In this document: positions 1 through 32,659 of the stretch, in pieces
Position numbering within the stretch: the first letter of the stretch is position 1
Layout of the letters: every line of letters begins with the position of its first letter
Source of the DNA: a virus
IMG/VR virus record: IMGVR_UViG_3300024229_000020
Coordinates: 1 to 32,659 of that record
Length of the DNA stretch: 32,659 bases
Strand: one strand, 5' to 3'
Made by a program: the position numbers and the translations under genes
The notes under the pieces: model-generated
Database searches by the model: none
What the model saw: the letters and a program-made list of their open reading frames with translations, nothing else
What the model was told of the DNA's origin: nothing

Positions 1-597
1 AAACTCTTTACGATCGCCAAAGAACACTCCTACATCTAATCCCATATTGATATAGTCAGCTTCTGTTTGTGTAACTAACGATTTGTTTGGAACAATAACT
101 ATTGTACGTCCATGTGCTTCACACCTATGACTTAGCACTGCTGTGATTAATGTTTTGCCTGCACCTGTTGCTACTTCTTGTATGCACTGTGGATTTTCTA
201 AAAACTTGTTAACCACTTCAACCTGATAGTCACGTAGCATTATTGGTTCGCCTTCAACAGGGTGATTTGGAGGCCATACATAATCACTATAACTATCTTC
301 TTGGACTCTTTCAAATCCATAATCAGTTGAATAGTCACGAATATCTTCTACTTCAATATTGTAGTGCTGTTCTTCTAGCACAGGAATAATGTCTGGAAGT
401 AGATTAACAAATGAACTTCCACCGAGTTGAAAGAATCCAACTTTGCCGTCCCACCTACCTAATCTAACAGCAGGCATATAACGAGCACCAGGAACTTCAT
501 ACTTAAATTTATTAGTCAGTGTTTTACGAGCATCAAGTTCTAGTCCTTCAATCTTGATGTTTACTTCATCACGTACTATGATTTTACAATTTCGCAT
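1..597 (-). CDS. uvsW: UvsW-like superfamily 2 helicase, partial
   Basis: Open reading frame running off the low-coordinate edge of the window; about 199 N-terminal residues are visible. After an N-terminal domain (residues 1-120) comes LRDYQVEVV, the Q-tip-like element of helicases, then the Walker A motif ATGAGKT and the segment IVIVPNKSLVTQ (motif Ia). This order matches T4 UvsW, a DNA/RNA helicase that unwinds branched recombination intermediates and R-loops and shifts replication from origin-dependent to recombination-dependent. The start is the ATG six bases below a TATAAT hexamer; no Shine-Dalgarno is evident. Motif II onward lies outside the window. Its location with the uvsX/uvsY block on the same strand supports the call. 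Confidence 0.88.
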   Translation of the reverse strand, partial: MRNCKIIVRDEVNIKIEGLELDARKTLTNKFKYEVPGARYMPAVRLGRWDGKVGFFQLGGSSFVNLLPDIIPVLEEQHYNIEVEDIRDYSTDYGFERVQEDSYSDYVWPPNHPVEGEPIMLRDYQVEVVNKFLENPQCIQEVATGAGKTLITAVLSHRCEAHGRTIVIVPNKSLVTQTEADYINMGLDVGVFFGDRKEF

Positions 598-603
598 ATA
601 GTT

Positions 604-609
604 ATTATA
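604..609 (-). promoter_or_regulatory. Possible -10 element of the uvsW promoter
   Basis: TATAAT lies six bases upstream of the uvsW ATG. No convincing -35 box or clear MotA box is seen at the right distance. If used, the transcript would start at or within a base or two of the start codon. Confidence 0.35.
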
Positions 610-622
610 TAGTATAAAAGGT

Positions 623-654
623 GAAAGGCACACTAATTTGGTAATGTGCCTTTC
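623..654 (-). terminator. Hairpin between the AAA+ ATPase gene and uvsW
   Basis: A perfect 10 bp inverted repeat (GAAAGGCACA / TGTGCCTTTC, 623-632 and 645-654) with a 12-base loop. On the minus strand it is followed by ACCTTTTA, a weak T-run. It probably ends or attenuates the upstream transcript; it could also be an RNA-processing or protein-binding hairpin. Confidence 0.5.
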
Positions 655-656
655 GA

Positions 657-697
657 TAGTCAGTTAGAAAGATGTTAGGAGCGATACTAACTGACTA
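657..697 (-). repeat. Second perfect hairpin, in tandem with the preceding one
   Basis: An 11 bp perfect inverted repeat (TAGTCAGTTAG at 657-667, CTAACTGACTA at 687-697) encloses a 19-base loop. It starts five bases downstream of the stop codon of the ATPase gene. It has no T-run of its own, so it is not a simple intrinsic terminator. The pair may stabilise the mRNA 3' end. Confidence 0.6.
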
Positions 698-701
698 AAA
701 A

Positions 702-1511
702 CTAAGCCGCTCTGCGTTTCATACAAGTTACTTCGGCCATTGCTCTCCAGTTTGATTGTGACACTTTTCTAAGATCAGCAACCTTAAGTGCCATACGCAG
801 ACTTACTTCGTTTAACTTTTCACAGTTGTCTGTTAAGAAATCTAATATTTCTTCTTGCTGGTGTCCATTTAGATCATAGTCTTGAAACAGAGCACCTGTA
901 CCAGCAATTTGTTTAATACGCAATAGTTTATCACGCATTGTGTCTAGTGTAAGATCCAAGTAGTGACATCTTGATTGAACAGCCTGTAAGTGATCCTGTA
1001 ACTTTTTACTTCTAATATTATCAAACTTAACATTAGTAATAAAAATTGCTGAACCTTTAAAATCAAATGTTTCAGGTACACCTTCATTGCGTAGTTTATA
1101 TGAATCAGTGTTCCAACAAATTCTACGAGTCTTCTTTGAATCAAGTGCCGCTTTGATAATGTTTAGTGATAGTTCATCTTGTAAAACTGAATCACAATCA
1201 TCAAACACCAGGACATTATCTTTTTCTTTGTAGTTAAAAAGTTTAGTATATAAACCAATAGCTGACATAGCACCTTTAACTACATCAAAAGGTTTAGGAC
1301 GACTAGCTAGTTGAGTCATTAAACTAGCTTTTTCAAGTTGCTGTTCAACACCATATGACTTACCTACCCCTGGAGGGCCTACTACGATCATAGCTCTAAC
1401 ATCACCGTTGATGCAGGCTTTAGTCATATCGTCTAGAATATTGAATCTTTGTTGAATACGCTCAATGATTTGAGCATCTGTTTCTTTTTTAAATTTTATT
1501 GCTGTTGACAT
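702..1511 (-). CDS. AAA+ family ATPase
   Basis: 269 residues. Walker A GPPGVGKS at residues 45-52, Walker B VLVFDD at 100-105, a sensor-1-like ITN ending at N160, a candidate arginine finger at R181 and a sensor-2-like arginine near 239 make a complete AAA+ core with almost nothing added. The substrate is unknown; such stand-alone ATPases in marine T4-like phages are usually left unnamed. The start is supported by AAGGAG eight bases upstream. A sigma70-type promoter (TTGACA-17-TATAAT) lies about 40 bases further up, so the gene is probably expressed early. A remodelling role on host or replication proteins is only inference. Confidence 0.75.
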   Translation of the reverse strand: MSTAIKFKKETDAQIIERIQQRFNILDDMTKACINGDVRAMIVVGPPGVGKSYGVEQQLEKASLMTQLASRPKPFDVVKGAMSAIGLYTKLFNYKEKDNVLVFDDCDSVLQDELSLNIIKAALDSKKTRRICWNTDSYKLRNEGVPETFDFKGSAIFITNVKFDNIRSKKLQDHLQAVQSRCHYLDLTLDTMRDKLLRIKQIAGTGALFQDYDLNGHQQEEILDFLTDNCEKLNEVSLRMALKVADLRKVSQSNWRAMAEVTCMKRRAA

Positions 1512-1552
1512 ACTCGCTCCTTAATATGTTTATTTGCTTTCCTAACTTTATT

Positions 1553-1581
1553 ATTATATGACCAACTGAATTAATTGTCAA
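1553..1581 (-). promoter_or_regulatory. Early sigma70-type promoter for the AAA+ gene
   Basis: Minus-strand TTGACA (1581-1576), a 17 bp spacer and TATAAT (1558-1553): both hexamers match consensus perfectly. The -35 box lies inside the last codons of the gene upstream. Confidence 0.85.
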
Positions 1582-1750
1582 CCGTTTTTACCACTTTTTG
1601 TTTAATTAATTCATATACGTCTTCTAGGTCATGATCATCAACATTGATTCCTAACATAATCAGCTGTTTTTGCAAATTGTTTATAGTGCTTATGGACAAG
1701 TCATCTACCTTTGCCCATAAGTTTTGATCTGTATACTCTTGATAGTCCAT
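1571..1750 (-). CDS. Small protein of unknown function
   Basis: 59 residues if started at the ATG at 1750; a GTG immediately before it (1753) is the alternative. It lies three to five bases after the stop of the next gene upstream, so it is translationally linked to it. The composition is mixed and charged, with a predicted helical stretch (residues 20-55), no cysteines and no membrane segment. I do not recognise the family. The cotranscribed neighbour and the early promoter at 2140-2168 suggest an early, host-directed protein. Confidence 0.55.
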   Translation of the reverse strand: MDYQEYTDQNLWAKVDDLSISTINNLQKQLIMLGINVDDHDLEDVYELIKQKVVKTVDN

Positions 1751-1754
1751 CACG

Positions 1755-2108
1755 TTACCACCAACTGCTGTAAAAGACTTTCATACCTTTGGATATTGCT
1801 TCTAAGGCATCTTTAACAAAGAACTTGTCGTTCTGCTTGTAAAAGTCATCAGCATCACCACCATAAAAGAAGCCAGTGGTATCAGGCAGTCTATTAAAGC
1901 AGACATCTTCAAACAGCTTGTCAAGATCAGCTTTAGTTAATTCAACTTCAACACAATTAAAAGATTCCTCAGTACCACCCTTAGCACGATATAACTTTTC
2001 CATCCAACCATGCAAGTTAGGATGCTTTCTCCACTCAGCTAGCTTTGTAGGCTCTTGAGTTTTGTCTGCTGTTGGATCTATTGCATACGCTGTCATATCT
2101 AATCCCAT
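1755..2108 (-). CDS. Conserved small phage protein, MGLDM family
   Basis: 117 residues. It begins MGLDM, contains RKHPNLHGWME (residues 27-37) and LPDTTGFFYG (near 80), and ends VFYSSWW. These are landmarks of a small protein found in many phages; database labels such as phosphoglycerate kinase are not supported by any kinase motif here. Tryptophans and conserved acidic residues suggest a compact enzyme or binding domain. The start has AAGGAG nine bases upstream and a near-consensus sigma70 promoter about 30 bases above it, so expression is likely early. Function unknown. Confidence 0.7.
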   Translation of the reverse strand: MGLDMTAYAIDPTADKTQEPTKLAEWRKHPNLHGWMEKLYRAKGGTEESFNCVEVELTKADLDKLFEDVCFNRLPDTTGFFYGGDADDFYKQNDKFFVKDALEAISKGMKVFYSSWW

Positions 2109-2139
2109 TGTCTGCTCCTTTATCTTATTTGTTAACTAC

Positions 2140-2168
2140 ATTATAGCAATTTTGGATTTTTTGGTCAA
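2140..2168 (-). promoter_or_regulatory. Early sigma70-type promoter
   Basis: Minus-strand TTGACC (2168-2163), a 17 bp spacer and TATAAT (2145-2140). It drives the gene starting at 2108 and the small gene behind it. Confidence 0.85.
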
Positions 2169-2171
2169 CCA

Positions 2172-2324
2172 CTAAATTATACCTGCACCTTGAAGTAATA
2201 GGTCTACTAACATAAAGCCAGCAAGAAAAAACATAGTAAACAAAAAGGTTTTAGCTACTCCGTTTATAAAATTTACCTGGCGAAACATTTTCTCTAAATT
2301 CTTTTTATCGTTGGGTGTTAACAT
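2172..2324 (-). CDS. Small single-span membrane protein
   Basis: A 50-residue open reading frame. The ATG is preceded by AAGGAG at good spacing and, further up, by a perfect early promoter, which together make it a real gene. Residues 1-20 are polar and basic (MLTPNDKKNL onward). Residues 21-48 are hydrophobic (for example TFLFTMFFLAGFMLVDLLL), giving one membrane helix that probably leaves the basic N-terminus in the cytoplasm. I do not recognise a family. Small early membrane proteins of phages often alter host envelope functions or exclude other phages, but nothing here shows which. Confidence 0.72.
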   Translation of the reverse strand: MLTPNDKKNLEKMFRQVNFINGVAKTFLFTMFFLAGFMLVDLLLQGAGII

Positions 2325-2341
2325 ATAATTCTCCTTGAGTT

Positions 2342-2349
2342 TATTTAAA
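2342..2349 (-). promoter_or_regulatory. Possible weak late-promoter octamer
   Basis: TTTAAATA on the minus strand, 17 bases upstream of the ATG at 2324 and just downstream of the early promoter. One position differs from the late consensus. It could allow late expression of the small membrane protein. Confidence 0.3.
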
Positions 2350-2359
2350 TTACTCAGTA

Positions 2360-2388
2360 ATTATACTATATGTTGTGTTTTATGTCAA
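2360..2388 (-). promoter_or_regulatory. Early sigma70-type promoter for the small membrane protein
   Basis: Minus-strand TTGACA (2388-2383), a 17 bp spacer and TATAAT (2365-2360), a perfect consensus match. Confidence 0.87.
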
Positions 2389-2420
2389 TACCTTTGACTA
2401 GATATTGTGTAAATAGCCAC

Positions 2421-2446
2421 AAAAAAAGCACTATCTCTAGTGCTTT
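2421..2446 (-). terminator. Intrinsic terminator after the virion protein gene
   Basis: Stem AAAGCACTA / TAGTGCTTT (9 bp) with a four-base loop. On the minus strand the T-run continues TTTT after the stem. It lies 30-55 bases past the stop codon at 2478 and insulates the downstream early promoter. Confidence 0.85.
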
Positions 2447-2453
2447 CTTTATT

Positions 2454-2470
2454 TTAGCTCAGTGGTAGAG
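2454..2470 (+). other. tRNA D-arm-like fragment (tRNA remnant)
   Basis: TTAGCTCAGTGGTAGAG is a perfect match to the D-stem and D-loop consensus of many bacterial tRNAs. No acceptor stem, anticodon arm or T-arm can be built around it, so it is not a functional tRNA. It sits between a terminator and the stop codon of a minus-strand gene, on the strand opposite to that gene. Confidence 0.55.
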
Positions 2471-2477
2471 TCAATCT

Positions 2478-3125
2478 TTACGCTGGTAGCGGTGGATTAT
2501 ACTCAAATGTTGGTATAGTTAAGTTTGCTGTCATTGTTAAAACTTCGCCGTTACCTACTGATGGTTCTGTATCTGCAACAGCTAGAGCATTACCGTCAAG
2601 TTGACCATTTGAAAGTTCTTTAGCTACTGCTTCATATTGTGCTGGATCCATATTACCTGTTTCATTGGCTTCCATAACTACTCTTGCATCGTCAGCTGGT
2701 TTTGATGTTCCTGCTTGTAGTTTTGAACGAACATCTGATGTTAAACTATCACCTAGTGTCGTATCAATATATGTTTGCTCTTCAGCTGTAAACATATCGT
2801 CTGCTGATGTAAATGTTGCAATTTTATCTGTAAAGTAAGTTAAAGGAATCGTTGTTTCTGGATTCACTTTGTTACATTCTAAATTACCTAAGTTAACATA
2901 TGCACCTTCGCTACCTGTAACAGTAACTGACCAAGCTGTGTCACCTGACACATCTTCAGCTAGTTCAAATGTAAATAGTTCTGCACTTGGAAAGTCGCCG
3001 TCATGTGGTTCTGTATCTGCAGTAACAGCACCATTGTAGACTTCTGTTCCGCCAATGCTGACTGCAACATTAACAGAACCTGTTGTGTCATGAGCACAAC
3101 CGTATTGTTTAAAAGTTCTTGCCAT
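2478..3125 (-). CDS. Probable virion structural protein
   Basis: 215 residues starting MARTFKQYGC. The first 90 residues are beta-rich with many Val, Thr and Gly, resembling an immunoglobulin-like or carbohydrate-binding fold (SVNVAVSIGGTEVYNG). The middle (110-170) is helical and acidic, and the C-terminus is beta-like again, ending NPPLPA. The motif ADTEP occurs twice (near residues 36 and 184). A late octamer 41 bases above the start, an AGGAG ribosome site and a strong terminator after the stop make it a single-gene late unit, as expected for an abundant virion protein. The exact location in the particle is not known. Confidence 0.6.
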   Translation of the reverse strand: MARTFKQYGCAHDTTGSVNVAVSIGGTEVYNGAVTADTEPHDGDFPSAELFTFELAEDVSGDTAWSVTVTGSEGAYVNLGNLECNKVNPETTIPLTYFTDKIATFTSADDMFTAEEQTYIDTTLGDSLTSDVRSKLQAGTSKPADDARVVMEANETGNMDPAQYEAVAKELSNGQLDGNALAVADTEPSVGNGEVLTMTANLTIPTFEYNPPLPA

Positions 3126-3164
3126 TTTATAATTCTCCTAATTTAAGCATGCTTATTGCTATGT

Positions 3165-3887
3165 TTATTTATCTATTCGCCAGAATTGCTTTAATATATT
3201 GTTATCTATTTGATGTGGTTTAGGATCACCGTGAAATACTACAATACTTGCATCTACGGGTATGTCAACGTCTATTTCATCTTTATGCGGATACGATCTA
3301 TTCTTAAAGTCCATACCGCCATGCAACACTTGCCATCTATAACTTACAATTTTTTCAGGCGGTAGTTCACGTTTAGTATCTACTATTTCTTCATCAATAT
3401 AATTTTGATCACCGTGGTACATATGCGTTATACGTTCTTGGTTATCTCTATATTTGACCCATACATGATCATAGTTTGCAGTATTAAAAACCATAACGCT
3501 TGAATTGATTGCATGCCTATGACGTTTCCATAAACATTTAAAATCCTTTGCGGCATGAAAGTTTTCATAAGATAGTTTACGCATCCAATCTAAGTTGCCT
3601 GTTATGATAACGTCAAGATCCATATAGATAATTGGACCGCTATATATTTTAGGATTAAACAGTTGTGTTTTATACCACCAGGCTTTTTTAGGACCACTAA
3701 GTCCAATGTCAACTAAGTTGTGTTTGATATATCCTGCTGGTACCTCAAGTTCTCGTTCGGTCCAGACGTGCATACGTATAGGTGATGATATATTGCGTTG
3801 GATACTTGCTTTTAGTATTTCAACATACTCCCAACTGTAATAATTGCCGTGTATTAAACACCCAAAGTCAATCACTCTATCGCCCAT
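3165..3887 (-). CDS. GT-A fold glycosyltransferase, family 8-like
   Basis: 240 residues. YMDLDVII with the metal-binding DxD at 90-92, then INSSVMVFN (127-135), HGDQNYID (158-165) and VFHGDPKPH (217-225): the order of landmarks of family 8-like glycosyltransferases that use a nucleotide sugar and a divalent metal. The acceptor is unknown: host surface polysaccharide, virion protein or modified DNA base are all possible. The start overlaps the end of the next gene upstream by 16 bases and has GAGAGGT before it, so the two are cotranslated. It is part of the sugar cassette at 3165-8240. Confidence 0.72.
   Translation of the reverse strand: MGDRVIDFGCLIHGNYYSWEYVEILKASIQRNISSPIRMHVWTERELEVPAGYIKHNLVDIGLSGPKKAWWYKTQLFNPKIYSGPIIYMDLDVIITGNLDWMRKLSYENFHAAKDFKCLWKRHRHAINSSVMVFNTANYDHVWVKYRDNQERITHMYHGDQNYIDEEIVDTKRELPPEKIVSYRWQVLHGGMDFKNRSYPHKDEIDVDIPVDASIVVFHGDPKPHQIDNNILKQFWRIDK
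3166..3173 (-). promoter_or_regulatory. Late promoter octamer GATAAATA
   Basis: Matches the late consensus of T4-like phages (recognised by gp55-type sigma with gp33 and gp45 in T4). It overlaps the stop codon of the glycosyltransferase gene upstream and drives the gene starting at 3125. Confidence 0.75.
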
Positions 3888-4729
3888 TTTAACCTCTCAT
3901 ACCATCGACCGTCTCTAATCTCATCTACTGTATACTCTGTGTGTGCCATCTCAACATACCATTTATCTCTGGTATAAAGATCAATTACAGGTTTATCTAA
4001 GTTACTGTACTTATTACTACAAGGATAAGCAAGACTAGTTTCATCTACTATAATTGGACAACCATGTATTAAACTTTGCACTGCTGGACCTGCTGAGTTA
4101 TAGTTTATCATTGCCCAATAATTAAATTCAATATCAAAATCATCATATGTACTTTCTATTTTTTTAGGTGTTTCAAATTCATAGTCTAAAAACTTTTGTC
4201 TGTCAAACACTGATCTTGGGTGAGGTCTGATAATAATAGGTCTATCTGTTTTTGCTTCTATATTTTTTATTGTATCGTGTAGCCAATATTCCATCCCATG
4301 TATATCACTTACTTGTTCACTTTTATCATGCTGTAGGCAGACTAGGATTGATTCTTTTTGATAATGTCTGCGTGGTGGGTGTAATTCAGGTAAGCCTAAT
4401 TTCTTAGGTCTATCCCAATCTAAATTATCTTTATTTCCGTAAGTGCCGTCATTTGTTATGTGGTTAAGAGCTACTTTCCAGGTGATATTGCGTTGTAGGG
4501 CGCCTACTTCAAGTATTAGACAGGGTTTATTGTGGTTTTTAAAGTGGTTGTATACTTCTTCATTGCCTCTCATACGACCCGCCCAGAGACACGACCATAT
4601 AACTGCAACATCTGCATTTATATCGTTTTCTACTATTTTGTAATGTTTGCTAGCACTCTCTAGGAATGCTTCAATGACCGGCTTAGAGTTAAGACTGCAA
4701 TAGTCCGGAAAATAAGTTAGTGTTTTCAT
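3872..4729 (-). CDS. GT-B-like glycan transferase, paralogue A
   Basis: 285 residues. An N-terminal half with ILVCLQH (128-134) is followed by TDRPIIIRPHPR (161-172), NYNSAGPAVQSLIHGCPIIV (209-228) and a C-terminal YTVDEIRDGRW (266-276). The arrangement resembles the C-terminal nucleotide-sugar domain of capsule-type and CDP-glycerol-type transferases (RPHP, then a Ser-rich loop before GxP). The same signature occurs in the genes at 5575-6504 and in the C-terminal half of 6501-8240, so the three are paralogous. No Shine-Dalgarno is seen; a TATAAGTA octamer lies 12 bases upstream. Confidence 0.6.
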   Translation of the reverse strand: MKTLTYFPDYCSLNSKPVIEAFLESASKHYKIVENDINADVAVIWSCLWAGRMRGNEEVYNHFKNHNKPCLILEVGALQRNITWKVALNHITNDGTYGNKDNLDWDRPKKLGLPELHPPRRHYQKESILVCLQHDKSEQVSDIHGMEYWLHDTIKNIEAKTDRPIIIRPHPRSVFDRQKFLDYEFETPKKIESTYDDFDIEFNYWAMINYNSAGPAVQSLIHGCPIIVDETSLAYPCSNKYSNLDKPVIDLYTRDKWYVEMAHTEYTVDEIRDGRWYERLKWAIE

Positions 4730-4748
4730 AATCTGTGTAAATACTTAT
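4730..4748. promoter_or_regulatory. 19-base divergent intergenic region
   Basis: It separates the divergent genes starting at 4729 (minus) and 4749 (plus). Plus-strand TGTAAATA (4736-4743) lies five bases before the plus ATG. Minus-strand TATAAGTA (4749-4742), one mismatch from the late consensus, lies 12 bases before the minus ATG. Back-to-back overlapping late promoters are plausible; the plus one is the better candidate. Confidence 0.5.
4736..4743 (+). promoter_or_regulatory. Late promoter octamer, five bases before the ATG
   Basis: TGTAAATA followed by CTTAT and the ATG at 4749. With T4 late geometry the transcript starts on the A of the ATG. Confidence 0.6.
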
Positions 4749-5585
4749 ATGAAATACACTCTAATAACAACTTTTCACAAGCCTGGATTGGATCAATATG
4801 CACAAACCATGATTGATACTTTTGAAAAATATTGGCCTGATTCAGTTGATTTAGTATGTTATGCTGAAGACTGTACTCCTATAACAACTAAGAGCAATGT
4901 AAAAGTTGTTGACTTGCATGAGCGTTCCCCTGAACTTGTTGCATTTAAAAATAAATTTAAAACAGTTCCTTGGGCCAATGGCGAAGAGATGAAAGAAACA
5001 GGACTAAAGTTTGAGCAAAACAACTTTAAGTGGGACGCTGTTAGATTTTCAAACAAAGTATTCACAGTTATAGATGCCTGTCAGACCATAGATAGTGATT
5101 GGGTAATATGGATTGATGCAGACTCAAAAACACATAGTCCGGTAACAGAAGAATTTCTCAGCCAAGTATGCCCAGGTAGTCACTTTGTAAGTTATCTAGG
5201 ACGCAGAGCCAAGTATCATTCAGAGTGTGGTTGGGTAGCATACAATGTCAAACACGCTGACTGCAAAAAGTTTATGCTTGATTGGCGTGACTTGTATGTT
5301 AACGAAGGTGTATTTAACTTAAAAGAATATCACGATAGTTATGTGTTTGATCATATACGTAAACAATATCAAGAACAAGGCACAAAGTTTTATAACTTGT
5401 CGCCTGAGCTACCAGGTAAAGGACCTGGACATCCATTTATTGCTAGTCAACTAGGTACAGTAATGGATCATATGAAAGGCTTTAGACGCAAAGAGCTAGG
5501 CCATAGTTTCCCAGAAGATGTTACTATAAGAAATCAAGGTGCAAATCAAAACGTTAAGTATTGGAAACGTGTTACTAAGAGTTAG
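4749..5585 (+). CDS. GT-A-like glycosyltransferase on the opposite strand
   Basis: 278 residues. It begins TLITTFHKPG, as GT-A folds do (a beta strand leading to the nucleotide site), with WVIWIDADS (118-126) as the DxD metal site and SYLGRRAKYHSECGWVAYN (148-166) as the acceptor region. The probable donor is a nucleotide sugar. It is one of only two plus-strand genes. It has no ribosome-binding site but a late octamer five bases before the ATG. Its 3' end overlaps the convergent minus gene by 11 bases, so its mRNA may be antisense to its neighbours. The separate promoter and orientation suggest it was inserted independently. Confidence 0.65.
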   Translation: MKYTLITTFHKPGLDQYAQTMIDTFEKYWPDSVDLVCYAEDCTPITTKSNVKVVDLHERSPELVAFKNKFKTVPWANGEEMKETGLKFEQNNFKWDAVRFSNKVFTVIDACQTIDSDWVIWIDADSKTHSPVTEEFLSQVCPGSHFVSYLGRRAKYHSECGWVAYNVKHADCKKFMLDWRDLYVNEGVFNLKEYHDSYVFDHIRKQYQEQGTKFYNLSPELPGKGPGHPFIASQLGTVMDHMKGFRRKELGHSFPEDVTIRNQGANQNVKYWKRVTKS

Positions 5586-6504
5586 GTAAACGACTTCGCA
5601 TAAAGCGATACGCTTCTCCAGATTGTACTTCAGCTGTAGTCCAATGACACTGTGCAAGTTTATGATAAAACTCTTGTCTATCGTGCTTTGTAGGTATTTC
5701 AATGTGAGACAAATCAGTATTGCAGTAAGGGAAAACCTGACTACGTTCTGGTTGTGGATCTGTAACAAATACCGGTACTCCACATAATAAACTAGCAACG
5801 CCAGGTGAAGAATTATAAGTCACTGTTGCATGTGTACGATCAAGTTGCGTTATAAGATCAACTTCTTTAGGATTTTGTTTTGTTACATTACGCCATCGTG
5901 TATTATCAAACTGCTGAATTGTTTCTAAATTGCCTGGATGTCCTCTAACAACAATTGGTCTATCTGTACTTGCTCTAACAACATTAATAGTTTTGGTTAT
6001 CCAATTTAAAACATCTTCGCCTGCCATTGACCACCCACCACTTCGTTGTAAGCATACTAAAATATCTGTACCTGAGTGATAGTCACGTTCCTCAAATCCA
6101 TATGACTGTTTAATTTTGTTCCATCTAGATAGATCAGGATTTTTATTAAAGTACCAAGCGTCATTTGCAAATATGCCATCTAGTCCGTAACGTAAATATT
6201 TGTTAATATCTTGTGGATTCATAAATTGATAAAGATTGCTATCAATGATTAAACTGTGTTTACCATGCTGTCGTTGATGATCAATTGCATTTTTTCTAAT
6301 TAATAGATGTGGACTTTGTCTGCTGTGTTCGTGTACATATCCTTGTATTACAGCAATGTCGCAGTTGACAATACGATTGTCTTCTACTAGTACAACTTTA
6401 TCACCTACAGCTCGTACACCGTCGTGCCAACTACGCAAGATCATTTTTTTAAATTCGTTCTTGCTTCGTTTAGGTATTCCGCTAAGGTAAACGGCTACTT
6501 TCAT
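5575..6504 (-). CDS. GT-B-like glycan transferase, paralogue B
   Basis: 309 residues. DILVCLQR (147-154), TDRPIVVRGHPG (180-191) and TYNSSPGVASLLCGVPVF (229-246) correspond one-to-one to motifs of the protein at 3872-4729; the end TTAEVQSGEAYRFM matches both paralogues. The first 100 residues differ. Its ATG overlaps the stop of the 579-residue gene (ATGA), so it is translationally coupled to it and expressed from the late octamer at 8268-8275. Activity is inferred from the motif set only. Confidence 0.6.
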   Translation of the reverse strand: MKVAVYLSGIPKRSKNEFKKMILRSWHDGVRAVGDKVVLVEDNRIVNCDIAVIQGYVHEHSRQSPHLLIRKNAIDHQRQHGKHSLIIDSNLYQFMNPQDINKYLRYGLDGIFANDAWYFNKNPDLSRWNKIKQSYGFEERDYHSGTDILVCLQRSGGWSMAGEDVLNWITKTINVVRASTDRPIVVRGHPGNLETIQQFDNTRWRNVTKQNPKEVDLITQLDRTHATVTYNSSPGVASLLCGVPVFVTDPQPERSQVFPYCNTDLSHIEIPTKHDRQEFYHKLAQCHWTTAEVQSGEAYRFMRSRLPNS

Positions 6505-8240
6505 TTACTATTCCATTCCTGTACTAATCTCCAGGCATCACCGTTTTGTAACTCAGCTTGTGTAAATTGATGATAGGCAAGATTACTTAACAAGTACATA
6601 ACTTCATCTTGACTTGGATATAAAGGTGTTTCAATTTTACTTAAATCATTTAAACATAGAGGTGACCCGGCATTTTGCCCTAGAACAAACGCAGGTTTGC
6701 CCTCCATTAATGCTTCAATGCTAGCAATTGAATTGTAAGTAACTAAACAGTGTATGTCATCCTGAAGAGCTTGTTGTATAGTGTCTTGGTAGACTCTTTC
6801 TTTTCTTGACTTTTTAAGACGAACTACAATTTCTCTATCAGTATGTTTTTTAATCTGCGATAATGTATTTTCCATCCACTCATCTAAGTCTTCTCCATAA
6901 AACTGCATAGCCTTTTCACTGGGCGGACACAATAATATTTTTCCACCTGGAGTAAACTTTTTTGTATACCCATTTGCTTTAATGTATCTATCACTAGGAA
7001 CATCTCTTAACTTGCCACAATACTGTAAACTATTTTTAGTTACTCTATGCCAGTTTTTTGTTTTTGTATTGCCAAAGTAGCCGGTATCAACAAAGTAAAA
7101 GTCTCTCTTATTGTCTTGACACCAATCATAGATATGTCGTTTAGTAATACCTCTAAATGCCAATGGTCGTTTATCTTGTTTAGCTTTTCCGTCGTATATT
7201 GTTTTCCAATCAGTTAGTGTGCCGCCAGCACCTTGACAGAAATATTCAACTACCTTGTCCCATTTATATCCTTTATCTCGTAATGATTGACTTAGCTCAC
7301 TCATATCGCTTACTCCTAATACTCCTTGTGTACTGCGTTGTTTTTTAATCTGTTTAATTATGTCCTGACAAGATTGGGTATTGTATACGTCATACCCATC
7401 TAATAATACTTTTTGTAAATCAGTATATAACCGTTTCATTTCTGGGCCGTACGTTACTTGATCAACTTCAATCCTATTTCTTTTATCAACAGGGCAAGAC
7501 TTTTTGTGCTCCGCTAGATAATCATTCCACAAGTATCCGTACTGTACATCGTTCCAGCTGTTGAGGTGCATTTCAAACGGGAGATCCTTATCATCAAACC
7601 AAGGACCACCGTCGGTATAGTGTATAACGTTAGGTGTGCCGTAATCTTTTTCTTTGTAGTATCCCGATAACCAGTTCCAGTTCGGCGGCAATTTCTCAAT
7701 ACTGTTGTCAGAGCCCACCCACTCAAGTCTATGCAAATAGCTAGGTTTCTTTCCATTGACTGCATCTAATGTTAATCGTTGACTGTCAGCAGTATCACAA
7801 TTGAATACCATCATTGATGACCAATTCTTACGAGGATAAAATGTTTGTAGTTGCCCGTCCATCTTGCTTGCTGTCTTTGGACTATAACCATATTCATCAT
7901 GTGGCACCACTGCTACTGATTTATGATTGGGCAATAGATCATATACTTCTTTGATATCACTGGTCCATAAAAAATCACAATCACAAAATATAGCTTTACC
8001 AGTATAATTCATTAGATAAGGAACTAGGAATCGAGTATATGTAAATTCAGTTGAGGAGTTCTTATCTCTCTCTCTGGTTATTGTACCTTGAGATTCTAGT
8101 TCGTTTAATTTGAGATAGTGTATCTTAACAGGACATGATGCGTGTTTCAATATGCTGTATGCACAGACATCTGCGGCAATAGGTTCTCTTGAATCCCAGC
8201 CTATAAAAACATTGATTACTGTATGTGGTATTGTTGACAT
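6501..8240 (-). CDS. Two-domain glycosyltransferase: GT-A (family 8-like) fused to GT-B-like
   Basis: 579 residues. Residues 1-250 form a GT-A domain: INVFIGWDSRE (9-19), FCDCDFL with DxD at 87-89, NWSSMMVFN (139-147) and HYTDGGPWF (207-215). Residues 270-430 are a linker or incomplete GT-B N-terminal half. Residues 434-579 repeat the paralogue signature: ILLCPP (435-440), TDREIVVRLKKS (467-478), TYNSIASIEALMEGKPAFV (501-519) and TQAELQNGDAWR (560-571). In this copy the RPHP/RGHP element is replaced by RLKK, so this half may have a changed donor or be structural. A late octamer lies 27 bases above the start. A fusion of the two fold types suggests two sequential sugar additions by one protein. 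Confidence 0.68.
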   Translation of the reverse strand: MSTIPHTVINVFIGWDSREPIAADVCAYSILKHASCPVKIHYLKLNELESQGTITRERDKNSSTEFTYTRFLVPYLMNYTGKAIFCDCDFLWTSDIKEVYDLLPNHKSVAVVPHDEYGYSPKTASKMDGQLQTFYPRKNWSSMMVFNCDTADSQRLTLDAVNGKKPSYLHRLEWVGSDNSIEKLPPNWNWLSGYYKEKDYGTPNVIHYTDGGPWFDDKDLPFEMHLNSWNDVQYGYLWNDYLAEHKKSCPVDKRNRIEVDQVTYGPEMKRLYTDLQKVLLDGYDVYNTQSCQDIIKQIKKQRSTQGVLGVSDMSELSQSLRDKGYKWDKVVEYFCQGAGGTLTDWKTIYDGKAKQDKRPLAFRGITKRHIYDWCQDNKRDFYFVDTGYFGNTKTKNWHRVTKNSLQYCGKLRDVPSDRYIKANGYTKKFTPGGKILLCPPSEKAMQFYGEDLDEWMENTLSQIKKHTDREIVVRLKKSRKERVYQDTIQQALQDDIHCLVTYNSIASIEALMEGKPAFVLGQNAGSPLCLNDLSKIETPLYPSQDEVMYLLSNLAYHQFTQAELQNGDAWRLVQEWNSK

Positions 8241-8267
8241 AAACTCAATAATTATATACTAAGTTTA

Positions 8268-8275
8268 TATTTATC
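8268..8275 (-). promoter_or_regulatory. Late promoter octamer GATAAATA
   Basis: Located in the 38-base gap above the 579-residue glycosyltransferase gene, 27 bases from its ATG; drives it and the coupled gene at 5575-6504. Confidence 0.7.
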
Positions 8276-8278
8276 AGG

Positions 8279-9037
8279 TTAGTAGTTGCGGAAGTCGAAA
8301 ATTTGTTTATTTAACCACATCACTTTAAGATCCTGTTGCCTAACAAGGTTCCATTGATTTAAACTGTTGACTGCTGTTTCAGGTAACAGTTCTTGTTCAG
8401 CTAGATCAAACCAGGTTGTAGTACGATAGTCTAATTTTTGAAAGTTAGGTTGTTTATAAGCTACTGCATATATCCAAGGGTTGTTTCTTTCTTTTTTAAA
8501 AAATCCATCTTTACAGTCCCAGCCGTTGACAGCTAGGTGATGTATTAGACTGACTAGACTCCAATGATGGTAGTCATGACTATGTTGGTCAGCTATTACT
8601 GCATTGTGTTGTAAGAATGTTGATTCTGGAACAGCAATTACTAACATTGCGTTATCTCTTGCTAAATCCCACCAATGTCCTAAAGTTTGCAATGGATTGA
8701 CAGCATATTGTAAAACATTGTGAGCATAAATTACATCAAATTGACTATGTTTTAATTTACTGTCTTCAAAGTTATCTGTTACCGTTGTGATATTGTGATG
8801 GGAATATTTTGAGTCAAACGTATCGTCAATATCAATACCAGTACACTTGATGTTTAAAGGAGTCTCGTCATCTGGGTCAATAGTTCTAGTTGCCCACCAA
8901 TTTAAATCATGTCCGTTACCGTGTCCAATATCGAGAACAGTTCCAACTGACTCCATAAATGAAGTATAGTGACCAAGTTCGTTTAGGATCTGTAGACTAC
9001 TGTCGTGACTTTCTTGACCTAATAATTGTCTATACAC
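8279..9037 (-). CDS. Class I SAM-dependent methyltransferase
   Basis: 252 residues. Motif I VLDIGHGNGHDL (34-45), an acidic residue after GID (67-69), FDVIYAHNVLQY (100-111, motif IV) and LVIAVPESTF form the Rossmann-type methyltransferase core. The substrate-binding tail (150-252) is rich in His, Trp and Asn. The substrate may be the sugar made by the neighbouring transferases or another small molecule; no DNA-methylase DPPY motif is present. The start overlaps the end of uvsY by eight bases, so it is cotranscribed with the recombination genes although it stands at the edge of the sugar cassette. Confidence 0.72.
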   Translation of the reverse strand: MYRQLLGQESHDSSLQILNELGHYTSFMESVGTVLDIGHGNGHDLNWWATRTIDPDDETPLNIKCTGIDIDDTFDSKYSHHNITTVTDNFEDSKLKHSQFDVIYAHNVLQYAVNPLQTLGHWWDLARDNAMLVIAVPESTFLQHNAVIADQHSHDYHHWSLVSLIHHLAVNGWDCKDGFFKKERNNPWIYAVAYKQPNFQKLDYRTTTWFDLAEQELLPETAVNSLNQWNLVRQQDLKVMWLNKQIFDFRNY

Positions 9038-9485
9038 TAACGTCTTCCATTCCTGATGTTCTTAATCTAACTATGTGTCCTAGCATAAAGTTCTTTGATT
9101 CAAAACCTTTTAATATGCCAAGCCATTTGTTTCTTAACAGTGCTACATCATTGATCAATGTTTCAAAGTCAATAACTTCGTCTTCTCCATCCACATACTT
9201 TTCTGCATCACGTGATGTTAATGCTCGTTGGTAAGCTTCAAGATACTTTTGAAAGTGCTTACGTCTAATCTTACGTAGTTGTATGTTTAGATAATTAAGC
9301 ACTGCTTCTATTTCTTGTAATTGATTAAAGCGATGTTCAGTAATACCAGGTAAGTCACGAATGTTCTTTTCTACGTTACCGTATACCGAGCATTCCTTCT
9401 TAGCTGTCATTAATTCATTTTCATAAAATAACAGCATATCAGGTATTTTTGTAATATCTTTAGTTACATCACTGTACCAAGTCAT
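9030..9485 (-). CDS. uvsY: UvsY-like recombination mediator
   Basis: 151 residues. The C-terminal half, with LEAYQRALTSRDAEKYVDG, then a helix with LRNKWLGILKGFESKNF and GHIVRLR at the end, follows the layout of T4 UvsY (137 residues), which helps UvsX displace gp32 from single-stranded DNA. Position supports the call: uvsX lies one gene upstream on the same strand. The stop and start of adjacent genes overlap (TAATG), giving tight coupling. N-terminal residues 1-40 are longer than in T4. Confidence 0.82.
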   Translation of the reverse strand: MTWYSDVTKDITKIPDMLLFYENELMTAKKECSVYGNVEKNIRDLPGITEHRFNQLQEIEAVLNYLNIQLRKIRRKHFQKYLEAYQRALTSRDAEKYVDGEDEVIDFETLINDVALLRNKWLGILKGFESKNFMLGHIVRLRTSGMEDVSV

Positions 9486-9751
9486 TAGTAATCCTCTTCT
9501 TCTTCGCTATCGTCAAATTCGTCGCCCCAGACATCTAAACCGTCATCTTCTTCAATAACAGTATCATCATAATCTATTAATGCTTCACGAACTTCTTCGT
9601 CATCCATTAGTGTAGATTCTCTGATCTCTTTAGGACTAACACCCTGGGTATCGACCAGAGTGTGTACTAAATCAATGGCGGCTTCTTTGTGATTGCTTTC
9701 ATTGATATGTGTTTTTAACGTTTCAAAAATTTCTGCAACTGCGTTTAGCAT
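9485..9751 (-). CDS. Small acidic protein between uvsX and uvsY
   Basis: 88 residues. A helical N-terminus (MLNAVAEIFETLKTHI) and a helix-turn-helix-like middle with SPKEIRES and DDEEVREAL (residues 39-57) precede a strongly acidic tail (VIEEDDGLDVWGDEFDDSE, then EEEDY). The acidic tail could mimic DNA or contact UvsX, UvsY or gp32, but this is inference. The start has AAAGGAAT upstream and lies four bases past the uvsX stop. Similar small acidic genes occur next to uvsX in other marine T4-like phages. Confidence 0.65.
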   Translation of the reverse strand: MLNAVAEIFETLKTHINESNHKEAAIDLVHTLVDTQGVSPKEIRESTLMDDEEVREALIDYDDTVIEEDDGLDVWGDEFDDSEEEEDY

Positions 9752-9755
9752 GTTT

Positions 9756-10877
9756 TTATTCCTTTGTTTCTTCTACTGGTTCTACTGCCTCCGGTGCTTG
9801 CATTTCTGTAGCTACATCCATGCTTGCCTCAATATCTTCGATATTTACCTCATTGTTCTGATTTTTTAAGTGTTCCATTACTTTATCTAAACAACCATCA
9901 GTATTTGATTCCCATGCTTTACGGAACTGTTTAATTTCATTAGCACTATCTGGCTCACCAAAGCGTAGTCTATTACCGTCTTTCTTAAGTATGCCTTGTT
10001 TCTCTGCTAGATCAACTAGTCCGCTGTACGGGTTCATGCCTGTTTCATATGGTATTTTAACTTGCACGCCTTCAAAAGGTTTAGCGTAACGTGTTTTCAT
10101 AATCTTACAACCAGCTCTAATACCTTTAACTTCTGATATCTTGTTGCCATCTTCGTCTTCTTTCAGTTTCATTTTCTTCATTGCTACTACAATACTTGAA
10201 GCGTAAATAAAACCTTGTCCACCTGATATTTTATCATCTGGATCAAACATGTCTTGTGATGCGTATGTATGATTAGTACACACCATACCTACATTAGCAC
10301 TACCAAACATATTAACTGTATTACGCACTAGTGATGTTAATGCTTTAGGTTTCCTACCCATATCACCTTTCATGTCACCTTTTTCAAACTGAGCAACATC
10401 TGTTGGTGTTAACAACATACCCAATGAATCAATAACAAATAATACTTTAGGTCTTTCTTCTTCATTCATAGCACGATACTCAGCCATAAAGTCATTGATA
10501 GTTTTAGCTACGTCATCAATCATAGCCATATTGAGTTTGAGCAGTTTCTCTGGTCCAGTGTCAACTTTTAATGCTTGTAGCCAAGCTTCATCAAGTGCGT
10601 TCTCTGAATCAATCAGTACTACAAAGATACCTTGTTCTTGTGCTTCTTTAACAATGTTACCTGAACAAATATAACTTTTACCTGCACCTGATTCGCCAGC
10701 AAACACTGTTACTTTGCCTAACGGAATACCTTTGTTAAAGTCACCACTAATTAAATAATTTAGGGCATAGTTACCTGTCGATACCCAATCTGTTGGATCG
10801 TTAAATCCAATTGATAGTCCAGAAATTGATTTACTAATACTCTTTCTAAACTTACTTACGTCAAATGGTTTTGCCAT
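9756..10877 (-). CDS. uvsX: UvsX recombinase (RecA/Rad51 family)
   Basis: 373 residues. Walker A GESGAGKS at 61-68, Walker B VLFVIDS with D150, CTNHTYASQDMFDP and SGGQGFIYASSIVVAMKK cover the RecA core and the DNA-binding loops. The length is near T4 UvsX (391). It polymerises on single-stranded DNA coated by gp32 and carries out strand exchange, with UvsY as loader. The C-terminus (340-373) is acidic, as in many RecA-like proteins. The start has AAGGAAGAG at good distance; a TTGCAC-17-TAAAAT promoter lies just upstream, after the gene 32 terminator. Confidence 0.96.
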   Translation of the reverse strand: MAKPFDVSKFRKSISKSISGLSIGFNDPTDWVSTGNYALNYLISGDFNKGIPLGKVTVFAGESGAGKSYICSGNIVKEAQEQGIFVVLIDSENALDEAWLQALKVDTGPEKLLKLNMAMIDDVAKTINDFMAEYRAMNEEERPKVLFVIDSLGMLLTPTDVAQFEKGDMKGDMGRKPKALTSLVRNTVNMFGSANVGMVCTNHTYASQDMFDPDDKISGGQGFIYASSIVVAMKKMKLKEDEDGNKISEVKGIRAGCKIMKTRYAKPFEGVQVKIPYETGMNPYSGLVDLAEKQGILKKDGNRLRFGEPDSANEIKQFRKAWESNTDGCLDKVMEHLKNQNNEVNIEDIEASMDVATEMQAPEAVEPVEETKE

Positions 10878-10913
10878 AATCTCTTCCTTGTTCTTCTTGT
10901 GTGTTTAAAAGTA

Positions 10914-10942
10914 ATTTTACAGTCATCAAATAAATTGTGCAA
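10914..10942 (-). promoter_or_regulatory. Candidate promoter for uvsX
   Basis: Minus-strand TTGCAC (10942-10937), a 17 bp spacer and TAAAAT (10919-10914). The -10 is good, the -35 weak. It lies between the gene 32 terminator and the uvsX ribosome site. Confidence 0.45.
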
Positions 10943-10960
10943 CGATTAAATTGCCAAATT

Positions 10961-10993
10961 AAAAAGTGTGAGCGATAGTATTATATCGCCCAC
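10961..10993 (-). terminator. Intrinsic terminator after gene 32
   Basis: A 10 bp stem on the minus strand (GTGGGCGATA / TATCGCTCAC, one G-U pair), a six-base loop, then ACTTTTT. It lies 11 bases after the gene 32 stop. Confidence 0.82.
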
Positions 10994-11003
10994 TACTAAT
11001 TAG

Positions 11004-12047
11004 TTACGATGTTTTCTGTCTTGAACGGATCATGTTCAAAATATCTTCTGCTTTAGATCCACCCTCAGCCGCTGGTGCTGGTGTTTCTGTTGGCGCCGCT
11101 TCAGCTACTGGAGCAGGTGTTACTTCTGCTGTTGGAGCCGGAGTTGCTGGTGCAGTTTCTGCTACAGGAGCCGCTGGAGCCACTTGTTCAAATGTGTCTG
11201 CCGCTGGCGTTGTAGTTGCACTTGGTGTAGAAGTTGTTGGTTGTGATCCTTTTGGAGCCATCATACCTGATGGTCTGTAGTACGCACCCCATCTTTCAGC
11301 ATCATATGGTTGCCCATCTACTGATGCTTCAAACATTTCTTTCATTACTTTTAATTCTTGTTCACTAGGTTTCTTAGGAAGAAAATCTCCTAGTGTAAAT
11401 AAGCCATGTTCATTAACTGCGGCCTGTTCTGCTTCTGTTAGTGCAGACTCTTTTCTTGCCCAGTTTGATGTTGTGTAATCAGCATAGCCACCTTTTTGTG
11501 TTTTAGTAACACGGAAATCTAAACCAGCATTATAGTCTGTTGGTAATTCTTCCATGTCTGGATCCATCAAACTTGACTTAATAATAGTAAAGATTTGAGG
11601 ACTCATAATAAAACGTCTAATTGGATTAGCTGGTGTAGTATCATCACCTATAGGATTTTGTCTAACAAACCCTTGAAAGATGTATGACTTTTTCTTCCAA
11701 TACTTACGACCCATTTCTTCTAGTGATGAATCTTTAAACCATGTTCTAACTTCTGCTAGAATTGGGCATGATTCACCCCACATTTCAATACACGGAACTT
11801 GAACTAATACGTTCTTGTTATCCATTTCGCCTTTAACGCCGTTAAATGGTAAACGAATCATGTTTCGTTCTTGCCAAAAGAATGTGTTGTTTGGATCTGC
11901 GTCTGGAAGGAATCTAATTGCCGCTGATTCGCCTTCTTTGATATTCCAGTGTGCGTAAATTGCGTTATCGCCACCTGAACGTTGATTGTTACTGTTGTTG
12001 TTTTCAGAAGCTTGTAATTTTGCTCTGATATCTGCTAAACTTGCCAT
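11004..12047 (-). CDS. 32: Single-stranded DNA-binding protein gp32
   Basis: 347 residues against 301 in T4. The core (residues 28-225) has AIRFLPD, NTFFWQERNMIRLPF and YIFQGFVRQNP, typical of gp32 oligonucleotide-binding folds. The zinc region reads C86-IEMWGES-C94-PIL: the last cysteine of the T4 CPVC pair is replaced, so the zinc site is probably lost or rebuilt. Residues 268-330 are a long Ala/Pro/Thr-rich spacer with many short APA and PAP units, followed by a short helix KAEDILNMIRSRQ in place of the T4 acidic tail, which normally recruits partners. AAGGAG precedes the start. Confidence 0.9.
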   Translation of the reverse strand: MASLADIRAKLQASENNNSNNQRSGGDNAIYAHWNIKEGESAAIRFLPDADPNNTFFWQERNMIRLPFNGVKGEMDNKNVLVQVPCIEMWGESCPILAEVRTWFKDSSLEEMGRKYWKKKSYIFQGFVRQNPIGDDTTPANPIRRFIMSPQIFTIIKSSLMDPDMEELPTDYNAGLDFRVTKTQKGGYADYTTSNWARKESALTEAEQAAVNEHGLFTLGDFLPKKPSEQELKVMKEMFEASVDGQPYDAERWGAYYRPSGMMAPKGSQPTTSTPSATTTPAADTFEQVAPAAPVAETAPATPAPTAEVTPAPVAEAAPTETPAPAAEGGSKAEDILNMIRSRQKTS

Positions 12048-12115
12048 AATGTATTTCTCCTTTATGTGCCATAATAATTTGCCTTAATGTGTGCCTAATA
12101 AAACACTACCTTAAT

Positions 12116-12144
12116 AGTGTAATATAATTTATTTATCCCGTCAA
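12116..12144 (-). promoter_or_regulatory. 32: Candidate sigma70-type promoter for gene 32 with nested late octamer
   Basis: Minus-strand TTGACG (12144-12139), a 17 bp spacer and a poor -10 TACACT (12121-12116). The spacer holds the late octamer at 12130-12137, so early and late polymerase would bind the same DNA face. Confidence 0.4.
12130..12137 (-). promoter_or_regulatory. 32: Late promoter octamer GATAAATA above gene 32
   Basis: 83 bases upstream of the gene 32 ATG, giving a leader of about 78 bases, room for the gp32 self-regulation known in T4 (inferred here). Confidence 0.6.
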
Positions 12145-12177
12145 CGGTTATATTGGTATATTTTACCAAATGGTCGT

Positions 12178-12208
12178 AAAAAAAGCACATAAACTAAATT
12201 ATGTGCTT
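12178..12208 (-). terminator. Intrinsic terminator after the 660-residue gene
   Basis: Stem AAGCACATAA / TTATGTGCTT (10 bp, perfect), a six-base loop, then a run of seven T on the minus strand when the stem ends are included. Confidence 0.87.
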
Positions 12209-12226
12209 CTTTTGAGGGTTTGTCAA
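12198..12226 (-). promoter_or_regulatory. 32: Possible promoter overlapping the terminator
   Basis: Minus-strand TTGACA (12226-12221), a 17 bp spacer and CATAAT (12203-12198), five of six. The -10 lies in the terminator stem, so transcription would start in its loop and escape termination. A distal gene 32 promoter is possible. Confidence 0.35.
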
Positions 12227-12231
12227 TACTG

Positions 12232-14214
12232 TTACTTTCTATAGTTTACCAAATCTACTATACGTCCAACTTGACTTTCTTCTACTTTATATACTTTACC
12301 ATCTACTTCAAACTCATCTTTGCCATCACGTTTAGCGTTAGCAAGGGCTAGTGTAAACTCGTTACCTTCTTCTACATCATCTTCGTTTACTGCATCTGGT
12401 TCAACGTTTGAAATAGCAGTTTTTAATAGTTTACCTGTTTCAGTTCTAAACTCAACTGCTTCATCTGTTACTGTTTCAACAGTGCCTTTAGTACCTTTAC
12501 CTGTAACAATTTGATCACCTACTGATGGTGCATACTGTTCTGTTACTTCTACACTTTCGTTAGCTTGTTTAAGAGCATCATCAACTTCAGGATGGTTAGT
12601 TAATCCAGGGTGTATAGCATCAATAGCATCTGTTGCGTCTGTCATATCACCTTTCATGTGCATTGCTATTCTAATAGCTTTTTGGATTTCTTCTTGTGTA
12701 AATTTTTCTTCTGCTTCTGCGGCTATGTCGCCTGCAAATGTTTTCATTTTACCAATGTATGCTGGATACTTTGGATCCTGTCTTAGTCCAGGTGTTTTAA
12801 CTTCAGACCAATCAGACTTTTTAGTTTGGTATTTTTCTTCAAACTCTTTGTCTGACAATTCTTTCATATCCATAGCTAGGTCTTTCATTTTACCTTCGTC
12901 AACATATTTGCCTTCACCTTCACAGTCTGGACAATCATGTTTTTTATGTTCTTCATCGCGATAATCACCTGCACCTCGACAAGTTGGACATTCATATTCT
13001 TTGGCTTCCATTGGAACGTCAACATCTCTATCAGCCCATTCTTCCTCAGCATCATCTTGACATTCATCTCTATATTGCTCGTTTGAACACTTAGTTACAT
13101 GTACTGTGTTTTGTTCGTTGTCTACCTTAGCAGTATACGTGATATCTGTTGGAAAACCACCTGGTCCAGGAACAGTAACTTTACCTTCAAATTCTTCTGG
13201 ATCAAATCCTTCTTGCACTGTTGACTCTGCCCATTGTTCAAATTCATTAACTTCTTTCATTGACTTACCCTCTAATTCTAATTTAGTCAACACCGGTAAT
13301 GCCGACTCTACTCTAGTATCTAATAATTTTTCTGTAAATAATTCACGAACTTTATCCATTGTTTCTTGTTCTGGAAGTTCAGTGCGTTGATCAAATGCTT
13401 CAAGTGCTTTATGATAACCACGTTTGCCAATCATTGATTTAACTTTGCGTTTAATAGCACCAAAGTGTTTAAGTCCTCTTTCTGCTAATCCAGCAGTTTC
13501 AGTATTTTGCCAGTCATGCCCACGAGCATATCTAGTAAATGCACCTAGTGTATTAATATCGCTAACTAACTCACATATATAAGTACCAAAACTATCGTAC
13601 GGATTACCACCTTCACTAACGTGTCTTGCCATAGCACGACCTGCATATAGTTTAGTAAATGGTAATTTAAAACGTTCGCCCTCTGATGTTTCAACATATA
13701 GTGATGCTACATTTCTGTAACGTTGATCACCTGCTTCTTCGTCAATTGGTTTTGAATGTACTATTTTGAGTTTTGCTTCTTTTGTTTGTTTAGTGTATGA
13801 TGTTTTTTTGAAACCGTAGTATTTAGATTCGTTAATTTCTCTATTCTCAGATACTTGTGCCATTGTCTGCATTGAATATTTAAGTTTATTCATATGCTTT
13901 AAACTAAACTCTAACATGTTACGTTTAGAAAAGTGTCTCAATTGATATAAAAAATCATACCATTCTTTCTTATGATCAGAATCCATACCTTTACCAAGCA
14001 CGTCACCGTAATAAACTTCTAACTCTCCTTCAGGATTAACTGTTACTACTACTGTACCGTAACTGTTATCACCAACTTTATAGTTAAACGAAAATAGATC
14101 AGCGTTCTTTGGTTCAGTTGTTTCTTTACCTTTTGCGTCACGGGTTGTTAAATCAAACCCTTTAGCTACTAGTAAATCAAATAATTTTTGTCTTGTGGTG
14201 TCTAATGATATCAT
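12232..14214 (-). CDS. Large probable virion or prohead protein with a zinc-binding insert
   Basis: 660 residues. The N-terminal half (1-330) is a folded domain with no family I can name. Residues 405-435 hold two CxxC pairs (C409/C412 in CPTCRGAG, C428/C431 in CPDCEGEG) spaced like half a DnaJ-type zinc finger. The C-terminal 50 residues (EFTLALANAKRDGKDEFEVDGK) are a module repeated in several virion proteins of marine T4-like phages. Its neighbours are the terminase and gene 32, its late octamer is five bases above the ATG, and a terminator follows, so it is a one-gene late unit. A structural or scaffold-associated role is likely, not proven. Confidence 0.6.
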   Translation of the reverse strand: MISLDTTRQKLFDLLVAKGFDLTTRDAKGKETTEPKNADLFSFNYKVGDNSYGTVVVTVNPEGELEVYYGDVLGKGMDSDHKKEWYDFLYQLRHFSKRNMLEFSLKHMNKLKYSMQTMAQVSENREINESKYYGFKKTSYTKQTKEAKLKIVHSKPIDEEAGDQRYRNVASLYVETSEGERFKLPFTKLYAGRAMARHVSEGGNPYDSFGTYICELVSDINTLGAFTRYARGHDWQNTETAGLAERGLKHFGAIKRKVKSMIGKRGYHKALEAFDQRTELPEQETMDKVRELFTEKLLDTRVESALPVLTKLELEGKSMKEVNEFEQWAESTVQEGFDPEEFEGKVTVPGPGGFPTDITYTAKVDNEQNTVHVTKCSNEQYRDECQDDAEEEWADRDVDVPMEAKEYECPTCRGAGDYRDEEHKKHDCPDCEGEGKYVDEGKMKDLAMDMKELSDKEFEEKYQTKKSDWSEVKTPGLRQDPKYPAYIGKMKTFAGDIAAEAEEKFTQEEIQKAIRIAMHMKGDMTDATDAIDAIHPGLTNHPEVDDALKQANESVEVTEQYAPSVGDQIVTGKGTKGTVETVTDEAVEFRTETGKLLKTAISNVEPDAVNEDDVEEGNEFTLALANAKRDGKDEFEVDGKVYKVEESQVGRIVDLVNYRK

Positions 14215-14219
14215 AAGTG

Positions 14220-14227
14220 TATTTATC
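14220..14227 (-). promoter_or_regulatory. Late promoter octamer, five bases before the ATG
   Basis: GATAAATA followed by CACTT and the ATG at 14214. No Shine-Dalgarno can fit; a leaderless transcript is predicted. Confidence 0.68.
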
Positions 14228-14238
14228 TAAGCTGTCAA

Positions 14239-15804
14239 TTAAATCATAATGAACGGAAGTGGTTCTACAACGTCATCATCGTGATCTCTTAGTTTATCAC
14301 CTATGTCTTTATGATATTCTTGAAGTTGTTGCATCATACGTACTGCTAATATTGTTGCCATTACTAGATCATCATGCTCACCGGGTTTGGCCGCATAGCT
14401 TGTTCCATGTGCTACAAAGTTTTTAAGTTCGCTGACCAATGGTCTCGACTTAATTTTAAATTTACCTGACTCTACTAAATTTTTAAATTTAGCACAACTA
14501 GCAATCTTGCTTTTGTTTGTTGTATTAAATCCTTTACGGAAACGTCTGCCTTTACCTATTGCTTTTGTTTCACTTAAAAATGTTCCAGGTATTGATTGTT
14601 CTCCGTACTCATCTAAACTAATCAATGCCGCTTCACCAATAGTATTATTTTCAACTGAGTAGTAAATTGAATTTCTATCTTCTATTTGTTCATTCAGGTG
14701 TTTGATAATTTCACTAAACACTCTTACTTGTTCGGGTATAGTAGTTTTGTTATGTTTCCATTCTGCTATCTGTGTTGTAGTATTAGCATTAACAACCTGC
14801 ATGGCCGCAAAGTCTCCTCCTGTTCCTAAACTTGGATCCCAGGAAACTACGTAGATGTCACCTTTCCTTGGTTTCTCATACCAACGCACTTGTCCCATTT
14901 GCTGAATTGGTTCTATTCCTGCTAGGTCAATTAGCTTGGTAGGTGCAATAAGTGTTTCGTCGTTGATAATAAATTCACAATCCATCTCACGCCTAAATCG
15001 TTCATCTCCCAATGTGCCTCTTTCTCGTTTCGCCCATTCTTCATCTCTGTCTGGATGCTCGTTCCAATATGACCTATATGCTTTAAATCCATTAATGCCT
15101 AATTTTGTTTCGTTACCGTGCTCATCCTCGCACTTGTTTGCTTGTTTCCATAATAGTGCAAATTGATCTTCATCTGAGTTTGGTGTTGATGTAATAATTG
15201 CTTTACCACCAGTAGTAAGTGTAGGTGATATTGAAGTCCAAAACTCTCGAGCAATAGTAGGTCTAACAAACGCAAACTCATCACAGTATAACATTGATAT
15301 TGACATACCTCGTCCAGTGTTTTCAGTTGTTGTTTGTGCTACTATACGACTGCCGTTGTCAAACTCTATTGATCCTTTATTGTAACTAACAGCACCTGCT
15401 CTGATATGATCTGGACATGACTCATAAGCATATCTAACACGTTGCATAATTTCTTGTGCACCTGCATATTTGTGTGCGGCCACTAACACTGTTGCATCTG
15501 AATTGAACATAGCATACCATAACAAATAGCCTGCGGCTGATGTTGATTTGCCTGTCTGTCTAGGCATCATTGATATTGAAAATCTATTTTCGTGATATGC
15601 TTCTATTAGACGTTCTTGATATTCATATGGAGTATACTTCATGCTACCATGTACAGGATGCTGTATGGTAAAGAAGTTGCTCATAAAATACATTGGACCC
15701 ATTACGGGATCAGCACACTTTTTAAATTCTTGAAGTTCTTTTTTTGTGAACTGTTGCTTCTTGTGTGCTTTTTTAATTAATACGCCGTCTAGTGATTTAG
15801 CCAT
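14239..15804 (-). CDS. 17: Large terminase subunit gp17
   Basis: 521 residues from the ATG at 15804, chosen because AAGGAAGTAG precedes it and it follows the upstream stop directly; an in-frame extension to 15831 has no ribosome site. ATPase: Walker A PRQTGKS (81-87), Walker B MLYCDE (171-176), coupling motif TSTP (206-209). Nuclease: D323 in SWDPSLGTGGD, E385 in SVENN, and D478/D479 in EHDDL. All catalytic acids are present. In T4 gp17 (610 residues) pumps DNA into the prohead and cuts the concatemer. The short C-terminus and N-terminus account for the length difference. Confidence 0.96.
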   Translation of the reverse strand: MAKSLDGVLIKKAHKKQQFTKKELQEFKKCADPVMGPMYFMSNFFTIQHPVHGSMKYTPYEYQERLIEAYHENRFSISMMPRQTGKSTSAAGYLLWYAMFNSDATVLVAAHKYAGAQEIMQRVRYAYESCPDHIRAGAVSYNKGSIEFDNGSRIVAQTTTENTGRGMSISMLYCDEFAFVRPTIAREFWTSISPTLTTGGKAIITSTPNSDEDQFALLWKQANKCEDEHGNETKLGINGFKAYRSYWNEHPDRDEEWAKRERGTLGDERFRREMDCEFIINDETLIAPTKLIDLAGIEPIQQMGQVRWYEKPRKGDIYVVSWDPSLGTGGDFAAMQVVNANTTTQIAEWKHNKTTIPEQVRVFSEIIKHLNEQIEDRNSIYYSVENNTIGEAALISLDEYGEQSIPGTFLSETKAIGKGRRFRKGFNTTNKSKIASCAKFKNLVESGKFKIKSRPLVSELKNFVAHGTSYAAKPGEHDDLVMATILAVRMMQQLQEYHKDIGDKLRDHDDDVVEPLPFIMI

Positions 15805-15805
15805 G

Positions 15806-16000
15806 CTACTTCCTTGGCATTGGATTTTCACCTGTTAAGTGAGGTTGTGAGAACCATAACTTAAACCATTCTGGAGACCCTGGGCGAATATCATGTTTTT
15901 TCATATATTCACTTTTCTCCGTGGCAGTATGTGATATGTTCTCTCCCATTGTAGGAGTGTCATTTACACCTGCTAGTTGTTTAAGTTGTTCTATATCCAT
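15806..16000 (-). CDS. Small conserved protein preceding the large terminase
   Basis: 64 residues. It starts MDIEQLKQLAGV, a short amphipathic element that recurs with variation elsewhere in this genome, and ends with IRPGSPEWFKLWFSQPHLTG, a segment I recognise from the gene just upstream of 17 in other marine T4-like phages. It is not the full small terminase (too short, no central coiled coil). Its stop abuts the gp17 start, so a packaging-related role is a reasonable guess. TAAATA lies five bases before the ATG, with no ribosome site. Confidence 0.68.
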   Translation of the reverse strand: MDIEQLKQLAGVNDTPTMGENISHTATEKSEYMKKHDIRPGSPEWFKLWFSQPHLTGENPMPRK

Positions 16001-16004
16001 ACTA

Positions 16005-16655
16005 TTATTTAACGTCTATTGGTCTCTTTTTAGTGGCTATAATACCATAACTCATTTCAGTAAACTCTTCTCCAGACTTTTTATCTAGTGCTGTTGATTC
16101 TAAGTTGTTTGATATATCAAGATCAAACCCAGCTCTAACAAGTAGGTTTAATATCATCTTATCTGTTAATATAGAATAATGGTTTGGGTTTGCTTCATGA
16201 TTTCTTACGTTGCCAGGTGCCGGTGTTTCAATATATATTTTAGCATCTGGTTTTAGTACTCTATTATACTCTAACAGTGTTATATAAGGAAATGGTGAAT
16301 GCTCTAATACTTGTCTACAAAAGATAAAGTCTAATGATTCGTCTTTATCAGACAAGAAACTGATATCTTCATCTCTTACTTTATGCTTTTTCTTTTTGCA
16401 TATTTCAAGATCTTCTCTAGTACCTGCTGTGCCTACAACGTTTTTATATTTTTCTTTTTTCATTATATCTAAGAAATAACCTGGACCACAGCCAACGTCT
16501 AATATATTTGCTGACTTTTTAAGTTTGAGTGGTTTGATCATAAGATCATATATTTCTTGTGTTGTAATTTTATGATAATCACTTTCAGGTTCAGCATACA
16601 CCTGTGTTAAAATAAAATCATAATAGAGTTTAAATTTTACTGAATCAAATTTCAT
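16005..16655 (-). CDS. Class I SAM-dependent methyltransferase
   Basis: 216 residues. Motif I ILDVGCGPGYF (51-61), DFIFCRQVLEHSPFP (motif IV region, near 110-125), VLKPDAKIYIETP and a C-terminal YGIIATKK complete a small-molecule or polysaccharide-type methyltransferase fold. It is not related in detail to the one at 8279-9037 beyond the shared fold. It has AAGGAC ten bases before the ATG. It stands alone among packaging and structural genes; modification of a virion glycan or host surface sugar is one possibility. The stop region overlaps the putative late element of the next gene. Confidence 0.75.
   Translation of the reverse strand: MKFDSVKFKLYYDFILTQVYAEPESDYHKITTQEIYDLMIKPLKLKKSANILDVGCGPGYFLDIMKKEKYKNVVGTAGTREDLEICKKKKHKVRDEDISFLSDKDESLDFIFCRQVLEHSPFPYITLLEYNRVLKPDAKIYIETPAPGNVRNHEANPNHYSILTDKMILNLLVRAGFDLDISNNLESTALDKKSGEEFTEMSYGIIATKKRPIDVK
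16006..16011 (-). promoter_or_regulatory. TAAATA element five bases before the ATG
   Basis: TTAAATA followed by ATAGT and the ATG at 16000. It overlaps the stop codon of the methyltransferase gene, so chance is harder to exclude than at the non-coding sites. Confidence 0.42.
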
Positions 16656-16701
16656 TGAGCATGTCCTTATAGTTGCTTGTTTGTTGTATTGTTTGTATTA
16701 C

Positions 16702-17319
16702 TTATAAGGCTTTTTCTGTATACTCAGATTTTTCCCAACCTAATAAGTGGTTAGCTTTCCAGTCATTTTGTGTGAATGCTTTGAGGTGTTGCCATTGGTC
16801 TCTTTCACGCCATATCGACCTGGCCGCTTCTTCAAAGTCTATACGTTCTATACGATCTTCAAATTTATATAACTTATCTTGAAACTCATCAAAGTCGTTG
16901 AAGTCACATTCAATATGTAACACTTCAAAGATTTCACCGCTTTCAGTAATGTAGTCTAAATCAAAGTCGTAGCCCCACTGTGGTTTAGTACGCAACAATA
17001 AGTCTGCTTGTGGTATAGTTGATTTTAGTTCTTGGAGTTGTTCTCGAGCTTGCCCTTCATATGAACAACGGTGTAAGATCATAGCATGATCAAAGTGTAG
17101 TCTATCATGATCAATGGTCATCCATTCTTCTTGCCATAGTCTATGATTAAGTATAGGTTGCTCTATAGGGTGGTTTTCCGCTTCGTAGTAGCGTTGTTCT
17201 GCTTGACATAGCTCAAAGCCATCTTTGTCGTAATAACGAAAGTCTTTGGCTGTAAGTCCGTCAACAGCTTGTTGGCATCTAGGATTGCGTACTAATGGAA
17301 CATCAATACGTTGAAACAT
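16702..17319 (-). CDS. Conserved phage protein of unknown function
   Basis: 205 residues, starting MFQRIDVPLVRNPRCQ. Acidic and aromatic-rich, with TKPQWGYDFDLDYI (residues 109-122) and IFEVLHIECDF in the middle and many Trp, Arg and Glu in the last 50 residues. No nucleotide-binding motif, metal cluster, signal peptide or membrane segment is visible. Its ATG overlaps the stop of the structural gene upstream (TAATG), so it is translated with it. This coupling suggests a role tied to that virion protein, for example its assembly or attachment. Confidence 0.6.
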   Translation of the reverse strand: MFQRIDVPLVRNPRCQQAVDGLTAKDFRYYDKDGFELCQAEQRYYEAENHPIEQPILNHRLWQEEWMTIDHDRLHFDHAMILHRCSYEGQAREQLQELKSTIPQADLLLRTKPQWGYDFDLDYITESGEIFEVLHIECDFNDFDEFQDKLYKFEDRIERIDFEEAARSIWRERDQWQHLKAFTQNDWKANHLLGWEKSEYTEKAL

Positions 17320-18179
17320 TACGCTGGGTTGTCTATCAGTATTATGTTAAAAGTTGACGAACAGTCGTTACCTGCTGAACTAGTAAATCCTCGCACTTCA
17401 ATGTCAGTTTTTTCTAGAAACTGTAAAGGAATTTTATAGTCTTTGGCAAACTGTTGTCCTGCTGATATGATAATGTCTTTGGCATTAAATCCACCATCAC
17501 CAAATTGTCTGGATGTTAAAAGTGCTGTGGTGTCTGCGTTCTGAGCACCGGCACCTACTATCCATTGTGTTATATATGCTGTCTTACCTGCTGGCACTGT
17601 GTACAATGCCATAAATGTTTGTCCTAGACTACTACCGCCACCTGTGCCAACTTTTTGTATCTGTGCTAGTAAAACTCCGCCACCGCCTGTAGCTGAGCGA
17701 ACTGATATAACACCTTCTGCTTGTCCTGTGCTACCTGTTGTTTTTGTAGTAACACGAAATACTCTTAAGAATTCAGCAGTGCTGGCCCCGTCATCTACGT
17801 TAACTTCTTCAGATATTTCATTGTATGTAGCATCAAGTCCTTCAACTGTTACAGTTCTAGCGCCGTTACCAGTGGGATTGTCGTCTCCATCACTTGATGT
17901 AACATAAACTGAACTTGCTGTTCCTAGGTATTCATATAAGTCACTGCCGTCCCAAATAGTTTCAATGTTTGCTGACATTGTGGCATTACGTCCAAACTTT
18001 TCAATGTATCCAACACCATCTAAGTTTCCTGCTGATAAATCAATTGACCAATCATAATAGTTACCTGTTGTACGTACTACTGGTTGACCAGCAGAATCAT
18101 ACTCCATAGCCTTATGTAGGTTTAATAAGTTAGTTTCTTGTGGGTGTACATAACTGGTTGTATTTTCTCTATCTGCCAT
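17319..18179 (-). CDS. Probable virion structural protein
   Basis: 286 residues. After a polar N-terminus (to residue 45) come beta-rich segments with IETIWDGSDLYEYL, a Thr/Ser/Gly-rich stretch (near 85-180) and a C-terminal domain with LGQTFMALYTVPAGKTAYIT and FLEKTDIEVRG, the pattern of receptor-side or decoration proteins of tailed phages. No enzymatic motif is visible. It sits five bases after the small gene at 18182-18433 and shares its late promoter. Most similar proteins known to me in marine phages are annotated only as structural. Confidence 0.65.
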   Translation of the reverse strand: MADRENTTSYVHPQETNLLNLHKAMEYDSAGQPVVRTTGNYYDWSIDLSAGNLDGVGYIEKFGRNATMSANIETIWDGSDLYEYLGTASSVYVTSSDGDDNPTGNGARTVTVEGLDATYNEISEEVNVDDGASTAEFLRVFRVTTKTTGSTGQAEGVISVRSATGGGGVLLAQIQKVGTGGGSSLGQTFMALYTVPAGKTAYITQWIVGAGAQNADTTALLTSRQFGDGGFNAKDIIISAGQQFAKDYKIPLQFLEKTDIEVRGFTSSAGNDCSSTFNIILIDNPA

Positions 18180-18181
18180 AT

Positions 18182-18433
18182 CTAATCATCCGCATATGTT
18201 ATTCCTGAGCCTGCCTCAGTAAATTCTTCTTCGTAACTTGCATCTCCACCCGAATTAGTTTTCCAAGTAGCTAACCATGTTGCATAAGCTAACTTGGTTG
18301 TGGCTCTATCTGCTTTTGTATCTGCAGGAGTAACTGTATTAGTCGCATGAGCTATACCATTCGGATCTCTTGGATCGTTTGGTCTGTTCAATGCAGACTG
18401 ATCAGGGTCTGATGATGATAGTGTAAGTGCCAT
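18182..18433 (-). CDS. Small protein of unknown function, probably virion-associated
   Basis: 83 residues, rich in Thr, Ala, Asp and Ser, with a Pro/Asn/Asp-rich N-terminal region (SALNRPNDPRDPNG), a helix (KADRATTKLAYATWLATWK) and an acidic end. It has no cysteine and no membrane segment. Its start is fixed by a late octamer five bases upstream and by the lack of any other ATG nearby; there is no ribosome site. It precedes a structural gene in the same unit. I do not recognise a family. Confidence 0.58.
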   Translation of the reverse strand: MALTLSSSDPDQSALNRPNDPRDPNGIAHATNTVTPADTKADRATTKLAYATWLATWKTNSGGDASYEEEFTEAGSGITYADD

Positions 18434-18438
18434 ATAAC

Positions 18439-18446
18439 TATTTATC
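18439..18446 (-). promoter_or_regulatory. Late promoter octamer, five bases before the ATG
   Basis: GATAAATA followed by GTTAT and the ATG at 18433. It drives the unit 18433 to 16702. Confidence 0.68.
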
Positions 18447-18460
18447 AGATTGTGTTGGAA

Positions 18461-18850
18461 TTATTTTTTATATTTGTTTGTGACGTTCTTAGCAGAGCCT
18501 TTCCTATCTTTCTTTGGATCCTGTCTGCGTTTTCTATTTACTGCTTGTGCTATTGCTTTTTTACCGCCTTTGGCTCTTAAACTAGCCGCTTTAGACTTTG
18601 ATAAACATTTAGGTTTGCCTTCTCCTTCTCCGGCATCTCCACATTTACCTATACGTTCGCCTTTAGTGTTATAGCGGTCCCAGCCGCCTCCTCCTGCTCC
18701 ACCTTTTTTACCTTTGCCAAACCAAGCACGTAGATCTTCTGTTGTTCTTGATTTTTTAGGAGTTTTGCGACACTTCATTTTCTTGTCATGGGAACAATAG
18801 TATTCACCATACTGACAATTAAGTTCTGTTATGAAGTCACTAGCTCTCAT
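18461..18850 (-). CDS. Very basic protein with capsid-leader-like N-terminus (DUF5872-like)
   Basis: 129 residues. It begins MRASDFITE, similar to the leader of T4 internal head proteins, with a possible gp21-type cut after ITE. The rest is strongly basic: a Cys-containing segment (C11, C19, C27), a Gly-rich stretch GKGKKGGAGGGGWDRYN and IGKCGDAGEGEGKPKCL followed by Lys/Arg-rich helices (LRAKGGKKAIAQAVNRKRRQDP). I know this basic module from several virion proteins of marine T4-like phages. The ATG overlaps the previous stop (ATGA). A DNA-associated protein packaged in the head is inferred. Confidence 0.68.
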   Translation of the reverse strand: MRASDFITELNCQYGEYYCSHDKKMKCRKTPKKSRTTEDLRAWFGKGKKGGAGGGGWDRYNTKGERIGKCGDAGEGEGKPKCLSKSKAASLRAKGGKKAIAQAVNRKRRQDPKKDRKGSAKNVTNKYKK

Positions 18851-19404
18851 TTCTTCTTGCTGTTGCCCCAGTTCTTAGCACCTACTTTACGGCACTTAAC
18901 TAACGCACCACTAGCATATGCACTAGGCCATACTTTGTATCTTGATTTTACTTTGTGATAGCAAGCATCTTTCTTTCCAGCCGCTTCATCAAACTGTGCT
19001 TCTGTTAAGCCTTGATCTTCGTGCATACCAAAGTTACCTGACGTAGATGCCTGTTTAATGCCTTTTTCTTCAGCCCAAGCGTCTATTGACATAGCTAGTT
19101 GGAAATCAAGCACTGTAAGACCCTTAACGTCAAACGTAGACGTCTTTACTTTAACTTCTGTAACATCTTGTGTTACTTCTGCAAAGTGATCCATTTTCTC
19201 AGATAGGTCATTAATAAAGCCTATCATTTCTTCTGCTTGTCTGTGATCTTGGCAAACATACATTGTTTGTATTATTCTATGATCTAACATTTCCCAATCA
19301 GGAAGAAACTTGTTTTTAATTTTGTCAAGTTGCTCGTCATTAGGAACAAATTCTTCTACGTCATTGTCTCTGTATTTGCCTTCTTGAAATTCAGTAAACT
19401 TCAT
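18847..19404 (-). CDS. Conserved phage protein with C-terminal KDACYHKVKSRYKVWPSAYASG module
   Basis: 185 residues. The N-terminus MKFTEFQEGK resembles but does not fully match the capsid leader seen in neighbours. Residues 20-100 form a helical acidic domain. The last 55 residues contain KDACYHKVKSRYKVWPSAY and GALVKCRKVGAKNWG, a short basic Cys-containing module that is widespread in marine T4-like phages on proteins of otherwise different make-up. The start overlaps the nuclease stop (ATGA). A structural or packaged protein is likely; the chemical role of the module is not known. Confidence 0.66.
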   Translation of the reverse strand: MKFTEFQEGKYRDNDVEEFVPNDEQLDKIKNKFLPDWEMLDHRIIQTMYVCQDHRQAEEMIGFINDLSEKMDHFAEVTQDVTEVKVKTSTFDVKGLTVLDFQLAMSIDAWAEEKGIKQASTSGNFGMHEDQGLTEAQFDEAAGKKDACYHKVKSRYKVWPSAYASGALVKCRKVGAKNWGNSKKK

Positions 19405-19859
19405 TTTTTCTTTTCCATTAGCTTAACAGCTTTGTTATAGTCTTTCATGTTAATAGCACCTTCACGTAGAAGTTTTTCTCTATTAACTAAATGCTTTGCT
19501 TCAACTTCGTTTTTTGATCCACCAAAGTATGCTACACAATGTCCAGATTCAATCATAACATCTGTTGCCATGTTGCCGTCATTGGTTATAAAGTCACCCA
19601 ATATACGTCCAAACTTACCTTTGGCATCATACTTCTTACACTTTAGAACTGATTTTTTACCTAGCAATGATTTAAGTTTATCCTTTGCGGCTAACCCAAA
19701 TACTTTTTCTACTTTGTCTCTTGTGCGACTTTCTGGTGTGTCAATGCCCATTATGCGAACACGTTCTTTAACTAATACTACGCCAAAGCCTAGGTCAATG
19801 TCTACATCGACAGTGTCGCCATCTACTACTCTTTTAATTGTTACTGCATATTCGTACAT
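19401..19859 (-). CDS. Staphylococcal-type (thermonuclease) nuclease
   Basis: 152 residues. VVDGDTVDVDI (11-21), VRIMGIDTPE with R35 and E43 (34-43), and KYDAKGKFGRILGDF with R85 (77-90) hold the metal ligands and the three catalytic residues of the SNase family, in nearly the numbering of the S. aureus enzyme. MIESGHCVAY (102-111) closes the fold. A calcium-dependent nuclease on DNA or RNA is expected. There is no signal peptide and no capsid leader, so it acts in the infected cell or enters the virion otherwise. It starts two bases after the stop of the cysteine-rich gene. Confidence 0.9.
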   Translation of the reverse strand: MYEYAVTIKRVVDGDTVDVDIDLGFGVVLVKERVRIMGIDTPESRTRDKVEKVFGLAAKDKLKSLLGKKSVLKCKKYDAKGKFGRILGDFITNDGNMATDVMIESGHCVAYFGGSKNEVEAKHLVNREKLLREGAINMKDYNKAVKLMEKKK

Positions 19860-19860
19860 G

Positions 19861-20007
19861 TTAATCTCTTATATCTGCTAACATGTGATCTACAACTTGT
19901 ACATCTTCTACCAATGCACTTTTGCAATTACAATCAGGACAGTCATAACACTCTGTACATGATTGACCGCAATGGCATCCACATCCACAGTTTGCACATT
20001 TGCTCAT
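19861..20007 (-). CDS. Cysteine-rich, metallothionein-like small protein
   Basis: A 48-residue frame with start and stop overlapping its neighbours (TAATG at the start, two bases before the next ATG at the end), so it sits perfectly in the operon. Residues 4-28 carry ten cysteines (4, 7, 9, 11, 13, 17, 20, 23, 26, 28) in CxxC and CxC spacing plus H12, the arrangement of metal-thiolate clusters in small bacterial metallothioneins. Residues 29-48 are an ordinary acidic helix. No known family is recognised by eye; a two-zinc-finger protein is the alternative, but CxCxCxC spacing argues for a cluster. Metal storage or delivery to the adjacent calcium-type nuclease is speculative. Confidence 0.7.
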   Translation of the reverse strand: MSKCANCGCGCHCGQSCTECYDCPDCNCKSALVEDVQVVDHMLADIRD

Positions 20008-20366
20008 TATCTAGGGTATCCTTTAAAAGGTTGTATTGTTGATTGAGTGTTTGTATCTTCTGGTTCAGCACTAGGGCCTTTAATCATTTCATGACAGTCA
20101 ATGCCTAATGCTTCGCAGGCCGCAAGATACATTTTCTTTTCTTCTTCTGTATATGTTCCAATAAAAAACTTATTTCCCATCATTGATTCTGAATCAATAT
20201 CATCCATTGCCTCAGGATATCTTCCCATAAGCATACTAGCACGGTAAAGACCATAGTATCTATCTGCGTTCATTGCAGTCATTGCTCCTGGACTAGCCGC
20301 GGCATGTGTAGATATTGGTTTACCTGGTGTGTTTCTTTTCTCAGTAACAAATTCTTTTGCTTTCAT
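20007..20366 (-). CDS. Protein with capsid-leader-like N-terminus, unknown function
   Basis: 119 residues. MKAKEFVTEKR at the N-terminus gives a candidate gp21-type cut after VTE. The rest is a conserved marine T4-like phage protein with DRYYGLYRASMLMGR, YPEAMDDIDSESMMG, NKFFIGTYTEEE and ALGIDCHEM, ending in a flexible Pro/Thr tail. No enzymatic motif is visible. The ATG overlaps the previous stop (ATGA). It is part of the block of small overlapping genes at 18461-21185. Confidence 0.65.
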   Translation of the reverse strand: MKAKEFVTEKRNTPGKPISTHAAASPGAMTAMNADRYYGLYRASMLMGRYPEAMDDIDSESMMGNKFFIGTYTEEEKKMYLAACEALGIDCHEMIKGPSAEPEDTNTQSTIQPFKGYPR

Positions 20367-20656
20367 ATTTCTTCAGTGACTTCTATAATTAATTGGCCTT
20401 GGCCTTTTATTAGTCTATGATACTCTTCTGCTTGTATAAAGTAGCTTTGTCCATTAACTAATTCTTCTGGTAGTTCATTATCAAACTGTAACTTCCACCC
20501 TTTACCTTCTTTAACTACTATTCTTCTATCATTTTTATCGCGATGCCATACTAACTCTTGATCATCAACTGTTTCTTCAAAGCGTCTATACTTTACATTG
20601 CCTAAGTCGACTTCAAAATATGGATTGTCTTTACCAGTAGAAATTTCCGCCACCAC
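20363..20656 (-). CDS. Small cupin-like protein
   Basis: 97 residues from a GTG start (20656); a second GTG follows at once. LVWHRDKNDRRI (34-45), GKGWKLQFDNELPEEL and EYHRLIKGQGQL (77-88) form a recurrent small module of marine T4-like phages whose beta-rich spacing looks like a cupin. The His pair usual in metal cupins is only partly present (WHRD, YHRL). The start overlaps the preceding gene by 26 bases; AGGATTAA lies before the GTG. Function unknown; probably virion-associated by context. Confidence 0.6.
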   Translation of the reverse strand: MVAEISTGKDNPYFEVDLGNVKYRRFEETVDDQELVWHRDKNDRRIVVKEGKGWKLQFDNELPEELVNGQSYFIQAEEYHRLIKGQGQLIIEVTEEI

Positions 20657-21185
20657 TTAATCCTAAACTTTTAGCATATCTTGGAAGATTACAACTCCAA
20701 TAACCTGCTTTGGTTTTATCTTTTTTAGTGTCGCATCTATGTCTGGCGGCAAAATTCTTGCGTGCTTCTGGGTCGCTTATTTTTGCAGTTAGCCCTGTAA
20801 CGTTATCACCAAATGAAACTTTCTTAACATTACCTGTTTTAGGGTCTTTAACGTACACTTGATACTTACGTCTACCACCACGTTTAGGTTTGTTAAGATC
20901 TACATCTCTTCCTTGGTACTCTGCTTCTTGCATTGGGCTATCTAGAGGAACACGTTGTCCTTCATACATATCAAATTGACCAATGTCTGTTTCAGTAATT
21001 AATGCACGATCTAATGCTGTTAATTCAATACTACCTTCGTTGTACTGTTGTCTAACATTATTAAATAGCTTGTAGTAGTTTTCGCTACCTGCTCTAAATA
21101 CGCTTTCAAAAAAAGGCACTTGGTTTGTCAAGTGCCATTCTATTGATTCTTTGATGACGTCTTTGGTTATTTCACCAATACGCAT
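20631..21185 (-). CDS. Conserved protein with KDKTKAGYWSCNLPRY C-terminal module
   Basis: 184 residues. The N-terminus MRIGEITKDVIKES has a possible capsid-leader cut after IKE. The helical middle (30-100) precedes a basic, aromatic-rich module: KYQVYVKDPKTGNVKKVSFG, FAARHRCDTKKDKTKAGYW, CNLPRYAKSLGLSGGGNFYW. This C-terminal module recurs on different proteins of marine T4-like phages and is basic with two Cys and several His, suggestive of nucleic-acid or metal binding (inference). It overlaps the genes on both sides closely. Confidence 0.68.
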   Translation of the reverse strand: MRIGEITKDVIKESIEWHLTNQVPFFESVFRAGSENYYKLFNNVRQQYNEGSIELTALDRALITETDIGQFDMYEGQRVPLDSPMQEAEYQGRDVDLNKPKRGGRRKYQVYVKDPKTGNVKKVSFGDNVTGLTAKISDPEARKNFAARHRCDTKKDKTKAGYWSCNLPRYAKSLGLSGGGNFYW

Positions 21186-21186
21186 A

Positions 21187-22494
21187 TTACTCGCCTTTGT
21201 ATTCTTTATATAAGTCTGTTAGGCTTTCTTCTAGTTCTTTGCTGTCATGCAAAGGAAATGAATTACCTTTTAATGCTGACTTATCTTTAGGTCCATTTAA
21301 ACCACCTGACTGTTTGTTTAACTGCGTATCAACATCAGTTGTTTGTGGGTTAGGTGAATTAGCTAGTTCTTCATTAGCTTCTTCAGCTTCTGGCTCTTCT
21401 TCACCTTTGTATTCTTCATAACCTTGTGGTTGACCAGCTAGTTGCATCATTTGTTTAACCATATCAACATGATCACCTTGAGCATTAATATTAACTGACT
21501 CTTGGCCTTCATCATTGATTGTTTGTGTTACTTGAACACTTTCATTAACCTGTTCTGCTTCTTCTGTAACTACTTCCTCTTCTGGAAGTTCTTCAGCTAG
21601 CTTTGATTCAAACGCTCTTGTTAGTTCATCTACTTCTGTTTCTTCAACAGCTTCTTTAGCAGGACGACCACGACCACGCTTTGGTGCGTTTGGATCTACT
21701 AATGGATCAACTGGTTCTAGTGAAGTAACTTTTGACCCTGTGTCTGTATATTTGTAATGTCTACGTTTACCGTCTAAGAATGTAACAGTAAATCCTGCTT
21801 CATCATCTTTGTACGGATCCATTTCAACTTGGTGACCAGCTTCTTCATGTTTTTTAATAATGTCAGCAACATGTTCTGGGCTATATGCTTCTTCAATTGA
21901 CTCATATGCTTCTTCAACACCACACGCTTTCATAAATCTTTCTTTGTCAAAACGTGGATTCATTGCCTTAAATTTATTACAGTAGTCTTTTGCTTTAGCT
22001 GTACGATCAGCCATATCTGGATTATCTTTAAGTAAGTCAGCTACCATTTGGAAGTCTTTTCTAGTAGGTCCTTCAGCAACAACTTCTTGTGCATCGTCCT
22101 CATGTACTTCAATTTCTTCTTTAACTTCTTCTACTTCTTCTTTATCTTCTTTTTTGTCTTTTTTAGCATCTAGCATTTTTTGAAATGCCGCTTTCTGTGC
22201 AGGACTTTGAGCTTCAGTAATAACTTCTTCTTTTGTTTCTACTGACTCGTTTGTTGTTAAAGTATCACCAACTACTGCTATTGTATCAACACCTGCTAGT
22301 TTAGCAATGTCTTGTGGAGTTGATGTTGGAGTATATTCTGTGTATGTACTTTCTGCTGTTACTGCTGGAGTTTGTTCAGCAACTGCTTCTGCTGGTGCAG
22401 TAGTCATTGCTTCTGCTGATTTAATAGCCGCTGTTTGATCTTCAGTCGGAGTTTCAATCTGCTTTAATTTATCTAATACGTTTTGCATGTCCAT
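21187..22494 (-). CDS. Large acidic protein with an AT-hook, probably prohead-associated
   Basis: 435 residues, low in complexity and rich in Glu, Ala, Thr and Val. APQ/TEE-type spacer segments alternate with short folded units: SPEHVADIIKKHEEAGH to RHYKYTDTGS (205-252) is one. PKRGRGRPAK (271-280) is a canonical AT-hook that would bind the minor groove of AT-rich DNA. QLAGQPQGYEEY and NKQSGGLNGPKDK (393-405) are recurrent motifs in marine T4-like genomes. Several LAGV and NESV elements repeat. An assembly core or packaged DNA-compacting role fits, but the protein is not identifiable further. AGGAC precedes the start. Confidence 0.6.
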   Translation of the reverse strand: MDMQNVLDKLKQIETPTEDQTAAIKSAEAMTTAPAEAVAEQTPAVTAESTYTEYTPTSTPQDIAKLAGVDTIAVVGDTLTTNESVETKEEVITEAQSPAQKAAFQKMLDAKKDKKEDKEEVEEVKEEIEVHEDDAQEVVAEGPTRKDFQMVADLLKDNPDMADRTAKAKDYCNKFKAMNPRFDKERFMKACGVEEAYESIEEAYSPEHVADIIKKHEEAGHQVEMDPYKDDEAGFTVTFLDGKRRHYKYTDTGSKVTSLEPVDPLVDPNAPKRGRGRPAKEAVEETEVDELTRAFESKLAEELPEEEVVTEEAEQVNESVQVTQTINDEGQESVNINAQGDHVDMVKQMMQLAGQPQGYEEYKGEEEPEAEEANEELANSPNPQTTDVDTQLNKQSGGLNGPKDKSALKGNSFPLHDSKELEESLTDLYKEYKGE

Positions 22495-22508
22495 AATGTT
22501 TAGTCCTA

Positions 22509-23099
22509 TTATCTAGCTGAGCTTTTAGGCTCTGGCTTTTTGTTTTCAGTACTACCCACTGGACTCTTATCGCCCATCGGTAAGTCGTTAGTAGATTCAG
22601 CTTTAGGGGTTTCGCCTCCTGCTACTTCAAATTTAGCATCACCTGGATTTTCAATATGATCTTCTGGTTTAGCATGTTTTTCTTTTGCTTCTTTTTGTTC
22701 TTTAGTTTCTTCTGGGTAATCTTTTTCTAGTAAAGGAGCTTCTTCAGCTTCTGCACCTTCATTGTTTTCCCATCCATCTGCAAATGCCGAAGTAACAATT
22801 TTAATTTGTGATTGTGGCTTACGTGTGCATGCTTCAATCATTTGAAATAGTTCTTGCTGGCTTGCTGGATAATTTAATTCAACTTCAAACATACAAACTT
22901 CCATGTTTTTAACACCTGGAAAATCTAATGGATCTTCCATAACTGGAGTTGTTTTAGGCTCAGTCATTTTAATAATGTCATAACGCCCTAATTGTTCTTC
23001 TAAATGTTTAATACAGTCAGCATCACAGCCTCCTGCTACTTTAATTTTGTAAGAGTAAGTTTGAGCTGACTCTGTTAAATATTGTGTAAATGTTTTCAT
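22509..23099 (-). CDS. Protein with capsid-leader-like N-terminus, unknown function
   Basis: 196 residues. MKTFTQYLTESA is the closest match in the window to the T4 internal-protein leader, with a candidate gp21 cut after LTE. Residues 15-110 look like a folded alpha/beta domain (YKIKVAGGCDADCIKHLEEQL, MEVCMFEVELNYP). Residues 120-196 are a flexible acidic/Lys/Pro tail. A late octamer lies 24 bases above the ATG, with AGGGGAAT as ribosome site. It starts the run of small virion or packaged genes; head localisation is inferred. Confidence 0.68.
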   Translation of the reverse strand: MKTFTQYLTESAQTYSYKIKVAGGCDADCIKHLEEQLGRYDIIKMTEPKTTPVMEDPLDFPGVKNMEVCMFEVELNYPASQQELFQMIEACTRKPQSQIKIVTSAFADGWENNEGAEAEEAPLLEKDYPEETKEQKEAKEKHAKPEDHIENPGDAKFEVAGGETPKAESTNDLPMGDKSPVGSTENKKPEPKSSAR

Positions 23100-23122
23100 A
23101 TTTTTTTATTCCCCTATGGTAG

Positions 23123-23130
23123 TATTTATG
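23123..23130 (-). promoter_or_regulatory. Late promoter octamer CATAAATA
   Basis: 24 bases above the ATG at 23099, overlapping a small inverted repeat (GTAGTA / TACTAC). Confidence 0.65.
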
Positions 23131-23133
23131 CTA

Positions 23134-23646
23134 CTACTCATCTTTTGGTGTATCTTTTTTTAGTAATTCTTTTAGCAGTTCATTTCGATCAAGGACCATT
23201 CCTTCTCCTTGTTCAACATCATCTGTTTCGTTTCTTTTATCTTGCAGTTGTCTTTCTTTTTGATCTAGTTGTGCTTTCTTAAGTTGTAGATCAACCATAC
23301 GTAACTTTTTGTTTATTTTAGCAGTTTTTGCTGTAATAGCGTGTCCTAGTAGTCCACTAGCAACACCAAATATCTCTGATGAAAAGCGTGAGTCTACATT
23401 CATACCTAAGTCCATTAAGTCTTTGTATGAATTTTTAGCCATATCTGCTAGGTCATCCATTTCATTGTCGCCGGCTTCTAGTCCTCTAACACTTGGAAGT
23501 GCATCTTCAATTTTTTCTATGTTAGTTAATGTTTCTTGTGGTAACTGTGGCTTAGCCTTTGTTTCTTGAGGCAAAGGTTCTGTAACATCAACCTCTTCTT
23601 TGTCTTTAGGATCTAAGTTAAATATTTCTTCTAGTTTCTTTGTCAT
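23134..23646 (-). CDS. 16: Probable small terminase subunit gp16
   Basis: 170 residues against 164 in T4. An acidic, proline-rich N-terminus (1-58) is followed by a helical core: DNEMDDLADMAKNSYKDLMDLG, SRFSSEIFGVASGLLGHAITAKTAKINKKL (88-115) and a coiled coil MVDLQLKKAQLDQKERQLQDK (117-137), then a charged tail. This is the helical-core plus coiled-coil plan of T4 gp16, which forms rings that regulate gp17. No sequence-specific catalytic motif can confirm it. It is coupled to gene 4 by TAATG overlap. gp17 is 7 kb away, unlike in T4. Confidence 0.55.
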   Translation of the reverse strand: MTKKLEEIFNLDPKDKEEVDVTEPLPQETKAKPQLPQETLTNIEKIEDALPSVRGLEAGDNEMDDLADMAKNSYKDLMDLGMNVDSRFSSEIFGVASGLLGHAITAKTAKINKKLRMVDLQLKKAQLDQKERQLQDKRNETDDVEQGEGMVLDRNELLKELLKKDTPKDE

Positions 23647-24080
23647 TATCTTGCCCCACTTCTAAATATATCTTCTTCTGTAACTACTCTAAACCGTAGT
23701 CCGTTTTGTTTACACCATCGCATTGCTTGTTCCCATTTAGCATGATTAATTGCTACTGTTTCTGCTAGCCTACGATTTTGATTTTTACTTTCAATTATAC
23801 TTTGATTTTTAGGTTTAATTTCTACCAGCTCTGTTATTAATTTACCTGTTTTGTCTTGGTACTGGACTAAAAAGTCAGGAATGTAATTTGTATTTTTACC
23901 TGTGAACGGGTGTTTGTAAGGGATCTTAACACATTCACTTGCCCACTTGACTACGCTAGGATGCGAATCACAAAATTGCATAAATGCACTTTCCCAACTA
24001 GATCGATAGGTTGGTGCTTTACTTCCTACAAATTTTTCTGGATTTTTTACAGTGAACTTACCTTTGTGAAATCTAGCCAT
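23646..24080 (-). CDS. 4: Head completion protein gp4
   Basis: 144 residues. TYRSSWESAFMQFCDSHPSVVKWASE (24-49), IPYKHPFTGKNTNYIPDF (53-70) and ELVEIKPKNQ are landmarks of the T4 gp4 (gp50/65) family, needed after DNA packaging to finish the head before tail joining. E30, D69 and the ELVEIK pair E87/K89 also give a complete PD-(D/E)xK nuclease signature of the TnsA type. AGGTG precedes the ATG. Confidence 0.82.
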   Translation of the reverse strand: MARFHKGKFTVKNPEKFVGSKAPTYRSSWESAFMQFCDSHPSVVKWASECVKIPYKHPFTGKNTNYIPDFLVQYQDKTGKLITELVEIKPKNQSIIESKNQNRRLAETVAINHAKWEQAMRWCKQNGLRFRVVTEEDIFRSGAR

Positions 24081-24083
24081 TAG

Positions 24084-24443
24084 CTACACCTGCACGTTTC
24101 TTGCGGCATAGATATTTGGTTGTTGTACATTTGTAACGCCTAACAATGTTGCTTTTGATCTTAAACCATTAAGATAGTAAGCAATAGTAGCATTTACAGA
24201 AACACCATCTTGACCTTTCATTTCCTCAAGTATGTCTAATGCAGACTTTTCATACCCTGTAGCAATTTGAAATACTACTCCTGTAAAGTCATCTGCAATA
24301 TTTGGATTTTGATATAGATCTAAAAAATATGCTCTAATAAGATCATACTCGTTAATATCTACTTTAATTTCTCTTTTATAGAAGCTGTCAAAGATTATTA
24401 TAGATGCATCAGTGTCTGACTTTTTAATGTTAACTGTACTCAT
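24084..24443 (-). CDS. Conserved tail-region protein, unknown function
   Basis: 119 residues. FDSFYKREIKVDINEYDLIRAYFLD (18-42) and ATIAYYLNGLRSKATLLGV, ending PNIYAARNVQ, form a helical protein I know from the same tail region of other marine T4-like genomes. No catalytic motif, Cys or membrane segment. It lies between the tube-like baseplate protein and gene 4; a tail assembly or baseplate role is suggested by context. TAAATA lies five bases before the ATG with no ribosome site. Confidence 0.6.
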   Translation of the reverse strand: MSTVNIKKSDTDASIIIFDSFYKREIKVDINEYDLIRAYFLDLYQNPNIADDFTGVVFQIATGYEKSALDILEEMKGQDGVSVNATIAYYLNGLRSKATLLGVTNVQQPNIYAARNVQV

Positions 24444-24447
24444 ACTT

Positions 24448-26154
24448 CTATTTAACCCTAATTGTACTACTGGTTAGATTATCTACTGGTGCTGGCGATG
24501 TTCGTAGTCCAGAATCTGACAACGGTTTTTCTATTTTTGGTTTAATTTTGGCACCGCTCCTATTTGCAAAAGCTACAACTTCTGCATTACTCTTTGTAAT
24601 ATCTGTACTAATTTCTGGAGTTGAGTTATATACTGATCCATCAGGTCTTCTATAAACGTCTGTTACTATCATTCTTCCTATAGTTGCAGTTTGTGCAGAG
24701 ACTCCAGCACCTCCTGCTGTATTGCTATCAGCTACCGCACCAACCACTACTCCTCCAGCATAACTAACATCTTCAAGAGTTGTTCTTCTTTCTAAAACAG
24801 TTCCTACAGGCCACCCTGGCGGATTAAATATTTCTTCTTGAGATGTAATTGATTCAGCTTCGACACTGACAGCACCAATACCAGCAACACCAACATTTTG
24901 TCCGTTACTTGTAGCTCCAGAATTTCTTACACGTGTCTCATTTTGTGCCAATGGTGCTAATGACCCTCTACTTTCTTCAATTACTTGAGCTCTTGTTTTA
25001 GCTTTTTTTGTACTAGGACTAGGAAATACTGTTGCTGATGTTGCTGGATTGCCTGTTACTTTTCTAATTTCTTTTGAAGCTTCAGCATTAATCTCTTCTT
25101 TAAATGTATCATTTGGATCATCTATCTTACTGTAATTATAAACAGCAGAACCACCTTTAATTACTGCACCCAATAAATTACCTTGTGATAAATCTTCAAA
25201 TGCACCTACACCAGCATCTAATATTCCGCCCTGACCAAAGAAGGAGTTAGTGGTCCCTGGACGGCTTAGTGAACTTGGCACTGTATCATAGTGTTCTGAA
25301 CTATTGAATCCTGGTACTTGACTTTTTCCAATAGCACCACTACCATATTTTACTGATTCAAATTTGATAGTCATTGAGTTTGACATCGAATCGCCACCTG
25401 CTGAATAATCATAAGTGTCGTGTCTAAAGTCTGTAATAATTGGATTAACTAATGTGTAAGAAACAAAGCTATGTTGATTAAATCCATATATTGTAATATC
25501 TCTAAAGAACTGAGGCTTGTCAATTGCTCCACCAACACCTTCGCCTATATATCCCCAATCGTTACCTATTTTATCTGGAGCATATATATCTCTAGCATTT
25601 TGATCTGCTTGGTTACCGCGACTTGCTGGTCCTTGAATACCACCAAATATATCGTCGGTATTTATTGGAAGTATACCGTTAACAAAGTCACCAATGCCTG
25701 TACCTGATAATAGATTAGTTGATTGTGTTGATTGATTTCCGCCGTAGGCTTGAGCAGGATCTTTATAGAAATAGTTGTAGTATGCAAACCATAATGATCT
25801 TACAATATCACTTGAATCATCATGGAAGTCAACTTGTACTGGTTCGTAGTTAATTTTAGTTTGGATGTTACGCTTTCTATTGTATTGATTCATCGTTTCA
25901 ATATCAAACGTATAGTTTGGTAGTTGAATAGATTTAGTCAACACACTGACACGCGAACTATCTCTTGCGCCGAAGAGTTTCGTTAGTCCAGGTATCTCAG
26001 TTGTATTAACATTGAAATACACATGGAAAAGGTATTTTAACCTAGGTGCAAGGGCATATCCAGCAGATGTAAAAGTTTTGCTGGCGTGCCTGTAGTCTTT
26101 TAGATAATCACCACCCAAGAACCCCTTCAAAACATTGTCGAAGAAGCCTGCCAT
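24448..26154 (-). CDS. Baseplate tail-tube-like protein (gp48/gp54-like)
   Basis: 568 residues against 364 (T4 gp48) and 320 (gp54). Residues 25-125 have the tube fold shared with gp19: LKYLFHVYF, SVLTKSIQLPNYTFDIETMNQYNRK (about 70-93) and YEPVQVDFHDDSSDI. FFRDITIYGFNQHSFVSYTLVNP and NSMTIKFESVKYG continue it to about 275. The last 280 residues are Ala/Ser/Gly/Thr-rich with little folded character, an extension not found in T4. gp54 starts tube growth and gp48 caps the baseplate hub; I cannot decide between them. AGGT precedes the start and gene 19 is immediately upstream. Confidence 0.72.
   Translation of the reverse strand: MAGFFDNVLKGFLGGDYLKDYRHASKTFTSAGYALAPRLKYLFHVYFNVNTTEIPGLTKLFGARDSSRVSVLTKSIQLPNYTFDIETMNQYNRKRNIQTKINYEPVQVDFHDDSSDIVRSLWFAYYNYFYKDPAQAYGGNQSTQSTNLLSGTGIGDFVNGILPINTDDIFGGIQGPASRGNQADQNARDIYAPDKIGNDWGYIGEGVGGAIDKPQFFRDITIYGFNQHSFVSYTLVNPIITDFRHDTYDYSAGGDSMSNSMTIKFESVKYGSGAIGKSQVPGFNSSEHYDTVPSSLSRPGTTNSFFGQGGILDAGVGAFEDLSQGNLLGAVIKGGSAVYNYSKIDDPNDTFKEEINAEASKEIRKVTGNPATSATVFPSPSTKKAKTRAQVIEESRGSLAPLAQNETRVRNSGATSNGQNVGVAGIGAVSVEAESITSQEEIFNPPGWPVGTVLERRTTLEDVSYAGGVVVGAVADSNTAGGAGVSAQTATIGRMIVTDVYRRPDGSVYNSTPEISTDITKSNAEVVAFANRSGAKIKPKIEKPLSDSGLRTSPAPVDNLTSSTIRVK
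24449..24454 (-). promoter_or_regulatory. TAAATA element five bases before the ATG
   Basis: TTAAATA followed by GAAGT and the ATG at 24443. It overlaps the stop codon of the gene upstream, so it could be chance. Confidence 0.42.
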
Positions 26155-26160
26155 AGTCTA

Positions 26161-26778
26161 TTAACCTGTTACTACTGTGCCTAGTGCTCTACCAACTTCT
26201 GTGCCTACACCGTCACCAATTGGTGTTTGTATAGCATTATCAAATCTAATCGATGCTGTTACAGTTGCTGGAGCTGAATCTGTATATGTTAAGTCGTTAT
26301 AGTTAACTGAAGTCAAGTAACAACCATATAGTTCCCATGTTTCTAAAACAACTGGTTCATTAGCACCGTTACCACCGTCTAATACTTCGCAACGTGTAAT
26401 AAATTTATAGTCAATACCTGCTGAAGCAGATGATTGTTCCATAAAGTCAAATTGTTTCTGTAACTGTTCGCCCATTAATTTTGCAACGTTGCCGCCTGCA
26501 TCATCACGGAAGTTTACTGTTACGTCGTCCCATGTATGTTTACCTGCCATTCTCATTTTTGAGTTATAAAGATCAATTGTAATATCTTCAAACGAAACTG
26601 ATGGTCTAGTAAAGTCCATTACTTGTTTTGTTAATTCTGTTCTTGGTGTTGAAACACCTAAGTTTTCAAATACTGCTCTAAAGCGGTACTTGAGTTTTGG
26701 CATCAATAAGCCTTGCGTTGATGCACTCTGATCGCTCGCTAAAGGTACAGTCATTTTTGTTAATGATGAAACCGCCAT
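26161..26778 (-). CDS. 19: Tail tube protein gp19
   Basis: 205 residues against 163 in T4. LKYRFRAVFENLG (29-41), MDFTRPSVSFEDITIDLYNSKM (53-74), HTWDDVTVNFRDDAGGNV and LYGCYLTSVNYNDLTY follow the order of gp19. It polymerises inside the sheath to make the rigid tube through which DNA passes. A late octamer lies 28 bases above the ATG and AAGGAG is the ribosome site. The gene lies between the sheath gene and the tube-like baseplate gene. Confidence 0.93.
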   Translation of the reverse strand: MAVSSLTKMTVPLASDQSASTQGLLMPKLKYRFRAVFENLGVSTPRTELTKQVMDFTRPSVSFEDITIDLYNSKMRMAGKHTWDDVTVNFRDDAGGNVAKLMGEQLQKQFDFMEQSSASAGIDYKFITRCEVLDGGNGANEPVVLETWELYGCYLTSVNYNDLTYTDSAPATVTASIRFDNAIQTPIGDGVGTEVGRALGTVVTG

Positions 26779-26805
26779 TTGTATATCTCCTTCTTGTTAT
26801 GCAAG

Positions 26806-26813
26806 TATTTATC
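26806..26813 (-). promoter_or_regulatory. 19: Late promoter octamer GATAAATA of gene 19
   Basis: 28 bases above the gene 19 ATG, just after the sheath terminator. Confidence 0.78.
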
Positions 26814-26826
26814 ACTCTGCAGTCAC

Positions 26827-26850
26827 AAAAAATGGCTCCGAAGAACCATT
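26827..26850 (-). terminator. UUCG-loop terminator after the sheath gene
   Basis: Minus-strand stem AATGGTTC / GAGCCATT (8 bp, one G-U pair) closed by a TTCG tetraloop, then a run of T. The C(UUCG)G cap is the classic T4 terminator form. It lies 27 bases after the gene 18 stop. Confidence 0.88.
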
Positions 26851-26876
26851 ATCTGCGTATATAATTACTTATACTT

Positions 26877-29800
26877 TTATAAATTACCTGCTTCAATTTC
26901 TCCAGTGTTTTTAATTCTTACTGGAATGTAAATGAACTCAACTGCTTTAGTTGGTTCAATAGCAATATCAATATAAAGTTCATTTCTATCAATTCTTGCT
27001 GGAGTGTTGTTTGTTTCATCACAAACAACTAGGTAATCGTAAATACCACGTTTAGCAGTAATATCGTTTAATAACTGTTCTACTGCATTCTTAACTTCGT
27101 TACGTGTAATTGTATCATTTGGTTCAAACATAAATGCTTTACCAGTTGCTTCTAATTTACCACGTAAGTATGCAACTAATCTAGCTACGTTAATTCTGTC
27201 TAGTGCTGATGTAGCACCTGCAACAGTTTTGTTACCGTAGTTAGTTAAGCCGCTACCTGGAACAAAAGTTAGTGGGTTAACATTGTTTTCATATAGAGTG
27301 TCACGTACTGATTCTCTGTTTGCAACTTGTTCAAACTCACCAGTTGCTGTAACATAACCTAATGCTGTAACATTGTCAATTAAACCACGTCTGTTACCTG
27401 CTGGAGCTAACCATGGATAACCTTGCTCGTCGTTTCTAATAATTGTTCTTAATATCGCATGTGATGCTGGAACAACTACTGCTGTGCCTGTTAAGTCATT
27501 TGCTCTAGCTGACGGATAAAATACTGACGCATATGGATCATTTGTTACTAGTCCATCTTCACCGTCTGTACCTTCACCACCTGCATCGCTTGCCCAGTTT
27601 TGTAACGCTGTTGAGTTATCTGATAATCTAAATGGTGTATCACCAATAACAAAACCAGTGTTGTTTCTGTCATTGTTAAGTGCTACCATATTTTGAATTA
27701 ACTCTGGATAACCTGGAGCCGCTAATAAGTTAAACTCTCTTTGTTCTTCACGTATTGCTGTGTTTGTATCAATGCCTGCTTTCATAGCCGCTACCACAAC
27801 TTGACGTTGTGCTTTTCTACCCATGTAAGGTGAACCATCTGCTTTATTACCTGACACAGTTACCCACGCATCTTTGTTTGTTGGTAAGCTAGCATCTGGA
27901 AAGTCAGTTGCATTAAAGTAATCTGTTTTATATTGTTTAACTGTGTAACCTGAACGTCGTGTGTTAAACAATAATGTACCTGCTGGATATAGTGCCGCAC
28001 TCGGTGCATCTGCATCTAGATAGTTGCTTGATGCTAGTGCTGTAATAGTTGCTATATCTCCACTTACTGGATCAACATCTGCTGTTGACCAACGAGCGTC
28101 TGCAAATAAAATACCGTTTTCTGTTGTTTGATCTGCGTTATCAATAGTTACCCATTGATCAGTTCCGTCAACACTTTCCCAACGTTTAACTATTGGATAG
28201 TTTTCTAAGTCACTTGAGTCTAACCATAAGTCACCATATGCTAATGCTGTTTTAGCAGTATCGTTCTGTGTTGTTGGTGCACTTGCTGATACTTGAATAC
28301 CTTTAGCATTTGTGTTAGAAAGATTGAATCCTCTAACATCATTTGTTACTGTTAGGTAACCTTTCCAGTTAGAACCATCATGTACTAGCATGTCAACTTC
28401 GTCAACTGCTGAATGATACCAGTATGTTAAGTTAGCTGGATCCTGTGTAGGTTCAGTTGCTTTAGCTTCATATGTTAATGAGTTCCAGTTTGAAAATATA
28501 ACTGTTGAACCGTCTGCTTTAACTCTTGTGTTAGCACCTAAATCAGCTAACGCTGAAATACCAAACGCTTCTAATGTAGCTGTATTTGTTGTATCTTTAA
28601 TTTCAATAGCACCACCTTGTGTATGCTTAATTGTTAAGAATCCATCAGTTACTGAAGCAACAGTGTTAGCTACACCAGCAGTATTAAATGCTGAAGCATA
28701 GTCTTGAATTGTTGTACCACTAACTGTAGCTGTAACTGCTGTTGTCATTGTTGACGAACCTTTCGCACTAGCTGAGATAGTAAATTCTGAACCTGTTGTA
28801 ATTGTTGGATTAGCTGTTGTTGATGTTACTGTTGTTTCGCCTGTTTGTGAACGAACATGTAATTTTAATGTAGCTGTATAGTTTTCAGACCAATCTAGAT
28901 ATCCGTATACTACACCTGCTGTAACATTTCTACCGCCGCCTGCTGGATCAAGTTCTTTATTTGCTGTGGCATCATCAGCGTATAATGGAACTGTGATTGT
29001 AGTCCAAGCATCTGTAGCTTCATCATACTGTTTAACAACAATGTTAGCACCATTGTTAACTGAAGTAGTTTTTTGCCATAAAGAGCCTGTTGGACGTGCA
29101 GTTGTGTCAGTTGATTTCCAACGTGGTAAACTTGTATGCTTAGCCTGTGTAAATTCTGGAGCATATTTTGTACCAGCTGTAATACTTAAATCTGTTAGTA
29201 GTGTACCTGTGCCTGCTATAATATCCCATGCACCATCACCTGCTGATCCTTCTGGAGTCACATCTGAGTCTGCATAAATTTCTAGCTTGCCTTCAACAGC
29301 GGCCGCAGTAATACCAGCAATTGATAAAGTGTTAATATCACTTGCTAACGAAGTAACAGTTGTACCTGAAGCAGTAACAGTTATACCATTAATAATAATA
29401 GTATGTCCTGCTGTTAGTACTGGATTAGTTGTTCCGCTTTGTACTGAGTACCAAGCATTTTGCCAATCGTCTGATCCAACTAATACCCACGCACCTGCAC
29501 TATTTTTATAGTAAACTGGATTTGCTGTGTTAGTTGTAACCACTGCATAATCACCAATTGCGCCAACTGATGCTTTTGGAACACCACCAGTTAAGTCGTC
29601 TGTTGATGTAATTGCTACTGGTACTTTATTTGTAAATTTACCAGTCGTTGCACTAAATTCAAATAAACCCCATTTAGTTTCTGCAGTGTCTAACCAGTAT
29701 GAATTATCATCTGCGTCACCAACTGGTCTAGTTAGTCTTGCTGATAGTGCCGCTAAGTCAACGTCAACACGTTGAACGTATGCTCTGTTAGAAACACCTA

Positions 29801-30101
29801 ACACTGAGTGAGCGGCTAATAATCCGTATTCATTAAGTTCGTAGCCATTTAATGGAGTACCGTTAGTACTTGAATAAAAGAATGGACTACCGTATAGTGA
29901 TGCTAGTTCTCGTTGACTAGTCACTAGTTGTATGTTGTTTGCGTTTGCGGCAGTTGTTGCTGTCGCTACTCCTGTTCCTGTACCACTTACTTTATTTTGT
30001 GCTGTTGCAATAAGCAAATAAGGAACTGAATTTGTTGCGGCTGGTAAGTATTGACTTTCGTCAACTACGCTTACTTCTACGCCTGGGGATACTAATGCCA
30101 T
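26877..30101 (-). CDS. 18: Tail sheath protein gp18, enlarged
   Basis: 1074 residues against 659 in T4. The N-terminus MALVSPGVEVSVVDES and the C-terminal third (REEQREFNLLAAPGYPELI, GYPWLAPAGNRRGLI, NPLTFVPGSGLTNYGNKT, FMFEPNDTITRNEVKN, AVEFIYIPVRI) are diagnostic of contractile sheaths. The extra 400 or so residues lie between about 150 and 760: Thr/Ser/Ala/Gly-rich beta segments including two similar units (ITVTASGTTVTSLASDIN and TATVSGTTIQDYASAFN), likely surface domains. It forms the contracting outer tail. A canonical late octamer is 43 bases upstream. Confidence 0.95.
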   Translation of the reverse strand: MALVSPGVEVSVVDESQYLPAATNSVPYLLIATAQNKVSGTGTGVATATTAANANNIQLVTSQRELASLYGSPFFYSSTNGTPLNGYELNEYGLLAAHSVLGVSNRAYVQRVDVDLAALSARLTRPVGDADDNSYWLDTAETKWGLFEFSATTGKFTNKVPVAITSTDDLTGGVPKASVGAIGDYAVVTTNTANPVYYKNSAGAWVLVGSDDWQNAWYSVQSGTTNPVLTAGHTIIINGITVTASGTTVTSLASDINTLSIAGITAAAVEGKLEIYADSDVTPEGSAGDGAWDIIAGTGTLLTDLSITAGTKYAPEFTQAKHTSLPRWKSTDTTARPTGSLWQKTTSVNNGANIVVKQYDEATDAWTTITVPLYADDATANKELDPAGGGRNVTAGVVYGYLDWSENYTATLKLHVRSQTGETTVTSTTANPTITTGSEFTISASAKGSSTMTTAVTATVSGTTIQDYASAFNTAGVANTVASVTDGFLTIKHTQGGAIEIKDTTNTATLEAFGISALADLGANTRVKADGSTVIFSNWNSLTYEAKATEPTQDPANLTYWYHSAVDEVDMLVHDGSNWKGYLTVTNDVRGFNLSNTNAKGIQVSASAPTTQNDTAKTALAYGDLWLDSSDLENYPIVKRWESVDGTDQWVTIDNADQTTENGILFADARWSTADVDPVSGDIATITALASSNYLDADAPSAALYPAGTLLFNTRRSGYTVKQYKTDYFNATDFPDASLPTNKDAWVTVSGNKADGSPYMGRKAQRQVVVAAMKAGIDTNTAIREEQREFNLLAAPGYPELIQNMVALNNDRNNTGFVIGDTPFRLSDNSTALQNWASDAGGEGTDGEDGLVTNDPYASVFYPSARANDLTGTAVVVPASHAILRTIIRNDEQGYPWLAPAGNRRGLIDNVTALGYVTATGEFEQVANRESVRDTLYENNVNPLTFVPGSGLTNYGNKTVAGATSALDRINVARLVAYLRGKLEATGKAFMFEPNDTITRNEVKNAVEQLLNDITAKRGIYDYLVVCDETNNTPARIDRNELYIDIAIEPTKAVEFIYIPVRIKNTGEIEAGNL

Positions 30102-30143
30102 AATATTTTCCTCGTTTATAATTCAGTATATAACTGTTACGAA

Positions 30144-30151
30144 TATTTATA
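30144..30151 (-). promoter_or_regulatory. 18: Canonical T4 late promoter TATAAATA of gene 18
   Basis: Exact T4 late consensus, 43 bases above the sheath ATG. Confidence 0.85.
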
Positions 30152-30200
30152 CGATTAGACCTAAATCACCCTGTTATGTGAGCCTTTGCAAAGGTTTTCT

Positions 30201-30208
30201 ACTAAATA
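30201..30208 (+). promoter_or_regulatory. Late promoter-like element, five bases before the ATG
   Basis: ACTAAATA followed by CTGCT and the ATG at 30214. Confidence 0.55.
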
Positions 30209-30213
30209 CTGCT

Positions 30214-30561
30214 ATGAAACGCCCTATATGCAAGGCCTGTAATCAATTTCCGGCCGCTATCAACTATAAAAAAGACGGTAAAACACATTACCGTAGTCGG
30301 TGTGCAGTTTGCATTAATAAGAACCGCAAAGTAAAACCACCTACACCAAGATGGCGTTTAAAAGGATATGTTAAAAAGTCTACGTGTGATATTTGTAAAT
30401 TTAGAGCAAAGCATGGTAGTCAAATACAGGTATATCATATAGATGGAAATTTAAATAACACAGAATTAATTAATTTAAGATCAGTTTGTTTGAATTGCAG
30501 TGCTATTCTTCAGAAGCAGGATTCTTCTTGGAAGCCGGGTGATATCAGTCCTGATGTATAA
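30214..30561 (+). CDS. Double zinc-binding, HNH-like protein
   Basis: 115 residues from the ATG at 30214; a longer in-frame extension to 30178 lacks any signal and would start above the late element. Pairs C6/C9 with C30/C33 form one zinc ribbon, C58/C61 with C92/C95 a second. VYHIDGNLNNTELINLRSVCLNC (73-95) follows the HNH pattern (H75, N79, N87), but the usual His after the last Cys is Ser and the first His of the HH pair is Tyr. DNA binding is likely, cleavage doubtful. Closely similar proteins occur in other marine T4-like phages. The end overlaps gene 1 by 17 bases on the opposite strand. Confidence 0.75.
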   Translation: MKRPICKACNQFPAAINYKKDGKTHYRSRCAVCINKNRKVKPPTPRWRLKGYVKKSTCDICKFRAKHGSQIQVYHIDGNLNNTELINLRSVCLNCSAILQKQDSSWKPGDISPDV

Positions 30562-31156
30562 TATAGTCAGATAGTAAAGATTCTATTTGTTCATACAACT
30601 CATCCATAGAACCATTATTATCTAATGTATGATTAAACTTAGTACCAATCCAATCATACTCACTTCGATGTATACCTGAGTCTTCTAAACTGCCGCCAGC
30701 CATAGCAATTTGATACCAGTCTGGTTTTTCAAATCTAGTAACTTCTACACAGACCGCACCTAAGTTTCTTAACATAGCTACTTCATTTTTAAATCTAACA
30801 TCTGAAATAACAATGTTATCATCTGTTTTTCTAAGTTTATTTTCTAAGCTAGCTATCCACATATCATCGTGAAAATTACTTCTGATAACATCAGTGCCAA
30901 CATACTGTAAGATCCAACGAGGAGTAAGCTTGGGCATATCTAAACGTTTTGCCCACCATTCATCTACTTGTTCTCTCCACTCTCTGCTTGACTTTGAGCG
31001 TCCTTCTAACATTTCTCTATCCCAACCAAACACAGCACTTATGCCATCTTTGAGATTCCCAGCAAAACTTTCTCTTCTAAATCCATAATTATTTACAAGA
31101 TAGTCTGCTACAGTATCTTTGCCGTTTCCTGCTACTCCGCTAAGTGCTATTATCAT
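30545..31156 (-). CDS. 1: Deoxynucleoside monophosphate kinase gp1
   Basis: 203 residues. Walker A SGVAGNGKDT (6-15), LQYVGTDVIRSNFHDDMW (near 84-101) and NIVISDVRFKNEVAMLRNLGA (near 114-134, the lid and nucleoside-binding helix) match the T4 gp1 family, which phosphorylates dGMP, dTMP and modified dCMP for phage DNA synthesis. T4 gp1 is 241 residues; the T4 inserts are absent. Start overlaps dexA stop (ATGA). The early promoter above dexA probably also serves this gene. Confidence 0.9.
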   Translation of the reverse strand: MIIALSGVAGNGKDTVADYLVNNYGFRRESFAGNLKDGISAVFGWDREMLEGRSKSSREWREQVDEWWAKRLDMPKLTPRWILQYVGTDVIRSNFHDDMWIASLENKLRKTDDNIVISDVRFKNEVAMLRNLGAVCVEVTRFEKPDWYQIAMAGGSLEDSGIHRSEYDWIGTKFNHTLDNNGSMDELYEQIESLLSDYIIHQD

Positions 31157-31677
31157 TTTAGTTTGTTTATCCCTAGGTGTTTAACACAATCTTGTAACAT
31201 TTTAATTTGTCGTTTACAGTCATCTAGTGCATGATGGCTAGCAGACTTGGGTTGAGGCAAATCTGGCCAAAGAGCATAAACAGTTCTAGCATCACGTACA
31301 CTCCAAAACTTCCAAGGTAAAGGAATACCATGTTCTTTGAAAGCATGTTCTAGTATGTTCATATCAAAACAAATGCCATTTGCCCATATACGATCACTTT
31401 GCCATATCAGTTTACCAAGTTCGTCTAAACAGTCGTGTAAATCTCTTCTTCCTACTTCTTCAAACACTTCTCGCTGTGCTTCAGGTCCTTGTTGGGCCCA
31501 CCATTCAATAGTAGTATCATCTGTTTTACGATTAGGCTGACTTTCTGGAGTAACTCTAGCATAGAAGTGGCGGTCAGGCCATCCTGTAGATAAAGGATCA
31601 AATACCTGTGCCGCTATTGTCATAACCATAGCATCAGGTCCAGTTGCGAGTGTTTCTATGTCAATCATTAAGTCCAT
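31153..31677 (-). CDS. dexA: DexA-like 3'-5' exonuclease
   Basis: 174 residues. MIDIETL (D6, E8), ICFDMNILEHAF (D105) and SASHHALDDCKRQI (H148 or H149 with D152/D153) are the four acids and histidine of DEDDh exonucleases, in the arrangement of T4 DexA (227 residues), a 3'-5' exonuclease on single-stranded DNA. The ATG lies seven bases after a perfect -10, with no ribosome site; a second ATG three codons on is the alternative. It forms an early pair with gene 1. Confidence 0.88.
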   Translation of the reverse strand: MDLMIDIETLATGPDAMVMTIAAQVFDPLSTGWPDRHFYARVTPESQPNRKTDDTTIEWWAQQGPEAQREVFEEVGRRDLHDCLDELGKLIWQSDRIWANGICFDMNILEHAFKEHGIPLPWKFWSVRDARTVYALWPDLPQPKSASHHALDDCKRQIKMLQDCVKHLGINKLK

Positions 31678-31697
31678 AATGCGTATTATAGCATTAT
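31676..31697 (-). repeat. dexA: Small inverted repeat covering the dexA start
   Basis: ATAATGC (31676-31682) and GCATTAT (31691-31697) flank eight bases that include most of the -10 box. In RNA it exists only if transcription starts further upstream; it would then hide the ATG. Confidence 0.4.
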
Positions 31698-31713
31698 CAA
31701 ATTAAATGGTCAA
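31685..31713 (-). promoter_or_regulatory. Early sigma70-type promoter for dexA and gene 1
   Basis: Minus-strand TTGACC (31713-31708), a 17 bp spacer and TATAAT (31690-31685). Seven bases separate the -10 from the dexA ATG, so the transcript starts at or one base before the codon. Confidence 0.85.
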
Positions 31714-31714
31714 C

Positions 31715-32125
31715 CTATTTGAATTTTTTTGGCTTTCTACTTGGACGTGTTGCTCTTGTTGGGCGTGTTGCACGTTTTTTGATTTTTTCTGTTGGTTTAC
31801 GTCTTTTTTGATTAGCACGTTTTTGTAAGTCTCTACGATGAAACTTATTTAACGACTGCATAATACGACTTGCTACATTTAATCTTTTTGTCTTTTTGGC
31901 TCTGCGTGCCGCTCTAACTTTAGTTCTAGCACGAGTCTTTTTCATTTTTGCTCGTTTAGCAACATCAATAGCACCGCCACAGTCTGCAGGTTTTGCTACA
32001 ATACGACCTGCTCTTGGTCCACTGTCGCATCGCCATTTCATCTTAACTTTAGCTGACCCACCGGCTCCACCTTTGCCCGAGCGAGCAAAAACAGCACCTT
32101 CAGTTATAATTTCTGAAATTTTCAT
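31715..32125 (-). CDS. Highly basic protein with capsid-leader-like N-terminus
   Basis: 136 residues from the ATG at 32125, which overlaps the previous stop (TAATG); a TTG five codons up is not needed. MKISEIITEGA has a candidate gp21 cut after ITE. The remainder is very rich in Lys and Arg, with VKMKWRCDSGPRAGRIVAKP and KKTRARTKVRAARRAKKT, ending in a repeat-like RPTRATRPSRKPKK tail. Related basic proteins accompany T4-like structural genes in marine phages. Charge neutralisation of packaged DNA is a good inference; a ribosomal-protein-like look is chance. Confidence 0.68.
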   Translation of the reverse strand: MKISEIITEGAVFARSGKGGAGGSAKVKMKWRCDSGPRAGRIVAKPADCGGAIDVAKRAKMKKTRARTKVRAARRAKKTKRLNVASRIMQSLNKFHRRDLQKRANQKRRKPTEKIKKRATRPTRATRPSRKPKKFK

Positions 32126-32659
32126 TAACCAATTATCCAAGTAAGTGGTTGACTGTGATCAGTGTATGTTGCTAACTCGTCAATCAGTCTGTCCATTTCG
32201 GCTTGTGATTCAGCTTTAAGTGATGCACCATTAAGTGCTGTACCACCTTGTGGACCTGCGATAGAGGCAAACTTCTCTCTTGCTTCACCAATAATCATTT
32301 TACTTGCCGCAAATGTATAATCTCTTAGCCATTGCTTCATTGCATTGTCTTGTAGTAATACTATCTCAGGTTTCTGATTGTATGTCCATAACAGTATTTG
32401 TTCGCCTGATGATTTAGGATCACGGACTAAACTTAATACTTTAGTCACAGGGTTAAATGTATAGTTCATGTAACCGCCAAACATTCTTGCCGCCATTTCT
32501 ACATACTGAGTGTACATATCATATGTTGCTAGGCCACCTGCTTGTGAATAGTTTAATAGATAAACGTTTAAAGTTGCTGATGAAAAAGGATCAAAACTTG
32601 AACTATATGGGCCAGTACTGTCACCCATTGTACGTCTAAATACTTGTCTAACAGAACTA
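32125..32659 (-). CDS. Virion structural protein, C-terminal part only
   Basis: The frame is open to the window edge beyond the internal ATG at 32628 (upstream codons read SSVRQVFRRT), so this is the end of a larger gene. Visible motifs are MGDSTGPYSSSFDPFSSATLN, LLNYSQAGGLATYDMYTQY, ARMFGGYMNYTFNP, LLWTYN, and the C-terminal EAREKFASIAGPQGGTALNG with KAESQAEMDRLIDEL. This C-terminal domain is well conserved in large structural proteins of marine T4-like phages. The position ahead of dexA and the tail genes fits a neck, baseplate or vertex protein, but I cannot name it. Confidence 0.75.
   Translation of the reverse strand, partial: SSVRQVFRRTMGDSTGPYSSSFDPFSSATLNVYLLNYSQAGGLATYDMYTQYVEMAARMFGGYMNYTFNPVTKVLSLVRDPKSSGEQILLWTYNQKPEIVLLQDNAMKQWLRDYTFAASKMIIGEAREKFASIAGPQGGTALNGASLKAESQAEMDRLIDELATYTDHSQPLTWIIG

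Follow-up and report, generated by a model that had tools for sequence, protein, structure and literature searches.

Gene content of the locus

The DNA analyzed here, an IMG/VR virus record of 32.7 kb (the window), is a fragment of the genome of a T4-like myovirus with giant-phage affinities. Its TerL protein shows 53% identity to that of the Pseudomonas phage PA5oct group and about 50% identity to those of Phosso and Atu_ph07, which are phages of 470–490 kb. The first-pass annotation had listed five transferase-like proteins within 5 kb, and a check of the open reading frames confirmed all five at the positions claimed. These five adjoining genes, designated A to E, contain six glycosyltransferase modules: GT-A-like modules are found in A, C, and the N-terminal part of E, and GT-B-like modules in B, D, and the C-terminal part of E (E_C). 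The minus strand carries uvsX (assigned by reading), uvsY, a methyltransferase gene, E, D, B, and A, and the plus strand carries C.

Gene A (3165..3887, minus strand) encodes a GT-A-like protein of 240 amino acids, which belongs to PHROG 1962 (glycosyltransferase), contains an invariant D90-L-D92, and has a sequence match to the GT8 protein GlyE (E = 0.006). The second GT-A-like protein (278 amino acids) is encoded by gene C (4749..5585, plus strand); D123 and D125 are invariant, and members of its family gave weak Pfam matches to GT2/GT8. Genes B (3872..4729, minus strand) and D (5575..6504, minus strand) code for GT-B-like proteins of 285 and 309 amino acids, respectively, and gene E (6501..8240, minus strand) for a protein of 579 amino acids, in which a GT8 GT-A domain is fused to a GT-B domain resembling the KpsC superfamily. 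The acidic DxD motif is invariant in all three GT-A-like modules. Searches of NCBIfam and Pfam with B, C, and D gave no match, and sequence-profile searches of the PDB with the D, E, and C families were likewise without result. E is preceded by a gene for a SAM methyltransferase (8279..9037, minus strand; PF08242, 1.7e-9), which is syntenic in relatives.

Related viruses share the gene order uvsY-(methyltransferase)-E-D-C(reversed)-B-A, in many cases with an AAA gene behind it, and the reversed orientation of C is seen in nearly all E-D-C-B loci. In distant relatives, additional transferases and methyltransferases are inserted within this order. All five genes are under purifying selection (dN/dS 0.05–0.16).

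Paralogy and fold of the GT-B-like modules

B, D, and E_C are true paralogues, their similarity being far beyond chance in BLASTP comparisons (B/D, 4e-19; D/E, 1e-16; B/E, 1e-6), in shuffle z-scores (29, 21, and 14, respectively), and in profile-profile alignments with hhalign (probabilities of 100% for B against the D family and of 99.7% and 99.6% for E_C against the D and B families). The three related copies described in the first-pass annotation are thus borne out, as are both events of its scenario of duplication followed by fusion. The timing has to be revised: the duplications are ancient and the cassette is not a recent local build-up, as the tree resolves class B, class D, and class E into separate lineages that span divergent phages. 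Recent local duplication was therefore rejected. In some relatives, the number of GT-B-like copies on one fragment rises to as many as seven.

The AF2 model of D (pLDDT 92.5) has a fold like that of CMP-Kdo transferases. In a Foldseek search with this model, the 17 best PDB matches were all KpsC, KrkA, or WbbB (best E 6.9e-9), with modest TM-scores to KpsC of about 0.5; a sequence-profile search of the PDB did not reach KpsC. The fold search was made with the D model, and the KpsC-like fold was assigned to B and E_C through their profile homology to D. We consider fold and homology of the GT-B modules to be secure.

KpsC, WbbB, and KrkA share a QXXXD motif with the Asp serving as nucleophile, an acidic general base, and a (K/R)XHP motif for CMP (PMC12887879; PMC10148158; PMC9587256), the latter motif having been defined in PMC12887879. 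An RxHP element had already been noted in the first-pass annotation, and it is this CMP-binding motif of Kdo transferases; it is present in D as R187-G-H-P190 (5935..5946, minus strand) and in B as R168-P-H-P171 (4217..4228, minus strand), and absent in E (RLKK). The Gln of QXXXD and the Arg/Lys of this motif are 36 residues apart in KpsC, 35 in B, and 34 in both D and an Allorhizobium homologue. An acidic residue is aligned in all three modules with what we take to be the position of the general base Glu66 of KpsC, namely D88 of D (6241..6243, minus strand; within IDSNLYQ, invariant in the family), E74 of B (4508..4510, minus strand; within LEVGALQR), and D385 of E (7086..7088, minus strand; within VDTGYFGN). 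When compared by hhalign with bacterial Capsule_synth proteins (motif QLPGD), the Gln, HP, and Ser positions aligned unguided, the combined family reaching a modest probability of 60%. Pfam matches to Capsule_synth (PF05159) and DUF6716 (PF20471) were weak and all under the curated cut-offs, and the window copies differ from these families by the missing Asp nucleophile. The early reading of these proteins as GT-B modules was correct but recognized neither the fold nor the missing nucleophile, nor the role of RxHP as a CMP-binding motif.

The missing nucleophile

In all copies of the window, the nucleophilic Asp of QXXXD is absent. D has Q153-R-S-G-G157 (6034..6048, minus strand) with Gly157 in its place, B has Q133-H-D-K-S137 (4319..4333, minus strand) with the invariant Ser137, and in E the segment P440-A444 (6909..6923, minus strand) contains neither the Gln nor the Asp, Ala444 occupying the position of the latter. 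Judged by these alignments, the nucleophile site of B, D, and E_C would be vacant. Motif states were read from 93 aligned homologues in the order base/Gln/nucleophile/His, and four classes were distinguished. The E/Q/D/H class comprises bacterial and some phage copies (14 sequences), all of them with Glu as base; the bacterial homologues have intact QIPGD or QIPND and RPHP motifs. The D class shows D/Q/G/H (21 sequences, and four more with Asn), and the B class E/Q/S/H (15 sequences, and two more with Asp as base). In the E_C class, the base is Asp, the nucleophilic Asp is absent, the Gln is usually missing too, and His is replaced by Lys (35 sequences) or Arg (two sequences).

One branch of the tree (support 68/83) sets the nucleophile-bearing sequences apart, and a single change would suffice to account for the nucleophile state. 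Its absence could be either ancestral or derived, because an inverting, sialyltransferase-like ancestor has been suggested by the authors of the WbbB study. The covalent double displacement of retaining Kdo transferases is described as uncommon for glycosyltransferases, and the evolutionary origin of these enzymes has been called unclear (PMC9587256; PMC10148158). Since the nucleophile that defines the retaining Kdo transferase families was looked for and found to be absent, B, D, and E were not assigned to them.

With KpsC (CAZy family GT107), B and D have in common the GT-B-type fold, the Gln of QXXXD, the (K/R)XHP motif, and an acid of the N-terminal domain at the presumed general-base position. 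They differ in the replacement of the QXXXD Asp by Gly (D) or Ser (B) and in being single-module phage proteins, and no full-length sequence match was detected. The N-terminal module of WbbB (GT99) and KrkA (GT140) resemble D in fold (PDB search) and CMP motif, whereas the window copies lack the nucleophile, occur in a phage context, and, in the case of E, are fused to a GT8 partner. Inverting CMP-sialyltransferases (GT29, 38, 42, 52, and 80) use an HP motif for CMP and an acid as base and have no covalent nucleophile, as proposed here for B and D, although the overall structure of the latter is nearer to KpsC and no sequence relationship was found. According to these features, B and D would work like a transferase of the Kdo/sialic acid type without the nucleophile that defines the retaining Kdo families.

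The fusion protein E

The GT-A domain of E (about residues 8–235) is a member of the GT8 family; PF01501 matches residues 51–216 with E = 1.1e-9 and 38.7 bits, above the curated cut-off of 24.3, and the DxD motif D87-C-D89 (7974..7982, minus strand) is invariant in 17 of 17 aligned sequences. The GT-B-like domain E_C (6504..7343, minus strand) covers about residues 300–579. In the AF2 models, the order of secondary structure elements predicted for E_C agrees with that of D (E model: pLDDT 88.5, pTM 0.61). A fold search with the whole E model yielded matches mostly to its GT-A half.

IMG/VR contains 530 stretches related to E, and fused proteins were found as 16 distinct, non-redundant viral sequences with identities down to about 40%, which form a single clade (support 100/99). 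These relatives rule out a sequencing error as the source of the fused reading frame and substantiate the GT-A/GT-B fusion of 579 residues recognized in the first pass. In Pelagibacter phage Mosig, in Caulobacter phage CcrColossus, and on contigs such as L038, the homologues of the two halves are encoded by separate, adjoining genes, their order being reversed in CcrColossus. The fusion thus unites two genes that are separate neighbors in other phages.

At the position of RxHP, E carries R474-L-K-K477 (6810..6821, minus strand). Within the E_C clade, the His of HP is replaced by Lys in 35 of 37 sequences and by Arg in the remaining two, and RxK is already present in unfused relatives of E_C. 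The change to RLKK reported earlier is real but was not a loss that came with fusion; the His-to-Lys state predates it. As this state is common to unfused relatives, decay of RxHP to RLKK was ruled out.

Late-promoter-like sites

Upstream of E, 27 bp before its start, lies the late-promoter-like octamer GATAAATA (8268..8275, minus strand), which is one mismatch from TATAAATA; the exact TATAAATA occurs in the window only at 30144. NATAAATA has nine sites in the window, all on the minus strand, and eight of them are located 5–82 bp upstream of minus-strand genes, seven within 60 bp (binomial P = 2e-7). The genes preceded by it include those for sheath, tube, a virion protein, gp32, and E. At −35/−36 of E, the octamer is conserved in the closest 11 loci and missing in distant relatives. 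The site that had been taken for a late octamer is thus a member of a real late-promoter-like set, although its letters are GATAAATA and not the exact TATAAATA, and the late-type regulation proposed for the cassette agrees with both the NATAAATA set and the conservation before E. Late expression of the cassette in the window virus is likely from these sites. The octamer, shared with virion genes, is compatible with the virion or the envelope as target.

Neighboring genes and possible sugar donors

A contig of 147 kb with a fused E-D-C-B cassette (G004) encodes, about 4–5 kb downstream of the cassette, KdsA (above the equivalog cut-off) and an overlapping KdsB-like protein. KdsA and KdsB beside a GT-B cassette were found in one of 16 virus contigs, most of which are fragments. 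Hosts make CMP-Kdo themselves. The G004 virus also carries a paralogue with an intact nucleophile, and this protein may be the one that uses Kdo. In Cyanophage S-SCSM2R, KdsA and KdsB are found near a homologue of the GT-A domain of E, and no GT-B relative was detected near them. Other cassette neighbors are FkbM, TylF, and further methyltransferases, GT61, a DegT aminotransferase, and an epimerase, and the Allorhizobium homologue lies near GT25 (LPS) and GT4 genes. These neighbors fit the building of a polysaccharide or oligosaccharide rather than base modification. Homologues from Tetraselmis virus 1 were among the fold matches, and the host of this virus has a 2-keto-sugar-acid theca (PMC10762512); this combination was considered as possible indirect evidence on the donor.

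Proposed function and alternatives

We give an even chance to the reading that the cassette acts late and builds a glycan with ulosonic acid on the virion or the envelope by a mechanism that differs from that of KpsC and is probably inverting. B and D retain the CMP-binding RxHP, the Gln of QXXXD, and an acid at the presumed general-base position and hence probably transfer CMP-activated ulosonic acid; without the Asp nucleophile, the covalent double displacement known from KpsC would not be available to them. CMP-ulosonates are the probable donors of both proteins, and the most likely one, CMP-Kdo, has about balanced prospects of being the actual donor. The reaction would then be a direct displacement with the Asp or Glu of the N-terminal domain as base and inversion of the linkage, for which the chances fall slightly short of even. 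For E_C, in which Gln and nucleophile are missing and Lys stands in place of His, another donor or a role in acceptor binding for the GT8 domain joined to it would be expected. Ordinary NDP-sugars would be added by A, C, and the GT8 domain of E. Decoration of the virion is the foremost candidate for the use of the product, yet falls just below the halfway mark.

Late modification of the LPS or capsule of the host instead of the virion, leading to superinfection exclusion or progeny release, is the strongest competing explanation and is quite possible, if less probable than virion decoration. It would agree with the GT25 and GT4 genes near the Allorhizobium homologue and with Kdo being a sugar of LPS and capsules (PMC12887879). 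However, none of the five proteins has a membrane-spanning segment (no segment of A–E exceeds a Kyte-Doolittle mean of 1.04 over 19 residues), and the cassette lacks the flippase, polymerase, and anchor genes of Gtr-type systems; of the Gtr-type O-antigen cluster, neither the flippase GtrA nor GtrB nor the membrane glycosyltransferase was found.

The GT-B paralogues might also use CMP-sialic, CMP-pseudaminic, or CMP-legionaminic acid or, for E_C, non-CMP donors. According to PMC12887879, the (K/R)XHP motif also occurs in sialyltransferases, and KpsC has a homologue that transfers pseudaminic acid; the diversity of the paralogues suggests different donors. We nevertheless regard this alternative as unlikely, since the nearest solved structures of the D model are all Kdo enzymes and KdsA/KdsB is the only donor pathway found beside a cassette.

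Slightly less likely still is that B, D, and E_C have no catalytic activity and, as pseudo-glycosyltransferases that bind a glycan or CMP-sugar, act as scaffolds or regulators of the active GT-A enzymes (A, C, and the GT8 domain of E). The nucleophile is absent in all three; in KpsC, the D160A exchange abolishes the reaction and D160G/A/S complexes contain no reacted sugar, and the residue at this position is Ser in B and Gly in D. In E_C, Gln and His are absent as well, and the GT8 domain fused to it appears intact. On the other hand, the CMP motif, the Gln, and the acid at the presumed base position of B and D are nearly invariant over deep divergence, whereas dead donor sites usually lose their donor motifs, and both are standalone proteins without a partner domain.

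Glycosylation of modified bases in the phage DNA in the manner of T4, put forward in the first-pass annotation and in line with the T4-type replication genes uvsX, uvsY, and gp32 adjoining the cassette, is very improbable, since no homologue of thymidylate synthase/hydroxymethylase, the hydroxymethylated-base enzyme of the T4-type system, was found in 12 related records (including contigs of 315 and 147 kb, most records being fragments; controls positive), the neighbors are polysaccharide enzymes, and E has a promoter site of the late type upstream. Tet_JBP and GT29 searches of the relatives were uninformative, the control genomes themselves giving no match.

Full-text searches of the literature found no account of Kdo-transferase-like phage proteins, nor any report that T4-like giant phages modify a coat or surface with ulosonic sugars. 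The preferred reading of a late ulosonic-acid cassette would suggest that these phages use such acidic sugars for this purpose. A single gene array of these phages encodes paralogues that have the covalent nucleophile next to others that lack it. A rather speculative extension, to which we give clearly less credence than to the donor assignment, is that B and D are active inverting ulosonic-acid transferases, that the paralogues form a series for the origin or loss of double displacement, and that E_C has moved to a non-CMP donor. Because copies that have the nucleophile and copies with Gly, Ser, or Ala in its place often share a genome, small soluble proteins could serve to test whether this mechanism was gained or lost.

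Promoter-like sites in the window

Sites of the type NATAAATA, mostly GATAAATA, are located on the minus strand with their 5' ends at positions 3173, 8275, 12137, 14227, 18446, 23130, 26813, and 30151, immediately 5' of minus-strand genes, and likely make up this phage group's class of late promoters. For two of them the spacing to the annotated gene start is only 5 bp, and the starts concerned may therefore be leaderless or misassigned. An HNH endonuclease-like ORF (30178-30561, plus strand) is situated between the sheath and kinase genes.

The cassette and its relatives

Within the five-gene cassette, the opposite orientation of gene C (4749-5585) is conserved at nearly all loci with the gene order E-D-C-B, across deep divergence. 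Gene A is broken into two frames in two related contigs (L018/L091 and L090), with a different break point in each, which may reflect a sequencing error or a frameshift. The phage cassette is also present on contigs assigned to archaeal, Verrucomicrobia or other MAGs (L098, L101-L103, L107, and L108), which are therefore probably misbinned phage. A single 11.6 kb fragment, L057 (IMGVR_UViG_3300018424_007449, 197-11589), carries seven GT-B-like paralogues, three of which carry the Asp nucleophile intact. A phage-encoded KdsA and KdsB pair for CMP-Kdo synthesis, adjoining a methyltransferase gene on another contig (L033, 16646-18092), is a candidate auxiliary pathway.

Follow-up and report, generated by a model that had tools for sequence, protein, structure and literature searches.

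Many genes of a T4-related phage and its relatives are very probably transcribed into leaderless or nearly leaderless mRNAs, arising from two classes of promoter and existing alongside genes with leaders. This reading builds on features that can be read directly from the sequences: the motifs and their spacing, the loss of Shine-Dalgarno (SD) sequences, the strict use of ATG, an enrichment at strand switches in the window's clade and the late sigma gene of relatives. The window, i.e. the whole stretch of DNA analyzed, comprises positions 1–32,659 (32,659 nt) of IMG/VR record IMGVR_UViG_3300024229_000020, which comes from a large, uncultured relative of T4.

Late-type boxes at six start codons of the window

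An earlier note had listed six starts with TAAATA exactly 5 nt before the ATG, and reading the letters confirmed each of them:

4736..4748, plus strand: late-type box TGTAAATA and 5-nt spacer, abutting ATG 4749
30201..30213, plus strand: late-type box ACTAAATA and 5-nt spacer, preceding ATG 30214
14215..14227, minus strand: late-type box GATAAATA and spacer CACTT, preceding ATG 14214
18434..18446, minus strand: late-type box GATAAATA and 5-nt spacer, preceding ATG 18433 of an 83-aa protein
16001..16013, minus strand: box GTTAAATA over the stop of the upstream gene and 5-nt spacer, preceding ATG 16000
24444..24456, minus strand: box GTTAAATA over the stop of the upstream gene and 5-nt spacer, preceding ATG 24443 of a 119-aa protein

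The 278-aa product of 4749 has no match in PHROG or Pfam; its gene is a lone plus-strand gene amid minus-strand genes, with a divergent ATG (4729) at 19 bp, and TAAATA stands at distance 4–5 in 5 of its 10 homologues. The other lone plus-strand gene of the window, 30214, encodes an HNH endonuclease (PHROG), and 29 of its 35 homologues have the box at distance 4–7, 21 of them at 5. At 14214, the start of a 660-aa virion structural protein (PHROG), the box lies within the 24-nt intergenic stretch behind the terminase gene and recurs at distance 4–7 in 47 of 50 homologues (22 at 5, 20 at 7). Distance 5 is kept in all three homologues of 18433 and in 8 of 14 homologues of 16000, which encodes a 64-aa protein upstream of the terminase; the remaining six lack both TAAATA and an SD. 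The stop-codon overlap that the note had described for 16000 and 24443 is present in both, and 24443 is also weakly conserved, with the box at distance 4–7 in 6 of 38 homologues and an SD-like word in four of those six. It appears to be the weakest of the six sites and by itself could be chance.

The claim that the six starts lack a ribosome site holds by a test for four words (GGAG, GAGG, AGGA and AAGG between −18 and −5), none of which occurs at any of them; 24443 carries AGGG at −16 to −13, outside the tested word list. As had been estimated, far less than one match is expected by chance, namely 0.026 over 44 starts (post hoc P(≥6) ∼4e-13), the start list being hand-made and including 15801, which is no start. 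TAAATA occurs 38 times on both strands of the window, compared with 40.7 from second-order Markov simulation, and TAAATA-N5-ATG six times, compared with a simulated mean of 0.79 and a maximum of 4 among 300 simulations. When all ATGs are scored against all hexamers at distances 0–19, ten other hexamer-distance pairs of the window share the count of 6, a tie that would suit an origin by chance, base composition or stop-codon overlap. The window by itself is thus not decisive, and the decision lies with its relatives.

The distance peak in related phages

The note had proposed a histogram of TAAATA-to-ATG distances over related phages; this gave a sharp peak at 5 in two distant lineages, the window's clade and the loci related to HTVC008M. 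Among 146 non-redundant loci related to the window, 169 of 1256 TAAATA boxes lie exactly 5 nt before an ATG, compared with 24.5 expected, giving this pair the top z among all hexamer-distance pairs, and the reversed hexamer has no excess at distance 5 in these loci. In an unselected comparison over 17 relative records, TAAATA-N5-ATG outnumbers the reversed pattern by 153 to 25, with all 17 above the control; 14 other named phages have 86 of each. Seven relative records taken whole, which were chosen after the counts were known and are skewed to higher counts, each have a significant peak at 5, their 75 distance-5 sites being spread over 43 protein families. The TAA of the box serves as the neighbor's stop at just 9 of 124 sites in the window's clade. 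These counts, the family-collapsed counts, the reversed hexamer and the lack of a peak in 0.79 Mb of SAR11 DNA (29% GC) render chance, base composition or stop-codon overlap extremely improbable as an explanation, and for the clade as a whole the sequence counts have already refuted chance. At the DNA level, the window's first 25 kb matched none of the named phages searched.

A second promoter class in register with ATG

Sigma-70-type promoters of the same phages, searched as TTGACN, 15–18 bp and TATAAT, peak with TATAAT exactly 6 nt before ATG. In the seven records, 20 promoters with a −35 element lie at distance 6, compared with a baseline of 2.2 (p 3e-13); they represent 17 families, and the spacer is 17 bp in 14 of the 20. 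Taken record by record, p is <0.05 in 4 of 7. At least four positions match TTGACA at 21 of 25 TATAAT-N6-ATG sites, compared with 1 of 25 for the control word ACAGTT; a second control word, CATTGA, scores 17 of 25, perhaps through the shared TTGA. The preference for a pyrimidine at −1 is weaker here (17/25), and in HTVC008M alone the sigma-70 peak is absent (1 of 55 promoters) and the late peak present. The window has two candidates of this class:

598..609, minus strand: TATAAT and 6-nt spacer, preceding ATG 597 of a DNA helicase (PHROG); top −35 match 3/6
31678..31713, minus strand: TTGACC-17-TATAAT and 7-nt spacer, preceding ATG 31677 of an exonuclease (PHROG)

Starts that by eye seem orthologous to 597 in G001 and G002 have TTGACA/TTGACT-16-TATAAT-N6-ATG, and five that by eye seem orthologous to 31677 (L294, L344, L089, L100 and L145) have a 6-nt spacer. 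The mechanical ORF of the helicase starts upstream of ATG 597, at 633.

The late-promoter reading put forward earlier is thus supported for the late boxes, which peak at 5, and needs correction as a description of a late-only trait, since the sigma-70-type promoters peak at 6. The sigma-70 box ends at −7. With the late box ending at −6, spacers of 6 and 5 nt would both place +1 on the A of the ATG, so that an RNA start on this base is what the spacing suggests. In T4, the late box spans −13 to −6, its first base being given by PMC2988020 ('A(-13) in place of T').

Properties of the distance-5 starts

SD sequences occur in 3% of 154 distance-5 starts, compared with 31–86% at distances 17 to 34. 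Among ATG, GTG, TTG and CTG, enrichment at distance 5 is confined to ATG (GTG 16 vs 14.6 and TTG 22 vs 26.8 expected); ATA also exceeds expectation (80 vs 34), perhaps owing to leaders that start with ATA, e.g. that of the tail tube gene. A pyrimidine occupies −1 in 96% of the 154 starts, and the same 154 sites lack a conserved −35 element, no base exceeding 0.49 from −40 to −14. The two bases before TAAATA (−13/−12) are mostly GA in the window's clade and TA in pelagiphages, i.e. not strictly TA. In the window's clade the motif is found at 48 of 258 divergent genes vs 76 of 1404 same-strand genes (odds ratio 4.0, Fisher p 4e-11), an enrichment not seen in the pelagiphage loci (3/24 vs 41/516).

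The missing SD and the pelagiphage result could also be accommodated if TAAATA-N5 acted not as a promoter but as an AU-rich signal for translation, carried by a longer mRNA with a leader. This is highly unlikely, considering that the identical octamer is found 17–40 nt before SD-bearing genes, that divergent starts are enriched in the window's clade, that the −1 pyrimidine resembles an initiator and that a second type of box, which has a −35 of its own, registers likewise, one base further out.

Leadered genes in the window

TAAATA also stands 40, 27, 23, 27 and 42 nt before starts 3125, 8240, 23099, 26778 and 30101, respectively, and two of these provide the contrast:

26779..26813, minus strand: GATAAATA, 27-nt spacing and AAGGAG, before ATG 26778 of the tail tube gene
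30102..30151, minus strand: TATAAATA box, 42-nt spacing and GAGG, before ATG 30101 of the tail sheath gene

All 62 tail tube homologues have an SD, 61 with TAAATA at 18–36; for the tail sheath an SD is present in 38 of 38 and TAAATA at 22–44 in 36. The proposal that two start modes coexist is upheld by these SD-bearing leadered homologues and the leaderless-type starts, and its 'normal leader' label is unclean for 8240 and 23099, as both lack an SD by the four-word test (23099 has AGGGG).

HTVC008M and the position of the true start

In HTVC008M, a cultured SAR11 phage, TAAATA-N5-ATG occurs 14 times vs 4 for the reversed pattern, the distance-5 peak is significant, all 11 inspected sites are annotated CDS starts and 2 of 12 distance-5 starts have an SD. 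Genes predicted to be leaderless in this phage include gp2 (18916), CsgF (7562) and the tape measure (16007), and only 26 bp separate the divergent gp2 and gp4 (18916/18943). The 56 HTVC008M-related loci contribute 55 distance-5 sites, counted under a 50-codon open-frame filter, of which two have an SD.

A box that is a true promoter could place an ATG at +1 merely as a by-product of a pyrimidine-A initiator, with the real start lying downstream behind an SD and a short leader. Two HTVC008M genes point in this direction. The distance-5 start of gp4 lies 12–14 codons upstream of the nearest ATG in all seven compared homologues, Met15 aligning with the first residue of most of them, and that of gp25 lies 7–16 codons upstream in the three measurable homologues, implying that the true starts of both may lie downstream. 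The S-PM2 gp2 start, in turn, lies 15 codons further up. Leadered SD sites likewise lean to A at the equivalent +1 (0.62 of 151); weighted by family, the fraction is 0.54 in the seven records, compared with 0.31–0.34 at adjoining positions, and is not outstanding in the 146 loci (0.46, compared with 0.50 at +3) or the pelagiphage loci (0.47, compared with 0.52 at +2). The window's own genes argue against a by-product. The alignment between the protein starting at 14214 and its Phosso homologue begins at residue 1 of the former, and the Phosso gene is preceded by a TATAAATA box and a leader with an SD. For the six window genes the homologues start within 3 codons of the window Met in nearly all cases: for 14214, all 50 within 3 codons, 33 of them at 0; for 30214, 34 of 35 within 2; for 16000, 14 of 14 at 0. 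This comparison dropped two subjects for 14214 and six for 24443 (no start within 8 codons or a late match). In one family (first residues of one member, MKIVVATGGFDPIHSGH), all 26 sites at distance 4–7 are at exactly 5. We thus consider the by-product explanation unlikely. With standard spacing, sites at distance 7 would not have +1 on the A.

Proposed mechanism and known systems

In the leaderless reading, a gp55-type late sigma factor would recognize (G/T)ATAAATA with its last base at −6, and a 5-nt spacer would make the A of the start codon the first transcribed base; spacings of 4, 6 and 7 would be minor variants, 7 perhaps with a 3-nt leader. Host-type sigma-70 polymerase would make the same start at some TTGACN-17-TATAAT promoters, where 6 nt separate the box from the ATG. 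Other late genes, e.g. tail sheath and tail tube, would retain a leader of ∼10–40 nt with an SD. We infer that mRNAs without an SD leader would be translated by ribosomes recognizing the 5'-terminal AUG, and that the likely benefit would be silence on read-through RNA from the upstream operon: having no SD, such a gene would stay off until its own promoter is active. It is conceivable, if rather doubtful, that the two sigma factors sustain a genome-wide leaderless architecture in lytic phages, not copied from the host, in which the bare 5' AUG marks phage mRNAs, perhaps aided by bS21; phage and host messages would then follow different initiation routes.

Abutting promoters are unexpected for a lytic phage. 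If the reading is correct, many genes of T4-related ocean phages, early-type as well as late-type, would be translated leaderless, by a route generally regarded as marginal in such phages. Gene-start calling would improve, and HTVC008M on SAR11 would offer a cultured pair for testing ribosome competition by leaderless messages. The arrangement may also partly account for the reportedly unsuccessful late-promoter prediction in pelagiphages (excerpt of PMC7029224).

T4 late promoters (gp55/gp33/gp45; TATAAATA) have the same core box, the same sigma factor family and structural genes downstream. T4 itself, however, lacks a peak at distance 5 (p 0.2, 3 sites), its boxes clustering ∼21–29 nt before the ATG, and the GA preferred at −13/−12 in the window's clade is unlike its TATAAATA. 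Leaderless mRNAs are found in bacteria and in temperate phages (lambda cI, for instance), with AUG at or next to +1, no SD and strict AUG, as predicted here. Unlike lambda-cI-type cases, the present trait would involve many genes of T4-related phages and both late sigma and sigma-70, each with its own spacing.

The late box of cyanophages S-PM2 and Syn9 (NATAAATA; excerpt of PMC2984593) is the same as here, although open-frame starts mostly lie ≥20 nt behind it; distance-5 sites number 0 in Syn9, 1 in S-PM2 and 4 in P-SSM2 (p 0.025). Phage transcripts 'are often leaderless' according to an excerpt of one paper (PMC5312081), and AR9 was rejected as a precedent, its leaders measuring 26–491 nt in that excerpt. 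For T4 gene e and I-TevI, a late promoter adjoining the ribosome site limits translation to the late transcript (excerpt of PMC3014915), a likeness to the present sites; T4 does so with a sequestered ribosome site, whereas the present starts lack an SD and have the promoter immediately before the start codon. Our literature search found no report of leaderless mRNAs in T4-related phages.

Host, origin and late sigma factor

Mimicry of the host was rejected on 0.79 Mb of one SAR11 genome (29% GC), which has no peak at either spacing (TATAAT at 6, 8 vs a baseline of 6.4; TAAATA at 5, 7 vs 7.2) and none of its 153 sigma-70-type promoters at distance 6. Four SAR11 genomes searched with no open-frame filter gave 155 TATAAT-N6-ATG vs 115 reversed, a mild excess that runs against this rejection; none of the sampled genomes is known as the isolation host of HTVC008M. 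Phage-encoded bS21, present in 9 of 17 relatives, HTVC008M and 4 of 14 other named phages, was rejected as the cause and is a weak correlate only, since PA5oct, Atu_ph07, Phosso and Vibrio 2.275.O have it with no clear distance-5 excess. A single origin was rejected on a terminase tree (midpoint root, long branches, seven named phages without a label) that puts HTVC008M with P-SSM2 and Syn9, its nearest named phages, at a great distance from the window's clade; on this tree five changes are required to explain the distance-5 label of the 14214 gene, three of them forced by starred branches.

A T4 gp45 query matched a clamp in 0 of 20 records, an uninformative result as the positive control was absent. 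A search with T4 gp55 detected a late sigma gene of the gp55 type in 6 of 7 named phages and in 9 of the 17 relative records, and not in the window fragment, as far as searched; PHROG 12791 and 234 identified three relative proteins and that of PA5oct (E 1e-77 to 1e-82 for the four proteins). The HTVC008M gp55 gene has AAAGGA upstream and is not a leaderless-type start. Among pelagiphage genes with a sigma-70-type leaderless-type start, the late sigma gene itself accounts for 5 of 10 sites by eye, three of the five being checked by PHROG.

TAAATA exactly five nucleotides before ATG

The six TAAATA-N5-ATG starts reported in an earlier note are all present in the window sequence:

4749, plus strand, TAAATA-N5-ATG start
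14214, minus strand, TAAATA-N5-ATG start
16000, minus strand, TAAATA-N5-ATG start
18433, minus strand, TAAATA-N5-ATG start
24443, minus strand, TAAATA-N5-ATG start
30214, plus strand, TAAATA-N5-ATG start (HNH gene)

The window comprises all 32,659 bp of its record, is probably a fragment of a virus genome and encodes tail sheath, tail tube, terminase, a UvsX-like protein and SSB. A DNA-level comparison of its first 25 kb with 50,697 named phage records gave no match; the nearest terminases are those of PA5oct and its kin (53%), followed by Phosso, Vibrio 2.275.O and Atu_ph07. In our selection from the ORF list, the minus strand holds all genes except two, 4749 and 30214, which stand alone between minus-strand neighbors and should therefore need their own promoters. 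By eye, several proteins of the 3165–8240 region appear sugar-related, and PHROG searches there gave:

3165–3887, glycosyltransferase
3872–4729, no family match
4749–5585, no family match
6501–8240, match to a family without function

Markov-2 simulation of the window yielded a mean of 0.79 sites and a maximum of 4 in 300 runs, compared to the 6 observed. Considering all ATGs of the window alone, a count of 6 is also reached by ten other hexamer-distance pairs, and we therefore examined relatives. Using terminase, tail tube and UvsX as queries, three scans collected 240 loci, of which 94 were removed because more than 10% of their 24-mers were common to the window or to a longer locus, leaving 146 non-redundant loci (1.66 Mb). 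The sharp peak at distance 5 that the earlier note had proposed to look for in related genomes was found: TAAATA lies exactly 5 nt before ATG in 169/1256 cases, against 24.5 expected, with 39, 34 and 52 at distances of 4, 6 and 7 nt, respectively. Requiring a 50-codon open frame, the counts at 4, 5, 6 and 7 nt are 32, 154, 17 and 44. No other hexamer-distance pair reaches the z value of TAAATA at 5 (28.7); many of the runners-up resemble, by eye, coding words of shared genes. The single-change box TAAGTA also peaks at 5 in these loci (40 vs 4.5), and TAATTA, TAAATG and TTAATA do so weakly; TAAGTA has no such peak in the pelagiphage loci, 56 loci related to the cultured SAR11 phage HTVC008M.

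Properties of distance-5 starts

In the 146 loci, Shine-Dalgarno (SD) words accompany 3% of the distance-5 starts, compared to 31–86% at distances of 17 to 34 nt; 96% of the distance-5 starts have a pyrimidine (T or C) at −1. Among start codons only ATG is enriched, with no enrichment of GTG, TTG or CTG; ATA is likewise over-represented (80 vs 34), perhaps owing to leaders that start with ATA, e.g. that of the tail tube gene. In the window's clade, the motif occurs at 48/258 genes with a divergent upstream neighbor vs 76/1404 others (odds ratio 4.0); in the pelagiphage set, which has few divergent genes, the values of 3/24 and 41/516 do not differ significantly. Leadered boxes with an SD have the same GA at −13/−12 as distance-5 boxes and favor A at the +1 predicted from the identical offset (0.62 of 151). 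With family weighting, this preference stands out at 0.54 in seven fetched relative records; the 146 loci, at 0.46, and the pelagiphage loci, at 0.47, show no distinct preference.

The distance peak, the test named in the earlier note, supports its interpretation that predicted leaderless late mRNAs, which would begin on the A of the ATG, coexist with leadered ones. In the literature searched, which included few subscription journals, leaderless late mRNAs are not described for T4-related phages; a passage in PMC5312081 states in general terms that phage transcripts are often leaderless.

A second register for sigma-70-type promoters

Searching for other boxes at SD-less starts, we found TATAAT at distance 6 (19 vs 0.96; with the open-frame test, 26 vs ~5.5 per distance). 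The 25 TATAAT-N6-ATG sites with enough upstream DNA include 1 with an SD, 21 with a −35 match of at least 4 and 17 with a pyrimidine at −1. Two-element promoters, defined as TTG plus at least 5/6, a spacer of 15–18 and TATAAT at ≥5/6, peak at distance 6 in three sets: 20 sites from 17 families in the seven records (p 3e-13), 15 from 10 families in the 146 loci (p 1e-10) and 10 from 5 families in the pelagiphage loci (p 6e-9). There is a slight signal in P-SSM2 (2, p 0.03) and no peak in T4 (0), Syn9 (1), S-PM2 (1), PA5oct (0) or HTVC008M alone (1/55). Two candidates lie in the window:

597, TATAAT, 6 nt to ATG, without a good −35
31677, TTGACC-17-TATAAT, 7 nt to ATG

Their likely orthologues elsewhere have a spacing of 6.

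Sigma-70 boxes end at −7. The first base of the T4 late box is placed at −13 in a passage of PMC2988020, so that this box spans −13 to −6. Given these box ends, spacings of 5 and 6 nt place the predicted +1 on the same A. The two matching spacings are the strongest argument that what is registered would be the RNA start and not a translation signal. They also support a predicted trait wider than that first described, comprising a late-type and a sigma-70-type promoter class.

One SAR11 genome (0.79 Mb, 29% GC) has no peak for TAAATA or TATAAT and 0/153 promoters at distance 6, suggesting that the phages may not just mimic a host of this type. Without the open-frame filter, four SAR11 genomes have 155 TATAAT-N6-ATG sites vs 115 for the reversed pattern.

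Distribution among phages

Breadth was counted with the fixed pattern over whole records, using the reversed pattern as control. TAAATA-N5-ATG exceeds the control in 17/17 relative records (153 vs 25 sites) and in HTVC008M (14 vs 4), with no excess in 14 other named phages combined (86 vs 86). Seven of the 17 records were fetched after the counts were known and are biased to higher counts; their 75 distance-5 sites form 43 families. These seven contribute six of the 146 loci, and 148 distance-5 sites are left without them. The relative records G001, G002, G006, G007, G009, G013 and G014, as well as HTVC008M, have 7–16 distance-5 starts each (Poisson p 3e-7 to 8e-22). P-SSM2 has 4 (p 0.025), PA5oct 5 (p 0.08), T4 3 (p 0.2), S-PM2 1 and Syn9 0, and there are none in 49-kb pieces of Atu_ph07 and Phosso.

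Late-promoter prediction in pelagiphages is described as unsuccessful in a passage of PMC7029224. A capsid-gene scan with HTVC008M gave 80 loci, and removal of 24 that were redundant or too close to HTVC008M left the 56 pelagiphage loci; these contain 55 distance-5 starts, 2 with an SD and 51 with T at −1. In HTVC008M itself, all 11 sites viewed (12 in total) coincide with an annotated CDS start, and the genes include the DNA end protector (gp2), tape measure, baseplate genes and CsgF. The divergent gp2 and gp4 have ATGs 26 bp apart, each preceded by a box at 5. The gp4 start lies 12–14 codons 5' of those in 7/7 homologues compared, and the gp25 start 7–16 codons 5' of those in 3 measurable homologues, which counts against a leaderless start at both.

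Homologues of gp55, the T4 late sigma factor that recognizes TAAATA-type promoters, occur in 9/17 relative records and have, by eye, a gp55-like core plus additional sequence; four tested proteins, three from relatives and one from PA5oct, match PHROG late sigma factors. In five pelagiphage loci (L435, L440, L444, L449, L465) the late sigma gene appears by eye to start directly at the sigma-70-type TTGACN-17-TATAAT-N6-ATG, and PHROG confirmed the identity of the L440, L444 and L449 genes. Genes for ribosomal protein bS21 are found in HTVC008M (at 91228) and in 9/17 relatives (G001, G002, G003, G004, G007, G008, G010, G013, G014); in G001, G002, G013 and G014, a possible start of the gene is preceded by TAAATA as well as by an SD-like word.

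Conservation of start mode by gene

Homologues from the 146 loci have the box at distance 4–7 in 47/50 cases for 14214 (22 at 5, 20 at 7, 4 at 6, 1 at 4; the remaining 3 at 21–23), 29/35 for the HNH gene, 3/3 for 18433, 8/14 for 16000, 5/10 for 4749 and 6/38 for 24443. The spacing of 7 in the 14214 family is clustered (L050, L051, L062 and other loci), often as TAAATA-NNNNACT-ATG with an A three bases 5' of the ATG; this variant perhaps has a 3-nt leader. The Phosso homologue begins at the same start residue, but after TATAAATA, 21 nt and then an SD; the gene is leadered in Phosso and, as predicted from spacing, leaderless in the window.

Among the comparison genes, tail tube and tail sheath have an SD in 62/62 and 38/38 homologues and none at distance 4–7; SSB (SD in 60/60) and UvsX (74/82) nearly lack TAAATA. 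For 23099, TAAATA lies at 17–36 in 44/44 homologues, 30 with an SD; 9751 has an SD in 10/11, and the single homologue of 3125 is leadered. Of 31 homologues of the gene at 8240, listed as leadered in the earlier note, 4 have the box at distance 5 and 3 at 24–28, and 24 lack it.

Just 5' of the predicted leaderless HNH start, the window has a 12-bp palindrome, CCTTTGCAAAGG, at 30183–30194. CCTTNNNNAAGG occurs within 60 nt of the start in 12/35 HNH homologues; 10 of the 12 are perfect palindromes, with five different centers, and the element therefore looks more like a candidate dimer binding site than a hairpin.
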